NCBI GenBank assembly: GCA_021018995.1
Contig: CM037596.1
Location: forward strand, 11,545,501 to 11,609,500
DNA length: 64,000 nt
Origin: Chloranthus sessilifolius
Lineage: Eukaryota > Streptophyta > Magnoliopsida > Chloranthales > Chloranthaceae
Direction of reading: 5' to 3'
Position numbers and translations under genes: made by a program. The notes below the pieces were generated by a model. That model was given only the letters and a program-made list of their open reading frames with translations, searched no databases and was not told the DNA's origin. Shown here one piece after another: positions 1 through 64,000 of this stretch (position 1 is the first letter of the stretch; every line of letters starts with the position of its first letter).

Positions 1-290
1 TTTAACAGTTTTTGTTTTTTTTTTTTTGTGTTACGTGTAGAAATCCTAAAACTTTTACGAGCCCGACCTAACCCGGACTTATTATTTTCCGAATGGTTAT
101 GTGAAATAAATTGGCCAAAAGCTTACTTGACCTATTCTTAAATAGTCTATGCCAATTCCGGCTGTGATAGTATACTCATAGTCCGATCAAGTGATGGGCA
201 TGAAATGGAATCAAAGTAGGTGCAATTAGACCCAAGGGCATGCTAGGAATTCCAAAAATTTTGAATTTTTTTAAAAATAACAGTATAAGA

Positions 291-468
291 AAATTCGACT
301 GTCGAAATGCAAATTCGACCATCGAATTTTCTATAAGTTTCAAACCAGTTTTCGGCCAAAAACAGAACCTGAGAAGTTCTGAGAAAATCGACCATCGATT
401 TTAAAATCGACCATCGATTTTCAAAATCGACCATCGAATTTGAAATCGATGGTCGAATTTATCGATTT
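291..468. repeat. Palindrome cluster A1 (TCGACCATCGA type)
   Basis: Six or more short words of the form AAATCGACCATCGAATTT, its reverse complement (TCGATGGTCGA), and one TCGACTGTCGA are spaced by about 15-60 bases. The same words recur at 3361-3530 inside the LTR of this element and nowhere else in the window. The cluster sits just upstream of the accessory ORF. Confidence 0.85.
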
Positions 469-742
469 AAGTTTGGGGGTTTAAAATTTTTGGCATTTCG
501 GTTTTCTGTTTTGGGGGTTTTGAGCTTAGGGTTTTGAGGGGTTTCGGATGATTTGGGGATTTTAGAGCTTCCTCTTCAATTTTATGCCGCATTCCAAAGG
601 GGATTCACTACATTTCACAAGGGGAGCATATTTACATCCTTGCAAAACCGATTTGGGGCATTTTCACAAGGTAACCCTTGCTCTATTCTCTGTGCATCCC
701 TATTTCCTTGTATTTTGTGGGTTTTCTCTTACATTTGTTTGA

Positions 743-2043
743 ATGGGCCCTAAGAAGCAAACACCCATTAGAAATCCCACCTCAAAGCGACCGGCTTCTA
801 AAGCTGCGTCTACAAGCCGCACAAAACAGCCCACAGCACCACAGCCGGCTCCACCACCCACTGTCTCCCCCTTGCCTGAGCAACCCAACGATTTTTGGAG
901 CATTAAAGGCTTCACGACAGAATATTTATTTCACCCAGAGTTGTTTGACCAGCAAACGACCACACAATGGGCGGGTGAATACCTTGAAAAGGCCAAATTG
1001 ACCTCCCTGTGCACATCCTTTAGCGACCATTTCTATCCCCGACTCGTGCGTCTATTTTATCAGCACATGAGCCGCGAAGACGGGAAAAGAATCTATACAG
1101 AGATTGATGGCCGCGATTATACCTTTGATCTAGAGGACATGGCTGTGGCATTGAGATACCCTTTAAATCACTCACAAATGATGGGATTAGGTCCTCCTTT
1201 TCCCAAACCGCTGCTTCAAGATGTAATCACGAGATGACGCAAAGGCCGTCATTATGGGTCCCAGAATCCATCGTCATGGTCCATATGGAGACCATGTGGA
1301 TCTTGGATAAAATTTTAAGACCACCCTTTACCCTTTTGGTCATCAATCTGAGCGACCGTCCCCTTCAACAAATTCTTATGCGGCCTATAAGGAGCGATGG
1401 TTTAGTGCTCCTGAAATCCTTTTTAAAGGGATTATCAAAGCCCGAGAGAAAATGGGCAAACATGTGAAGAAACCATTGAAGACAATGCCCTATGCTCGCA
1501 TAATTTCAGTGATGATTGAGAACTACCGAGCGGGCCCTGCTTATGATATCCCTCCTACTGAACCCAAATCCACAGCGGGTTCAAAAATGTATAATTTGGT
1601 CAATTGGGGTCAAACCTACAGTAGGCTGGTAAAGACTCCAAAGGATGCAGAGGCACCTGATACCGCTAGTGATGATGATGAGGACCCTACTCATTCTATC
1701 CGCACCTCCTCATTTACAGAGTGACGTTCTTACACTCTCCGAGTTCACCCGACAGATGACCGCCATGACCCATCAGATTCAAGAGCTCACCCACCACACC
1801 AGCTCTATGCGTCAGGAGTTGGATGTCCATGGCGGCGCCCTCTCTTACTTGATGCAGCACGCGTTTCCAGAGGATTACACTACGTATATGGCTGATATCC
1901 GTGCTTCAGTATATTTCCCTTCGACATCGGGCGCTGGTACTAGCATGCCTTCTACGGCCAGGGGGGATACGGGTGATTATGATGCTGCTGCGGGTGATGG
2001 TACTTCGGATCGGGCGGGTCCATCTTCTGCCGGGGATTGTTAG
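743..2043 (+). pseudogene. Accessory ORF of element A, putative plant transposon protein family (PF20167-like)
   Basis: A reading frame starts at 743 with a Lys/Pro/Ser/Thr-rich head of about 50 residues. A conserved block follows with WSIKGFTTEY, YLEKAKL, YPRLVRLFYQHM and EIDGRDYTF (to 1237). The frame then breaks. It resumes around 1345-1724 in another frame with the block FKGIIKAREKMGKH and an acidic DDDED stretch. It shifts again to a third frame ending at 2043 with a coiled-coil-like QMTAMTHQIQELTHH segment and a Gly/Ser/Asp-rich tail. The order and motifs match the accessory ORFs at 34391-35537 (minus) and 63508-64000, so the frameshifts are decay rather than separate genes. The domain name is my recollection of a plant family often found in gypsy elements; its biochemical role is unknown to me. 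Confidence 0.75.
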
Positions 2044-2604
2044 TATACTTGGGGGAGGGGGTACTGCTTTCTTTTATGTTGTTATGGGTCTGTATTTATT
2101 TACAGCTTGGATTATTTAGGACCTGGTGGTCCTTCTTTTGTTATCTTTTATCTTTTCTGTCTGTTACTTTGCTCTGGATATTTTGCCTATCTTTGTTTGT
2201 ATATAGTTCGGTTAGATACTTGTTTCATCTTTTGATATGCATGTTGAATCTCTATGTGCATTGCTTTTGTTGGTACTTTGGTATCTGCTTCAGTTAGATG
2301 CTTGTGTGGGTTTGCTCTATGTCATTTTTGTACTTCCTGTTTCTTTGATAGCTTTTCATTCTCTTTATGGCTTTCATGCGTCACTGTACATCGGTCTCCC
2401 GACACGTGACCCTTGGGGTGTGGGTATCCATGTACGGATGCAATCCACTATGGTCTTTTAATGCCACATGCAGTACATCCATGTTACTACGGATCCCATC
2501 CCTTGGCTTGCGTGCCCTGTGGGATCGACACACGGTGTTCCATGTTTTCTCTTCTTTTATTGTCTGGTGTGTGTTATGTTCAATTTTCGCGGACGAAAAT
2601 TCCT

Positions 2605-2617
2605 AAGGAGGGGTGAA
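2605..2617 (+). other. Polypurine tract of element A
   Basis: AAGGAGGGGTGAA lies immediately before the LTR start TGTAATATCCCC. It is preceded by CGGACGAAAATTCCT, a stretch that also precedes the 3' LTRs of elements E and C. It is the expected primer site for plus-strand DNA synthesis. Confidence 0.8.
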
Positions 2618-3360
2618 TGTAATATCCCCGATATTTTAAACCTATTTTTGTTTACCTCGATAAGCGTGCCCAAAAATAATTATGATATTTTATGAGCTTT
2701 TTAGTTAGTTTTGGTTATGATGAGGGACATGACCAAAGGATTTAGTTATGAGGTGTGTACAAGTCAAGAAATCAACGACGTACACAATAACGTTGGTATT
2801 TGTGTTTAACACCGGATAATGTCTAAACTTAAGTAGATAAGTAGTAATTGTAATATCTAGATTTTTAGTAGGTTTTGTTTATATTATAAAGAGAGAGAGA
2901 TTTGAGAGAATTTACACTTCTCTCTTTCGATTGAAAACAAATTGCAAAACTTTTGGGCTGCTTGTGATCTTGAGATTGTGAGAGCTCCTCTTCCCATCTC
3001 AACCATTGGTTTATGTGGTATTTGAAATTGGATCAGTTTGAGATATTGGAAGAAAAGGTTAGAGGAGAGGATATCACTGATTGATAGGATCTGTGCAATG
3101 GAAGAAGGGTTATATGAGCTGACTTGAAACTTAAAACCTTCAATCATGGAAGCTTGTTCCGGTGCGTGAATCGGTACAAGGGGATCAACAGATTAAGCTA
3201 CAAGAGGTATGCCTTGCAACCTCCTTATATAAATTTATTTGGGTTTTGTTAAGAAATTAAGATTTGGATTCAATAGAAAGGATTAAATGGCTGTGTAGAA
3301 AATGATGAAAAGAATTCGGGCATGTAGAATGAAGCGACCACAGAGCGAGAATTCATGCCG

Positions 3361-3530
3361 ATTTTAAAATCGACTGTCGAAATTGGAAATCGACTGTCGA
3401 ATTGGAAATCGACAGTCGAAAATGAGATTTTTAGTTTGAAACAGAGTTCTGAAATTCGATGGTCGAATTTAAAATCGACCATCGAATTTCAAATTCGACC
3501 ATCGAATTTGAAATCGATGGTCGAATTCTG
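3361..3530. repeat. Palindrome cluster A2 inside LTR
   Basis: This cluster has two TCGACTGTCGA words and one TCGACAGTCGA, then TCGATGGTCGA and TCGACCATCGA words, each about 11 bp plus flanking A/T and alternating in orientation. It uses the same words as cluster A1 before the accessory ORF. Confidence 0.85.
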
Positions 3531-4380
3531 TCCAGCTTCTGGCTTTTAAAATTTTGATTGGATTTTTGTTTTGTGAGCCTTTGGGTTAATTTTTGGGTTG
3601 TATATTAACACTAAGGGTGTTAATATATGTAGGTTTTGGTCAATTGGGAGTCCTTGGAGAGGACTGCTTGTTCATGCTTTTGAATTTGCTTGGTTAAGGT
3701 AGGGGAATCCTAATTTTTATTTGCATGAATTATAAGCATAAATTGTCATAAATCAGGTTATTTTTAGAAGCATGAAATATAGAAATTTCATTATACACAG
3801 TGAAATTAAAAACTTTGAACATATGATACAATCCGAAAATTTGTAAACCTTATCATGAATAAGAATCATTGGAAATCAGAACCTCAGTTAACTTTTGAAT
3901 CAGAACCTCAGTTAACTTTTGAATCAGAACTTTGAAAAATTAGTATATGATATGAATAATAAGCTTGGATATGTGTTAGCATTTGCATTTGATTTTGGGT
4001 TCATAAGTACGATGCCCTAGATTCCACCAACCGTGTTGACGGTAAAACTTTGGCGCAAGTTTCCCTCATAGCGTAGGAGCTTGTTGCATTTTCGAAATGG
4101 GTTCATGAACGACGATGGTCAGTAGGGTCTTCCCATCGGTCACGTAGTCTGCTCTCATGCTATAGGAAATTTGGGAGATAAAATTAAGTTATAAATTTAA
4201 GACAAGAAGCATGCTAAATCAGAACATTTTGAACACTTTAGATTTTATGATCAGTTTTGACTCAGGATTAGAACTGGAGATTTAATTTGAAAAGCATCAT
4301 TGAAAAACCATATTTGATCCGATTCCGTCTTTTGAAAACCTTTACTTATAAGAAATGCAAATAGATCTGTCTTCCCCTAT

Positions 4381-4423
4381 TGAGCTTGGCTGTTAGCTCA
4401 CCCTCGACTATACGTCACAGGTG
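4381..4423 (+). promoter_or_regulatory. Conserved LTR box (GAGCTT..GTTAGCTCA..CTATACGTCACAGGTG)
   Basis: A segment of about 43 bp is nearly identical in four LTRs that otherwise differ: here, 7467-7510, 12142-12185, and 30081-30124 on the minus strand. It lies 400-500 bp before the LTR end, in the transcribed R/U5 part. Its function is not known to me. Candidates are an RNA processing or packaging signal, or a polyadenylation region. Confidence 0.7.
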
Positions 4424-5453
4424 CGGAGACTGACCTTGGGTCAGAGGATCCGGAGGACTCCGATTATATTCCCGAGGAGGATTTGGATATACCAGCTGAG
4501 GAGTTCTTCCCGTGATCTTAGATTTTCTATTTTTGGTATTTTGTCTGGATATTATTTTGGATTGATGAGCCTTAGGCTATTATTTTTGATCTTTTGATAT
4601 CACTCGAGGAACCATTATTGTGAACCTCTATTTTAGGTGATCGGATTGGCCATCACCGGTGGTTCCTTTTGGTTCCTCACAGTGATATATCTAATTTTGT
4701 TATATGAAGCTTTTGTTTTTGGATTAACAATGTTGCCTCTGTCTTTAGACCTTTGTTTATGTTGTCGGCTTCTGTTTGTTACGGCTTATTGAGAAATCAA
4801 TAAGTTGATGAACCGGGCTTTCCTATACCTTAGGGATTGGAAAAGTCGGGTCGTCACAATTGGCTGCTAGGAATAGTTTGATAGTTGTATATCATTCTTT
4901 ACTTTCTGTAATTTGTTTATTTTCATTATCGATTTTTTGACTTGGATCTAAGATAGATCCCGTGGTTTTTTCCCAATTGATTTTTTCACATAAAAATATT
5001 GTGTCTACCATGTGATTGTCATATTTATTGTCTACCTTGTTAGATGGGTGAACATCCCTACCACTTCTAGGACATTTACACAAAAGTGTATGTGTAACAT
5101 CCCAAAATGTTTTTGAAACCCGTAAGTCTTGATCAGGTGTGTGTATATTAAGAAACGCGTCACCCTTTCAAAATTTTCAAACGAGATCGTTTCGGGTCCA
5201 TTTGAGCCTCGTGCAAGACTTTTGGATCAAAGCTCATTCACTGCGGTGGTGTATTGGCTTAACACCAAAACTCATGTGACCGTTGGTTTGGGTGTGCAAG
5301 CTCCACACCGAACCAAAGATCTTTTGGTGTAATAAGGTACACCTCGCTTAAGTGTATATGTTTCACACCGGAACAAGTCAAATGGATAAGACTAAACACC
5401 CAAATGGGTGTATGTGTTTCGTAAGGGAAACAACCCCTTTTGATATAAAAAGC

Positions 5454-5460
5454 AAAGCTT
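5454..5460 (+). promoter_or_regulatory. TATA box of 5' LTR (element E)
   Basis: TATAAAA in the context CCCTTTTGATATAAAAAGC is kept in the 3' LTR at 10166-10173. It lies about 360 bp into the LTR, as expected for U3. Confidence 0.65.
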
Positions 5461-5994
5461 CCATTAGAAGCTATTAGCCGTTTGCAAACTTTGGGGGTTT
5501 TAGGTTTCTAGAGAGAGAGAAGACAGAGGAACTTGGGGAGTTCGCCTGTATACATCCCAAGCTCGGATTTTCTCCGCGGAAGTCACTGAGTTTCAACGCA
5601 ACGGAGATCCGTGAAGAAACGAAGGTTATATCCCTTCAAACCCTCTTTTGATTTGCATATTTTAAAGTCCCGAAATCGGTGGATCTCGCAAGGGTCTTAT
5701 CGCGCATTATAAGGTGAGTTTAAGCTTTGATCGAGTCCGATACGAGTGCTGAAGGTTGGGCTCTCAGACTGTTTCATATGAAAGAATCGACGCTCGATTC
5801 CCACTCGAAATACGTGATGAATGCGTGATTTAAAAAGGTGAACAGTCTCTTATATTTTTAGATCAAATTAATGTTTTAATGTGATCTTAGATGTTTTAGA
5901 CTTGGATTAACGGGCGTGTGAAGAAAACTAATGAAAATCCTTTGAATTTGGAGAAATTGAACCATGGAAGAAGAAGCCCGAAGGGCTACAGAAT

Positions 5995-6195
5995 CTGTTG
6001 AAATCGAACGATCGATTTGTGAATCAATCGATAAATTTTGATAAGACTGAGCAATGCAGAATTTCTAAAGGAATAGAACGATCGATTTGAGAAAATCAAT
6101 CGATCGAGTTTGAAATCGAACGATCGATTTTGAAATCGATCGATAAAGTCCGACAGAGGTGTTAGTTTCTAAAGGAAATCGAACGATCGATTTCC
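5995..6195. repeat. Palindrome cluster E1 (ATCGAACGATCGAT type)
   Basis: Repeated AAATCGAACGATCGATTT and AATCAATCGATCGA words lie in both orientations. The matching block in the 3' LTR (10738-10930) has a different number and set of words, so the cluster has gained or lost units since the two LTRs were identical. Confidence 0.85.
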
Positions 6196-6799
6196 CCAAT
6201 TTCTATTTTGTCAGTTTTCTTTGGAAAAACTTTGGGAAACTTTGAGCAAATTTGTTTTTCGCCACTATTGACACATAATATGATCTTAATGTGCTCTAGG
6301 TTAAGAACTAGAGACTGCATATGAGGACCTTTGGATCGCTTTGAACGGCTCTTAATTTAAGGTAGGGGAAACTCACTACCAATTATATTTTTTACTGTGA
6401 TTCATAGATATCGTAATATAATTAGTTTTTGTTTTCGATTCATAGGTTCTCATGATATAATTTGAGTGCGTTGAATTTGTGATTTAAGTTTGGAACCTTG
6501 AATTCTTTGAAGAGTGTTGAACATCTGAACTTGAAATAGGGACTTGAGATTTTGGTATGAATTGGCACTTGCAATTTACATATTTGACTTGAATCATCAT
6601 TTAGTATGAAATTCGTAATTAGAAAGTATTTGATCAATTGGAAGTTAGGAATCATCGTCTCGTACATGAACTCTTTGGAAGATGGAACTTATCGAATTAA
6701 GAGTCAGAGTTTAAGACTTGAATCTAAAAGTGAATTAGAGTCTGTTGATTTGATTGTAGTTGTGTGATGGAAACCCTTGAACTTTGAATCCTAACATAG

Positions 6800-6960
6800 G
6801 ATTAGTGATACATAAGTGGACTGGTACGGTGATTATCCATACACAGTGTACAATGCATAACATACATAAGTGGACCGGTACGGCGGTTATTCGTACTCAA
6901 TGCATAGCATGCATAAGTGGACCGGTATGACAGTTATCCGTATGCATTGCATAGATTACA
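6800..6960 (+). repeat. 45-bp tandem repeat in LTR (GGACCGGTACGGCGGTTAT)
   Basis: Three to four units of about 45 bp carry CATAAGTGGACCGGTACGG and TTATCCGTAC..ATTGCATA. Related units occur in the 3' LTR at about 11540-11640, and a degenerate form is present in the LTR of element C near 32430-32510. Confidence 0.7.
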
Positions 6961-7466
6961 TAAGTGAACGATGTGAACTTGTGAGTGTAGGGAATGATGT
7001 GAACTTGTGAGTGTAGTGAAAATAGTGAACTTGTGAGGAAAGTGAATATAATGAATGGTGGATATTAGATCATTGAAGAGTGAATGAATGAATGAATAAA
7101 TGAACTCCTTACACATCGAATAATAGATATGGAATCATTGTGCAGTGAATGATGGAATCCAAACTCTAAACATCAAATTATTGAATAATGTATAGTGATT
7201 AGGAAAATACGAGAGTTTGTTTTGTTATCAAGTCGTTTCTCTGTTGTTTGCATCCATTTCAATCCTTGAATACGTGCATTATTTCTGCTTCTATTTTTTT
7301 CATTGAACACATACTCTGCTTCAGCTTTTAAATTCATTGATGAATCTCTACCTTGTTTCAGCTTTTGCAGCTGGCAATGAATTTATTTCTTATTTCTGTT
7401 TTGAAATCTATCTTTGATTCTATGCACTCACATGATGAGATATAACTGTTATTGATTTTTCTTCTA

Positions 7467-7510
7467 CTGATCTTAGACTGTTAGCTCACCCATACTATAT
7501 GTCACAAGTG
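7467..7510 (+). promoter_or_regulatory. Conserved LTR box in 5' LTR of E
   Basis: This copy of the box described at 4381-4423 carries small changes (CATACTATATGTCACAAGTG). Confidence 0.65.
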
Positions 7511-7913
7511 TAGTTCTTGATCGGGACCTTGGACTTGAGGAGAATCCAAGTTACCTACTAGAGGGAGAAGCTGAATTGGATTTGGCACACTGACTTATGA
7601 GATTTGAGCTTGGTACATTATAGAGATTCAGTCTTTGTACATATTTATATACCACTGTTTTGGATGATGGTTGGCCATCATTTATGGTTTTTTTTAGTTC
7701 TTTCGGTCATGTGTCTATATAGAAACGAAATATTTAATTATTCTATGATTGCTTTGATTTTCATAATATGTGTGAATGTGCCAAGTATTCTGTAATCAGA
7801 TTGTGTTCTGCGATCTGACAGTCCGGATTTTTTCCATTTGGTTTTTTATTTAAAGAAAAGAACAAAAATATATCTCAGAGAATTGTGTTGGGAAAAATCT
7901 GGGCTGTCACAGT

Positions 7914-8004
7914 TGGTATCAAAGATATGGGATTAGATCCTGTGTACGATATCAGAGCGGGTCAACTGTGACACTAGGTGTCATAATTGGTATCAGAGCT
8001 TAGG
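7914..8004 (+). other. Primer binding site region of element E (duplicated)
   Basis: TGGTATCAAAGATATGGG begins 2 bp after the LTR end (7914-7931). A second, better match, TGGTATCAGAGCTTAGG, lies at 7988-8004. TGGTATCAGAGC is the usual plant site complementary to initiator Met-tRNA. The intervening 56 bp look like a local duplication, leaving one decayed and one clean copy. Confidence 0.7.
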
Positions 8005-8224
8005 CTTTAGGTCTTATGAGAGACTCAGAGTTATAGCTCTAAGTGCATAGAAATGACAGTAGGTTTTGTCGGAGTCCGAGCTTTAGATTTTGTGGGAGAC
8101 CCGAGGGATATGAATTTAGGTTTTGTCATAACGTAGGGAACATAGAAAGATCACTTTTGATTAAGGCTTTGGATCTTCACGATCACTTTTGATTGAACCT
8201 TTATGTTAAAAATGACAGATCAGT

Positions 8225-9369
8225 ATGGCCCCACGTGTTAGAGGAGGTAGAGGCAGACCGAGGACGATCTGCATGATTGATGTTCTTGAAGGCGAGGGAA
8301 CTTCGCGTGGCGTAGGAATAGCCACTGGTCCTCATACCATTTCATTGGGAGGTAGTGATAGTGGTAGTGATAGACATTTGTTGGAGATCATGGCCAACGC
8401 AATGACACAGCAGACGACATCCATGGCACAGCAGATTGAGCTACTAGTGGTTAGGCAACAACCTTAAGGATTGTTAGAATTTAGAAAGATGTGTCCTCCG
8501 AACTTTTCGGGGTCAAGTCGATCCACTTGAGGCCAAGAAGTGGTTGAACGAGATGAAGAAGATCTTCAGTGTGCTTCCTTACACTGAGTTTGGGAAAGTG
8601 AGATGGGCAGCCTTCAAACTGGATGGAGAAGTTGATCCCTAGTAAAAAGTAGTTTGGAGGGATAGGGTGCAAGAGATCCCGAATGCACCGTAGACTTTGG
8701 CCCAGTTACTGAGAATTTTAATGACGAGTACTTCCCCAACGTAGTGAGAAATCAATAGGAAGTCCACCTTATAGAATTGAAACAAGATCGGATGAGCGTC
8801 CGCGAGTACGGGACCGAATTTACTAGGCTTTAGAGGTTTGCACCTCAGTATGTTGCTACAGAGTTGATGAAGACCAAGAAATTTGAACGTGGCTTGCGGC
8901 CTGACATCCACAGAGTTGATGAAGACCATTGAGCTAGGAACGTATGCAGTTGTAATGGCCAAGGCCCTTATTGCCAAAGAAGACATTGAAAAGAAATATC
9001 AAAGAAAAGAGCAGAACTAAAAGGACAGGACAAGTCAGACGTGATCTTATTCTTCCGAGCAGGCAAGCAAGGAACCGAGACTGCTAATGCTCTCATCTAG
9101 TCAACCTGCTCAGACTGCCTACTCGAGACCACCCGTGCCTATGTCTTCGAGACCTTTCCGCCTTTCAAACCCGACTGTGGCTATCGTGTCAAGGGTGCAA
9201 CAACCTTCCCGCACCACTTTATCAGCATCGGTTGAATCATACACACGGTGTGAAAAAAGGCATAAGTCTAACGAATGTTGGTGGGCTACGGGGGGAATGC
9301 CTTAAATGTGGACAGATTAGACATCGGATCAGAGATTGCTCTAACATAAGGAACAAAATGACAACATAA
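8225..9369 (+). pseudogene. Decayed gag of element E
   Basis: The frame starts MAPRVRGGRGRPR at 8225 and stops at 8467. Gag-type blocks then continue in shifting frames: PPNFSG, KWLNEMKKIFSVLPYTEFGKV, a KQDRMSVREYGTEFTRL-like stretch, and GLRPDIH. They lead to a CCHC zinc knuckle, CLKCGQIRHRIRDC, at about 9298-9339. This is the usual chromovirus gag order (capsid, then nucleocapsid knuckle). Several stops and at least two frameshifts rule out a working protein. Pol does not follow: the sequence passes straight to 3' noncoding DNA. Confidence 0.8.
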
Positions 9370-9673
9370 GTGACTACTCAGAGGCCTCTTAAACCACAGT
9401 GATGCCCAAACCACAAGTAGGTCACAATCTTAAGAGTTGGGTTTACACCTTGTAGGTACTCAGTGTCTCCAGCATTTTGTATGAGCTCCATGAGAAAATG
9501 GACATCTTTGGTGTAAATTTCAATGAACCCTACACTTTTGTGGTAATAGTGATTAGCCCTTGTAAATGAATGGTTTAGATTTTTTTATGATAATGGTTTA
9601 AATGTTGAGACGATCTTTAGCGGGCGATTGGTAACAACCAATTATTAAGGTACACACCAAAAGTAATAGGATA

Positions 9674-9814
9674 AATTTTCGAGGATGAAAATTCCTTTGA
9701 GGAGGGGAGAATGTAATAACTCTGATTATTTTCGTTAATATTGAATTGTACTCGTATCTTTTCGAATACAACACGTAAATTTTCGAGGACAAAAATTCTT
9801 TAAGGTGGGAAGAA
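9674..9814 (+). repeat. Doubled polypurine tract and LTR-start junction
   Basis: AAATTTTCGAGGATGAAAA, then TTCCTTTGAGGAGGGGAGAA and TGTAATAACTCTG, lie at 9674-9728. A second version lies at about 9775-9820: AAATTTTCGAGGACAAAAA, then TTCTTTAAGGTGGGAAGAA and TGTAACATCCC. The second is the real 3' LTR junction. The first looks like the PPT plus the first bases of an LTR from a related element. Confidence 0.7.
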
Positions 9815-10737
9815 TGTAACATCCCAAAATTTTTTTGAAACCCATAGATCCTGGTCAGGTGCGTGTCTGTTAAGAAACACGTCGTCATTTTGGGTTTTTC
9901 AAACAAGATCGTTTTAGGTCGGTTTGAGCCTCATGTAAGACTTTTGGACTACAGCTCATATGCCGCGGTGGTGTATTGGCTTAACGCTGAATCTCGTGTG
10001 ATCGTTAGTTTGGGTGTTTAAGCTTCACACCGAACCAAAGATCTTTTGGTGTAATAAGGAACACCTCGCTTGGGTGTATATGTTTCATACCGGAACAAGT
10101 CAAATGGATAAGACTTAACTCCCCATTGGGTGTTTGTGTTTCATAGGGGAAACAACCCCTTTTGATATAAAAAGGAAAGCTTCCTTTAGAAGCTATTAGC
10201 CGTTTGCAAACTTTGGGGGTTTTGGGTTTCTAGAGAGAGAGAAGAAGTGAGAGGAACTTGAGGAGATCGCCCATGTACGTCTGAAGATCGGATCGGGTCC
10301 GCTGACTTCTCATGGTTTGTGTGTCGTGAGAAGTCACTGATTTCCGACGCGACGGAGATTCGTGAAGAAATGAAGGTTTTATCCCTTCAAACCCTCTTTT
10401 GATTTGGAAATTTCGAAGTCCCGAAATCGGTGGATCTCGCAAGGGTTTTGTTGCGCGTTATGAGGAAAGTTTAAGCTTTGATCGAGCCCGATACGAGCGC
10501 GGGAAGTTGGGCTCTCAAACCGTTTCGCATGAAAGAATTGACGTCCGATTTCCGCCCGAAATATGCGACAAACGCGTGATTTAAAAAGGTAAATAATCTC
10601 TTATATTTTTAGATCAAATTAATGTTTTAATGTGATCTTAGATGTCTTAGACTTGGATTAACGGGTGTGTGGAGAAAAAGTATGAAAATCCTTTGAATTC
10701 TAGGAAATTGAACTAAGGACGAAGAAGCCGAAGGGCT

Positions 10738-10930
10738 ACAGAATCTGTCGAAATTGAATGATCGATTTATGAATCGATCGATCGATTTTGACAAAACTAA
10801 GAAATGCAGAGTTTCTAAAGGAATCGAATTATTGATTTGAGAAAATCAATCGATTGAGTCTGACAGAGGTGTCAGTTTCTAAAGGAAATCGAACAATCGA
10901 TTTGGAAATTGATCAATCGATTTCCCCTGT
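10738..10930. repeat. Palindrome cluster E2
   Basis: ATCGATCGATCGAT, AATCGAACAATCGATTT and AAATTGATCAATCGATTT words occur here. One block present in E1 (about 6105-6150) is missing and another (about 10895-10925) is extra relative to E1. Confidence 0.8.
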
Positions 10931-12141
10931 TCTATTTTGTCAATTTTCTTTGGAAAAACTTTGGGAAACTTAGAGCAAATTTATTTTTCGCCACCATTGA
11001 CACATAATATAATCTTCATGTGATCTAGGTTAAGAACGAGAGACTGTATATGAGGACCTATGGATCATTTTGAACGGCTCAGAATTTAAGGTAGGGAAAA
11101 CTCACTACCAATTACATTTTTTACTGTGATTCATAAATATGATAATATAATCTGTTTTTGTTTTCGATTCGTAGGTTCTTGTGATGTAAGTTGAGTGCGT
11201 TGAATTTATGAATTAAGTTTGGAACCTTGAATTCTTTGATGAGTGTTGAACATCTAAACTCGAAATAGGGACTTGAGATTTTGGTATGAATTGGCACTTG
11301 CAATTTACATATTTGACTTGAATCATCGTTTAGTATGGAATTCATAATTAGAAAGTATTTGATCAATTGGAAGTTAGGAATCATCGTCTCGTACATGAAC
11401 TCTTTGGAAGATGGAACTTATCGAAATAAGAGTTGGAGTTTAAGACTTGAATCTGAAAGTGAATTAGAGTTTATTGATTTGATTGTAGTTGTGTGATTGA
11501 AACCCTTGAACTATGAATCTTAACATTGGAATAGTGATACATAAGTAGACCGGTACGGCGGCTATCCGTACTCATTGCATATCATGCATAAGTGGACCGA
11601 TACGGCGGTTATCTGTACGCATTGCATAACATACATAAGTGCATGATGTGAACTTGTGAGTGTAGTGAAAGATGTGAACTTGTTAGTGTAGTGAACACAG
11701 TAAACTTGTGAGCAAAGTGAATACAGTGAATGGTGGATATTGGATCATTGAAGAGTGAATGAATGAATGAATAAATGAACTCCGTACACAATGAATAATG
11801 GATATGGAATCATTATGCAGTGAATGATGGAATCAAAACTCTGAGCATCAAATTTTTGAATAATGTATAGTGAGTAGGAAAATATGAGCTTTTGTTCTGT
11901 TATCGAGTTGTTGCTCTATTATCTGCTTCTATTTCAATCCTTGAATACATGCCTTGTTTCTACTTCTATTTTTTTCATTGAATACATACTCTGCTTCAAC
12001 TTTTAAATTCATTGATGAATATCTGCCATGTTTCAGCTTTTGCATCTAACAATGAATTCATGTCTTATTTATGTTTTGAAATTTGTCTTTGATTCTATGC
12101 ACTCACATGATGAGATGTAAATGTTATTGATTTTTCTTCTA

Positions 12142-12185
12142 CTGAGCTTAGATTGTTAGCTCATTCTGACTATACGTCACAGGTG
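12142..12185 (+). promoter_or_regulatory. Conserved LTR box in 3' LTR of E
   Basis: This copy has CTGAGCTTAG, GTTAGCTCA and CTATACGTCACAGGTG, almost as in LTR A. Confidence 0.65.
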
Positions 12186-12595
12186 TAGTTCTTGATTGGG
12201 ACCTTGGACTTGAGGAGAATCCAAGTTACCTACTAGAGGGAGATGTTCAATTGGATTTGACATAGTGATTTCTGAGATTTGAGCTTGGTACATTATAGAG
12301 ATTCAGTCTTTGTACATATTTATATACCACTATTTTGGATGATGGTTGGCCATCATCAGTGGTTTATTTTAGTTCTTCCGGTCATGTGTATGAATAGAAA
12401 TGAAATATTTAGTTCTACAAATTATGCTATAACTGCTTTGATATCCACAATATGTGTGAATGTACCAAGTATTCTATAATCAAATTGTGTTATGCAATCT
12501 GGCAGTCCGGATGTTTCCCATTTAGTTTTTGGTTTAAAGAAAAGAACAAAAATATATCTCAGAGAATTGTGTTGAGAAAAATCCAGGCTGTCACA

Positions 12596-13731
12596 GTATT
12601 TGTCCCATATGAAATCTCAGCCATTGATTTACAGTGGTTTGACCCGATTTGGCCACTATTTGACTAACCTATATACCTTTAACAATTATATTAAAATTCA
12701 GGGACATGTACACATTAGTGTAGATTTCCCTTATCAAATTACAGCCCTATTTCATTGTGGTTTGACCTACACAAATTTCGAGGTGGAACTCTATAGATCT
12801 GCCAAAAAATGGGGAATTGGTCAAGATTAGAGCTATCATTTTATGTGAAATGAATCCTTCAAAAATTCTAGAAAAATTAGGGTGTATTTGTAATCAGTTT
12901 TTAAGGTCTTTAAGAAATTCGAGTCATTAGATTGATATGGTTTGACTTGCACAAAATCAGGAATTAAACTGTGTGAATCTGTTTGACAGTGCATAATGCA
13001 CAGTTTCAGATGGTACCTCTGATCAGAAAATTGTGATTTATCCCTAATTAAGCATCTAAGTGGGCATCCAATGGATGTAAGTTGAAGAGCATTGTGAGCT
13101 TTCTAACAAGCTTTCTTTTGTTAATTTTCGATGTCGGAATCAAAAGTTATGACCCGATTTTTGAGGACCATCAAATCTGGCCTTTTAATAGGAACTTTAA
13201 TAAAGTTACTGATCATAGGTTTGCCATGATCAGACCTAATGATATTTGTAGATGCTACTAACTATGAAAGAATAGGCTATGAGTCCTCTTTCACTGGATA
13301 TTGGAAGCACTCAAATATTCAATCGGGATGACATTTGGTGACCTGATTACTGACCAAAGGTAAAAACTGCCGAATTGTATAGAAGTTATATAGTGAGATA
13401 GTCAACTATTTGACTTCTCCCTGAAATTTGTCACTGTGATCATCATAAAGGTCAAAACGCTAGCCTCACAGAGATGGAACCGCTTTGTTTCGTTCTGATC
13501 GATCGACAACATCAATCCTAATGGAATAATTGCTATTCTTGACTTTAATGACTCTATTTTTGGGTTGTGGTCCCTATTGGTAACCAAAATTTTGACCAAA
13601 GGCGGATGAAAAAAATCTAAATTGGAGGACTCTTCATCTATGGCTTGGAAACGACCGAAGAGTCTTGCTATGCTTGGAAAGGTGGGCGAGCACCATGCAT
13701 GGAGGGGGATGCCGTGAATCCGTAGTCACTT
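12596..13731. other. Unassigned intergenic DNA
   Basis: No reading frame with recognisable motifs, no LTR ends and no tandem repeat were found. The phrase GGTTTGACC recurs near 12625 and 12755 (CAGTGGTTTGACCCGATTTGG and TGTGGTTTGACCTACAC), which suggests an old repetitive element I cannot name. Confidence 0.5.
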
Positions 13732-14003
13732 GGGTTGTGTTTGGCATAACTTTCTGCTATCCTTTGCCAGAGCAGAGTTCACATGCTTTAGCAAGTTCTC
13801 ATTCTCTTTACTAATTCCCTCCAAAGTAGGATTTACATGCTCTAGTAGCTACCTCTCCGCTCTCTATTAAACTCCCTAGTAGAGCAAATAAACTTTGCTC
13901 TGGCAAGGAGTGAGCAGAGATGAGGGAGAACTGTTGGGACTTGCTAAAGCAGGTAGAAAGGTGTTAACAAAGAGAATGGAAACTTGTTAAAGCAGCCAAA
14001 TCT
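13732..14003. repeat. Foldback repeat, MITE-like
   Basis: The segment begins GGTTGTGTTTGGCATAACTT, a style of terminus common in plant hAT MITEs. Internal arms pair imperfectly: CCTTTGCCAGAGCAGAGTT (about 13762) with AACTTTGCTCTGGCAAGG (about 13905), and GCTTTAGCAAGT..TCTC with GAGAACTG..ACTTGCTAAAGC. The right terminus is degenerate (AGCAGCCAAATC) and no target duplication was found. Confidence 0.5.
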
Positions 14004-14504
14004 TCTGTAATCGACTCCGTCTGGAGAGACCAAGGGTGAAAGAGAACTTGAAAGTTGCAAGCCTGCCTCATCTTCCTTTGAGACCATTTTCTTTACCATG
14101 TGCCGAGTTAAATATGAACAAGAACTTCCTTAAATGTTATTACCTCAAATGTGGTAGTGAGATATAAACAATACCCTTTTATAGAAAGTTGGTATTCGGT
14201 ATCCAACCCGAGCACCAACTCTCATACATGTCATTTTTGAGACACATGACACTTGGTTTCATCTAGTACTGTCATTTGAATATCATTATCTAATGATTTA
14301 TGGTGTCAAAATTTATGTACAAAAGGAATATATATTTTTTCTTTTTCTTTTAAATGTTTTTTTTTTATAAAAAAGGGAATATTTCTGTCACGGAATGTCA
14401 ATGCTTGTTAAATATTTATGTTTTTATAGATTTATATAGTAGCCGTTAGTTTTTAAAGGATTAACCTTCTCGAACCAGTGTGATAACATATTTTTTTATC
14501 CCAA
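14004..14504. other. Unassigned intergenic DNA
   Basis: AT-rich noncoding sequence with no features I can support. Confidence 0.5.
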
Positions 14505-14630
14505 CCTTTATTTATTTATTTATTTATTATAATTCACTTGAGGTTATAGGGTCCTCACCCTTGCATTAATAATAAAAGGATGAAAAAACACAGCTATAGA
14601 AAACCCAACACCCCCAAGAACACAGAGATC

Positions 14631-15593
14631 TGTTATATTTATTATTAATATAATAAATATTTTAATAATTTAAAGAAAATAAAACTTTATTTGATTTCTT
14701 AGTTTTGGGTTGGGTTTTTAGGCAATAGTTATTCTCAAGTTTTATATGCAAATGAATAGTCCCACATTGGTAAAAAATAAAAAGTGCCTAGGCTATATAT
14801 AGAACCTTTCACCTTCTATTATTGTTTAACAATAATAAGAGAAGAGTGTGCCTAGCAGCGAGCCGCCGCATTCGCGTGTGTGCGTGGCGATTGGCGTTTA
14901 GGCGCATTGGCGCTTTAGGCGCTCACGCACTTTGCACTTTGCGTCGCGCATCGTCATAAGAGAGGTTTGAATTTTGACGAGGCGGATCAGCGGTCAGATT
15001 ATTCGTGGGTTGGGTCGGGCCTAATGGGTCACTATTCAACGGGTCAATTCGGTCTATTGGGCCAAACGGATTGGTCAAACATTGACCGTTGGACCCAACC
15101 GTTTTATAACCGCTTATAAAGGTGTATAACCATTCGAATTTGAATTCGAAAAGTTACAACCTTTCATGCAGCCGTTGGATGTAGCGGTTGGGATCTTTGA
15201 AAGATCTGAGCCGTCCAAAATATGACTGTTGGTCCAACAGTCATATTGAAATTTCTATATAAGGAGGCCTTAGGACACAGATTGAAACACTCTGAAATCC
15301 ATCGGAATCCTTGCATAAAACTTGAGAATTCCTCTTGCTATCTTCTTTTGGTGGTACTCCATCGGATTGAGTTTTCTGGGGCGATCCTCTACTGTTGCAA
15401 AGTAACGGATCGCATCCAAGAGATTGGGCTCGTTGTATCCTGGAAACGTCTCGCTGGAACCCTTTTGCAAACTCGAAGATTTACTCGAGTAGGGAGCGAA
15501 TAGCGTTTTAAAGACAACGATTACGTGCCTCGAGTCCAATTCTCTTGCCCTTTTCATCATTTTCGGATTTCTGTTCTCAAATTTCATCTAACA
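14631..15593 (+). mobile_element. Solo LTR, probably Ty1/copia, with 5-bp target duplication
   Basis: This 963-bp unit starts TGTTATATTT and ends ATCTAACA. It is flanked on both sides by AGATC (14626-14630 and 15594-15598), a perfect 5-bp target duplication. TATA-like boxes are at 14794-14802 (CTATATATAG) and 15254-15261 (CTATATAAG). No internal domain is present, so it is the product of LTR-LTR recombination. Strand and copia assignment are inferred from the TATA orientation and the AGTCCCACATTGG style and are less certain than the ends. It sits in the 3' end of LINE G. Confidence 0.85.
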
Positions 15594-17030
15594 AGATCTA
15601 CCTAAAAAATCTGAAACTAGGTCCCCATTGAGCAAGAAACTCAACAGAGAGACACCAAATCAGCTAAGAACTCAGAAAAAATTTCCACTAATCATCAATT
15701 TGGAAGTCTGTCTCCACTACGTCTATCTTTCGAATACAATCTTGAATTGAATAAGGAGAAATCAGATTCTTGGCTCGTGCCCATTGCAAAACTTTAGTCT
15801 GCACTTCTCAACCAATCTGTGACTCAATTTCATTACCTTCAAAGACTCCTATTTCTTTCTTTCCAAATCACCCAGAAAATTGCAAAAGGAATAAGATCCC
15901 ATATTTCCCTTCTTCTGCATCCTCCAATACCTTTGCTCCACTATCCTACAAGAGTGGCGCATTTCTCCGACATGACCCAAGACATGTTGAACTAACCTAA
16001 GATGAAATTCCATATGACGGCAGCGAAAGAACAATGGATGAGCATATGATTTGTACTTTCCTCCTTTGTTTACATAGAACGCATCGATTAGCTAGGAAGA
16101 ATCCCCTAGCTTGTAAATTGTCTACGGTAAGAATTTTGTTGATCATCACTTGCCACATGAAGACAATAACACGGCAAGGAGCTTTTGCTTTCCAAATCCA
16201 AAGCCACGACAGCTTCAGAGTCACCCCACTCGCCAATTTATGATAAAGAAAATACACCTTGAACCTTCAGAAGGATGATCATTCCATATCGGGGAATCTA
16301 AGGTAAGAGGTTTAATTCCCGGAAAGGAATTCAGAATAGACAATAAATTTGAAATCTGGTTTATCTCAGCATCGTAGAGTCTTCTAGATATAACTAAGTT
16401 CCATTGAATTTGCGTCCCCTCCGATATATCTGCTACCTCAAAAACAGAAGCATCTTGATTTCACACTAAATGAAATATATTAGGAAAACTGATCTTAAAG
16501 GAGCGATTGCAAATCCAATTATCGTGCTAAAAAGAAGTGTTTCCTCCATTGCGAATGTTAATTCTAAAACACTCCCTAAAAGTTTCTTGGTACTTACATA
16601 TAGAATTCCATAATCCTTATCTGTGATGAGCATCGGATTGAACATCCTAAAGACTACCGCCAGAGCCATATTTGTCTATAAGAACTCGCCTCTATAACGA
16701 ATTCCTTTCTGTTTCTATTCGCCACAACCATTTGACTAGTAAAGACTTGTTAAAAGGCCTTAAACTAATAATTCCAACACCTCCATCATCCTTAATTCTG
16801 CATATAAGGCGCCAATATATCAATGGTGTGAATCTTTGATTTCTCTTTGGAACCAACCCATAAAAAATCTCTCTAAATTCTTTTCAGCTTTTGTATGACC
16901 TATGTTAAGTATTGAAACAAGGACATAAAATAAATTGGGAGCGCCGAAAGTGTGGATTTAATAAGAATGGTTTATCAGCAAAAGAGAACATCTTTCCTTT
17001 CCAGCCTTCCATTTTTCTTTTTGCTCTTTC
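15594..17030 (-). pseudogene. LINE G: C-terminal RT and zinc-binding (zf-RVT) remnant
   Basis: On the minus strand the stretch reads WIWKAKAPCRVIVFMWQ (about 16180) and then DNLQARGFFLANRCVLCKQ. A HMLIHCSFAAVIWNF-type segment and WVIWKERN follow (about 15870). This is the order of the zinc-binding region found after RT in plant L1 LINEs: Cys-Cys, then His-Cys. The upstream half (16260-17030) is badly decayed and only matches in short patches. Frame changes and stops are frequent. Confidence 0.75.
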
Positions 17031-17054
17031 AATGATGGGGAACCACAAGTTTCT

Positions 17055-17641
17055 TTTTGCCAAGTCCTCCTATTCTCTGCAAGTGGACCACTCCTCCGAT
17101 TGGTGTTTTAAAATTAAACACTGATGCCTCGAAGGTTGATGATAGATATAGCATTGGTGGCATTCTAAGGGATCACAACGGTAATCACATTGCCAATTTT
17201 CATGGCCCTACTTTAGCTCATGATATTACCCATGCTGAATTTAATGCTATCCATCAAGGACTTATTCTTGGGACTTCGCTTCAACATAAAAATCTCATTG
17301 TGGAATCTGATTCTCTCCTTGCAATTCGCTGCATTACTAATCGGTGCATAATTCCTTGGAAATATACCTTCTCTGTTCAATCAATGATTTCCCTCACCCA
17401 TAGCTTCCAAAATTGTTCATTTAACCACATATGGAGGGAGATGAATTATAGTGCTGATCTTCTAGCTCGATTAAGGATGGATGTTGATGATGTTATTAGA
17501 TGGTTTGGTTCTGATATTTCTTTCATTATTAACTCTCGCTTGAGAGAGGATTTGATTTGTATTCAATATCGCATGTAATCTCGTCTTTCTTAATAAATAA
17601 GGTGGGGACCCTCCAACCCCTTTACCTATCCAAAAAAAAAA
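17055..17641 (+). mobile_element. 5'-truncated LINE H inserted in LINE G (24-bp target duplication)
   Basis: This is a 587-bp LINE tail: the end of an RNase H reading frame, a short 3' UTR with AATAAATAAGG, and poly(A) at 17632-17643. It is flanked by a 24-bp exact direct repeat beginning AATGATGGGG (17031-17054 and 17642-17665). Extreme 5' truncation, poly(A) and a long target duplication are the hallmarks of target-primed reverse transcription. Confidence 0.92.
17057..17578 (+). pseudogene. RNase H-like domain of LINE H (RVT_3 type), 5'-truncated
   Basis: The 173-residue open frame reads cleanly to its stop at 17578. It shows LNTDAS (first catalytic Asp), GGILRDHNGN, HAEFNAIHQGL (catalytic Glu), VESDSLLAI (second Asp) and IWREMNYSADLLAR (final Asp in the C-terminal helix). 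This is the C-terminal RNase H of plant L1-type LINEs. The upstream RT and endonuclease were never inserted, so the frame is a fragment with no promoter of its own. The absence of stops suggests a fairly recent insertion compared with its neighbours. Confidence 0.85.
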
Positions 17642-17665
17642 AATGATGGGGAACCACAAGTTTCT

Positions 17666-18054
17666 CCTCGGACATCCAGGGCCTATAGGAAGACACAGAT
17701 AATTGAATGGAAGACCAGTCTTGCAGCCAATAGTGCTAGCAAGCCTATCCACCTTTGCATCGACCTTAGAAATTCCAATCAAGCTAGACTTAACCAAATT
17801 AATTTTCAGACTAGATACGGCTTTAAAATAATGCATGATTTTTCTAACCCCAATAAGCTCCTCCTCGCCCCCTTTTATGAAGAGAATAGTATCATCCGCA
17901 TATTATAAATGAGATATCTCGCAACTAGTTGACAATATCTTGAAGCCTTTGAATACTCCAACCTCCGACGCTTCATCAATTAAGATGGAGAAACCTAGCA
18001 CCGTCAAAAGAAATAAAAAAGGAGAGAGAGGATCTCCTTGCCGAATCCCGACCT
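17666..18054 (-). pseudogene. LINE G: reverse transcriptase catalytic part
   Basis: The minus strand reads IRQGDPLSPF near 18050, then YADDTIL at about 17890-17912 (the catalytic YADD box) with a stop just before it. FKAVSSLKINLVKSSLIGI and LASTIGCKTGLPFNYLCLP follow at about 17700-17830. These are the consecutive C-terminal RT motifs of plant L1 LINEs. The 5' end is lost at about 18054, where the MITE-containing DNA begins. Confidence 0.85.
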
Positions 18055-18078
18055 TCTATACATATATATTTGTACAGT

Positions 18079-18212
18079 GTTATACAATGGACAATATTTA
18101 GTACACAATTTTGCAGGCGGCTTATGTGGGGTGACGTGACTGACTGTGCAGCCAGTCACATCGTGCCACATAAGCTGTCTGCAAAATTGTCCCCCAATTT
18201 ATAATTTTCCTA
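18079..18212. mobile_element. Foldback MITE family 1, copy 1
   Basis: The arms TTTTGCAGGCGGCTTATGTGG and CCACATAAGCTGTCTGCAAAA pair over about 20 bp. The loop side carries GTGACTGACTG and CAGCCAGTCAC, a second inner stem. The outer end GTTATACAATGGACAAT recurs, reversed, at the right end of copy 3 (about 29317-29333). A partial copy with the same inner words lies at 18250-18330. Confidence 0.75.
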
Positions 18213-18249
18213 TATATTTAGAGCAAAGAAATATATCTTAAAACATGAT

Positions 18250-18330
18250 GGCTGCACATGTGCAGCCAGTCACATCGCGCCACATAAATTGTCTGCAAAA
18301 TTGTCTCTCAAAAATTGTCCACCAGTTTAT
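18250..18330. repeat. Foldback MITE family 1, partial copy 2
   Basis: GCTGCACATGTGCAGC and GCCAGTCACATCG, then GCCACATAAATTGTCTGCAAAATTGTC, repeat the right half of copy 1. Confidence 0.65.
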
Positions 18331-18670
18331 AATTCTTCTATATATTTAGATCAAAGAAGTGTATCCTAAAATGTGACCGGTGAAGGAAGCCACTTAGCAG
18401 TTGGCACATTGGTTGGGTGCCTCATCCAAACTCCATGTTGAAAGCAAACCTTCTCCCACGTCCCCACGCTTCCAACATTTTTATCATTTTTACCCTGTAT
18501 GCTATGTGCGGCACTGTACCCTTCACGGTAAAAATAAGAAAGGCTTAAAAAATTGGACTTCTAGTAAACTAGCCTTAATGTGCGGGCTCTTGACCAAACA
18601 CGGTACCAATGCACACAAATATTTCCATTATGTACTGTTTTGAAAATAATCGCCTTATATAGGGCATTGT

Positions 18671-18892
18671 ACCCGAAGATGTCTAATCGGATACGAGAAT
18701 CGGGTATCGGTCTATGGAGGATCGATACGAATCAGCCGATACGTATCGGTCGATACGGATAAGTATCTGCCAATTTAAAAAAAAAAAACTAAAACTCGGT
18801 AGAAACAAAGACGTATCGGCCGATATGGGACCGATACCAATACGTATCGGTATCGGCCAATATTTGATACCATGTTATGCCCTATGAATTTT
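18671..18892. mobile_element. Palindrome-rich MITE (GATACGTATC family), copy 1
   Basis: Several CCGATACGTATCGG-type words surround an A-rich centre. The ends ATAGGGCATTGTACC (about 18658) and GATACCATGTTATGCCCTAT (about 18870) are inverted relative to each other. No target duplication was found for this copy. Confidence 0.6.
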
Positions 18893-19154
18893 TAAAAATT
18901 TTAACTATATAAGGTATGTCAGTTGTAAGCATAGGCAAATCACTAATGTCGCCAAAATTTGCCAAAAAGGGGGTTTAATCAATTTTTTGGGAAAAATTCG
19001 TAAATTTTGATACTTTAATTTAGTATATATATTTTAGTACTTTCTTTTGAAATATTAAATATATTTTCTATATACTTTGAATCCCCAATATTTTGCCAAA
19101 TTTTTTTCGAAGGTTATTGAAATTAATCCGAAATCTATCGAAAGGACCCCTCAC

Positions 19155-19370
19155 CAATGTAACAAACTTGGTATCGGTATCGGGTATCGGTCCTTGGAGG
19201 ACCAATATGAAACAGCCGATACCGATACGTATCGGCCTTTTTAAAAAAATAAATAAAATTAAAATTAAAAATATAAGTATCGGATGATACCGGATACGTA
19301 TCGCCCGCATCGGTCGATATTGATACCAATACTGAGTTGGATACTCGATACGTATTGGTGCTGAGACGGA
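19155..19370. mobile_element. Palindrome-rich MITE, copy 2
   Basis: It begins AATGTAACAAACTTGG, close to the AAGGTAACAAATACGG terminus of copy 3. It continues with GGTATCGGGTATCGGTCC, GGAGGACCAATATG and CCGATACGTATCGGCC. The right end is degenerate. Confidence 0.65.
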
Positions 19371-20287
19371 TTCGTTTGCTGAGAAATCGAAAAATGGCCG
19401 AAAAAGAAATTTGCCACTATAGTTGTAATTACTTGTAAAATTATTTATCTAACCTCTAAACACTCTCGGCAAAGGCCGTTTGGACTCCTTAGTAAAAAAT
19501 TTTAATATAATAAAAAGTTAGCATTATTTTAAAGGGGAGAGTTGTTTTGGCAAATAAATATTTGTTCATTGAATAATAATTAACGTACTTTTTTTATTAG
19601 TTGGCGACTTTTCTCCTATGGGAGAGGAGACTATTAAACCATTAAAAACTAAAAAGATATTTATATGTTTTGTAATCTAGCGCCGAAAGTCTCATTTGGC
19701 CACTCTCCTCTTAGGCCTTGTTTGGCAAAATTTATAGAAAAGTTTTTTTTTTTCAAATTTTTTATTTTTAATAAAAAATTCCGTGCTGTGGAAAAGAAAA
19801 TTTCAGCGGTTTGGCACATTAAAATATGTGTTTTAGCATATACTATTAAAATGGGTCTGTTCTCATACCATTAAAATATTTTCATGATTATGTCATGTGC
19901 GACAAATTTGTAATGAATCTAATCAGCCTGATTGGTTGTCCATCATCGGAACATATTTCATTTAAAAAATCACTCCTATAAGACTATGCAAACTACCTTA
20001 TCAATGAGCTTCAATATTAGCAAATTACATTATATTAGGGTACCTTTATTAGCGTCCTTGAAATCTGGTTGGGCTCCTACCCTAAAATTCATTGATTGTT
20101 TTCAATCAAACAGTGGAGATCATATTTCGCTCCAACCTTCCACACAATGGATGTTGATGCCATGAACATATCATCATGGCACAAATCCCAAATATGATAG
20201 CCATTTATCAGGTCATCACATAAAGTTTATACAACGTAAGATTATATTAAAATATTACAAATAATGGCATATTTGCAAATATAACAA
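19371..20287. other. Unassigned intergenic DNA
   Basis: AT-rich. A GGCCTTGTTTGGC word at about 19713 and CCAAACAAGGCC at about 21072 are inverted and could be termini of an old hAT-like element. I found no matching target duplication, so it is not called. Confidence 0.45.
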
Positions 20288-20440
20288 CACTACAAAAAAT
20301 AAGACTATTAGAGGCATCCAAAAACTGCCACTAATACCCTTATCACTAATAATCTTAATAGCTTTTAATAATTTTCTTGTTAATAGCGACAGTTTTCTGC
20401 TACAAAAAACTGCTACTAATAGTTTTAATTTTTATAGAAA
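20288..20440. repeat. CACTA-type MITE, left part
   Basis: The terminus CACTACAAAAAATAAGACTA, followed by ACTGCCACTAATA and CTGCTACTAATAG, belongs to the same family as the complete copy at 22263-22397. No right terminus was found. Confidence 0.5.
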
Positions 20441-21434
20441 TTTATAACATTCAAATGTGTGTAATAGACTAATAGTTCAACAAGCTATGCAAATCCAACA
20501 ATTAAAATGGTAGACTACACTAAAAATGGCACCTTTAATTTTCAACCCAAATTCTTCTCACTCAACTTGGGTTTCACTTGTTAAACCATTGACTTCTTTT
20601 TATCTATCATAGAGATTTTTTCCGGCCCAATATATGACAAAATGGATCTTTAGATCATCACCTTTTTATTAAACCATCATATTTTTATTCAGCATGACAC
20701 CCATCTCCAAATGTGATCCAAGAACCATATTTAATGTATGGCCATGGTGACATTCACTTTTTGAAATCTATTCCAAATAGAGTCAGAATTTGTTTGTTTG
20801 ATGGTAGAAAGATTTATTTGTATAAGATTGGCGGGTAAGATGAAACTCCATCGTCATATTTAAGGAAGTTACCAGTTTAACCATATTAAATCAAAATTCA
20901 GAAGGAAGAATCTTGAACGGTAAATAAGGTACCTATTTAAAACCCTCTAGGGTGCCGCTGTTTTCGCCAGAACTCAAGCAAAATAAAGTTTCAGCAAAAC
21001 CTTTGCTGGAAATTTAATTTGAGTTCTTTGATTTTTTTACCAAAAAGCGTGGGACCCACATATCAGCTATGTGGCCAAACAAGGCCTTAGGGTAGCTCTA
21101 TATGCACCTACTGAATCTCTAAAAGTACCAACATTGAAAACCAGTGATTGATTTGAATCACACGATGGAGATTAATTTTTTTACGAATCTTCCACATAAT
21201 GCAAGCTTGATACCATGCACATAACTTTAGACAATCATATTTTGATTCCATTTGGCATACATCACCAAAAGTGATTCGAGAACTATATTTTATCAGACAA
21301 TCATGATACAGTGTATGCCACATGAAGAACAATCTGTCCGACTGATGGTATGCCTATCTCTCAAGATCAACTGTATGGAAGATTGGGACAACAAATCAAT
21401 GATCCCCATCATCGGATTAAAGGCAGTTTTCTAC
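20441..21434. other. Unassigned intergenic DNA
   Basis: Positions 20640-20790 and 21230-21330 share short phrases (TGATCCAAGAACCATATTT and TGATTCGAGAACTATATTT), so part of it may be an old duplication. No coding motif was found. Confidence 0.45.
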
Positions 21435-21443
21435 GTTAGTAGC

Positions 21444-21530
21444 AAGGTAACAAATACGGTATTGGGATCCGGTATCGGTCCTTAGAGGACCGATACATAT
21501 CGGCCTATTTAAAAAAACAAAAATTAAATA

Positions 21531-21625
<95 letters not shown>

Positions 21626-21756
21626 GGCCGATACGTAATGGCGCCGATACGTATCGGCCAATACTGAGTTGGATACTCGATGCATAATGGTGCCGCTATA
21701 TATTGGTTTACCGAAAAACCGATATATATCGGTATTGGCCGAAATTTAATACCCTA
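21444..21756. mobile_element. Palindrome-rich MITE, copy 3, with 9-bp target duplication
   Basis: It is flanked by GTTAGTAGC at 21435-21443 and 21757-21765. The ends AAGGTAACAAATACGG and, inverted, AGGGTATTAAATTTCGG are similar. A 9-bp duplication is typical of Mutator-like elements. The centre carries (TA)n and (GT)n microsatellites at 21538-21624. Confidence 0.85.
21538..21624. repeat. (TA)n then (GT)n microsatellite
   Basis: About 26 TA units followed directly by about 17 GT units, inside MITE copy 3. Confidence 0.95.
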
Positions 21757-21765
21757 GTTAGTAGC

Positions 21766-22262
21766 CTTAAAGATTCGGTAGGTTCAAATAGAGCTACCCT
21801 TCCTCCTATTGGATAGGTGATGCTCATTCACAAATTGTCGGAATCATTCAAATTTTTGGCAAAAATTCTTTGAATAGGTGGTCTTGTGAACTTTATTAGA
21901 ATATTCACTTTATTCATGGATTTTTCAAATTTTTATCGATTGTTTTTCAATTTCTTTGAATTTTTGTCATTGTGACACATGCTACTAATCGTATTTTATA
22001 TTATTTTCTAATGAGTGTAAATTGTTAATGCATGCCAATTATGTAATATAAAATTTTGTTATTTAAGAACATCTTTTATAGCTTTAAAGAGGTTAATATA
22101 CATTTATATATATGTTAATTAAAGGATCGAGACTATGCGTCCAAATTAGCCTTGAGGACTGCGTCCAAACCATCCGGGCATCATGTGGCACTCATCACAA
22201 AGATTAAGTGTCACGGAAACTTGGATAAGATTGAGCAAATACTACAAAAAAAAATAAGGACT
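21766..22262. other. Unassigned AT-rich DNA
   Basis: No gene was found. A stray CACTA-type terminus, TACTACAAAAAAAAATAAGG, lies at 22241-22260 next to the complete copy. Confidence 0.5.
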
Positions 22263-22397
22263 ACTACAAAAAATAAGATTATTAGTGGCAGTTTTTTAAC
22301 AAAAATTGCTGCCATTGGTCCTGTCGCTATAAAAAACTGTCGCTATAAAAAACTGTTTTAACAGCAAGTGCCACTGAAAAACCTTATTTTTGTAGTG
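22263..22397. mobile_element. CACTA-type MITE with 3-bp target duplication
   Basis: This 135-bp element has TACTACAAAAAATAAG at the left and CTTATTTTTGTAGTG at the right, inverted. Sub-terminal AGTGGCAGTTTTT pairs with AAAAACTG and GTGCCACT. GAC flanks both sides (22260-22262 and 22398-22400). The CACTA-like ends and 3-bp duplication fit the En/Spm superfamily. Confidence 0.8.
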
Positions 22398-22400
22398 GAC

Positions 22401-23174
22401 GATTGATACATATTCACACTTGAAAATATTATCAAAGGCCGACCAAGTCAATGCATCAAGTTAAATTTGTTGTGGTTTGATCCATCAAATAAAAGGTCAA
22501 AAGTTTCAAATATATATGTTTATTTATTTATTTTTAATTTTGTTTTTAAATCACATGCTACATGGCAGATCAACCCAAAATGAATATTTTTTTATTATTG
22601 TGGCACGTGGCTCGTCATTTAATGACACATTCCAAGGTTGCGTCTGGATACATTTTTCATATCTTCTTTGATGAATTTATTATTATTAATATAGTCCCTA
22701 TTTGTTTTCAAAATTATCTCCTTTTTTTTTTTTTCTGAGGCTTGCTGTCAACCCCAACCGCAAACTGATTGGAATCAAAAAGATCTCCATTGGCAGATTC
22801 AAACCGGTCAACGTTTTTCAACTGTACTTAATGGAGGATGTTAAGTATTTGGTAGTGTTAGTAGCAGCTAACGTTTTTCCAAATTCGTCCTAATTAAACC
22901 AAACTTAATTACACCCCACTGAATGAATTTCCAATCGGAACTTGGTTACTATGGGTGGGTTAATGAAAAGTCTACTACAAAATTTAAAAAGGGTACCATT
23001 ACTCTCACTTCATGGAACTGTGATCTCACCCATCTCCTCCAGCTCGCATGCATTGACCACCTTTGAATCAGATGAAGTGAATTATTTTTTATCTCAATAT
23101 TCCATACAAATTTTCTTGAATCTATGGGCATTTTATTAGACGGCTAGTTTTCTATTTCGTGTGGCAAATAGCCT
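22401..23174. other. Unassigned intergenic DNA
   Basis: No coding or mobile-element signal that I can support. Confidence 0.5.
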
Positions 23175-23373
23175 AAAAGCATCTCCAACAGGAGAGCTAT
23201 CCAACCGACTAAAGGCAATATAGCAATCCAAATATAAAAGAGGCAGCTCCAACTCGCGCGTCATCTCACACGCTAAATATAGCTATTGCTACAGTAATAG
23301 CTAAATTTAATTATTACGGTAGCAGTAGCTAAACATTAAAATAGTCTTTTTCTTTGTTATTTTAAAAGATAAC

Positions 23374-23375
<2 letters not shown>

Positions 23376-23416
<41 letters not shown>
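23376..23416. repeat. (CT)n microsatellite
   Basis: About 20 uninterrupted CT units. Confidence 0.95.
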
Positions 23417-23419
<3 letters not shown>

Positions 23420-23454
23420 CTAGTAATAAAATAATAAAATAAAAATGCACCAGA

Positions 23455-23940
23455 ACCCTAGGGTCCCGAACCGGACCGAAATCCAACACAAATCGAACCG
23501 AATCAAACCCCAATTCGGTTCGGTTTGGGTGGCTTGAAATCCAAAAATCCGAAAAAACTAAAAAAATACGCTAAAAAATAAAAAAAATAGGTTTTTTACC
23601 TACACCAAACCAAACCGAACCAAATCAGTTTCAGTTTCACAAAAACAAATTGAACTGAACCAAAATCCGACACAAACCGAACCGAACCAAACCCCAATTT
23701 GGTTCGATTTGGGTGGCTTGAAGCCAAAAAAAAATCCGAACAAAACGAATTAAAAGATACCCTAAAAAAATAAAAAAAGTAGGTATTTTACCTACCTGAG
23801 CTGAACCAAATCGGTTTTGATTTCAGAAAGAAAAATTAAAACCAAACCAAATCGGTTTCGATTCAGTTTCGGTTTGGGGTGTACCGAACCGAACACCAAA
23901 AATTTCAGGTTCAGTTTGGTTCAGTATACCAAACTTGCAT
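23455..23940. repeat. CCGAACCGAACC-rich repeat block
   Basis: Alternating ACCGAACCGAACCAAACC and GGTTCGGTTTGGGTGGCTTGAA words occur in at least two long direct copies (about 23460-23560 and 23660-23760) and in inverted form near 23865-23935. No open frame. Confidence 0.7.
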
Positions 23941-24448
23941 CGCTAAGTGTGGGTAGTAAAATATAATAAAATCAGAATGAAAAATAATATTTAAAAGAAA
24001 GGAGTAGCTAAAATAGAGTATCTGCTGGAGTGATTTTTACTGTAGTAGTAGCTAAAGTGATGTTTAGCTACCGAAATTTAATTTAGCTAAAGTGATGTTT
24101 AGCTACCCAAATTTAATTCTCCTTGTTGGAGATGCTCTACGATGTGGCCTTAAAATCATGTGAGATACGTGATTTTAAAAAGTCTTAGATGTTTAGCTAC
24201 CCAAATTTAATTCTCCTTGCTGGAGATGCTCTAAGATGTGGCCTTAAAATCATGTGAGATGCATACACTACGCATGAATTTAGAAGCATGAATTTAGGGT
24301 AACTTTTTTAGATGTTTGCTACGTTTAATAAAAAACTCCCCCTCTCCTTTCTTTTAATTCCGAAGTGGTCAATGCATGCCGGCGACCGGCTACCATTTAA
24401 AAAGTCTCAAATGTGTCTGATGGTCTCCCTCTCTCTATCTCCCCCTCT

Positions 24449-24455
24449 TATAAAA
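24449..24455 (+). promoter_or_regulatory. TATA box of the small peptide gene
   Basis: TATAAAATATAG in a CT-rich context lies 61 bp before the start codon. Transcription would begin near 24480, giving a leader of about 30 bases. Confidence 0.65.
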
Positions 24456-24509
24456 TATAGAGGGGTAGATAGCATATGCACCCCTCAACTCATTTTTACA
24501 ACAAGAAAG

Positions 24510-24834
24510 ATGGCAAAACAATCCATCCTTATTCTTTTGACCCTCCTGATCTTTTTCACTCTAATTGTCGAATCACGTAAGTATCATGTTTCGTATGTTA
24601 ATTAGTGCTTAATTTTTTCTAACACAAGGTAGATGAGGGTTGCAACCTCTTTACACATTTATTTGCGGGTTGCAACCTCATTACAGCGTTATTTGTTAAT
24701 ATTTTTTAAAATTTTTTTTTATAGGTGTTGGATCTGATTGCAATATGCCTAGTGGCCCAAGAGATAATCCTTGTAACCCCCCTATTAAAGTCCCACATCG
24801 CCATTGCGACGATCTTAGCTGCTGGAAAGTCTGA
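24510..24834 (+). CDS. Small secreted four-cysteine peptide, two exons (novel or unrecognised)
   Basis: Exon 1 is 24510-24576, the intron 24577-24724 (GTAAGT start; T-rich tract and ATAG end) and exon 2 24725-24834. The predicted product is 58 residues. Residues 1-22 form a classic signal peptide: MAKQS, a Leu/Ile/Phe core, then VES. The mature part is Pro/Asp/Asn-rich with Cys at 28, 39, 50 and 55, so the spacing is C-X10-C-X10-C-X4-C. The phase-1 intron right after the signal peptide is the arrangement of plant defensin-like and other cysteine-rich peptide genes, though this cysteine pattern does not match a family I know. The frame stays open across the splice, and a TATA box precedes it. 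Splicing and expression are inferred. A secreted signalling or defence role is a guess from architecture only. Confidence 0.6.
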
Positions 24835-25278
24835 GAATTCTACTTGCAATTACTATCCCTGTTTTTTTTTTTTAAATGTATAATTCTCATCTCCTGTTGA
24901 AGAAACAATATATATATATATGAGAAAGCATTTTCTGGTTTTTCTTTGGGATTAAATTTGTTAATATGACTAGTTTTGCGGGGAAGTACCAGACTACCTT
25001 CACATCGCTTGTTCATGAAGATCTGGTTTGCAATTATGTATCGGGTCAAGCCATCCGATACGATATACGCCCCTCATTTTTTATGGGATCAAATATTTGG
25101 ACCTGAGAATCATGCATATTTGATCGTATGTCCATGATCAAAACAGCCAATGTTTTTTCACATTAATAAAGCCTGATTAAATATTTCGGCCTCGGTCCCA
25201 TTGTTTAATCTGAACGCTCCCTATTAAATATTTGGGGCTCCCATTGTTTGGGTCTAGACTCACCCATGCTATATATGT
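24835..25278. other. Unassigned DNA downstream of the peptide gene
   Basis: It should contain the gene's 3' UTR, but no clear polyadenylation signal stands out. TTAAATATTT phrases repeat at about 25176 and 25226. Confidence 0.45.
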
Positions 25279-26340
25279 GCCTTATGATCATTGAAAAAAA
25301 TTCAGCTAAAAATTGAATCCTGGAAATCCAATTTTCTCTCGTATGCTGGGAGAATTGAGTCAACCATCTCAATTCTCAATCCCTATGAGATCTTTTGCTT
25401 CTCGGTTTTTCATATCCCCAAGAAAACCATTAAAAATATTGAGACCAAGTTGTCCAATTTTCTGGGACAGTGTTATATGGCAGGCAGGTTTAGTGCATGC
25501 AAAGTGTAGGCAGCTGATGTGTCACGATGCAATTGGCTGCAAGTGCAGTGGGGCACAAACAATTAATGTAGGTCGGGGCAGCCAGTCACGTCGCACCACG
25601 TCAGCCGCATGCACTTTGCCTGCACCAAACCTGCCTGTCTTTTGCAATTTTTCAATTTTCTCTGTAATTGGAGGCTTCCCTCTCCTCGCACTAGACCCAG
25701 GAATCGGGCTCGGGAGTTGATTAATAACGGTGCATTACCTAAAGTCTCATTTGAAGATAGATTGGTATGGACTGCTTCCTCTTATGGCCTCTTCACTTTT
25801 AAATCTGACCGGATCTATATCTCGTTGAACTCTGAATGAGAAGGTTTCATGGCACACGTTTATATGGCACATACTAAGGATCTATCCATATGCATAGCTT
25901 TCATTACGTGACTTGTGATTCGTGGAAAATTGATGACTGCAGAAAATTTGAAGAAACGAAGTTTCTACTTTTCGTCTAAATGAGTTCTCTAGTGGCACTC
26001 TCAAGAAACAATTGACCACATTTTCTTCAAATGCGGTTACAGCAACTGGATTTGGAGATTGATCAAGAACAGACTCAAAGTTAATAGCTCTGGTGTAGGG
26101 GGAATAGCTGAAGAAATGGCTAAGTTAAAAACCCTTAGCAAAGGGGAGAACGGGAGCCCTTATATCCCTCGAATCTCATTTGAAGCCTCTGTTTGAGACG
26201 TATGGAACGAACTTAACAAGCGCATCTTTGGAAGTAAGGCTTGTGAAAAAAATTGGTTGTGCTCGAACTCGATTTTTGTAATTTGTCAAATCATCTTCTA
26301 TAGAGAGGTGTTTTGAGCTCTGGACCCTCGATTTTTGTGG
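25279..26340 (+). pseudogene. LINE fragment I1: RT thumb and zinc-binding region
   Basis: The plus strand reads IQLKIESWKSNFLSYAGRI and then FHIPKKTIKNIETKLSNFL (25294-25470), the C-terminal RT region of plant L1 LINEs. A MITE (25481-25637) interrupts it. It resumes with SFEDRLVWTASSYGLFTFKS (about 25745-25805) and TIDHIFFKCGYSNWIWRLI (about 26005-26060), the zinc-binding region. Several stops are present. Fragment I2, which starts at about 26341, repeats the same RT region, so two related LINE pieces lie head to tail. Confidence 0.75.
25481..25637. mobile_element. Foldback MITE family 1, copy in LINE I1
   Basis: Arms of about 40 bp pair: CAGGCAGGTTTAGTGCATGC at the left against GCACCAAACCTGCCTG at the right, with GGCAGCTGATGTG and CACGTCAGCC inside. 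The centre has CAGCCAGTCACGTCG, the word shared with the copies at 18079 and 29178. The outer arms differ from those copies, so it is a subfamily. Confidence 0.75.
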
Positions 26341-26685
26341 GAGCTAGTTCACTTGGAAGGTTGGAACTCATATCTTCAGTTTTAAGTAGCTTCCAAGTTC
26401 AATGGATGGGCGCCAGCCTTACGCAAGCATACCATAAAAGACATTGAATTTTTTTGTCTTTTTCTTTGAAGGGGCCCGAAGATTTTCATTCCATGCACCC
26501 TGTCAGTTGGAAGAGAAATTGTAGGCTAGGGAGGATTTGGCATTTGGAGATTGAAAGATTGAAACTTGGCAGATATGACTAAATTATATTGGAATTTGGT
26601 TCAAAATGAAGATTCGATTATGGTGCAAGGAATGAAAACGAAATACTTACACAAAGGAAATGTTTGAGAATGCCCTTTGCGTCAA

Positions 26686-26770
26686 AATCCCTCTTGGGCT
26701 TGGAGGGGTTGTTATCAAGGATCAAAATCCCTCTTGGGCTTGGAGGGGTGTTATCAAGGATCAAAATCTC
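26686..26770 (+). repeat. 42-bp tandem duplication
   Basis: CAAAATCCCTCTTGGGCTTG, then GAGGGG and GTTATCAAGGAT, occurs twice in a row, and a third partial start leads into the MITE at 26755. Confidence 0.85.
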
Positions 26771-27054
26771 AATTTTTCGATATGCATCGTCCAGTCTCAA
26801 AACCGATACGTATCGGTTCCAGACGATACTTTCTAGCTTTTTTCTAAAAAAAAAAACAAAAAAATACCAAAACCGACAATTTGAAAATATTGGACGATAC
26901 ATTGAACGATACGAACGATACGAACGATACATTAAATGATAATTTGACTGTTTTTTAAGGAGGGCGATAAAAACCCATTTTTCCGTGTCGTTATGGTCCA
27001 AAACCGATATGTATCGGATGATACGTATCGGTATTAGACGATATTTTGATCCAT
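26755..27054. mobile_element. Palindrome-rich MULE-type MITE, copy 4, with perfect 9-bp target duplication
   Basis: This 300-bp element is flanked by GGGTGTTAT (26746-26754 and 27055-27063). The ends are CAAGGATCAAAATCTC and, inverted, ATGGATCAAAATATC. Inside are CCGATACGTATCGG words near both ends and a tandem ACGATACGAACGATACG stretch at about 26902-26930. Confidence 0.88.
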
Positions 27055-27079
27055 GGGTGTTATTATTCAAGCTAAGCAC

Positions 27080-27328
27080 CATAGTATAAAAAATCGGCTC
27101 ATACCAATACGTATCGGCGATGTGTATCGGTTTCTCGGCAAACCGATACGTATCGGTATCCCAACTCAGTATCGGTGTCGGCCGATTCGTATCCGGCATC
27201 GGCTGATACCTTTTTTTTTTTTCTTTCAAAAAAAAGAAAAAAAAAATGCCTATATGTATCGGTATCGGCCGAGTCGTATCGGTCCTCCAAGGACCAATAC
27301 CCGATTCCAACACTGATTTTGTTACCTT
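27080..27328 (-). mobile_element. Palindrome-rich MULE-type MITE, copy 5, with 9-bp target duplication
   Basis: It is flanked by GCTAAGCAC (27071-27079) and GCTAAGGAC (27329-27337), 8 of 9 identical. The minus-strand start AAGGTAACAAAATC matches the start of copy 3, and the other end is ATAGTATAAAAAATC. It lies 17 bp from the end of copy 4. Confidence 0.82.
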
Positions 27329-27580
27329 GCTAAGGACATTGTGGCTAACAATTGTAGAGTTTTGCTTGGAAATGGGGAAAAAGCTAGTTTTTGGTTTAAT
27401 CCTTGGTTGAAGGGTAAATCATTAATCCCATGGCTCAGTAGATACTTGCTCATCAATCTAACATTCATATACGCAGGTTAAGGAGGTTGTGAATGATGGA
27501 GAAAGGATTCTCCCACAACCGACTACACTAAGTTGTTGAAGTTTTGTCCTCATCAGGTAAATCATGGCCTTGTGTCTGAA

Positions 27581-28545
27581 ATTCCGTCAATGTACAAAAA
27601 TTATTGGGTATTCGATTAATTCTAATTAATCTAGCGATTACACAATAACACCAACAATCATCACAACATGAGATATATGTGGAAACCTAATCACTGGGAA
27701 AAGCCATCGGACCGAAATCCACACACCAAATCCACTATGAAATAAGTTATTACAAAGAGTTTCAAATGATATACAGATGCATGCACATGCCCTATCAAAC
27801 CCCCTTGCAAACCAATTCTCCATCCCGGGTCGCCTCCATAGCTCTCCGATTTGGATGCGCACCTTTACCATTGATGAACGGACAAAGATCCACCTTGAAG
27901 TCCACAAGGCTATCAATCACACGTCCTAATTTCTAGGGACAAACTATTCAACTCACTTGAGCAAAATAATGTAAGATGAAAGAGAAGAAAGAAAGAAAAC
28001 CTTTGAATCAAAATCTTTTTGCAAAACAAAATGGTTTCAAAGGTTGAAGAAGATGGAGTTTAGGGTTTTCTCTCAAGGAGGAAGAAGCTCTCTTAGCTTG
28101 TTTAACTTCCCTCCTCTTTTCAAAAAAGATTTTATCAAAACCCTAAAACTCCCAAAAGACCAAAAAATCACAAAAGTCCAAAATGCCCCTTTTCCTTAAA
28201 AGTGAAGTTATGTCCCAAGAAACCCCCCAACACGTTGTGATGTCTACAGCTGCGAATTGTAGATAATCACAGCACGTTGTGATCAATATCACAGCACGCT
28301 GTGAATACTGAAAGAATTCCGCAACAACAACACGCTATGGAGACAACCATAGCGCGCTATGGATATAACTTCAGGTTATTTTAAAAAAAAAAAAATTTAA
28401 GATCTTTTGAGTTATAAAAGGCAGGTGAAGAAAGTATGACTGATACTCTTGATCAATCAAGGTAGAAACCATCCATCTAGTCACACAGATATCCTAAGAG
28501 AGATCTACACAGATTTTTGAGTAGAACGTGACAAACAGGACCTAA
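27581..28545 (-). mobile_element. Insertion in the TRIM LTR, possibly a solo LTR
   Basis: On the minus strand it starts near TGTTTGTCACGTTC (28539) and ends AATTTTTGTACA (27592). It includes CCGATGGCTTTTCCCAGTGATTAG, a style common at the ends of copia LTRs. It contains palindromes at 28238-28365. No 5-bp duplication flanks these exact ends, so the boundaries and class are uncertain. Confidence 0.4.
28238..28365. repeat. Palindrome cluster (ATCACAGCACGTTGTGAT and CCATAGCGCGCTATGG)
   Basis: Two kinds of word occur: TCACAGCACGTTGTGA and its variants three times, and CATAGCGCGCTATGG with a half copy (CACGCTATGG). It is another element-specific palindrome set. Confidence 0.75.
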
Positions 28546-29177
28546 CGGTCTCTCCCTTTATAATATCCTGGGCCCCTCCACTCATTGCCAATTAGTTTTG
28601 AGTTGGATGCACAGATTTATTATGATATCAGAGCAAGCCTTTCTCCACTACATGTCACCCAGTTCAATTGTCCATGTGATTTAGCTTAGTCCCAACAACA
28701 CGTGCGAGGGGGTGTTGAAGTTTAGTCCCACATTGAGTAAATCATAGCCTTATCTTTCCCTTTAGAATATCCTAGGCCCCTCCATTCATTGCCAATTGGG
28801 TTTGAGTTGGATCCACATATTTATCATTAAAAATTGAAGGGGGCAAGGAGTAAGGTTGGAGATATTCAGCCGCCTTGTGATGATAGGGAGGACAAGTGGA
28901 TTGGTGAATCTAATTAAGAGGAAAAATTTACCATGAAATCAATTTGGGATGTCATAGAATAAGGAATAATTAAGCTCACTGAGTAAATTTTATATGAAAT
29001 AGGAAGAACATTTCAAACTAAAGCATGCTTTCTGTGCTTGGATGAAAATCAAAAGTAAACTCCTTACCATGGAAAATTTGTGTAAGCAAGGGATGATGAT
29101 TCCTTCAAGGTATGTTCTGTGTTGGGGACATGCGGAGGATATGGAATTATGGATCACTTATATTTAAAATATATATA

Positions 29178-29333
29178 TAAACTATTGACGTTTTTTATAG
29201 ACACTTTTGCAGACAGCTTATTTCATACAAGGGGACTCGCTGTAGTGCTTTGGCCCCACAAGCACTGCAGCCAATCACGTTGCTCACATAAGCTGTCTAC
29301 AAATTTGTCTAAAAAAATTGTCCATTGTATAAC
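29178..29333. mobile_element. Foldback MITE family 1, copy 3
   Basis: TTTTGCAGACAGCTTATTTCAT and CTCACATAAGCTGTCTAC pair. The inner word GCAGCCAATCACGTTGC and the outer end ATTGTCCATTGTATAAC match copy 1 at 18079. It lies after the zinc-binding region of LINE I2. Confidence 0.7.
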
Positions 29334-30080
29334 AAGGTCCTATTTTAAAGGTGGGTATCCAATAAGTGAATTTTGAGGTCTATCACATGCCGCATGAGTA
29401 TTAGAAATGAAGGCATTAATTACCTTGAGGACGAATTATCCGTATGTATGAAAGAGGGGAAAAGTATGAATAGAAAAAGATTTCTGATGCGATACGAGAT
29501 TCATGGAAAAAGTATGAAACTTATGGAAAGAAAGAAATTCTCGAATTTTCGGAGAGGTTCAAAAGAACAAAAGGGAGATTCTCAAGGCTATAATTGTGAC
29601 AGCCCGAATTTCCCAACCGCGAAACCCAGACCGTCGGATCAACACTAAGGCCGATCCCCGAAAGGAGCACTTGGCACATCCACATGCAAAGCGGAAACAA
29701 AGCAGAAATCATAGCTAAATAGATATAATAATCACAGGCAAAAATAAATCTCCAATTCTATATTCTCAAAAGCTAAAAATAACAGTTCTAATCCTATATA
29801 AAAACTCATGGGAAGAAGAACCGAGAAGAACCATCGGTGATGACCGACTATCACCGAAACATGATTCGCAAAGAATAATACACCCGACCCAATGTATATC
29901 CATACTCTTTACATCACAAAAATATATCTAAAACCCATACTTTAATCATCTATCAATGCTGGACCAACCTGTGCTTTGCACAAAGAAAACAATCCTCGGG
30001 ATAAGGCTCGGAGTCCTCCTCTAGAGGCACGTACTCGGAGTCCTCCCTATCCTGGTCCTCAGCACTTGCATCTTCGCCTG

Positions 30081-30124
30081 TACCTGTGACGTATAGTCGA
30101 GGAATGAGCTACATCTAAGCTCAG
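30081..30124 (-). promoter_or_regulatory. Conserved LTR box in element C
   Basis: The minus strand reads CTGAGCTTAG, GTAGCTCATTC and CGACTATACGTCACAGGTA, the same box as in LTRs A and E. Confidence 0.65.
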
Positions 30125-30164
30125 TAGAGAAAAACCAATAATATGCGTATCTCAACAAAAGCAT

Positions 30165-32100
30165 TGTAGCGACCCGAGATCTCACAACCTCCTAATTGTA
30201 AGATCTTAGACCGTACCTTCGTATCGAGAATCATAGAAACATAATAAGGCGATAAAAGCACCTTAAACAACGAAAGATAAAATTTCTTTAAAACATTAAT
30301 TAATCTAAATAAAACCCGTGATAATATTCTTATTCCAGTAACAAGTCCAACATAATTAAAGCTTAAACAGTTTAGATAAAATACTAACTGATCAATGTCC
30401 CATTTATTTAAAATTACTACTAACTAGAAAGGAAAATAGCTAATTAGGTCACGAAGCCATCAACGCCATTCAGTCCAGTTTCTTGAGCACCATGTGCCGT
30501 CTCATCGCCATAGACTCATATATTGTCATTGGCAACACCTGTCTCATCTGGTCACCCACATAAACAAGGGGTGTAAGTTTACACTTGTATGGACCAGACA
30601 TGCAATCCATTGAAGCATAAAATATCAATTCTAGCCATATAATATTTTGATATATTTCATGTATGTGTGCATGTGGCATGTATAATCTCACTAAGATGAA
30701 ATGAACTAAACGTAAACATATATATTAATATTACATGAATGCATCATATCTTTTAATTTCATCTTTCTTGTCATTTAATGCACGTTAGACTCCGTCCCGC
30801 TCAAGATGTTGGGTCATAATCATGCTTATCACTTGTTAGTGTCATGCTCAAGACGTTGGGTCTAATGAATTATGTTATTTATTACATGTCAAACTCCGTC
30901 CCGCTCAAGACGTTGGGCTGAATCATGCTCATCATACTCTTGTTCAGTTAGACTCCATCTTACACAAGATGTTGGGTCTAATACCTTCTTAGACTCCATC
31001 GGGTACAAGATGTTGGGTCTAATGCTCATTAATCATAGCTTAACATTTCATCGTATTTTACGTATCTTGATTGTGAATTATATAGATCATCATGGGACAT
31101 ATAAAGTGCATGAGAGTGATATCATACTACATATGCATTTAAGTGCATTTAATCATTGTATGTAAATATCAAAGTATACACAATCATGGGGTATAAATAT
31201 TACAGTGTATATCATACGATCATGGTGCGTAAAACAACCCAAGAATTTCGAAAATAATATCAAAATACTACAACTTTGGGTCATCGGGAACTTAGTGCTA
31301 CTTGCCGCTCAATTTGGACTTTCAAGACGTCAGATTCAGAAATTGGCTAAAACACAAACATTGTAGAGCTCGTCGTCAGCTTTTCAACGCCGTAAGAATC
31401 GCCTCAATCCGAGTTCGAGACAGAAAGTTAAGGCCAAAATATCGAGGCAGTATCTGATGCAAAGTTTGGCGGGAATTCACGAAAATTGCTTTTAGGTGTC
31501 AATCGATTGATTTCAATCCGTGAGCACGCCTCAAAATACATCAAATCGCATGGTGGAATTTAATCAGACTTTTTTTTAACCCAACATCATTAACATTAAA
31601 AATCTATTAATCATAGCATGCATTCATTTAATCATTCCATCATTATCTATGAAATAAAATCACTAATTTATATAAAAATCTATTTAAAAAAAATAATATT
31701 TTAAGATCAATGGAAAGCATGATTTCTCCATACCTAGATCGATCGTACCACTACGATTAGATTCAGATCCCAACAATGATGATAATTTTAGAAGAAGGTG
31801 AAGGCCGCTTGAGAATATACGCCGACGTATCACCGCATCTCAAAGTCTAAAATAGAGGTTTAAAACACACATAACAAAGTTTGATCCCTAGACCTCTTAT
31901 CTAGAATTTAAAGCCTTTACCCAATAGGCTACCACATAACTTGTGTTCATTAATGACGAAAATAAATATAAAAGCTTGAAAAATCAAAACATGCATTTTT
32001 AGATAAAACGTTTTGAAAACTCAAGGTATGCGGGAAATACGGTATTAAACACATACACATATTTTAGATGTATCAAAGGTATAAAATTTAGATCATGACA
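30165..32100 (-). mobile_element. Solo LTR nested in the LTR of element C, 5-bp target duplication
   Basis: This 1936-bp unit starts TGTAGCGACCCGAG and ends AGATCATGACA, flanked by AGCAT on both sides (30160-30164 and 32101-32105). On the minus strand it ends GGGTCGCTACA, so it is probably a Tekay-type LTR in that orientation. A short repeat with ACTCCGTCCCGCTCAAGA and GTTGGGTCTAAT recurs four to five times at 30785-31025. Removing it rejoins LTR C just upstream of the conserved box. Confidence 0.85.
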
Positions 32101-33004
32101 AGCATATATCTAATGACATGATTGAAAGTACAATTTTCTCATAAGGATGCACAATTTCAAATGTAACTGCATGTACAAAAACATTTTTCTTAATTTAGAA
32201 AGATTCTCACATGCTCTTCTACTGATTCACATAACACAAAAAAAGAAACTTAAGGTGTTTCACTTAAATAGTCCCTCGAGCGTATATAGCATCGAGCCCT
32301 CGATAGAATACCCACCATCATCGTTCACATGAACCATTTACATATGGTGCACAAGGTCCCAAGAATGATGGATGCTTGTGCCGAACACAATTTACCGTTG
32401 GCCAGTAGGATTCAAATTCACAAGGGTTGTATGGATATCTCGTTGTACCGGTCGCGGATATCCCGCATCATCGGTCACGGATATACCGCCGTATCGGCCA
32501 GGTATTCACATATGAACCTCAAATCATCGTGCATAATATATAGTTTATCATCGTGTGATGTGGTAATTATAACTACTTAAATCACATAAACTCACACACT
32601 TGTTTCACATTCCGAATGAATCTTGAAAGATTCCACATGTTTATCACATTAACAAAATGAATCTTGAAAGACTCTAATATAGATGACACACTTTACTTAT
32701 CATGATTTTCAAAATACACACACATGTTTATACATTCATAAACTCATCGTATTCAAAACAAACATCTCATATCATAAAGCACATTGTAAACATATCAAAT
32801 GCATATGATATAAAGCTTTTCCTACCTCAAACACGAAGTCACAAGCGAAATCCTTCAAACCGAGCTAGCCTCTCCCTCACGCACACATAAGCTCAACCTA
32901 AGCACATCAATTCATAATTCATACGTCAGAAATGACGCGAATCGGAAAGATGTAAGATCTCTCAAAAGCCCTTCAGCAACACGCAACAATTCTTGAATTT
33001 GGCA

Positions 33005-33360
33005 AATTTGATCGATCGATTTCCAAATTCAATCGATCGAAACTATTTCAATTGCTTGATTCCCTCAGAAGCCAAACTTTTGGCACCACAACTTCGATTG
33101 ATCGAAATATATTTTGAACGGTCAAATTTCGTCAGAAGTCTTTAAACATTCCCTGTTATATGCCTTTTGATCAAACAAGTGTCCAGCTCGTTCGATCAAA
33201 ACTCAATTCGTTCGATCGAATTTCATCTTGATCGATCAAATTTTTTCAGAAATCGTATTTCACCTTCTCAAATCAAAATCGATTGATCGAAAGTATTTCA
33301 CCTTCTCAAGTCAAAATCGATCGATCAAATCCAATTTCGATCGATCGAATTTGGCAGATT
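33005..33360. repeat. Palindrome cluster C1 inside LTR (TTCGATCGATCGAA type)
   Basis: Ten or so words such as AAATTTGATCGATCGATTT, AATTTCGATCGATCGAAT and TTCGTTCGATCGAA occur over 350 bp. The related words of cluster C2 lie before the accessory ORF of the same element. Confidence 0.85.
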
Positions 33361-33957
33361 TCTTCAATCCCCCGATTTTTATCATTCCAAACCAAATTTT
33401 CTCTCAAATCTTTATCTTACTTTCTAAATTTAAACCCAAATCAACCAACATTCATCTCTTACCTTGTCGTGACCGATTGCAACGCTCGAGGTGAATTGCC
33501 GACGAGGGTTTCTAAATAATTTCCCTGATCTCTTCGACAACTAGATCAAAATCAAATCGTTGCTTTCGATTACGCTCCATTCTTATGTATACACCACTTT
33601 CTCTCAACTAATTGGGACAGTTATAACCGAATCCTCACTTCCCTCTTTCTCTCTCTAACACCCTAAAGAAGTAAATGCAAGAGGAGTAAATGCAAATGAT
33701 TATATGGTTATTTTTAATCCTCTTTTCTTAACTAAGGTTGTGTTCCCCCATTAAGCACACACACACACAGCTAAAGTGTTAGGTAACTTTAGTTCCCTTA
33801 TGACTTACTCATACTTTACATTGGGTGTTTGTCCAATACTCTTAACGCACCTCACAACTCATACAATACTATAAATTTGAAAAGGTTATCGATTTTCGTG
33901 TCAAGCATGCATACCGAAATTGGTCTCTTTTAGGGTTCAAATTTTCACGATATTATA

Positions 33958-33970
33958 TTCTCCCCTCGTT
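33958..33970 (-). other. Polypurine tract of element C
   Basis: The minus strand reads AACGAGGGGAGAA directly before the LTR. It is preceded by CGAGGACAAAAATTCCT, as in elements A and E. Confidence 0.75.
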
Positions 33971-34390
33971 AGGAATTTTTGTCCTCGAAAATGATTTATC
34001 CTGCGAAAAGTAAAACCTCAAATAAGTTACCTCGAAGGGCACCACACATGCTTAAACAAGCAATTTACTTAATTTAATTTCTACACAAGCAACGATCCTA
34101 CAACATACAATCTCACCACACATGGCTAAACAAGCAATTTACTTAATTTAATTTCTACACAAGCAACGATCCTACAACATACAATCTATATCCTGCAAGA
34201 GTCTACTAGTATCAAACCATTCACCATCATAAAACTATCCGTGATATGCACATCCATGAAATAAAACAAAATAACCCAACGTGGCAACCATGCCACCATA
34301 GTTATGGAAATTTATACAATTTTCCCAAAAGAAAACACTATCTTTCAAAAAGAATTTTCGAAACGCAAAAATTCTATCCAAACAACTACT

Positions 34391-35537
34391 TCAATCGTCA
34401 GCCGCTCCCTCAGCTCCAGTAGGGTCATCTACTCCTGAAGTAGAAGCGTCGAACGCACGAGCCCGCATCACCGCCATCCGTTGGAGGTAGTCCATCGGAT
34501 ACATGTAATGCATGGTATCCTCCAATATTGACTTATGGTAATTGAGGCGATGATTCAGCTGACGGTTGCTCTCTGTGATGAGGGCTGCTAGCTCCTCATT
34601 GGTAATGCCGGCAGCTTGCTGATGTTGTGGAGGCATGGAATGTGAGCATATTTGTAGCGGGAGGTATGAAATCTGGTTGTTCTTCAAATAGCTCATCATG
34701 GGCTGGTTTAGGAGCAGGAAGTTCTTGTTCATCTGATTGTAGACGTGCCTTTAACCGATTATAGGTCTTCTTCTAATCCTTAAAAGTGTAGAGTTCCACG
34801 TTATCAGTCAATTTAGGCTCAAGATTGGAAATCTTATATGCGGCGTCTCCCGGATACTCCTCAATCAAGCTAGATATGAGGCCGGTGTATAGCATGTACT
34901 CTTCCGGCTTGTCTGCGCCCTCTAACATCTTTCCCCTTGCATGTTTCATGCCCTCAAAAATCACTTTTGCGGCGTTAAATCACTGCCCTTTAAATGCTGA
35001 AAATAGCGCTTGCATTACTACCCCAAGTCTCTCAGTCTTATGGCGTAGGGGGTAATAGTATTCATGAAGGGGGTTTGGGGGTAACAAGTCGATACCTGGG
35101 CCATAACTATTGTAGCATTCTAAAGACTTACTTGCAAGGTCATGGGTGAAGACATAGTCTCTTCCATCGATCTTAGTACAAACGGTATTAGGGTTCTTAC
35201 CGTCGTACATATTTTGGTAAAACAATAACACAAGGCGAGGGTAATAGTATTCATGAAGGGGTTTTAATAGGTTATCCAATCCGGCCTTCTCCAAGTAATC
35301 GAGGGCCCAGCCGTCTATACCCGACACGTTTGGCCTTTCAAAAAGGGTCGGATTGATCTTATACTCGTAAGCAAACCCTTTAGCAGCCCACCATTCCTTA
35401 GGTCGTTCAAATGGTGGTGGCTGTGAAGTAGATGGTGGTGGTTGCGAAGAAGTTGGTGGTGGTTGCGAAGAACCTGCTTAGGACTTGGGTTTCTTCGAAG
35501 TCGGAACCTTAGACGCTTGTCTCGTCTTAGGAGCCAT
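34391..35537 (-). pseudogene. Accessory ORF of element C, same family as in elements A and F
   Basis: It starts MAPKTRQASK at 35537. An in-frame stop follows KKPKS (residue 19), then a Ser/Gln/Pro-rich linker (SSQPPPTSSQPPPSTSQPPP). The conserved block reads WWAAKGFAYEY, WALDYLEKAGLDNL, YPRLVLLFYQNM and KIDGRDYVF, and runs to 34980. A frameshift leads to FEGMKHARGKMLEG (34964-34773). A second frameshift leads to a tail with HYMYPMDYLQRMAVMRARAF ending at 34391. Block order and spacing match the ORF at 743-2043. It lies between chromodomain and LTR, in the sense direction of the element. I assign the PF20167-like family from memory; its function is unknown. Confidence 0.78.
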
Positions 35538-35779
35538 AGGTCTCTCACTAGAATCTAGGGTTTCTCCAACCCAAACAAAATACTTGAATTGAATGCAAAA
35601 ATTCTCAAAAATTTAGGGCTTTACCTTTTGGATGAAGTTTGGATGCAATCCCTAGGAGAATCCAAGTTTGTATGGTCGGTCCTTTGATCTCTAAGAAGAG
35701 GCACACGAAAACCCACAAGAAAAGCCCCAAAAAAAATTTATCTTTGATTTTTAAAATGGTCGGTCCTTTGATCGATATA

Positions 35780-36045
35780 AACTGATCTGGTCCATGATTT
35801 CGATCGGTCGAATTTCTCAGACTAATTGTGGCACTTAATATTTTCGATTGATCGATTTACAAATCGATCAGTCAAATTTCAAAATCGATCGAACAAGTTT
35901 CATTTCGATCGGTCGAATTTAGTATGCTTTACTTTAGTGTGAAAATACTCCCTTGTTTGTTAGTTTCGATCAATCGATTCCTACTTCGCTCAATCGATTT
36001 ATAATTCAACCGATCGAATTTAATTTCGATCGGTCGAATTTGTCA
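35780..36045. repeat. Palindrome cluster C2 (ATTTCGATCGGTCGAATTT type)
   Basis: At least eight words such as CGATCGGTCGAATTT, TTTCGATTGATCGATTT and AATCGATCAGTCAAATTT lie in the spacer between the chromodomain and the accessory ORF. Confidence 0.85.
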
Positions 36046-36189
36046 GAAGCACTTGAAATTTGTATTTTTTGATTCCCTTTTTGATTGCAACGCTTGAACT
36101 TTCCAATGGTTTTATTTCATTAACTAATAGAGCTATTTTACATGTAAAAAGAGTCGTAAAAGGACTTTTACAATTCACTATTTCTCCGC

Positions 36190-36623
36190 GTTCATTGAAA
36201 CAACAAAGGGTATTGGTCACGAATCTTAGCTTCGCGCTCCCAAGTAGCTTCCTCTTTAGAATGGTTCTTCTATTTGACTAGTACTAAAGGAATCCGTTTC
36301 GTATGCAACACCTGTTCAATTCGATCTAAAATTTGTATCGGTACTTCCACAACAGTCAAATATTTATAGACTTCAATCGGTGGCTCATCTAGTATATGAG
36401 TCGGATCCCTCACGTACTTTTGTAGCATAAAAACGTGAAATACATTGTGTACTCTATCAAGTTGCGGGGGTAAAGCGACCCTATATGCAACTTCACCAAC
36501 TCTCCTTAATACTTCAAAAGGTCCAATGTAACGAGGACTTACCTTTTTACGCTTTTCGAAGCGCATCACACCCTTCATCGGTGAAATCTTTACAAATACA
36601 TGATCTCCAACTTGAAAGTCCAT
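36190..36623 (-). pseudogene. Element C: integrase C-terminal end with chromodomain
   Basis: The minus-strand frame from 36623 reads FQVGDHVFVKISPMKGV, GPFEVLRRVGEVAYRVALPP, HNVFHVFMLQKYV, and then the chromodomain start PIQILDRIEQVLHTKRIPLV. After a stop at about 36270 the same frame goes on as KNHSKEEATWERE and QYPLLF, the end of a chromodomain. This module targets chromovirus integration to chromatin marks. The stop separates most of the last helix. Confidence 0.85.
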
Positions 36624-37776
36624 GCTAGCTCTCTTGATATCGGGTTAACTCTTCTGTCGACTTTGAGTTGTCTTAATGCTTTCTCGAATGATATGAACGG
36701 TCTCTGTGTTTCTCTTTATCACTTCCGGACCCAATATAAACTTTTCGCCAGATTTCTCCCAATTGATCGGAGATTTACATCTCCGTCCATACAACGCTTC
36801 ATACGGAGTCATCCCAATGCTCTGCTAAAAATTGTTATTATACGTGAACTCAATCAATGGTAAATATTGATCCCATGATCCCTAAAATCGATCATACAGT
36901 CTCTAAGCATATCTTCGATGATCTGAACCTTCTCAATCTGACCATCGGTCAGCAGATGGAATGTCGAACTGAAATCTAACCTCGTCCCCATGCCTTCTTG
37001 GAATCTTTGCCAAAACATTGAGGTATATAACGGGTCACGATCTGAAAAAATACTCTTCAGAATACCATGTAATCAAATGATCTCTTTCATATACAGATTT
37101 GCGAATTTGTTTGTCATGTATGTGGTGTTATAGGGAAGGAAATGTGCTGATTGTGTTAGGCGATCTATAACCACCCAAATAGCATTATAACATTTCGCCG
37201 TCCTTGTTAACCCTACAATGAAATCCATGGAGATTGACTCTCATTTCCACTCGGGTATTGGTAGAGGTTGTAATAGACCTGCTAGGTGTCTATGATCTAC
37301 TTTTACTTGCTGACACACCAGGCATTTAAAAATATACTCAGCGATATCCTTCTTCAATCCTCTCCACCAATAGTTCTTTCTCAAATCCTGGTACATCTTG
37401 GTACCCTTAGGATGAATAGCATACTTAGACTTATGAGCTTCGTCTAAAATAGTTTATCGCATATCGGCATCAATCGGTATGCATAGGTGTCCTTTGAATA
37501 GTAACGATCCATCTTTTTTAATAGAAAAGTCTCCTCGGGTGCCATCTGTGACACCTTATCTTATCTTCACGAGTTCTGCATCTTTCATCAGAAGTTCATA
37601 GATACGATCAAAATTTGATGGTCTGATTGTAATGTTAGCCAACAATGCACCTGAAACTTTGACCTCAATATTCTTATCATACAAGGAAAGGTCTTCCAAC
37701 AATTTCCATCGACAAAGTCCCATAACGAGACTAGCTAACTGAGCCACGTTCTTCTGACTCAATGCATCTGCCACGG
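36624..37776 (-). pseudogene. Element C: integrase core
   Basis: On the minus strand, blocks in several frames include YWWRGLKKDIAEYIFKCLVC (zinc-binding His/Cys end), SMDFIVGL (first Asp), IFSDRDPLY (second Asp) and LTDGQIEKVQIIEDMLR (with the catalytic Glu). The catalytic D-D-E residues are therefore visible, but stops (for example in place of Trp before ESISMDF) and frameshifts break the enzyme. It follows the RNase H in the gypsy order RT-RH-INT. Confidence 0.82.
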
Positions 37777-38212
37777 CGTTTGCTTTACCTGGGTGATACT
37801 GAATAGAACCATCATAGTCTTTGAGAAATTCAATCCATCTTCACTGCCTCATATTTTAATCTTTTTGCGTAAACAATTACTTGAGGCTTTTATGGTTTGT
37901 GAAGATCTCGAAGGGTTCACCGCACAAATAATATCTCCATATCTTTAATGCAAAGATTACCGCGGCTAACTCAAGTTCGTGCGTCGAATAGTTCTTCTCA
38001 TGATCTTTCAACTGTCTCGATCCGTAAGCGATGACCTTGTTCTGATTTAGTACACAGTCCAAACCACTGTACGAAGCATCACTATAAACAGTGAATCCTC
38101 CATTCCCTGATGGGCTAGCTAACACTGAAGCGGAGGTAAGTCGTTTCTTAAGTTCTTGAAAACTCTCTTCACATTCACTAGTCCACTCAAATTTAATATC
38201 TTTTCTTGTAAG
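37777..38212 (-). pseudogene. Element C: RNase H domain
   Basis: The frame shows [18 protein letters not shown] (first Asp), [19 protein letters not shown] (Glu) and [13 protein letters not shown], where Asn replaces the usual third catalytic Asp. The linker [16 protein letters not shown] leads to the integrase. Confidence 0.85.
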
Positions 38213-39195
38213 TCACGTGAGTGGTCCTGAAATCTTAGAGAATCCATCTACAAATCTTCGATAATACCCAGCCAGACCAAGGAAACTGCGAATCTCAGTC
38301 ACCGTCTTCGACTGTTCCCAATCTACCACTGCCTCAATCTTCACTGGATCAACTGTCACACCTCCTTCTGAAACTACGTGGCCTAGAAATCTCACTCGCT
38401 CTAACCAGAACTCACACTTGCTGAGTTTGGCGTATAACTGATGCTCACGTAATGTCTGTAGTGCAATGCGTAAGTGTTCCTCGTGTTCTTCCCTATATTT
38501 TTAATAAATGAGAATAACATCCACGAAGACAACTATGCACGTATCCAGATGTGGTTTAAACACCCTGTTCATAAGATTCATAAATGAAGTTGGCATGTTA
38601 GTCAAGATGAAAGGTATCAGTAGAAACTCATAATGCCCATATTTGGTTATGAATGTTGTCTTCTGAATATCTTTGGTCTTCACTTTTAGTTGATGATACC
38701 CTGATCTCAAGTCAATCTTCGTAAAGAATTTCGCCCCTGGCAACTGATCGAAGAGATCATCGATCCTGATTAAGGGGTATTTGTTCTTTATCGTTAGCTT
38801 GTTCAATTGACGGTAGCCGATGCAAGCCTCATCTACTCTTCCTTCTTCTTGACGAACGAGACCGATGCTCCCTAAGGAGACACACTAGGTCTTATGAAGC
38901 CTTTGTCCAATAACTCTTGTAACTGCTCCTTCAATTCTTTCAACTCCGCAGGAGCCATTCGATAAGGCACTTTAGATATTGGCTCTGTGTCTGGTGCTAA
39001 GTCAATCGTGAACTCCACTTCATGATCAGGTGGCAAACCCGGCAATTCATTAGGAAAGATGTCTGGAAATTCACACGCAATCAAAATATCATTGATGATG
39101 TTCTTTACTTCCTGTTGTTTTTGCAAAAATGATAGGTATCCACTGCACCCATTCTTCATCATCCGTTCAGCTCGTACTGCGGAGATGATTGGCAT
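38213..39195 (-). pseudogene. Element C: reverse transcriptase
   Basis: Blocks on the minus strand are [75 protein letters not shown] (first catalytic Asp) and [11 protein letters not shown] thumb follows with [20 protein letters not shown] and [18 protein letters not shown]. The catalytic box reads FVDV, so the second Asp of the YxDD-type motif has become Val. Together with stops this RT cannot be active. Confidence 0.88.
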
Positions 39196-39580
39196 AATTT
39201 TGCCTTTGTCACCGACAGATCGTAATGACTTCTGCTTTAGTGGATGAAATGTAATGACTTTTCGTAGGCAGTGAACGGTTGCATATTAGGCGGATAGCCA
39301 ATTCATGCCAAGGGGTATATCAAATCCTTGCATATTCAACAGAATGAGATTCGTCATCATCTCGCGATCCTCAAGTCACATGATAATAGATCGACAACAT
39401 GTGTCCTTAGTCACTAAACTTTCCGTTGGAACTGACACGTCCAGAATAAACTCCAACGCTTCGAGAACGACCTTCAATCTTCCCACAAATTTCAGAGTCA
39501 CAAACGAATGGGTAGTCCTTAGGTCTATCAAAACTCGTGCTTCGCAACAATTGCTATCATTTTCTTTGTATAGGTGTAAG
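39196..39580 (-). pseudogene. Element C: protease, cut by the Tat element
   Basis: The minus strand reads ARVLIDLRTTHSFVTLKF, with DLR where an aspartic protease has D-S/T-G, followed by LEFILDVSVPTES, NLILLNMQGFDIPLGMNWLS and VITFHPL. The frame contains stops. The upstream half is missing because the Tat-lineage insertion starts at 39581. Confidence 0.82.
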
Positions 39581-39702
39581 TGTAGACACCCCCATTTTGC
39601 TCTCTCAGAATATACAAATTTGTTCGGTCAACCTTTAACCTCGCCCGTGACTTTTCAAAAAGGACTTATCTTCTCTGGAAGTTTCACAACCCTAATGTGG
39701 GA

Positions 39703-40095
39703 CCATGTACTAAAAAAATAGTACATGGCTGACATAGGCTGAAACAATAGCTCTATGGCTCAGACCCCATGACCCTAACTTGAGAACCATGCACTGAAAT
39801 AATAGTACATCACTGAACACAGGCTGAAATAATTGCTTTGTGGCTCAAATCCTAACATAGGGAGACTATATATTGAAACAATAGTATATAGTCGAAATGC
39901 CGACTGAAATAATAGTCTGGCATTTCAGACCCCCTAACTCTAACGTGAGAACCATGCACTGAAATAATTGTACATGATTGAACAGAAGTTGAAACAATAG
40001 CTCTGTGGCTCAAATCCCAAAGTAGGGAGACTATATATTGAAACAATAGTATATAGTCGAAATACAGACTGAAATAATAGTTTGCATTTCAAACC
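39703..40095. repeat. Array of stem-loops with a shared GAAAYAAT loop
   Basis: About ten consecutive hairpins of 24-33 bases. Examples: CCATGTACT and AGTACATGG around AAAAAAAT (39703-39728), GACTATATA and TATATAGTC around TTGAAACAATAG, and GAAATGCC-ACT and AGT-GGCATTTC around GAAATAAT. Stem words differ, but most loops read GAAACAAT or GAAATAAT. The array is organised as two tandem blocks of about 150-170 bp. Confidence 0.8.
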
Positions 40096-40548
40096 CGTCC
40101 CGGACTTGGATAGCCCCGAATTACGTGCCTAAAATCACGCGCATAATTCGATCGCACGCTAAACCACACACATGCAATTATTCCCCCTTTCAGACTAGAC
40201 TTCATTTCCCAGACCACCTCAAGACTAGATCATGCGCCCACCATGGCACGTGCAATCGGATTGAGCACCCGACCACTGGCGAGCAATTGGCCTACACCCG
40301 ACCTAGTCTTACAGTCCTTGACCCCCAAGCTTCCTCGATCAAGCGCTTCAAAAGAGATGTTTAATCGAATTACGCACTCCACACCAAGCGCGCAATTAGT
40401 CCTAACAGTGTTAGAACTAGAAAACTCACTGAGCAAGTCAGCCGGTCGCTCACTGAGTCGGTGACTGACTCAAAGCGATTAAGCACCGGGAAATCGGTGC
40501 GCAATTCGGTTAAACGCCTGAAATAGGGTGTTTAATTAGGAAAAACCC

Positions 40549-40557
40549 TATAAAAAG
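40549..40557 (+). promoter_or_regulatory. Plus-strand TATA-like box in the Tat terminal region
   Basis: CCTATAAAAAGATATT lies about 970 bp after the element border. It opposes the minus-strand box at about 43100, so the region may have promoters facing each other. Confidence 0.35.
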
Positions 40558-40559
40558 AT

Positions 40560-42420
40560 ATTTTTTTAATCCGTCTAGAAAAAAGAAGGGGGACAAGAGA
40601 ACAGAATTTTTTGAAGAAGTTTGGGATTTCGAGACCAGAGAATTCCAAGAATGAATCCATAGAGAAATATAGCCATGATTTCGAGATTCGAGCTTCGAAT
40701 TTTTGAGATTCCTCTTCGCAGCCCCGACCCTAGGTAAGAAATCTACTTTTTAGTTTCCGACCATAGTTTTTAGTCTTTAGATTTAGGATTTTTCTTAGTT
40801 TTAATTACTAGTATTAAATTTTCAGGCTTAGACCGTAGCACCCTTTTTAGACAGTAATTTCAATCTCTGGTTCTACTTCTCTGAATCTAGAACCAGTCCT
40901 TAATCTGACGACCTAATTTACCGACCCTAGACTTTAATTTTATTCTAAAATCTTAATCTCTAGTCCTATCATTAATCTTTAGTTCTAGTTCTTAGTTTCT
41001 AGATCCACTCCTTAATCATACGGCCTAATTTTTTTATTTCGGATCCAAATTCTGTCCTTAAATTTTAAAATCTTAGTTTTAATTCCTTAGTTCCATATTT
41101 CTAAAATCCTAATTTTTAATTTAGTCTTCTAAAATGGTAGTTTCGTAATTTAATTCATAATTATAATCCAAAAATAACTCTAAAAATCTAAAAATACTAT
41201 CTTAAAATCCAAAATCCAATTTGTTAGAATCTCAGCCACCCGATTTGTCCAAGGGAGCTTACGGAGGGTACTCGGGAATGAGGCCAGTCCTCCTTAGCAT
41301 AGCGAGCCCAAAATTCCTTTTCTTAGATTTTTTAGTAGAATTAGTTCATCGTGTAAATTAGAATTAGTAAAGTTAGTTCCGTTATTTTCCCATAATTTTA
41401 GTACAATCAATTTATTGCTTTAATCATAATTCTAGTCAAATTAGTTAGTTTATTTTAATTAGATTTTCAGTATAATTAATCCATTGCTTTAATTAGAATT
41501 TTAGTATGATTAATTCATTGCTATAATCAGGACTTTAATCAAATTAGTTCCTTTACCTAAATTAGAGTTTTAGTAGAATTAGTCCTCTATTTCAATTAGA
41601 ATTTCAGTAGGACTATTATATTTGCTTTAATTAGAATTTCAGTAAGATTAGTATACTTGCTTTACTTAGATTTGCAGTAGAATTACTATATTCGCTTTGC
41701 TTAGAATTTCAGTAAGACTAGTATATTCACTTTATTTAGAATTTCAGTCAAATTAGTATACTTGTTTTAATTAGAATTGCAATAGAATTAGTATATTCCC
41801 GTTGCTTAGAATTCCAGTATAATTAGCATGTTTGATTTAATTAGAGTTTTATCAGAATTGATATATCTACATTCCTAGTACAATTAGGAGACTGATATTA
41901 ATTAGACTCATAGTAGGATTAGGAGACTTAATTAATTTGCCTTCCAATAGGATTAGAATAGTGATCCAATTTGACTCCTAGTAACATTAGAATAGTTAAA
42001 CCAATCAGGTTCACAGTAGGATTAGGAAACTTAATTAATCAAACTTTCACTAAGCTAAGTAGAATCACAACAATCATAAGGAAAGAAAAGAAAACTAAAC
42101 TCTCTAAAACTATAAGGAAGAGTCATAGTTGCTAACGTTTGCAGGCAGACTATTCAGTAGAGAAGTAACGCACACCTGCTCTAAAGTGTGATCACTGACG
42201 TGTTGCAGTGTCGTTAAATATCTGCAGCTGGCGATCGCAACAAACTAGGGACCTTCCTAGAAATCCCTCCCTTTTTTTTATTTCCACCATTCCAAACACC
42301 GCATTGCCAGAGTCCACTTGGACAGAATTTGGCCACTGATTCAACGGGGACCGAGAGGAACCCAGAAAAAGCGTTGTGCAACCGTGGGATTTTTGACGAT
42401 CTCGTCACGACGATGCGCTC
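40560..42420. other. Noncoding AT-rich part of the Tat terminal region
   Basis: Positions 41340-42030 consist of decayed repeats of about 50 bp with the theme TTAGAATTTCAGTAGAATTAGTATA. No open frame of interest. Confidence 0.65.
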
Positions 42421-43096
42421 GCTAACAAAAATATAGAGTCGCCACCCAGAGCTTCTGGTGTCCCGGGAAACCTAGATCATTTTTATAAGCACCAAAGTGC
42501 TACAAATATAACTCTCAATCTAGTCCACACCAAAGGTTCTTGGATAGGGGCTTTGATTATCGATTGGGAAGGTGTTAGGCACCCAATCAACCCGCTTAAT
42601 ACGGTCTCTACTTATGGCCAAAACAAAAATAATATAAAAGAAAAGGAAAAGGCTTCCTGTTGTCCAAAGGGGCTTAAAAAACTATTTATGCCCCTCCATT
42701 CTTACCAAAAATTCGACGGCATAACGGCACAAATGGGAGGATGGAGGAATGACTGAGAAGGTAGAGGAATTGAGGGGAGAGTCGGAGCTCTCGGGTCCTT
42801 GTTGCACCGTTGAGGAGCCTTGCGTAGGCTTACTTTGATGAGCTTTTGAAGGCTTGAATGATGGAAAATGGTGTTCTAACTCCTATGGCTTGCTAGCTAA
42901 GAGGTAGAGAGAGGAGTTTAGGGGGTAGCACACACCTAGACTAAGGGTTTTGTATGCAAGATTTAGCTTGAAATAAGGTTGGGAGATTCTGAAATTTTAT
43001 GTGAAAATGGGGTACAAAAGGGAGGAAGAACTTCTTACTTTGAGCTCTTTCTCTCTTAAGTAAATTTCTCAACTCTTTAACCCAAGGGGAGGGGGG

Positions 43097-43109
43097 CTCT
43101 ATTTATAGG
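43097..43109 (-). promoter_or_regulatory. Minus-strand TATA box of the Tat LTR
   Basis: The minus strand reads CCTATAAATAGAGCCCCCC, followed by an AGAGAGAAAGAGCTC-type leader, a typical plant core promoter. Confidence 0.6.
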
Positions 43110-43384
43110 AAAAGGGTAGGTTAGGAGGCTACTTAGGTGCTAATTGGGGGTTAGCAAATAGGTAATATCTAATCTAAGGTTTCCTAAGATTTTGAGAGCT
43201 TGAAAAGGTGTGAAGGTGGTTTTAATGATAGATGATAGGTTTGTATTTCAAATCACTTAAGGGTTGTAAATAGGCACTAAAAGGGTGCCACAGGACTATC
43301 AAAACACACCCTAAAGACCCAAGTAGTCAACAGGTCAAATCCCATTCCCAAAATTCAAGGCAAAGTTGCACAGTCACTGTTCAT

Positions 43385-43520
43385 ATGCCTGGCGCGACTA
43401 ATAGTTGCGCCAAGCATATGTATAGTAAAATAGTACAACTGAGAGGGTTTTTGGGAAGTTGCAAGCCCGCAGGGGACCCACTTAAGTGTAGCGCAACTAT
43501 TAGTTACGCCAAGCCAAAAT
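43385..43520. repeat. Palindrome pair T1 (GGCGCAACTA/TAGTTGCGCC)
   Basis: Two words of about 21 bp, one around 43391-43413 (GGCGCGACTAATAGTTGCGCC with one mismatch in the stem) and one around 43490-43510 (AGCGCAACTATTAGTTACGCC). They are the same motif in opposite orientation, about 100 bp apart. Confidence 0.8.
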
Positions 43521-44619
43521 CTTGTAAAATTGTACGATTTTTAAATTGTCATAACTTTTGCTATATAACTCTGATTGAGGCAATTTTTAGCTTGTTGGAA
43601 AGATGGGGAAGTCTTTTTGCCAATGATATATGACAATAGTACTAGAAGACCTCAGATAGTCTTGGTGCACCACTCTTCATCCATTGCGCGGGAAGGTTAG
43701 GTCTAGGGTTAGGAAGAGGTTCTAAGGGTCGGAATTAGTTTCTAAAGGTTCGAGGTAAATTATACAGGATTTGGGATGATTCCTAAGGGTTTGGGAAGGT
43801 ATCTAAAGATACCATATATGCCATCAAAAGCTCGAAAGTGCGCCTCCCTCGAAATGTATCTCAATCAGGCCTTGGGCCAAATTTGGGTGTCTATAGATAC
43901 CCCTCTTTGGTATCTGATCACTAATGATTGAATGCCAAAGAAAAGAGACATCCGAAGAGGCCCAAGGCATTACTGATGGCTCCGCTACATTCAGAACGAA
44001 CTTCAAACATCAGATGAGCAAAATGGTGAGAAAACGAAAGCCTTATTTGTCGAAAAAAATGTTTGTTTCTTAAGGTAATCGATCCCCAAGCGCTTAGTGA
44101 CATTACTGGGCATAACCGAGGTGGGATGAGTTGCGAACGCCCTATAGTCAGAAAAAACATTCACTTCTCAAGATGATTTTAAAGGTATTTGATGTTTGAG
44201 ATTCGTTCTGAATACAACAGCTTCGCAAGTAAGAGCGGTAATCGACCCACACATAATGATAGGTGTTAAGCAAAACTAAGTAAGGCTCCACAATTTGTGT
44301 CCAATCTTATGAGGCATTTGATTGCCCCATTTGACTAGTCACGGACCCCTGCCTGAAGCAGGGTTCGAGGTCTTTGGGCGAACCCATCGATCTCGACATT
44401 TATTTGGCATGACTACCCGAGCGAAGCGAATAGACGTCGCAACGCTTTTTGAAAGTACGTGCAATTTTCAAAAAATGTGCTCCAGACCCACATGACCTAG
44501 AGCATCTAACTTCAAATAATCTTAAACAGATCCAACCAAAATTGGGTGTCTACCAAAAGAGACATCCAGCCCTGGTCTCTGTCAAAAATGATTTTACACA
44601 TCATTTAACTATGCATAAA

Positions 44620-46110
44620 CATACACCTAGTAGAGGCGATAAGCAATAAAGGCGATGAAAGTCCCGACCCAGATCCCGTCCGGGTATAATTTACAGGAAC
44701 AAATAACCATCTTACGGATACCCAGACGCATGGCATACACTTTATAGGGATACCACGCCAGCACAAGTTTTAAGCCTGTGAAAAATAAGGGAAATGAACC
44801 CTTCTGTATACATGATTGCACATAGTTTGATTGATACGTAGTTTCATTCTTAACAGGTTGGTTTCAACCAACGATTGACCTTTTTCAACGAACTTACCCG
44901 GACCTCAAACCTTGTAGGGCGCACGCCCAGATTATACGGACTAAGAGTCCACACCTCCGAAAGGTTTGTAAAAAATCTGAAGCTTAGACTCTCACGTTCA
45001 TATGAATCAAAGACAAAGTGCTTAGCTCAAAGATTTAGCAGTGGAATCATCCTAATTGAAACATTGACTGTTTAATCGAGATTGACACTATTGCTCCTAC
45101 TTTGAAGTAGGATCCATGGATCAAAGGCGAACCTTAGACCTAGGACATTAATTTTTCACAACTGCGTTGCCGATAAAATATTGACATTTTACTGGATCGA
45201 AAATATGTAAGTGCATAGCTGTGCATGCTATGAAAACACAGATTTATTCTTCTTCTCTTTTTTCTTTTTTCAATGATTGTTTTTTCCATTTTTTTTTTAA
45301 AACAAGCATTATCAGGACCTCGAACCCCAGGAGGCGGACGCCCAGACAACGCATATCAAGAGCCCATGCCTCCAAAACAGTTTACGATAAAACTGAAGCC
45401 AATGTACTCAAGTTCATATGATATCAAAAGAATCGGGTCAGAATTAAGTGTCCGCAGAAGGAGACAATCTTGGCCTCCGCCATCTATGAAGTTACAAACG
45501 AACAACTATGCACAAACATGCACCCATTAGGGGCAATAAATAACAAGGCGATAGAAGTCCCGACCCAGATCCACTCCGAGTATAATTTACAGAAACAAAC
45601 GACCATCAAACGGATACCCAGACGCATGGCGTACACTTTACAGGGATACCGTACAGGTTTTAAGCCTGCGCCCTAAAATGGGCCCTTATGTATGCATATT
45701 TGTATATAGTTGTCTGATGTAGTTTCGTATCTGACAGGTTGGATTCAATTCAACAATATATCTTTTTGAGGATAAAGTTATCCGGACTTCAAACCCCGTA
45801 AGGCGCGCGCCCGGACAGTATAGACCAAGAGTCTATGCCTCTGAAAATATCGCATGACGATCTTGAAGTTCAAGGCACTCAAGTTCACTTGAAACAAAAA
45901 ATGGAGCGATCAGCGCGAAGATTTAGCGGTGGAATCAGTTCGATCGAAACATTGATTGTTTGACCGAGATTGACACCATTGCTCCTACTTTGAAGTAGGA
46001 TCCATAGATCCAAGGCAAACATTAGACCTAAAACATTAATTTAGCACAGTTGCGTTGCCGATAAAATATTGACATTTTATCGCATTGAAAACATGCATGT
46101 GCGTAGCTGT
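44620..46110. repeat. Tandem duplication of about 0.9 kb (partly triplicated)
   Basis: 44640-45190 and 45540-46085 match closely: GAAGTCCCGACCCAGATCC, CGGATACCCAGACGCATGGC, ATTGCTCCTACTTTGAAGTAGG and GTTGCCGATAAAATATTG all recur in order. A third partial unit at 45290-45440 repeats only the middle segment (GACCTCGAACCCCAGG..CGCCCAGAC). Confidence 0.82.
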
Positions 46111-46546
46111 GGGGAAACACAAATATGTTGTTATTTTATGTGTTTTATTTTGTGATTTTTCTATCATTTTATGTGATGATTTTTTTATATTTTGGAGTTG
46201 TTATTTTATGTGATTTTTTTTAGTATTTTTAAGTTTATCATTTTATGTGATTTTTGGATTTTTTTTTTTTTTGAACTATTTTTTTATGTGAATTATTCTC
46301 TCATTTTTGGCTTTTTATGTGAGATATTTCCATTATGTTTCAGATTTCTTTACACTTTTCTGTGTAGGATTGGGATGCCTATTGCTCTCGGTCCGCTTTT
46401 ATTCTAGCACGGCTTCCCGGGCAAGTCAAATGAGGATCGAAATGCCCTTTTGGGAGCATGTGCATCTGCCAAGAGAAATAAATGACGAGAGGGGGGACCG
46501 GGTTATGCACCCGACCCACACAAGGCCCGAAACCCAACCTGTTAAT

Positions 46547-46622
46547 GGCTGGCGCAACTATTAGTTGCGCCAAGCCAAAAGTGGCCCAAAAATAGTCTGG
46601 CGCAACTAATAGTTGCGCCAAG
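46547..46622. repeat. Palindrome pair T2
   Basis: Two perfect words with 10-bp arms GGCGCAACTA and TAGTTGCGCC around a single central base (T in the first, A in the second), about 45 bp apart. They lie just before the purine tract and the plant mobile domain gene. Confidence 0.9.
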
Positions 46623-46682
46623 CTTGCCTAGGCTTTGAATTTAAGAGCACGAGTTCGGGCAGCCAGGGCAGATTTTTGAAAT

Positions 46683-46700
46683 TTCTCTCTTCCCCCTCCT
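46683..46700 (-). other. Candidate polypurine tract of the Tat element
   Basis: The minus strand reads AAGGAGGGGGAAGAGAGA. It is the best purine run between the accessory genes and the terminal region, but no TG follows directly, so the LTR start is not fixed. Confidence 0.45.
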
Positions 46701-46849
46701 TAAACTAAAAACCAGAGCTTCCCTAGGGTTCCTTTATTTTGCTTCTATGCGTGCCCCATTGCCAGCATTCGCTCGTGTCGTTTTGGCCGTCCGAATGACG
46801 CGAAATCAAAGACCCTATTTTCTTCAAAAGGTAACCATTTAAATCCTTT

Positions 46850-47002
46850 TTTTTCTTTTTTTTTTTTGCGAATATGATCATGATCTTGTATTCTTAGATG
46901 TGTTATGATTTATTTTCGTTGTGAATATGTTTATTGATGGTGTGTTGATGATTTTTTGTGAATGATGCCCTATTTTATGATTTTTATGGATGTTATTAGT
47001 GC

Positions 47003-47039
<37 letters not shown>

Positions 47040-47850
47040 TCTCTCTTTCTTATTTTTATCTGCACATAAAAAAGGGAGTTTTTATTGTATATATTGTTTT
47101 TTTTAGTTTTGTTTTTATTTTGAACATAGAGCAAGGAGACTTGGTTTCTATTTTTGAAAATTAATTAGGGAAAACAATTTTTGATTTTTTTTTTATATAT
47201 TTTTTGAAGATTAGCTAAGGAAATGATTTTTGATTTTCTCTTTTTTGTTTTTTTTTTCGAGGATTAACTAAGTGGAGTGATCTTTGATTCCTATACATTT
47301 TTTTTTGAATTGACTACGGGAGATGATTCTTAATTTCTCTAAAAATCATTTAAGGAGATGGATTTTATTGTTCGAGAATTAACTAAGGCATGGAATTATC
47401 ATCTATTTTTTGTGTTGGTTTTTTTTTCTTTTTTGGGAAACTAACTAAGGGATCGATTTATCACTATTATTTATTTTTATTATTATATATATATATATAT
47501 ATTTTTTTTTGTTGGTTTTTGGTTTTATGGGCATAAAAGAAAGGGGGTTTTTTTTGTTCGAGTTTTTTTTGTTTTTGCTTTTATAATCATAAAAGAAGGA
47601 TTTTTGTGGCTTTTTTATTTTAGAGGCATAAAGAAAGGAGGGCTTTTTGTTTTTAACTTTTGTTTTTCTAAACATAAAAGAAGTTTTTTTTTTTGGGGTT
47701 GGATTTTTTTATTTTAGGAGCATGACGGAAGGATTTTTTTGTTTTTTATTTTTGGCTTTTATTTTTCTAAATATAAAAGAAGGATTTTATTTTGTATGTG
47801 TGTATCTTTGTTTCTGAAAGTAAAAAAAAGGATGAGCATACTTACCTTCC
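46850..47850. repeat. T-rich imperfect tandem repeats and (AT)n
   Basis: Decayed units such as GATTAACTAAGGGATGATTT (47150-47460) and GGCATAAAAGAAAGGGGGTTTTTT (47520-47830), with an (AT)n run at about 47008-47036. Long T runs break them up. It is the leader region of the downstream gene. Confidence 0.7.
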
Positions 47851-47924
47851 CTTGGCCTATAGGAAAAAGAAATGTTTCCTTATCACTGATCTACTCTGAT
47901 GTGATTGCTTGTTTTTGTCCTAGA

Positions 47925-50346
47925 ATGTCTAGTGACGAAGAGTACGTGCCTGAGGAGGGCCATGGGGAGGGGCCCGAGATAGTTTACGGTTCGCAGGAGG
48001 AGCAGTTCCTATGAGTAGAGCAAAAAGCGGGCCCTTGGCTCGAAATGCAAGGTGAGGCTGCCCGGGTCGGCCTCCTACATCAACAATATATTCACATTTC
48101 GAATTTTGGCATAGCAGGCAGGGTAAGAGACAAGTTCAATATCTTTCTTTTGTGCAGCTTTGCTTTGGATGCAGGGCCTTCCCTCAATCGTATTCCATGA
48201 GGGGTGGCTTGATTTCCATGATTTCTACCTCTATGTCCCCCCCGTGGTGAAGTTTTTGCTAGCGCGGGTGGGCTTTGGGGAGTTTCTGTCTTGCCCCACT
48301 ATGAGGGCCGATGTCGTGTATCTGAAGGCATTGATTGAGCGGGTTCGCCCTGAGACGATAACCTTCAATATGTCATACGCTGAGATGGCCTTAACACCCG
48401 TTGGTTGGGTAATGATTACTGGCATCAGGGTGGGGGCATACCGATAGCTAGTCGCAGAGTGCCGAGCAAGGAGGACATTATCCGAATGATAGGGGCGTGT
48501 CCCCCTCGTGGGCAGATACATGGCACCGAGGTCAAGATGACCTGGCTATCCACGCTCTATACGACTGATGAGTTGGTGGATCTGGGGCAGCTAGATAGGG
48601 TGCTTTACATTACGCCTGAGCGGACGATCATCCTGGCCCGCATCGCTCTCCTGTTTCTGCTGGGTAAGACCCTTTTTACCAATGCGAGCGGTGGCCGAGT
48701 CAGCCTAGCGTTGCTGAGCGTCATGGAAAATTGGGGCGACATCCATAGGTATGACTAGGGCGGGGCTGGATATGCATGGTTGATGTATGGCGTAGCCTGG
48801 GCCACCATTGGGGATGCCAAATCCGTCGTTGGCTTTTGGGCGGCCCTGGAGATAATCCCTAACCTTTTGCTTTTATCAGTTCTACTCGGATGATCTTTGT
48901 ATGTTACTGACTTGTTTTCTTGCGCACTGCTCTTCTTAGGTATGGGGGTACCACCACTTTCATCCTGAGCGCCCGCTCCTCCACTCGGATGCATTCACCT
49001 ACCCTCTTCTTAGCAATTGGAACCATGTCTGGCACCGTGATGTGGGCCTGAAGCACCTAGAGATGGGTTTGAGGTCCCAACTTGACCTGATGGTCCCTGA
49101 GCAGGTAAAGTCCTTTCCAACTCGATTTACTTCAGCTCAGAAATTCTCCCTGATTTGCTATGTTGCTTGTCTAATTGATTGGTTACCTCTTGATTTGGAA
49201 AAATCCTCCATGATCTATACCTCAACTCCGTCTTTTGGGACCGGGTAGCCGTAGGTCCATCGCGCCTTCTCAACAACCGCCGCGTTGTTTTCTTTTATGG
49301 GGCGTGGGCGAGGATTTACTATTTGGGGGAGTGGGTGGTGCACCAGTATCAGGGTTATCACGCCATACCCATGGACCCCCTGCAGATGTCATGGGTCCTG
49401 TTGGTAGCGTTGAGGAGCTCACAACGGCCTTCCTCAATAATAGGCTCCCCATTAATGCCCTTCTTGTGCTCGGAGATTATCACATATGGTACGAGTGCCT
49501 GCCGTATCAGTTCATCTTGCCACGCTTCACCCCTAGTGCTAACTTCCTTGCATTTGGCGGCCCACGCGGGCAGGTAACTCTCCTTCTTTTTTTTCAGATT
49601 AGTCTCTTTTTTTTCTTAATTTGGCCTCTTTTTTTTTTTTTTTTTGAGCAAATTTTTACTTTGTTTACAGTTTGCTCAAGGGAATGGCTCGGATAATGAA
49701 GGCAGGGCGGTGGCGAGTACCGCTAATTCCTCAGGAGCAGGTTCTTCAGGTGAGGCCCTTCTGGTGCAGGTCCCTCGGGAGAGGGTTCTTCTAGCGTTGG
49801 TCCGTCGGGTACCTCTCATGCTGGTGCCCCTGGTGGTGATCCGACTATGGTCTATGGGACCTTCCGACGCCTTGATGACAGCTTTCTCTCGGGCCTGTGT
49901 GTCGATGTGGACAGGCAGGCGAGTATCTCTGTTGAAGCGGCCCGGGTCCCTCCTCCTGAGGTGATCCCAGGGGTAAGCCTTTTGACGACCCATCTCTCTC
50001 TTACATATGTTTTATGATTACCCTGGTAGTTGATGTTGTATATCCCTCTGAATGTAGAACTTTGATTCGGCTATGGAGTATGCGGCGTATCATCGTAACA
50101 TTGCGAAGCTTCGGGATGTGGAGACAGTGAGTATTCTGCGGCTCTGCTTTTCCTATTTTTCTTGTTTTTGTCCCTTAATTGGTCATGATCTCTGATTTTG
50201 GCTATCACTTGCAGCGTGCACGCGCCAAGGAGTCGCGATCTTTTCTTAGCAGGATTTCTCAGGCCTGGTCCCTAGTGGGAGATATGCGAACTTACCAGGG
50301 CTCCTCAAGTCGGCGGAAGAAGTCAAAGGACGCGGACAAGGATTAG
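47925..50346 (+). pseudogene. Antisense accessory gene 1: plant mobile domain (MAIN/PMD-like) protein
   Basis: It starts MSSDEEYVPEEGHGEG at 47925 with an acidic head. The plant mobile domain follows: VKFLLARVGFGEFL, LIERVRPETITFNMSYAEMAL, a MTWLSTLYTTDEL segment, ITPERTIILARIALLFLLGKTLF and SLALLSVMENWGDIHRYD. Later come FFYGAWARIYYLGEWVVHQY and a basic C-terminus ending GSSSRRKKSKDADKD. Introns with GT..AG ends look preserved at about 49575-49671, 49972-50058 and 50129-50215. A stop and frameshifts interrupt the first part. The family is known from MAIN-type plant genes and from copies captured by gypsy elements. Here it runs opposite to the integrase. Confidence 0.75.
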
Positions 50347-50476
50347 GCCCTAGGAGTCGCGATCTTTGCTTAGCAGGATTTCTTAGGCCTGGTCCCGGGT
50401 GGGAGATATGCGGACTTACCAGGGCTCCTCACGTCGGCGAAAGAAGTCAAAGGACGCGGACATGGATTAGGCCCTA
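50229..50476 (+). repeat. Tandem duplication of the last exon of the PMD gene
   Basis: A unit of about 121-123 bp from GGAGTCGCGATCTTT to GGATTAGGCCCTA occurs twice in a row with about 95 percent identity by eye. The second copy lies after the stop codon, so it would not be translated. Confidence 0.85.
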
Positions 50477-50871
50477 GTTTCTTCATTCAAACATCTTAGC
50501 ACTTTTGAGACAACTTTATTGGGATTTTTTGTTTGTAACAGATATTTACGACACTCTTTGGATGATGTTTTGCTTGGATATGCTAAGTGTCTCTCTTTGA
50601 TTTGCAATGTTATCTCTTTCTTGCATGTATCTACCTGCTCGCAGGAAGATCTTTGATGATCGCTCATAAAAAGCGGCCCTCGATGCCGTACATCTTGGTG
50701 TGGGCTTCTCCTGCAGAAAAGTTAGATTTATTTTAATATTAGACGCCCTGTCAACTCTTGGGTGCAACTATTTTTATAAAGCATGTGAATTAGGTCAGCA
50801 GGCTAAGAGGCCAGCAACATCTCACAAAAAATCCCAAAAATTTTAAAAACAAAGGCATGGGGGGGGGATTT

Positions 50872-50955
50872 TGTGCTAGCGTAACTATTAGTTGCGCCAG
50901 ACTTAATCTGGGAAAAATTGCACTGGCACAACTAATAGTTGCGCCAGTTTTGGCC
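50872..50955. repeat. Palindrome pair T3
   Basis: GCGTAACTATTAGTTGCGCC and GGCACAACTAATAGTTGCGCC lie about 50 bp apart, each with one stem change. They sit between the PMD gene and the DUF7745-like gene. Confidence 0.85.
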
Positions 50956-51069
50956 TGGGGAGTTGTGGGTCCTTATATACCCGAGCCAGTCCAAATTCCC
51001 TTTCTTTTCTGTTTGACTTGGTCTTTTTTACTGATTCTTTCTCCTCTTGCTTTCCTAGGGGCGAGTCCA

Positions 51070-52492
51070 TCAACATACATTGAATTTTATATTCTTCAAA
51101 TATCCTTGTACGTCTATGGACCTGCCTTCCAATCCTCCCTTACATGGAGGGCTTGGAGCCGATTTATCCATTTCTTTGGGCATGGAGCCTGAATGAGAGC
51201 GAGCTCGTTGAGCTTGAGTAGCTCAACCTATCACGCCTTCCCCTCTTCCTCGAGGTTCTTCTATGATGGGACCTACTTCATGCAGCCACTTCATTTTGGG
51301 ATGCCAACACCCATGTGTTCCGTCTTGGGAGTTGGGAGCTAACTCCAACCCTTGAGGAGTTATCTAATTTATCCAGCTTGAAGCTTCACAGAGGCCTTGC
51401 AAGAGTCATGCTGAAGTCGGGCTACTCTAAATCCGTTCACCTTACCCTCGGTTTGAAGAAATTTGAGTATGAGAAAAGTCTCGTTGGGGGGCCCACAAGG
51501 TGTTCGATCAAATTCCTCAAAGAACTTTTCGGTGATGAAATTCTTTGAAAATTGCTGATTAGGAATATCTTTAATGTGAAAGCCTTTACCCTCAGTGTCA
51601 TCTCGGAAGTCCTTTTCTTCATTGGGGGAGAGCTTCTCTCTGGCTCTTTGCGATGTTTTGATCGAATTGGCAGAGGGCCGATCAATGATGCATTTGGTCC
51701 TTGCTGAACTGCATCGATGTCTTAACGTGTTTGCCCTGGGCAAGGTGGAGAACCTCAGGGGATGTCCTTTGCTATTTCAAGTCTGGTTAAGTGAGCATCT
51801 CGCTATCTTGGGACCCGTGCCACGCTTTTATATCGCTTGAGGCGAGGCGGCTTGATGTTTTTCGAGTAGGTGTCACTTGCTTCCGCAGGGCGATTCGTCA
51901 GCTTTGAAGCTTTGGTTGACCGACATCGAGCTGATATGGAGGCTTCATTGGTTGGATCGGACCTTCCCAATAGTTCGTTCCAGAGGCTATGAGGGCATCA
52001 CCCTTCTAGGATTGATTGGCAGCACCATCTATTTCCCATTTCGAGTGTTGCGTCAGTTCGGCTGCTCTTAGCAGGTACCTTGTGATACAAAGCCCCCTCT
52101 ATGTGGCTTGATCTTTTCTAGGGGGTCCTCCAGGTACAGATTGGATTGCCGCTCTTTGGGAGACGTGTCAATCTACGCTGATGTGCGATATGGAGCAGGG
52201 AGATCTAGTTCCGTCCTCCCCTGAGTACGAGGCTTGGTTATTAGCCGAGCATCTTGCTGCTGATCATCTGGATCAGTCGGAGAGTGTTGATACGGGAGGC
52301 CCCTGGCCTAAGAAGGAGACGGCACTCCGAGCCCGTATTGAGTTGTTAACTGATGAGAAGAGGGTCCTGTATGAGCTTTTAGTGCAAGAGAAAGTTAGAG
52401 CAGGGATAGCAGAGGGCAAGGTCCTTCGTCTGAAGGGCTCTTTGAGTGTTGCCCTTGGAGCTGCTGATTCTTCTCAGAAGAGGTACATCTGA
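51070..52492 (+). pseudogene. Antisense accessory gene 2: DUF7745-like protein
   Basis: Blocks in shifting frames are LTPTLEELSNL (about 51345), IAEGRSMMHLVLAELHRCL-like (about 51665), RGCPLLFQVWLSEHLAIL (about 51757-51810) and TDIELIWRLHWLDRTFPIV. A coiled-coil-like tail has ALRARIELLTDEKRVLYELL, ending at 52492. This is the pattern of a plant protein family I recall as DUF7745, often found in Tat-type retrotransposons. At least four frame changes or stops are present. The family name is from memory and needs a profile search. Confidence 0.6.
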
Positions 52493-53169
52493 GGTACAAG
52501 AGCCTGCATGGTCGTTGGTTGACCGAGTAAAATGTCCGGGAGGATGGCTTTCGAGCTGAGATTAACGCCTTGAAGCACGAGCTGGGTCGTTGAGTCCCTC
52601 CTGCATATACATCTTTTTACATGGATCAGATATACAGAAAAGGGGCGTAAGAAACCCCTTTATAGATACACACATCTTTTTGGTATATATATATTTTTTA
52701 TGTTTTTGTTCTGCTTTTTGTAAAAAATGAAGGAAAGAAAGAAAGCTAGACATCACACCGGCTATTTTTTGGGATGTGGTGTAAGCGATGCATAAAAAAA
52801 AGGAAAGCTATTATATGCATACCCCTTTTTTTGTTCTTTTTATTTTGTGTGCTTTTTTTTTGGGTGTGGTGCCTTTATCACTGGGTGAGATCTCGGGTCC
52901 TCTTTTGAGCATGGTCGAACCCTCTTTAAGTAGCCGGATCTGAGAGAGTTTCAGCAGTCTTACTAAGACTGGAACATCAATCCCTTTGGGCTGAGTCAAA
53001 CCTTTCTCCTTACCTTGGGTCAATGCTTAACGAAGCGGTTTCACAAAGACAATTCTGGTCGGGGCCTGATTTGAACTAGCATGAGCGGCCTAGAAAAGGG
53101 GATCAGAGAGAGCAACCAAGAGGGCTCCTCAAACATTAATTATCGACCCATTCTAATAATTATTTTTCT
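52493..53169. other. Noncoding spacer between DUF7745-like gene and short repeats
   Basis: T-rich stretches and no coding motif. It should contain the 3' end of the antisense gene. Confidence 0.5.
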
Positions 53170-53375
53170 TTTAAAACTCTTTTACTCACAACGCCCAAGG
53201 TGGGTTCATCATGCCTGTTTTTGCCCTCTTTTTACTCGTAGCGCCCTTTCGAGTTTTTACCACATCCATGTGTTTAGTTCTCTTACTCCAAGCGCCCTTT
53301 CGGGTTTTCACCTGGTCAGTACAAACTCGCTATTTTTATTTGTAGTGCCCTTTCAAGTTTTCACCACGTTCATCT
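53170..53375 (-). repeat. Short tandem repeats after integrase (GAAAACCCGAAAGGGCGC)
   Basis: Four units of about 55 bp, on the minus strand with GAAAACCCGAAAGGGCGCTT or variants. Such repeats behind pol are a familiar feature of Tat-lineage elements, where the 3' untranslated region is known to be hypervariable. Confidence 0.75.
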
Positions 53376-53982
53376 TGCATTGAGCTTGTATTTTTATTTT
53401 ATTTTTTCCTTTTATTTCTTTCATCCAAAGCTACGACACAGACGTCGATTCCGTCATAGCCTGCTGGATGGGGCTCTGGTGTCGTCTCACAACTTGGCTT
53501 ATGTTGAGTTAACAGATACTATGACTGCTTGTGAACCTAAAAAGAGGGCTTCCTTTAGGGTGTAGTTTGGCCATGGGTCAGGTTAGGATTTGAAGGTATG
53601 TTGGGCTAAATAGGATTTTCTTGATATGGCTTCAGTTTTTCTCCACATACTTTCTTCCTTGGGAAATTTACTATACACGCCCCATGATTTTTCGTTCTTT
53701 TTATTTTATTTCAGGCAATCTCTTTTTGAGGTTTTGTTTTTTTGATTTTTTTTATTTTCTGATAGTAATTTTACTTCCTCTCTTTTTTGTATATGTACTC
53801 ACTTTTTCTTTTTCGGGGAAGGGGTTTATTGAAAGAAAGACTCAGGCTCAAATGAGGTAGCAAAGGATATCATCATTTTTAAGGATGATTTTTCGCTACT
53901 GTGCTTGGAAAGTTGGTCTCTGTTGGGCAGTTCTTAAGCAATCATGTATTTGTTTTACCAATACTTACCTTATCGCGATAGA

Positions 53983-54846
53983 CTAAGCGTAGAACCGTCG
54001 GACGTATCTAGCGTTGATGGGCTCAGGAAGATGATCTCTGTCCATGGTGGCAAGGCGGATGGTGTATCCCGGTAGCACCTCTCGAACAATATAAGGTCCT
54101 TCCTAGTTTAGCTTAAACTTTCCTCTCGGATCGGTGTGGAGGGATGGGAAGATCTTCTTCAACACAATGTCTCCTATCTTTAGATCTCGACCGCGGACAT
54201 GTTTATTGTAAGCGCGTACGATTCGCCCCTGATAAACTTGAGTGTGACACAAGGCTAGGAGTCTTGTCGCCCAACAAGTTCAATTGGTCGAAGAGGGATC
54301 TCTCTCTCTGCTTTGAGTAAGCTTGATTCCATAAGAATTCGGAGCAAGGGTACTTTAACCTCTACCAGTATGACGACCTCAGTTCCATACACAAGGGAGA
54401 ATGGTGTTGCCCCTGTAGCGGTACGGATCGACATTCTGTAGGCCCACAAAGCAAACAATAGCATTTCACTCCAATCTCGATAAGTGACGACCATCTTCTC
54501 TAGGATGCGGACGACTGTCTTGTTCGCAGCTTCCACGGCTCCATTAGTTTGAGGTCGATAAGGTGACGAGCGATGGTACTTTATCTTGTATTGCTCGCAG
54601 AAGGCTCGGATGTGCTTATTCACAAAGTTTATGTTGTTATCTGTGATAATATCCTTGGGTACTCCAAATCGACATACGATATTATTTTTGAGAACCTTCT
54701 CGATGTGACTGGCCGTGATGTTGGCATATGATGCTGCTTCTACCCACTTGATGAAGTATTCAATGGCGACGAGGATGAACTTATGCCCGTTTGATGCTTT
54801 CAGATTAATCATTCCGACGACGTCAAGGCCCCAGGTAGAAAATGGC
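53983..54846 (-). pseudogene. Tat-lineage integrase, N-terminus cut by element F
   Basis: The minus strand starts STWGLDVVGMI at the border (first catalytic Asp in LDVVG). It continues KASNGHKFILVAIEYFIKWV, DIITDNNINF (second Asp), YHRSSPYRPQTNGAVEAANK (with the catalytic Glu) and WAYRMSIRTATGATPFSLVY. A frameshift near 54255 leads to RIVRAYNKHVRGRDLKIGDI, LHTDPRGKFKLN, a stop in place of Trp, then EGPYIVREVLPGYTIRLATM and PINARYVRRFYA with a stop at 53983. The KASNGHKF and RFYA signatures point to the Tat lineage. Confidence 0.9.
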
Positions 54847-56164
54847 TGATCAGTGCCAAAATGTGACTAATTTTCGCATCTTAATTCCTACATTTAGCTA
54901 ACCGATGAAAGCATCTGATGGCTTTTATGTAGTTTTAATTATTACAGGTGTTTCTAACCGTTGAATCTTCAAAGAGCTTAAAAGAGAATAATTAAAGGTT
55001 ACTCAGGAGCATTGGACCAAGAAGTCAAAAGAAGCATCAAAGTAGCTCAACATCCACCAGGAAAATGAAGACTCTACCCCTATGTGTCAATCGATTGAGA
55101 ACCAAGTGTCAATCAATCAAAAAGATAAGACAGTTTTGCCCTTTCTTATTTTGAATTTGAAGTCAATCAATTAAGAAAGAATTCTCAATCGATTGAGCCT
55201 ATGAGAGAATTGTTTTGCTCGCCCCTATATAAACAAAGCTACAACTTAGGGTTGAGGGATTTTGGCATTTAGAATTATTCTCTCTTTTTCTTTTAGGATT
55301 TTCTCTGGGTAGATTGTACTTAGGCTTTTACATTTCTTTTTTTTTTACAGTTTATAGGATCATAGATTGTATTTAGGAAAAGCATTGTAAAGAGATCTTT
55401 GGTGATAAATAGAAAGTACATATTTAAGAGAATGGCTTCGAGTTTACAACGAGATCGCACACCAAGGATGAGTGACTAAATCATTTGTTCAAGGATGATG
55501 CGATCCCCAGATAAGTAACATTTTTATGATTAACTCCACAGTTTCGTAATTTCATCATGAAATCATTCTGCTAAAAAGTGTGTTTAATTGAATATCTTTT
55601 GAATACTTTATTATGACCGTTGATCGAGGTTATCAACGATCATAATCGCTAGATCTATACCTACAGGCCGATCTAGGTTGTAGAGTGATTATATGTTCAT
55701 GGTCGTGATTTAAGAATCTTGAGATACGCTATGCTTTTTATATTATTCATACTGTAATGATAGGTTGAGTCATCATTTTTAGATAGGGATGCCGGATCGA
55801 TGATCACGTTTTCTTACGATTCATTTTCTAGATAAATGATAGTGTGATTAATGTGTTATGGAATTGTGGGTTTAATGGTAGAAAGATTACAAATCTGGGG
55901 TAGCAAATTTCTTGATCATTCCTAAAATTATCCCTTTGTTTATCAGAAATTATTCTTGCTCAGATTAGTTTATTTTTCTTACATCTAGAATAGGGTGGTA
56001 ATTATTTGGCAAATCGAATTTTCTCCCTTGGTACTTTCTTGGGTGTTTTAAATCTCTTTAAGGATTAATTAAATTTCACGTTTCTTTGTGGGTTCGACAC
56101 CTTTGATTTTACCGTGCTACAACCGATCTTATGCACTTGCAAGAGTACATTTTAAAACCGACCA
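54847..56164 (+). repeat. 5' LTR of element F
   Basis: It starts TGATCAGTGCCAAAATG right where the Tat integrase frame breaks and ends AAAACCGACCA, 6 bp before the PBS. The length is 1.3 kb. TATATAAA at 55226-55233 marks the promoter. ATGGC (54842-54846) would be the target duplication, whose partner is outside the window. Confidence 0.82.
55080..55210. repeat. Palindrome cluster F1 in LTR (TCAATCGATTGA type)
   Basis: GTCAATCGATTGAGA, GTCAATCAATCAA, GTCAATCAATTAAG and CTCAATCGATTGAGC lie about 35-45 bp apart. Confidence 0.8.
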
Positions 56165-56170
56165 AGTTTT

Positions 56171-56188
56171 TGGCGTCGTTGCCGAGGA
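56171..56188 (+). other. Primer binding site of element F (tRNA-Asp type)
   Basis: TGGCGTCGTTGCCGAGGA differs by two bases from TGGCGCCGTTGCCGGGGA, the site complementary to plant tRNA-Asp that is usual in Athila elements. Confidence 0.8.
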
Positions 56189-56244
56189 AGCGGCAAAATT
56201 TTTATAATTTGGAAAGAGATTTGTGTGAATTTTTTTTTACTGTC

Positions 56245-57150
56245 AATCAATTGAGAACTCTTCTTCAATCGATTGACTGAGTGTTGTGATTATTGATTGC
56301 TGATTTATCAATCGATTGATCCGAAAGTATCAATCGATCAACTGTGGTGGGTTTTAATTTATAAAATTCTAACAAAGTAAAATCCGAATTTTGAATTTTG
56401 GACTTTTGAAATTGTGAAATTTGGAATTTCGATTTTATTAAATTTTAAATTTTGAAATTTGAAATTTGAAATTTAATTTTTGAATTTCGAATTTTGAAAT
56501 CTGGAAATTGGCATTTTGATTTTTTATTTGCAAAACTTTCTTTTCCCTATTTTCTTTTCTTTGGAAGGATTTTTGTGGAGTTCTTTTAGGAAGTAGATAA
56601 TTTTTAGGATTTATTGTTTAGGATTTAAAAGATTCTCTTTTCTTTCCCTCCTTTTAGGTATTGTAGGATTTTGTGGGATTGTTTTTAGATTTTTAAATTT
56701 TATATTTTGAAGTTCAAATCTTAATTTTGATTTTGAAATTTGATTTTTGAATTTTGAAATTTAAAATTGTAATTTTAATTTTCAATTTTTGAAATTTTAA
56801 ATTTGAATTTTTATTTTTAAATATTAAATTTTAAGTTTGATTTTGAAATTTAAATTTTGATTTTCAAATTTTAATTTTGAATTTTTGAATTTTGAATTTT
56901 TTTTTTTTTTTTTAAAATGATTTCTTTTACTAGCTCCCGTTCACTATAGAAATCAATCGATTGACAATTCTGCGTCAATCTATTGAGTCTGGGATACCAT
57001 TTGCCAGTGTGCACTGTGAAATTTTTGGGACTATCAATCGATCGACATTTCTCTGTCAATCGATTAACTAATCCTCTGTTGTGTGCTATTTCAGCTGTAA
57101 TTTCTGTGTGTTTTGTATCAATCAATTGAGACCACTGCCTCAATCGATTG
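56245..57150. repeat. Leader of element F: palindrome clusters F2 and F3 and a TTTGAAATTTGAAAT array
   Basis: Palindromes GTCAATCAATTGAG, TCAATCGATTGA and ATCAATCGATCAAC lie at 56245-56345, and TCAATCGATTGAC, TCAATCGATCGACA and TCAATCAATTGAGA at 56945-57150. Between them (56376-56900) is an AT-rich imperfect array of AATTTTGAAATTTGAAATTT words with no coding capacity. Confidence 0.82.
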
Positions 57151-57208
57151 AATCTGAAGTTTGTGGGATTATTATGGATTCATTAATCCTTGTCGTGGGT
57201 GCTAGTGC

Positions 57209-58980
57209 ATGAGCTTTACTCGATCTCATCACCCACATCTACAACCGTTGAATCGTGAAATTGAAAGGTCTTGCAAAGAAAATCGTAGAACCCAAAGAAT
57301 TCAGTATCATCATGCTAAAACCATGGCAGATTAAAGGTAAGAGAGGAATGGAAACAATCAAAATATTAATAATAGAAATAATAATCATGATGAGGGCCCA
57401 AGAACAATAGAGTATTACAATGATCCTGGTTTCTACGAAGATTAGGATAGTATCATGCATGCCCCCATTCCAGGAAACTATTATGAATTCAAATATGCGA
57501 TGATTCAAATGTTACCGATTTTCCATGGATTGTCCAATGAAAATCCACATGTTCATTTAAATAAGTTTACTAGGGTGTGTAAAATGTTCAGAATTCATAA
57601 TGTCACCGACGAGATAGCTAAGTTAAAACTTTTTCCCTTTTCTTTAAGGGATAAGGCAAAAACATGGTTCTATTCCTTAGAATCACAATCTATCCAAAGT
57701 TGGGCAGAACTATACCATCAATTCTTAAAAAAATATTTTTTCATGACCAAAACCATTAAGTTGCGTCAGAAGATACAATTCTTCTCCTAACAACCTACAG
57801 AAATATTTTATGAATGTTGGGAGCGCTTTAAGGAATTAATCAAAAGTTGCCCTAATCATCAACTTCTAAGGTGGCAACAAGTCCAAAGTTTTTGCAATGG
57901 ACTAATTCCAGAAGAGAGGTGCATGGTTGATGCTTCTTGTGGAGGATCAAGTGCCACAAAAGAGGCTGACGAATTATGGGCATTGTTTGAGAAGTTATAC
58001 CAAACCTCAATACAAAATGAGACATTGGGACGAACGAACCTAGATGTGGTAACCAAATCTCATGTGTTGACTAGAGATGGACTTTACAATGTCAACAATA
58101 ATTCGTCAGATCTATCAACAAAAGTTGATATATTGTCTAAACAAATGAACATGTTGATAGCTACAACAAAGCAAGCTAAAACGCCCATCACCCCCACTAC
58201 GTGTTCGATTTGTGACCACCCAGGTCATATGACCAATGAATGTCCAACTACGCTGTCATTCTTTCCTGATGAACCTACTCCTCAAGAGCAGGTGAATGTG
58301 ACTCAATCTTATCAGCGACAGGATAGAAATATGTACTCCAACACATACAGTCCGGAATGAAAAAATTACCCCAACATAGGATGGGGAGGATCAAACTAAA
58401 CTGGATAGGTGAACCAACAGTACAGATCCAACTCAATGAATGGACAACAGAACTTTCGTCCACAACAGAATTCTAATTTTCAACAGAATTCTCCTTATTA
58501 TCATCCAAACTCTGAGTTCTGCAAAAATCAGAATTTCAATAATAAGTTAATCAATCTCAAACTACCGCTTCGAAAGATTCTAATTTGGAAGAGAAGGTTA
58601 TGCGAAACATGCAAGCTTTCCAACAGATGATAATGGACCAAGTCAGCCAATTGACTAATCAATTGAGTCAACGAGAGGAAGGTAGGCTTCCTAGTCAACC
58701 CCTCAACAATCCTCGAGGTCAAGCATCACTTGATGAAGGACCATCGAATAGTCAACAATTGAAGGCTGTTACCGTGTTGAGAAGTAGGCGAGCAATTGAT
58801 AATCAAGTTACAATGCCAATGGAAGTGAAAAAAAAAAAGAAAAAGAAGCGGCAAAATACAAAGAACCAGAAAAAGAAAAAGAGAAAGAGTCACCTCAAAT
58901 TATCCAACAAGAACCTAAAGAAGAACCAGAACTTGAATCCAATCCCTATATTCCAAAGGCACCATATCCTGAGTGCCTGA
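57209..58980 (+). pseudogene. gag of element F
   Basis: The frame starts MSFTRSHHPHLQPLNREIER at 57209, with three early stops (two near 57332, one near 57445). The capsid-like part follows: MLPIFHGLSNENPHVHL, LFPFSLRDKAKTWFYSLES and AELYHQFLKKYFF, a stop at about 57788, then YECWERFKELIKSCPNH and VDASCGGSSATKEADELW. A CCHC knuckle, CSICDHPGHMTNEC, lies at about 58201-58242. A Gln/Asn-rich stretch follows. After a frameshift near 58545 comes a helical MQAFQQMIMDQVSQLTNQLS segment and a Lys-rich end. This is the usual Athila-type gag. Confidence 0.85.
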
Positions 58981-58994
58981 CACCTCCTTCTAAA

Positions 58995-59761
58995 ATGGGG
59001 AAAGGACCGTCAAAAATGAAGGAAAATTTTGAAACATTCAAACAAGTAAAGATAAATCTTCCATTACTTGAAACAATCAAGCCAATTCCTGAGTATGCTA
59101 AATTTTTCAAGGATCTCTGCACCCGTAAGAGAAAGGCACATACTCAAGTGTCTAAGAAGGTGTTCTTGACTAATCAGGTCAGTTCGATATTGCGATTGGA
59201 TGCACCACAGAAACTGAAGGACCCTGGAGTTCCAACTGTTTCATGTGTCATAGATGGGCAACCAATTGGTAAGGCATTACTGGATTTGGGAGCAAGTGTC
59301 AACCTGAAGTCATACTCAGTGTATGAGAAATTAGGACTAGGCGAATTGAAACCCACGACAGTTACACTCCAACTAACTGATAGGTCAGAAAGACGACTCA
59401 GGGGTATCATTGAAGATGTTTTGGTTGGAATACAGTGGACTTTGCTATTTTGGATATGGAAGCACCTGTTAAATCAACAAATCAAGTACCAATCATTCTT
59501 GGACGTCCGTTCCTCGCAACCGCTAATGCCTGTATTAACTATCGCACAGGAGTCATGGATGTTTCTTTTGGAAACATGAAAGTCAGACTCAATATATTTT
59601 ATGCGATGAACCACTTTCCAAATGAGGATGAGGTTGACTGTTTCTATATCGAACAGGTGGATGAAGTAGTGGACGAAGCTTTGCCGTCAATGCTGACCAA
59701 AGAAGAATTCAAAACTGCTTTATTGGCCATCTATGAGGAGAAAGGAACTGAAAAGAAATAA
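58995..59761 (+). pseudogene. Protease of element F
   Basis: The frame from 58995 reads MGKGPSKMKENFETFKQVKI, PIPEYAKFFKDLCTRKRK and VSCVIDGQPIGKALLDLGAS. The last segment holds the aspartic protease active site as DLGA, normal for Athila. KLGLGELKPTTVTLQLTDRS and GIIEDVLVG follow. A frameshift at about 59430 moves the end, FAILDMEAPVKSTNQVPIIL, GRPFLATANACINY, to the frame that ends at 59761. The active site is kept; only the frameshift and the stop after KGTEKK break the gene from RT. Confidence 0.85.
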
Positions 59762-59995
59762 CCAAAAGAGAAGAGGTTGACTTCATCAAGTCAAGATGAT
59801 AAGTCATGCGAGACTGAGACTAAGGTGGAACCATTACCCATTGAGGCAAAGGGTGAGTTGACACCATCAATCAGGTAACCACCAACTGTTGCATTGAAGC
59901 AGCTGCCTGAGTCACTCAAATATGCTTTCTTGGGACCTTAAGAAATATTTTCGATAATAATTTCATCAATATTATAGAAAACACAAGAGCATGAA

Positions 59996-60990
59996 TTGTT
60001 GAAAGTACTTAAGAACCACAAAGAAGCTATCGGATGGACCTTAGCCGATCTTAAAGGAATTGATCCATCAGTATGTATGCACAAAATATATCTGGAAGAT
60101 GATATTACACCATCGAGGGAACGACAAAGGCGACTTAATCCTAACATGAAAGAAGTTATTTTAAAAGAGATTATCAAGTTACTCGATGCTGGAATCATTT
60201 ATGCGATCTCTGATAGTGAATGGGTAAGCCCAATTCAAATAGTTTCCAAACAATAGAGAATTACAGTAAAAGAAACTACTGAAAGAGAATTAGTGCCTGC
60301 ACCTGAGACGACTAGATGGCGTGTATGTATCGATTATCAAAAATTGAACACCGCCACGAGAAAGGATCATTTTTCCTTGCCATTTATTGATCAGATTCTA
60401 GAAAAGTTGGCAAGACAAGAATATTATTATTTTCTTCATGGATACTTGGGATACAATCAAGTACCTGTGTTTCCATCAGATCAAGAAAAGACAATATTTA
60501 CTTGCCCTTATGGTACCTTTGCTTATCGAAGGATGCCTTTCGGACTTTGCAATACACCGGTCACTTTTCAATATTGTATGTTAGCAATATTCTCGGATAT
60601 GGTTGACAAATTTATGAAAGTATTCATGGATGACTTCTCAGTTTTTGGGAAGACATACGAAATGTGTCTTAACCATTTGACACAGGTATTACAATATTGC
60701 GTAGAATCTAATCTTGTCTTAAGCTGTGAAAAGAGCCATTTTATGGTTCAACAAGGAATTTTGTTGGGACATATCGTTTCCAAGAAAGGAATTAGAGTCG
60801 ACAAGGCAAAAGTCGACTTAACTGCTAATTTGCCACCACCAAAGAGTGTTCAACAAATTCGATCATTTCTGGGGCATGCGAGATTTTACAGAAGATTTAC
60901 CAAAGATTTTAGCAAGGTCGCCAAGCCACTGTGCAACTTGCTTGGAAAAGATGTTCTGTTTGAATTTGATGAGGAATGCATGAAAGCCTT
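59996..60990 (+). pseudogene. Reverse transcriptase of element F
   Basis: Blocks in order: VLKNHKEAIGWTLADLKGI, RERQRRLNPNMKEVILKEII, WVSPIQIVSKQ and a stop at 60254, then WRVCIDYQKLNTATRKDHFS, LPFIDQILEKLA, FTCPYGTFAYRRMPFGLCNT and FMDDFSVFG, the catalytic box with both Asp. LGHIVSKKGIRVDKAK and IRSFLGHARFYRRFTKDFSK close the thumb. The box FMDD is the normal Athila version of YxDD. One in-frame stop is the main defect, so this is one of the best kept enzymes in the window. Confidence 0.9.
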
Positions 60991-61440
60991 CCTAAAACTA
61001 CGCCAGTTGTTATTAAATTCACTGATAATCCAACCACCAGATTATTCACTTCCTTTTGAACTCATGTGTGATGCATCGAACTATGCTATTGGAGCAATAT
61101 TAGAACAAAAGATAAACAAATTACCTCATGTGATCTACTACGCCAGTAAGACACTGATTAATGCACAACTAAATTACACCACCACCGAGAAGGAATTGCT
61201 AGCTGTGGTATATGCATTGGATAAATTCCGTTCTTATTTGCTCGGATAAAAAATAATAGTCTTTTTAGACCACTCTGCATTAAAATATCTGTTGGCAAAA
61301 GAGGACACAAAACCAAGATTGATCTGATGGATCTTGCTTCTCCAAGAGTTCAACTTTGAGATCAAAGATAAAAAAGGGGGTCGAAAATGTTGTAGCTTAT
61401 CATTTGTCATGAATTTTACCTGAAGAATCATTTGTATCTG
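60991..61440 (+). pseudogene. RNase H of element F
   Basis: FELMCDASNYAIGAILEQ carries the first Asp and TTEKELLAVVYALDKFRSYL the Glu. After a stop at about 61247 the frame continues with IIVFLDHSALKYLLAKEDTK (third Asp). It then reaches LLQEFNFEIKDKKG, with a second stop before it (at about 61325) and a frameshift after it. Confidence 0.85.
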
Positions 61441-61474
61441 AGACCATCCGTGACACCTTTTTGGATGAGCATTT

Positions 61475-62724
61475 ATGACAATCGATGCTACAGTTACAAA
61501 AGTTCCTTGGTTTGCTAGTATCGTGAATTATTTGGCCACTGGCAGAATCCCTACGCAATGGGATAAAAATGATAAGAATATCTTCTTCTCTCACATAAAA
61601 TATTACTTTTGGGATGAACCACAGTTGTTCAAAGTTTGTTTTCATATCAAGTCATCTGAAAATGTGTACCTGAAGAAGAGCAACTGAGCATCATAGATTT
61701 CTGCCATGCTGGGGCCTGTGGAGGCCATTTCGGAGGATAAAAGACTGCACAAAAAATTCTTCCAAGTGGATTTTACTTGCCCTCCATCTTTCGGGACACT
61801 GTAAAATTTTACATAGAGAATCAACGAAGTCAACAGCTTGGAAATATTTCAAGACGAAATATGATACCACTGAACCTGATTTTGATTGTTAAAATTTTCG
61901 ATGTATGGGGGATCGACTTCATGGGTCATTTTCTCCCATCATTCAATTATTTATACATTCTGGTGGCCGTTGACTATGTTTCAAAATGGATAGAAGTTGT
62001 GGCAACCCGATCAAATGACCATATAGTGGTCAAATTCTTGAAAGAAAATGTGTTCAACAGATTTGGGATTCCAAGAGCAATCATTAGTGATGGCGGTTCG
62101 CACTTTTGTAATAGCCACTTTACCACTATAATGAGGAAATACGGCGTCACCCACAAGGTGGCAACGTCATACCACCCGCTGACTAGTGGTCAAGTAGAAG
62201 TGTCCAATCAAGAGATCAAACGAGTTTTAGAAAAGATTGTGCGACTAGATAGGAGAGATTGGTCGAATCGGTTATCTGATGCTCTTTGGGCATATCGTAC
62301 TGCATTAAAGACACCGATTGGAATATCGCCATTCAGGATTATATATTAGAAAGCATGCCATCTCCCAGTCAAACTGGAACATAAAACATTTTGGATTGTA
62401 AAAAGATTTAATATTGACATACAAAAGGCAGGGTCCAATCGAAGGCTACAACTGAACTAATTAGAAGAGCTACGCTGTGATGCGTATGAAAATTTGAAGA
62501 TGTACAAGGAACGGTACAAAAAGTTGTACGATCAATCAATTTCTCGGAAGGAGTTCCACTTTGGACAAAAGGTTTGGTTGTTCAACTCCATACTTAAGCT
62601 CCATCTAGGAAAATTGAAATCAAGGTGGGAAGGACCATTTCAGGTTGTATCCATTACCATGCATGGTGCGATTGAGATTAGAAGTCTTAAGGCAATCGAA
62701 CTTTCAAAGTGGGCAACGACTTAA
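61475..62724 (+). pseudogene. Integrase of element F
   Basis: The N-terminal part reads PWFASIVNYLATGRIPTQWD, YYFWDEPQLFK and a CHAGACGGHFGG-like patch. The zinc-finger Cys pair is lost (the place reads [10 protein letters not shown]). The core frame 61777-62349 shows [13 protein letters not shown] (first Asp), [17 protein letters not shown] (second Asp), [19 protein letters not shown] (Glu) and [18 protein letters not shown]. After a stop at 62349, a frame at 62494-62724 supplies [29 protein letters not shown] and [10 protein letters not shown], the usual C-terminal domain. The D-D-E residues are intact. Confidence 0.88.
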
Positions 62725-62879
62725 ACCAATGTTTGAGCCAATGACCCAGATGAGGATTGAAGTGATGTACCTCAGTGACTCGGATAAGTGATAACCAAAC
62801 GGTTGAGCTGTCGACTCATAAACACAGCGCTTCCTGGGAGGCAACCTAGTGTGTTTTGTTTTTGTCTGTCTTTATTTTT

Positions 62880-63420
62880 GTTAAAAATAGTCGTTCTCAA
62901 TCGATTGATTTTAGGAAAGTCAATCAATTGAGAATCATCAAGTCAATCGATTGAGGTGTCTGTCATCATCATCTCTCATTATCAATGGTATGGTCATATC
63001 ATTCAGACTGCATTCCTGTCAATCGATTGAGAGTCCAATTTCAATCGATTGATAACACCTCGACATGATGGCCTATTTTCATAAATCGGAGCGTCAATTG
63101 ACACATCTTTTCGATTGCAGCTAATTTAAGGGGTACTTCACTTCAATGTCAATCGATTGAGACTAACCTCTCAATCGATTGACTTGATTGCCTATTAACT
63201 CTGCCAGTTCCCAAGGCACCTAAACATCGCGACTTTTCGCAAAAAGGCTTGTTTCAATTGATTGACAATACTATGTCAATCGATCGACATAAAGAGTGCA
63301 TGAATGAGTTGTACCACATCACATCCACATTCCAAATGCCCATTAAAGTTCATGCGGCGTGGTGGAGATCAATCGGTCTCAATCGATTGAGGAACATCTC
63401 TCAATCGATTGACAAGATGA
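62880..63420. repeat. Palindrome cluster F4 before the accessory ORF (TCAATCGATTGA type)
   Basis: About thirteen copies of TCAATCGATTGA or one-base variants, arranged mostly in pairs such as TCAATCGATTGAGAGTC..TTTCAATCGATTGATAA, over 540 bp. It is the densest cluster in the window. It uses the same word as the LTR and leader clusters of element F. Confidence 0.9.
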
Positions 63421-63507
63421 TTATATAATGGGGACACCCATGGTCCCCTTCTTCACATTCTCCCTCAAATCCAAGCCTTGCATTTCATCGTTCATTCTCA
63501 TCGTATG

Positions 63508-64000
63508 ATTGAAATGGCGATGCCTAGACCACCGATGTTCCAACCACCTCGTCCTGCCAACAATCCTATGCGCATCCCCAATGACGAGTACGTGGACCGA
63601 CAATTTCAAACGGAGAATTTCTTTGATCTAGCCAAGTATCGTCGCATTGCAGAAGCCGCTCGTTCAATCAAATTCTTCGAGGCCCTTCATTTGGAAATGT
63701 TGCTCGCTCCTCCGCCTATTGATGTCTCTCTACGTATCATACGTCTGTTTTACCAAAACATGGAGTGGGTATAGCAACACTATCGCCAACGGGATTACCA
63801 TTCATCCGCCTCGAGATTGACAACTGGACGTATAATTTACACGCCGCCGATCTTGCCCGTGCATTCAATTTCTATGTGGTTCGCCCATTGAACCACCATA
63901 TCAATCCAACCGTTGATCTCAACCAGGACCTCATGATCAACGACATGTGTGGAGGAAAGTGCAGGTCCGATTTATCAACTAAACGAGCTATCCTACCTAT
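63508..64000 (+). pseudogene. Accessory ORF of element F, same family (partial, runs off window)
   Basis: A methionine at 63508 (MIEMAMPRPPMFQPPRP) opens a Pro-rich head. FQTENFFDLAKYRRIAE, FFEALHLEML and DVSLRIIRLFYQNMEW follow. The frame stops at 63774 and continues in another frame with RLEIDNWTYNLHAADLARAF and VRPLNHHINPT to the window end. The order LR-I-RLFYQNM, then EIDNWTYN, then ADLARAF parallels YPRLVRLFYQHM, EIDGRDYTF and EDMAVAL in element A. It lies downstream of integrase in the sense direction, as in A and C. Confidence 0.7.

Follow-up and report, generated by a model that had tools for sequence, protein, structure and literature searches.

Two-turn-spaced, largely element-own word arrays beside PF20167-like accessory genes of plant LTR elements as candidate operators

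In the window (the whole stretch of 64,000 nucleotides of Chloranthus sessilifolius DNA analysed here), LTR elements carry arrays of short words that are largely their own. The arrays, their placement, their spacing, the common family of the accessory genes and the switch of word from one protein family to the next are directly observed; the spacing of two helical turns is a newly noted property, and the accessory proteins of elements A, C and F are, by sequence comparison, homologous, which goes beyond the initial annotation. We lean towards a reading in which each element possesses a private operator array for a dimeric DNA-binding protein of its own coding; what we infer is that the protein acts as a dimer, that it binds cooperatively, which protein it is and which way the effect goes.

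Element F lies on the plus strand, contains gag, RT and rve domains (Pfam) and is provisionally assigned to Athila; Athila ORF-1 (PF03078) gave no matches among the F pieces searched. Its 5′ LTR (54847..56165), with sites at 55087 and 55185, is 92% identical to the 3′ LTR, which lies outside the window (68032-69358). A leader array of nine sites (56243..57151) is followed by the gag-pol pieces (57446..62346; Pfam), by an array of 11 sites (62897..63412) and by the broken PF20167-like accessory gene that this array precedes, which runs from 63421 past the window end at 64000 (pieces 63421-63771 and 63723-64130). With one mismatch allowed, F has 33 sites over 14.5 kb: two in the 5′ LTR, nine in the leader, 11 before the accessory gene, eight after it and three in the 3′ LTR, with 0/33 in gag-pol and 0/33 in the accessory gene.

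In element A (plus strand; primer site TGGTATCAGAGC) the first array (TCGACCATCGA, TCGACTGTCGA; 291..468) lies upstream of a broken accessory gene (743..2040; pieces 743-1234, 1311-1721 and 1633-2040) that is PF20167-like by a profile of A and C copies. The second array (3361..3530) lies within the 3′ LTR (2618..4858), which starts with TGTAATATCCC at 2618; the match to the 5′ LTRs of two other A copies sets in at window positions 2616-2618. The initial annotation had the words clustered in the LTR and around the accessory ORF; in A only the cluster at 3361-3530 falls inside an LTR, and 291-468 is internal because A's LTR begins only at 2618. A placement of the A accessory gene inside the LTR, considered on account of two C8 matches 10 kb apart, was rejected, as the LTR starts past the gene; the C8 pair is alike along the whole stretch, including the DNA before the accessory gene. 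Both arrays are in place in all 30 A loci fetched among 43 matches listed, the window's own copy being counted in the 30. Element C has the layout of A on the minus strand, with a partial pol (RT, RNase H and an SH3_Tf2-1 piece; 36273..39285; Pfam), a first array (35775..36050) upstream of a broken accessory gene homologous to that of A (34394..35477), and a second array (33000..33370) inside an LTR. This LTR probably starts near 33,957, since matches begin at query positions 1813, 1816 and 1820 and the local sequence agrees. A and C are provisionally taken to be Tekay chromoviruses. The gag PF03732, RT_RNaseH_2, H2C2 and SH3_Tf2-1 domains found among A, C and F presumably fit Ty3/gypsy, a superfamily other than the Ty1/copia of Sireviruses.

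Exact word counts in the window match the clusters at the places first proposed. All nine copies of TCGACCATCGA lie within A's two clusters, the two of CGATCGATCGAA and three of CGATCGGTCGAA within those of C, and the seven of GGCGCAACTA within the Tat element stretches; E's word, ATCGAACGATCGAT, occurs three times, only in E's first repeat, and F's word, TCAATCGATTGA, 16 times, with 14 copies in F stretches, one in an E stretch (10846) and one elsewhere (31499). These counts are far above the chance expectation of 0.00-0.035 per word (200 dinucleotide shuffles). The matrix of words against elements is near-diagonal: the words are largely, though not wholly, element-own, and they recur at distant sites within an element. 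The description of the words as palindromic holds for F, which has perfect symmetry, but not for the centre of A's word (TCGA-N3-TCGA), which is asymmetric and occurs in the two orientations six and three times in the window. A scan for perfect 8-mer palindromes (one in A, two in C, eight in F) consequently misses A and barely detects C.

The use of A's asymmetric word in both orientations, together with the poor RNA hairpins that unlooped palindromes would form, points to double-stranded DNA, and a packaging role is disfavoured on these grounds. We give very little credence to the palindromes acting as structure, that is, as RNA hairpins or DNA cruciforms feeding small-RNA silencing or recombination. 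For maize Sirevirus palindromes a link to small RNAs is reported, which would speak for such a role, but a 12-bp perfect palindrome has no loop, A's word with its asymmetric mid-part is used both ways round, and a fixed two-turn spacing with free linkers has no obvious use for a hairpin.

Homology places the accessory genes of A, C and F in a single family around Pfam PF20167 (Transposase_32). The A and C proteins align over 183 aa at 38.8% identity (E 7e-41), and the two F pieces match the profile of the G2 family (E 1.3e-16 and 1.4e-21) and that of A and C (E 4e-5 and 1e-5). The A copies reach 25 of the 45 bits needed for PF20167, below the cut-off (E about 2e-5), and the C and F pieces, which gave no match to PF20167 itself, are tied in through the profile comparisons. 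Loci of three families found by genome search (G1, G2 and G3) exceed the PF20167 cut-off; G1 is linked to the other families only via PF20167, profile-profile comparisons being weak. A search of solved structures returned four weak matches, none convincing, and PF20167 is not known to have a DNA-binding fold; the proteins of A and G1 had no relatives at E 0.001 in a large protein collection. No link between a PF20167 gene and a DNA word was found in the literature searched, outside which lay most subscription journals and preprints. Among the Athila and palindrome literature matches listed, one paper, in the part available, has palindromes as insertion targets as its topic; PMC10760457, also listed, deals with Sirevirus palindromes and small RNAs.

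The expectation that word and accessory gene co-vary was examined in 14 other PF20167 loci, selected for the gene irrespective of any word, by scanning 1.2 kb upstream for a single perfect 8-mer palindrome present at least four times. Nine of the 14 loci were positive, versus 1/50 control tiles, and three further words were found among these loci; in G1 and G2 the word recurs downstream of the gene, beyond a purine tract. Five loci (L043, L047, L049, L053 and L056) fell short: the upstream DNA of L043 is unrelated, but L049, which shares 79% identity with L050 across 110 aa and aligns with it upstream, is without L050's word. The third new word, CCTCGCGAGG, is not retained in its own family (L049, L053), which counts against a strict pairing of word and protein. 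Twelve relatives of C, likewise picked by gene (54-67% protein identity to the C accessory protein), all have TCGA-N4-TCGA words, 2-11 each, and 11 of them have C's exact word. In most of the loci examined, then, the word goes with the family of the accessory gene. Positives within one family are relatives, in which shared descent alone retains the word, so that the independent families are few.

In five families, neighbouring sites lie 19-23 bp apart, or two helical turns. This interval accounts for 199/228 of the gaps of up to 60 bp in A, 67/106 in C and its relatives, 13/15 in F, 19/29 in G1 and 29/31 in G2; G3 sites lack the phasing (0/1). With random placement, none of 2000 draws reached the observed value, be it for A, F, G1 or G2, and 18,872 of the 22,664 F-word pairs lying within 30 bp of each other genome-wide have exactly 10 bp between them (reversed control, 0 and 0). 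Functionless simple tandem duplications or minisatellites would also give regular arrays, and A and C offer some encouragement for this explanation, since their linkers are fairly alike (likeness 0.74 in A and 0.51-0.52 in C) and the A arrays align mutually at 76-89%. Moreover, in a pairwise test over 4.9 kb of A copies, A sites were kept no better than other positions (CpG, 0.859 against 0.811-0.851 for the rest; other positions, 0.904 against 0.934). Column counts over two stretches of about 390 bp each had given motif versus outside values of 0.988 and 0.863 (20 and 12 columns) and of 0.922 and 0.788 (28 and 6) for CpG, and of 0.974 and 0.939, and 0.930 and 0.926, for non-CpG positions; the extra conservation of A sites suggested by these short stretches is overruled by the pairwise test. 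We nonetheless regard a minisatellite origin as highly unlikely, since in F, G1 and G2 the linkers are 31-42% alike, near chance, at a fixed spacing, versus 86-95% for the sites, the ten-base interval prevails across the genome, and none of the 33 F sites is in a coding region.

Elements E and Tat conform less fully. E has two long LTR-like repeats on the plus strand (5093..7913 and 9815..12597) that are 84.8% identical; its word, first reported from both, is exact in the array at 5995-6195 and present at 10738-10930 only as variants with one or two changes. An accessory gene was not found in E, and four pieces between the repeats contained no Pfam domains. The Tat element (plus strand), which we consider a weak case, has three pairs of 21-bp palindromes: at 43391..43510 (with one and two changes), at 46551..46619 (48 bp apart; 9,405 exact genomic copies) and at 50878..50945 (47 bp apart). 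Its pieces at 48127..49245 resemble the plant mobile domain (PMD) PF10536 weakly (E 0.011 and 0.093, below the cut-off), and no LTR pair was found. The proposed adjacency of words and accessory gene is borne out in A, C and F. An extension of word-gene pairing to PMDs was dropped, as the Tat word is absent before five other PMD domains (four probably transposon-borne, one probably a host gene).

An array without a detected accessory gene, as in E, would suit explanations in which the gene is incidental. In one of these, which we judge unlikely but worth weighing, the words are borrowed host transcription factor sites that drive the LTR and an internal promoter, with the accessory gene as a passenger. 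Arrays do lie in LTRs, a TATA[AT]A box follows within 80 bp of the last site in eight of the 12 C relatives (a count without control), and host factors have been suggested for the repeated motifs of Sireviruses, for which, in the passages available, mainly stress-factor sites were retrieved (PMC2829016). At least five different dyad words of 10-14 bp with one two-turn spacing would, however, demand several factors of equal geometry, and the words differ by accessory family whilst being common to distant places of one element. It is less probable still that the words are bound by a different protein of the element, integrase or Gag, with a role in integration, packaging or nuclear import, for example, and that the accessory gene is linked by position only. 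Such proteins are also element-own, and would fit the retention of sites in E, but the sites concentrate at promoters and ahead of the accessory gene, F gag-pol has none, and the words track PF20167 families in most loci examined.

In the operator reading that we prefer, a symmetric dimer would recognise the palindromes as double-stranded DNA, and the two-turn spacing, we propose, would align neighbouring dimers along the same side of the helix and permit cooperative binding. The most likely binder would be the PF20167-family accessory protein, with its gene directly downstream of one array and the second array in the LTR, so that binding would act on both the LTR promoter and the accessory gene's own promoter. 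The most likely effect would be to keep these promoters active or free them from silencing, in the manner of VANC; other elements may be spared because protein and word changed together. More broadly, and with a confidence that falls a little short of even, we suggest that in a large Ty3/gypsy class comprising more than one lineage PF20167 may be a fast-diversifying DNA-binding family whose members read only their own element's dyad words on a two-turn lattice in the LTR and the accessory promoter. This would amount to a code for self-recognition, trans-activation or anti-silencing, an LTR counterpart of VANC whose sites in a single genome number in the tens of thousands.

The extra ORFs found in plant Ty3/gypsy elements include PF20167, Athila ORF-1 and PMD, and their roles are described as unknown in the passages available (PMC6317226, PMC11728184). 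If extra genes read their own element's phased words, gypsy extra genes would gain a testable function, the failure of families to cross-activate would be explained, and many natural protein-word pairs would be at hand for deriving a recognition code. A plant genome would hold thousands of arrays bindable by one element protein, and VANC would be joined by another, independently built means for transposons to meet silencing. The protein family is the same as that of the sunflower Athila 3′ extra ORF, which matches PF20167 and is predicted to be nuclear; a DNA word or array goes unmentioned in the passages of PMC6317226 and PMC11728184, in which sunflower Tekay extra ORFs are 5′-sided with no known domain, unlike the accessory genes of A and C. 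MAIN/MAIL1 and gypsy PMDs represent a transposon-borne domain with host members tied to a 'DOWN' promoter motif and to silencing (PMC7156037, PMC5418596, in part); they bear only on the Tat element, whose PMD match is weak.

The repeated motifs of Sireviruses (Ty1/copia) are palindromic, symmetric, of high copy and clustered in the LTR upstream of the TATA box, and in the envelope-bearing HOPIE and Inga they also occur 5′ of the extra gene (Bousios et al. 2010, PMC2829016, passages available). The words of A, C and F are alike in occupying the LTR and the 5′ side of an extra gene, although that gene is env-like in Sireviruses and PF20167-like here. According to the same passages, in which two-turn spacing is unmentioned, Sireviruses share one CGG-CCG core, in contrast to the family-own words described here; the core is missing from the words of A, C, E, F and G2, and the G1 word CGGACGTCCG, with CGG and CCG ends, bears a partial likeness to it. 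In the VANDAL elements of Arabidopsis (MULEs), VANC binds a short element-own word that is rare in other elements, that of VANC21 being YAGTATTAY, used in a single orientation and with no palindromy described in the passages available (Hosaka et al. 2017, PMC5735166). VANDALs are DNA transposons, unlike A, C and F with their gag, RT, RNase H or integrase domains, and binding is proven for VANC and putative for the PF20167 protein. The two systems are alike in an element-own word that is dense in non-coding parts, as reflected here in the near-diagonal matrix and the site-free coding regions of F.

The initial annotation had held that the LTR-type elements A, C, E, F and Tat each carry a palindromic word of their own, clustered in the LTR and around an accessory gene, and that the accessory protein may recognise it. 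The observation is confirmed, with corrections: within the window (C13:11545501-11609500; genome 2.17 Gb) the words lie at the places reported and almost nowhere else, with 2 to 16 seen against at most 0.035 per word in shuffled sequence. The interpretation is partly supported, and is also widened here.

With 9 kb added either side of the window, element F measures 14.5 kb, with LTRs at 54847-56165 and 68032-69358 (92% alike) and gag-pol between them; immediately to its left, on the opposite strand, an integrase core piece (54258-54866, minus strand) is a remnant of another element. The 3′ LTR of element A was placed at 2618-4858, as in two other copies the 5′ LTR starts matching at 2616-2618, and gag and pol pieces of A were found upstream of the window. 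Element C lies on the minus strand; its LTR start was placed near 33,957 from three matches of other copies that all begin around this position. Element E contains a pair of repeats of 2.8 kb each (84.8% alike), with LTR ends resembling those of A, and no Pfam domain was found in the four pieces scanned between them; E resembles a short, non-autonomous element bounded by long LTRs. Across 5092-12597 its purine tract, LTR ends and nearby primer-site word are all like those of A. Elsewhere in the window, ATACGTAT occurs ten times (18739-19348, 21647 and 26806-27146) within repeated stretches that are rich in GTATCGG and lie on both strands; they form another palindrome-rich repeat.

Elements A, C and F share a common plan, in which gag-pol is followed by an array (a cluster of the element's words), the accessory gene, and an LTR with a second array; in F a further array occupies the leader, and more sites lie 3′ of the accessory gene. 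Allowing one mismatch, F has 33 sites in total, with none in the 4.9 kb gag-pol and none in the accessory gene. Sites of A flank the accessory gene on both sides at nearly fixed positions in all 30 loci fetched (of 43 among the matches listed; the 30 include the copy in the window), the commonest words being TCGACCATCGA/TCGATGGTCGA (201), then TCGACTGTCGA/TCGACAGTCGA (85). On protein comparison, the accessory genes of A, C and F are assigned to one family. Aligned over 183 aa, the A and C proteins share 38.8% identity (E 7e-41). Among 1541 pieces scored with a profile of A and C, the two main accessory pieces of F reach E 4e-5 and 1e-5; with the profile of G2, a PF20167 family from elsewhere in the genome, they reach 1.3e-16 and 1.4e-21. 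G2 itself scores over the PF20167 cut-off; better-kept copies of the A protein match PF20167 at E 2e-5, below the Pfam cut-off, and the broken accessory pieces of C and F alone did not match it.

A search of the genome for PF20167 yielded at least 150 loci, all above cut-off, from 13,855 first-look candidates; it gave nothing in control genomes (0/14). Fourteen loci (L043 to L056) were picked by eye, spread across match range and score, with approximately 1.8 kb upstream of the domain included. In nine of the 14, one perfect 8-mer palindrome occurs at least four times within 1.2 kb upstream of the domain, compared with one of 50 control tiles; these were drawn from the window and its flanks, excluding tiles that touch known clusters, including those formed by the F sites in the 3′ LTR and downstream of the accessory gene, and the single positive tile (five copies) is the ATACGTAT repeat. 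The words at the PF20167 loci are new relative to those of the window elements. The G1 word, GGACGTCC inside ACGGACGTCCGT, is present in L044, L045, L046, L048 and L051, with two copies in L047; the G2 words, TCGATTAATCGA and TCGATGCATCGA, in L052, L054 and L055; and the G3 word, CTCGCGAG, in L050, with one copy in L053. Since positives within one family are relatives, two clear families and a doubtful third count as independent. In G1 and G2 the family's own word recurs downstream of the gene, beyond a purine tract that we read as an LTR start; the G3 word was not found within 2.9 kb downstream of its gene. Five of the 14 loci were weak or empty: beyond L047 and L053, L056 has CCACGTGG three times upstream, and none of these words precedes the gene in L043 or L049. 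Although the L043 and L044 proteins are 99% identical, they have no DNA in common upstream of the gene. Both the gene of L049 and its upstream DNA are related to those of L050, yet L049 lacks the L050 word and is a true counter-case to the pairing of word and gene.

Searching with a piece of the C protein gave at least 150 loci, of which 12, chosen by eye and 54-67% identical, were taken with 851 bp upstream. TCGA-N4-TCGA words precede the gene in all 12 (2 to 11 each), as does the exact TCGAYCGATCGA in 11, with variants only in L066; seven words of the A form, TCGA-N3-TCGA, also occur among these stretches. The G1 word is kept among L044, L045 and L046 at 54-57% protein identity, with much of the upstream DNA no longer alignable. 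A and C (39% protein identity) use different words, and so do F and G2 (36-46%, measured on pieces); these pairs are the closest protein relatives among the representatives compared and also have the most similar words, which is the pattern that joint change of protein and site would give. Against joint change, descent alone preserves a word within a family, G3 is a misfit, and independent changes are few.

Spacing between words is regular. Steps of 19-23 bp account for 199/228 neighbours within 60 bp in A, 67/106 in C and its relatives, 13/15 in F, 19/29 in G1 and 29/31 in G2, with additional peaks in C near 40, 60, 80-85 and 100-108 bp. An alternative choice among overlapping sites leaves F, G1 and G2 unchanged and gives 164/233 in A, 51/81 in C (five loci), 3/3 in E and 0/1 in G3. 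Under random placement within the same spans, the observed number was reached in none of 2000 draws for each of F, G1, G2 and A. In F, G1 and G2 sites are 86-95% alike and linkers 31-42%; therefore the distance is kept and the linker sequence is not. Linkers are more alike in A (0.74) and C (0.51-0.52). Genome-wide, two F words lie within 30 bp at 22,664 places and are separated by exactly ten bases at 18,872, the reversed pattern occurring at none in either case. At G000:C1:2899376-2912636 the same arrangement of F-word pairs recurs at a distance of 13,037 bp, further pairs lying in the interval, as if the two arrangements were LTRs of one larger F-like element.

Because the word is dyad-symmetric, unlooped and, where its centre is asymmetric, present in both orientations (six and three for the A word in the window), its reader would be a dimeric protein bound to double-stranded DNA. 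A step of two turns places neighbouring sites on the same side of the DNA, and since this step is fixed while linkers are free, neighbouring dimers may touch one another. Host factors could possibly bind the words; that one word serves two separate control regions and differs between families argues for a factor belonging to the element itself. Within the element, the strongest candidate for a DNA binder is the accessory protein, because its gene directly follows the array and is the shared gene, and because the start of the A protein is basic (a stretch of 60 residues, pI 9.7); a sunflower Athila PF20167 protein is predicted to be nuclear in the portion of PMC11728184 that treats it. Against this assignment, comparison with solved structures identified no DNA-binding fold for the accessory protein, no accessory gene was detected in element E, sites in A copies are not better conserved than the remaining positions, and independent families are few; possibly another element protein binds the words. 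Were the accessory protein the binder, its binding could lead to activation, to relief of silencing or to feedback repression; the first two are favoured, because a second array lies in the LTR and because of the parallel with VANC, the anti-silencing proteins of Arabidopsis VANDAL transposons.

The Tat element, to which the initial annotation had extended the pairing, has a word unlike the others, 21 bp long, with pairs 47, 48 and 99 bp apart and 9,405 exact matches genome-wide. Tat pieces were unconvincing against the accessory profiles (best E 5 with that of A and C, 0.4 and worse with that of G2); two match the plant mobile domain (PMD), weakly, and five PMD stretches examined gave no support for a pairing of the Tat word with PMD. 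Other repeated words were found in two of the five. Upstream of the PMD domain, L063 has repeated palindromes of the form GACCGAAATTTCGGTC at 594-700, possibly the word of a further element, and L060 has the A word three times at 1110-1196, where an A element is perhaps located.

Among the papers covered by our literature search, none was found that ties a PF20167 gene to a DNA word. The relevant portions of PMC6317226 and PMC11728184 describe extra genes of gypsy elements, including PF20167, and name no DNA target for them, and a 2026 paper discusses VANC alongside sunflower LTR elements, the string "palindrom" being absent from the part of its text covered (PMC12844716). In the sections concerned, Sirevirus repeated motifs occupy the same two places as the arrays here, but Sireviruses differ in core and gene and probably in superfamily (PMC2829016). 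The VANC proteins of MULEs, as presented in the pertinent part of PMC5735166, have element-own words and proven binding; the present elements resemble them in having element-own words, with binding here putative.
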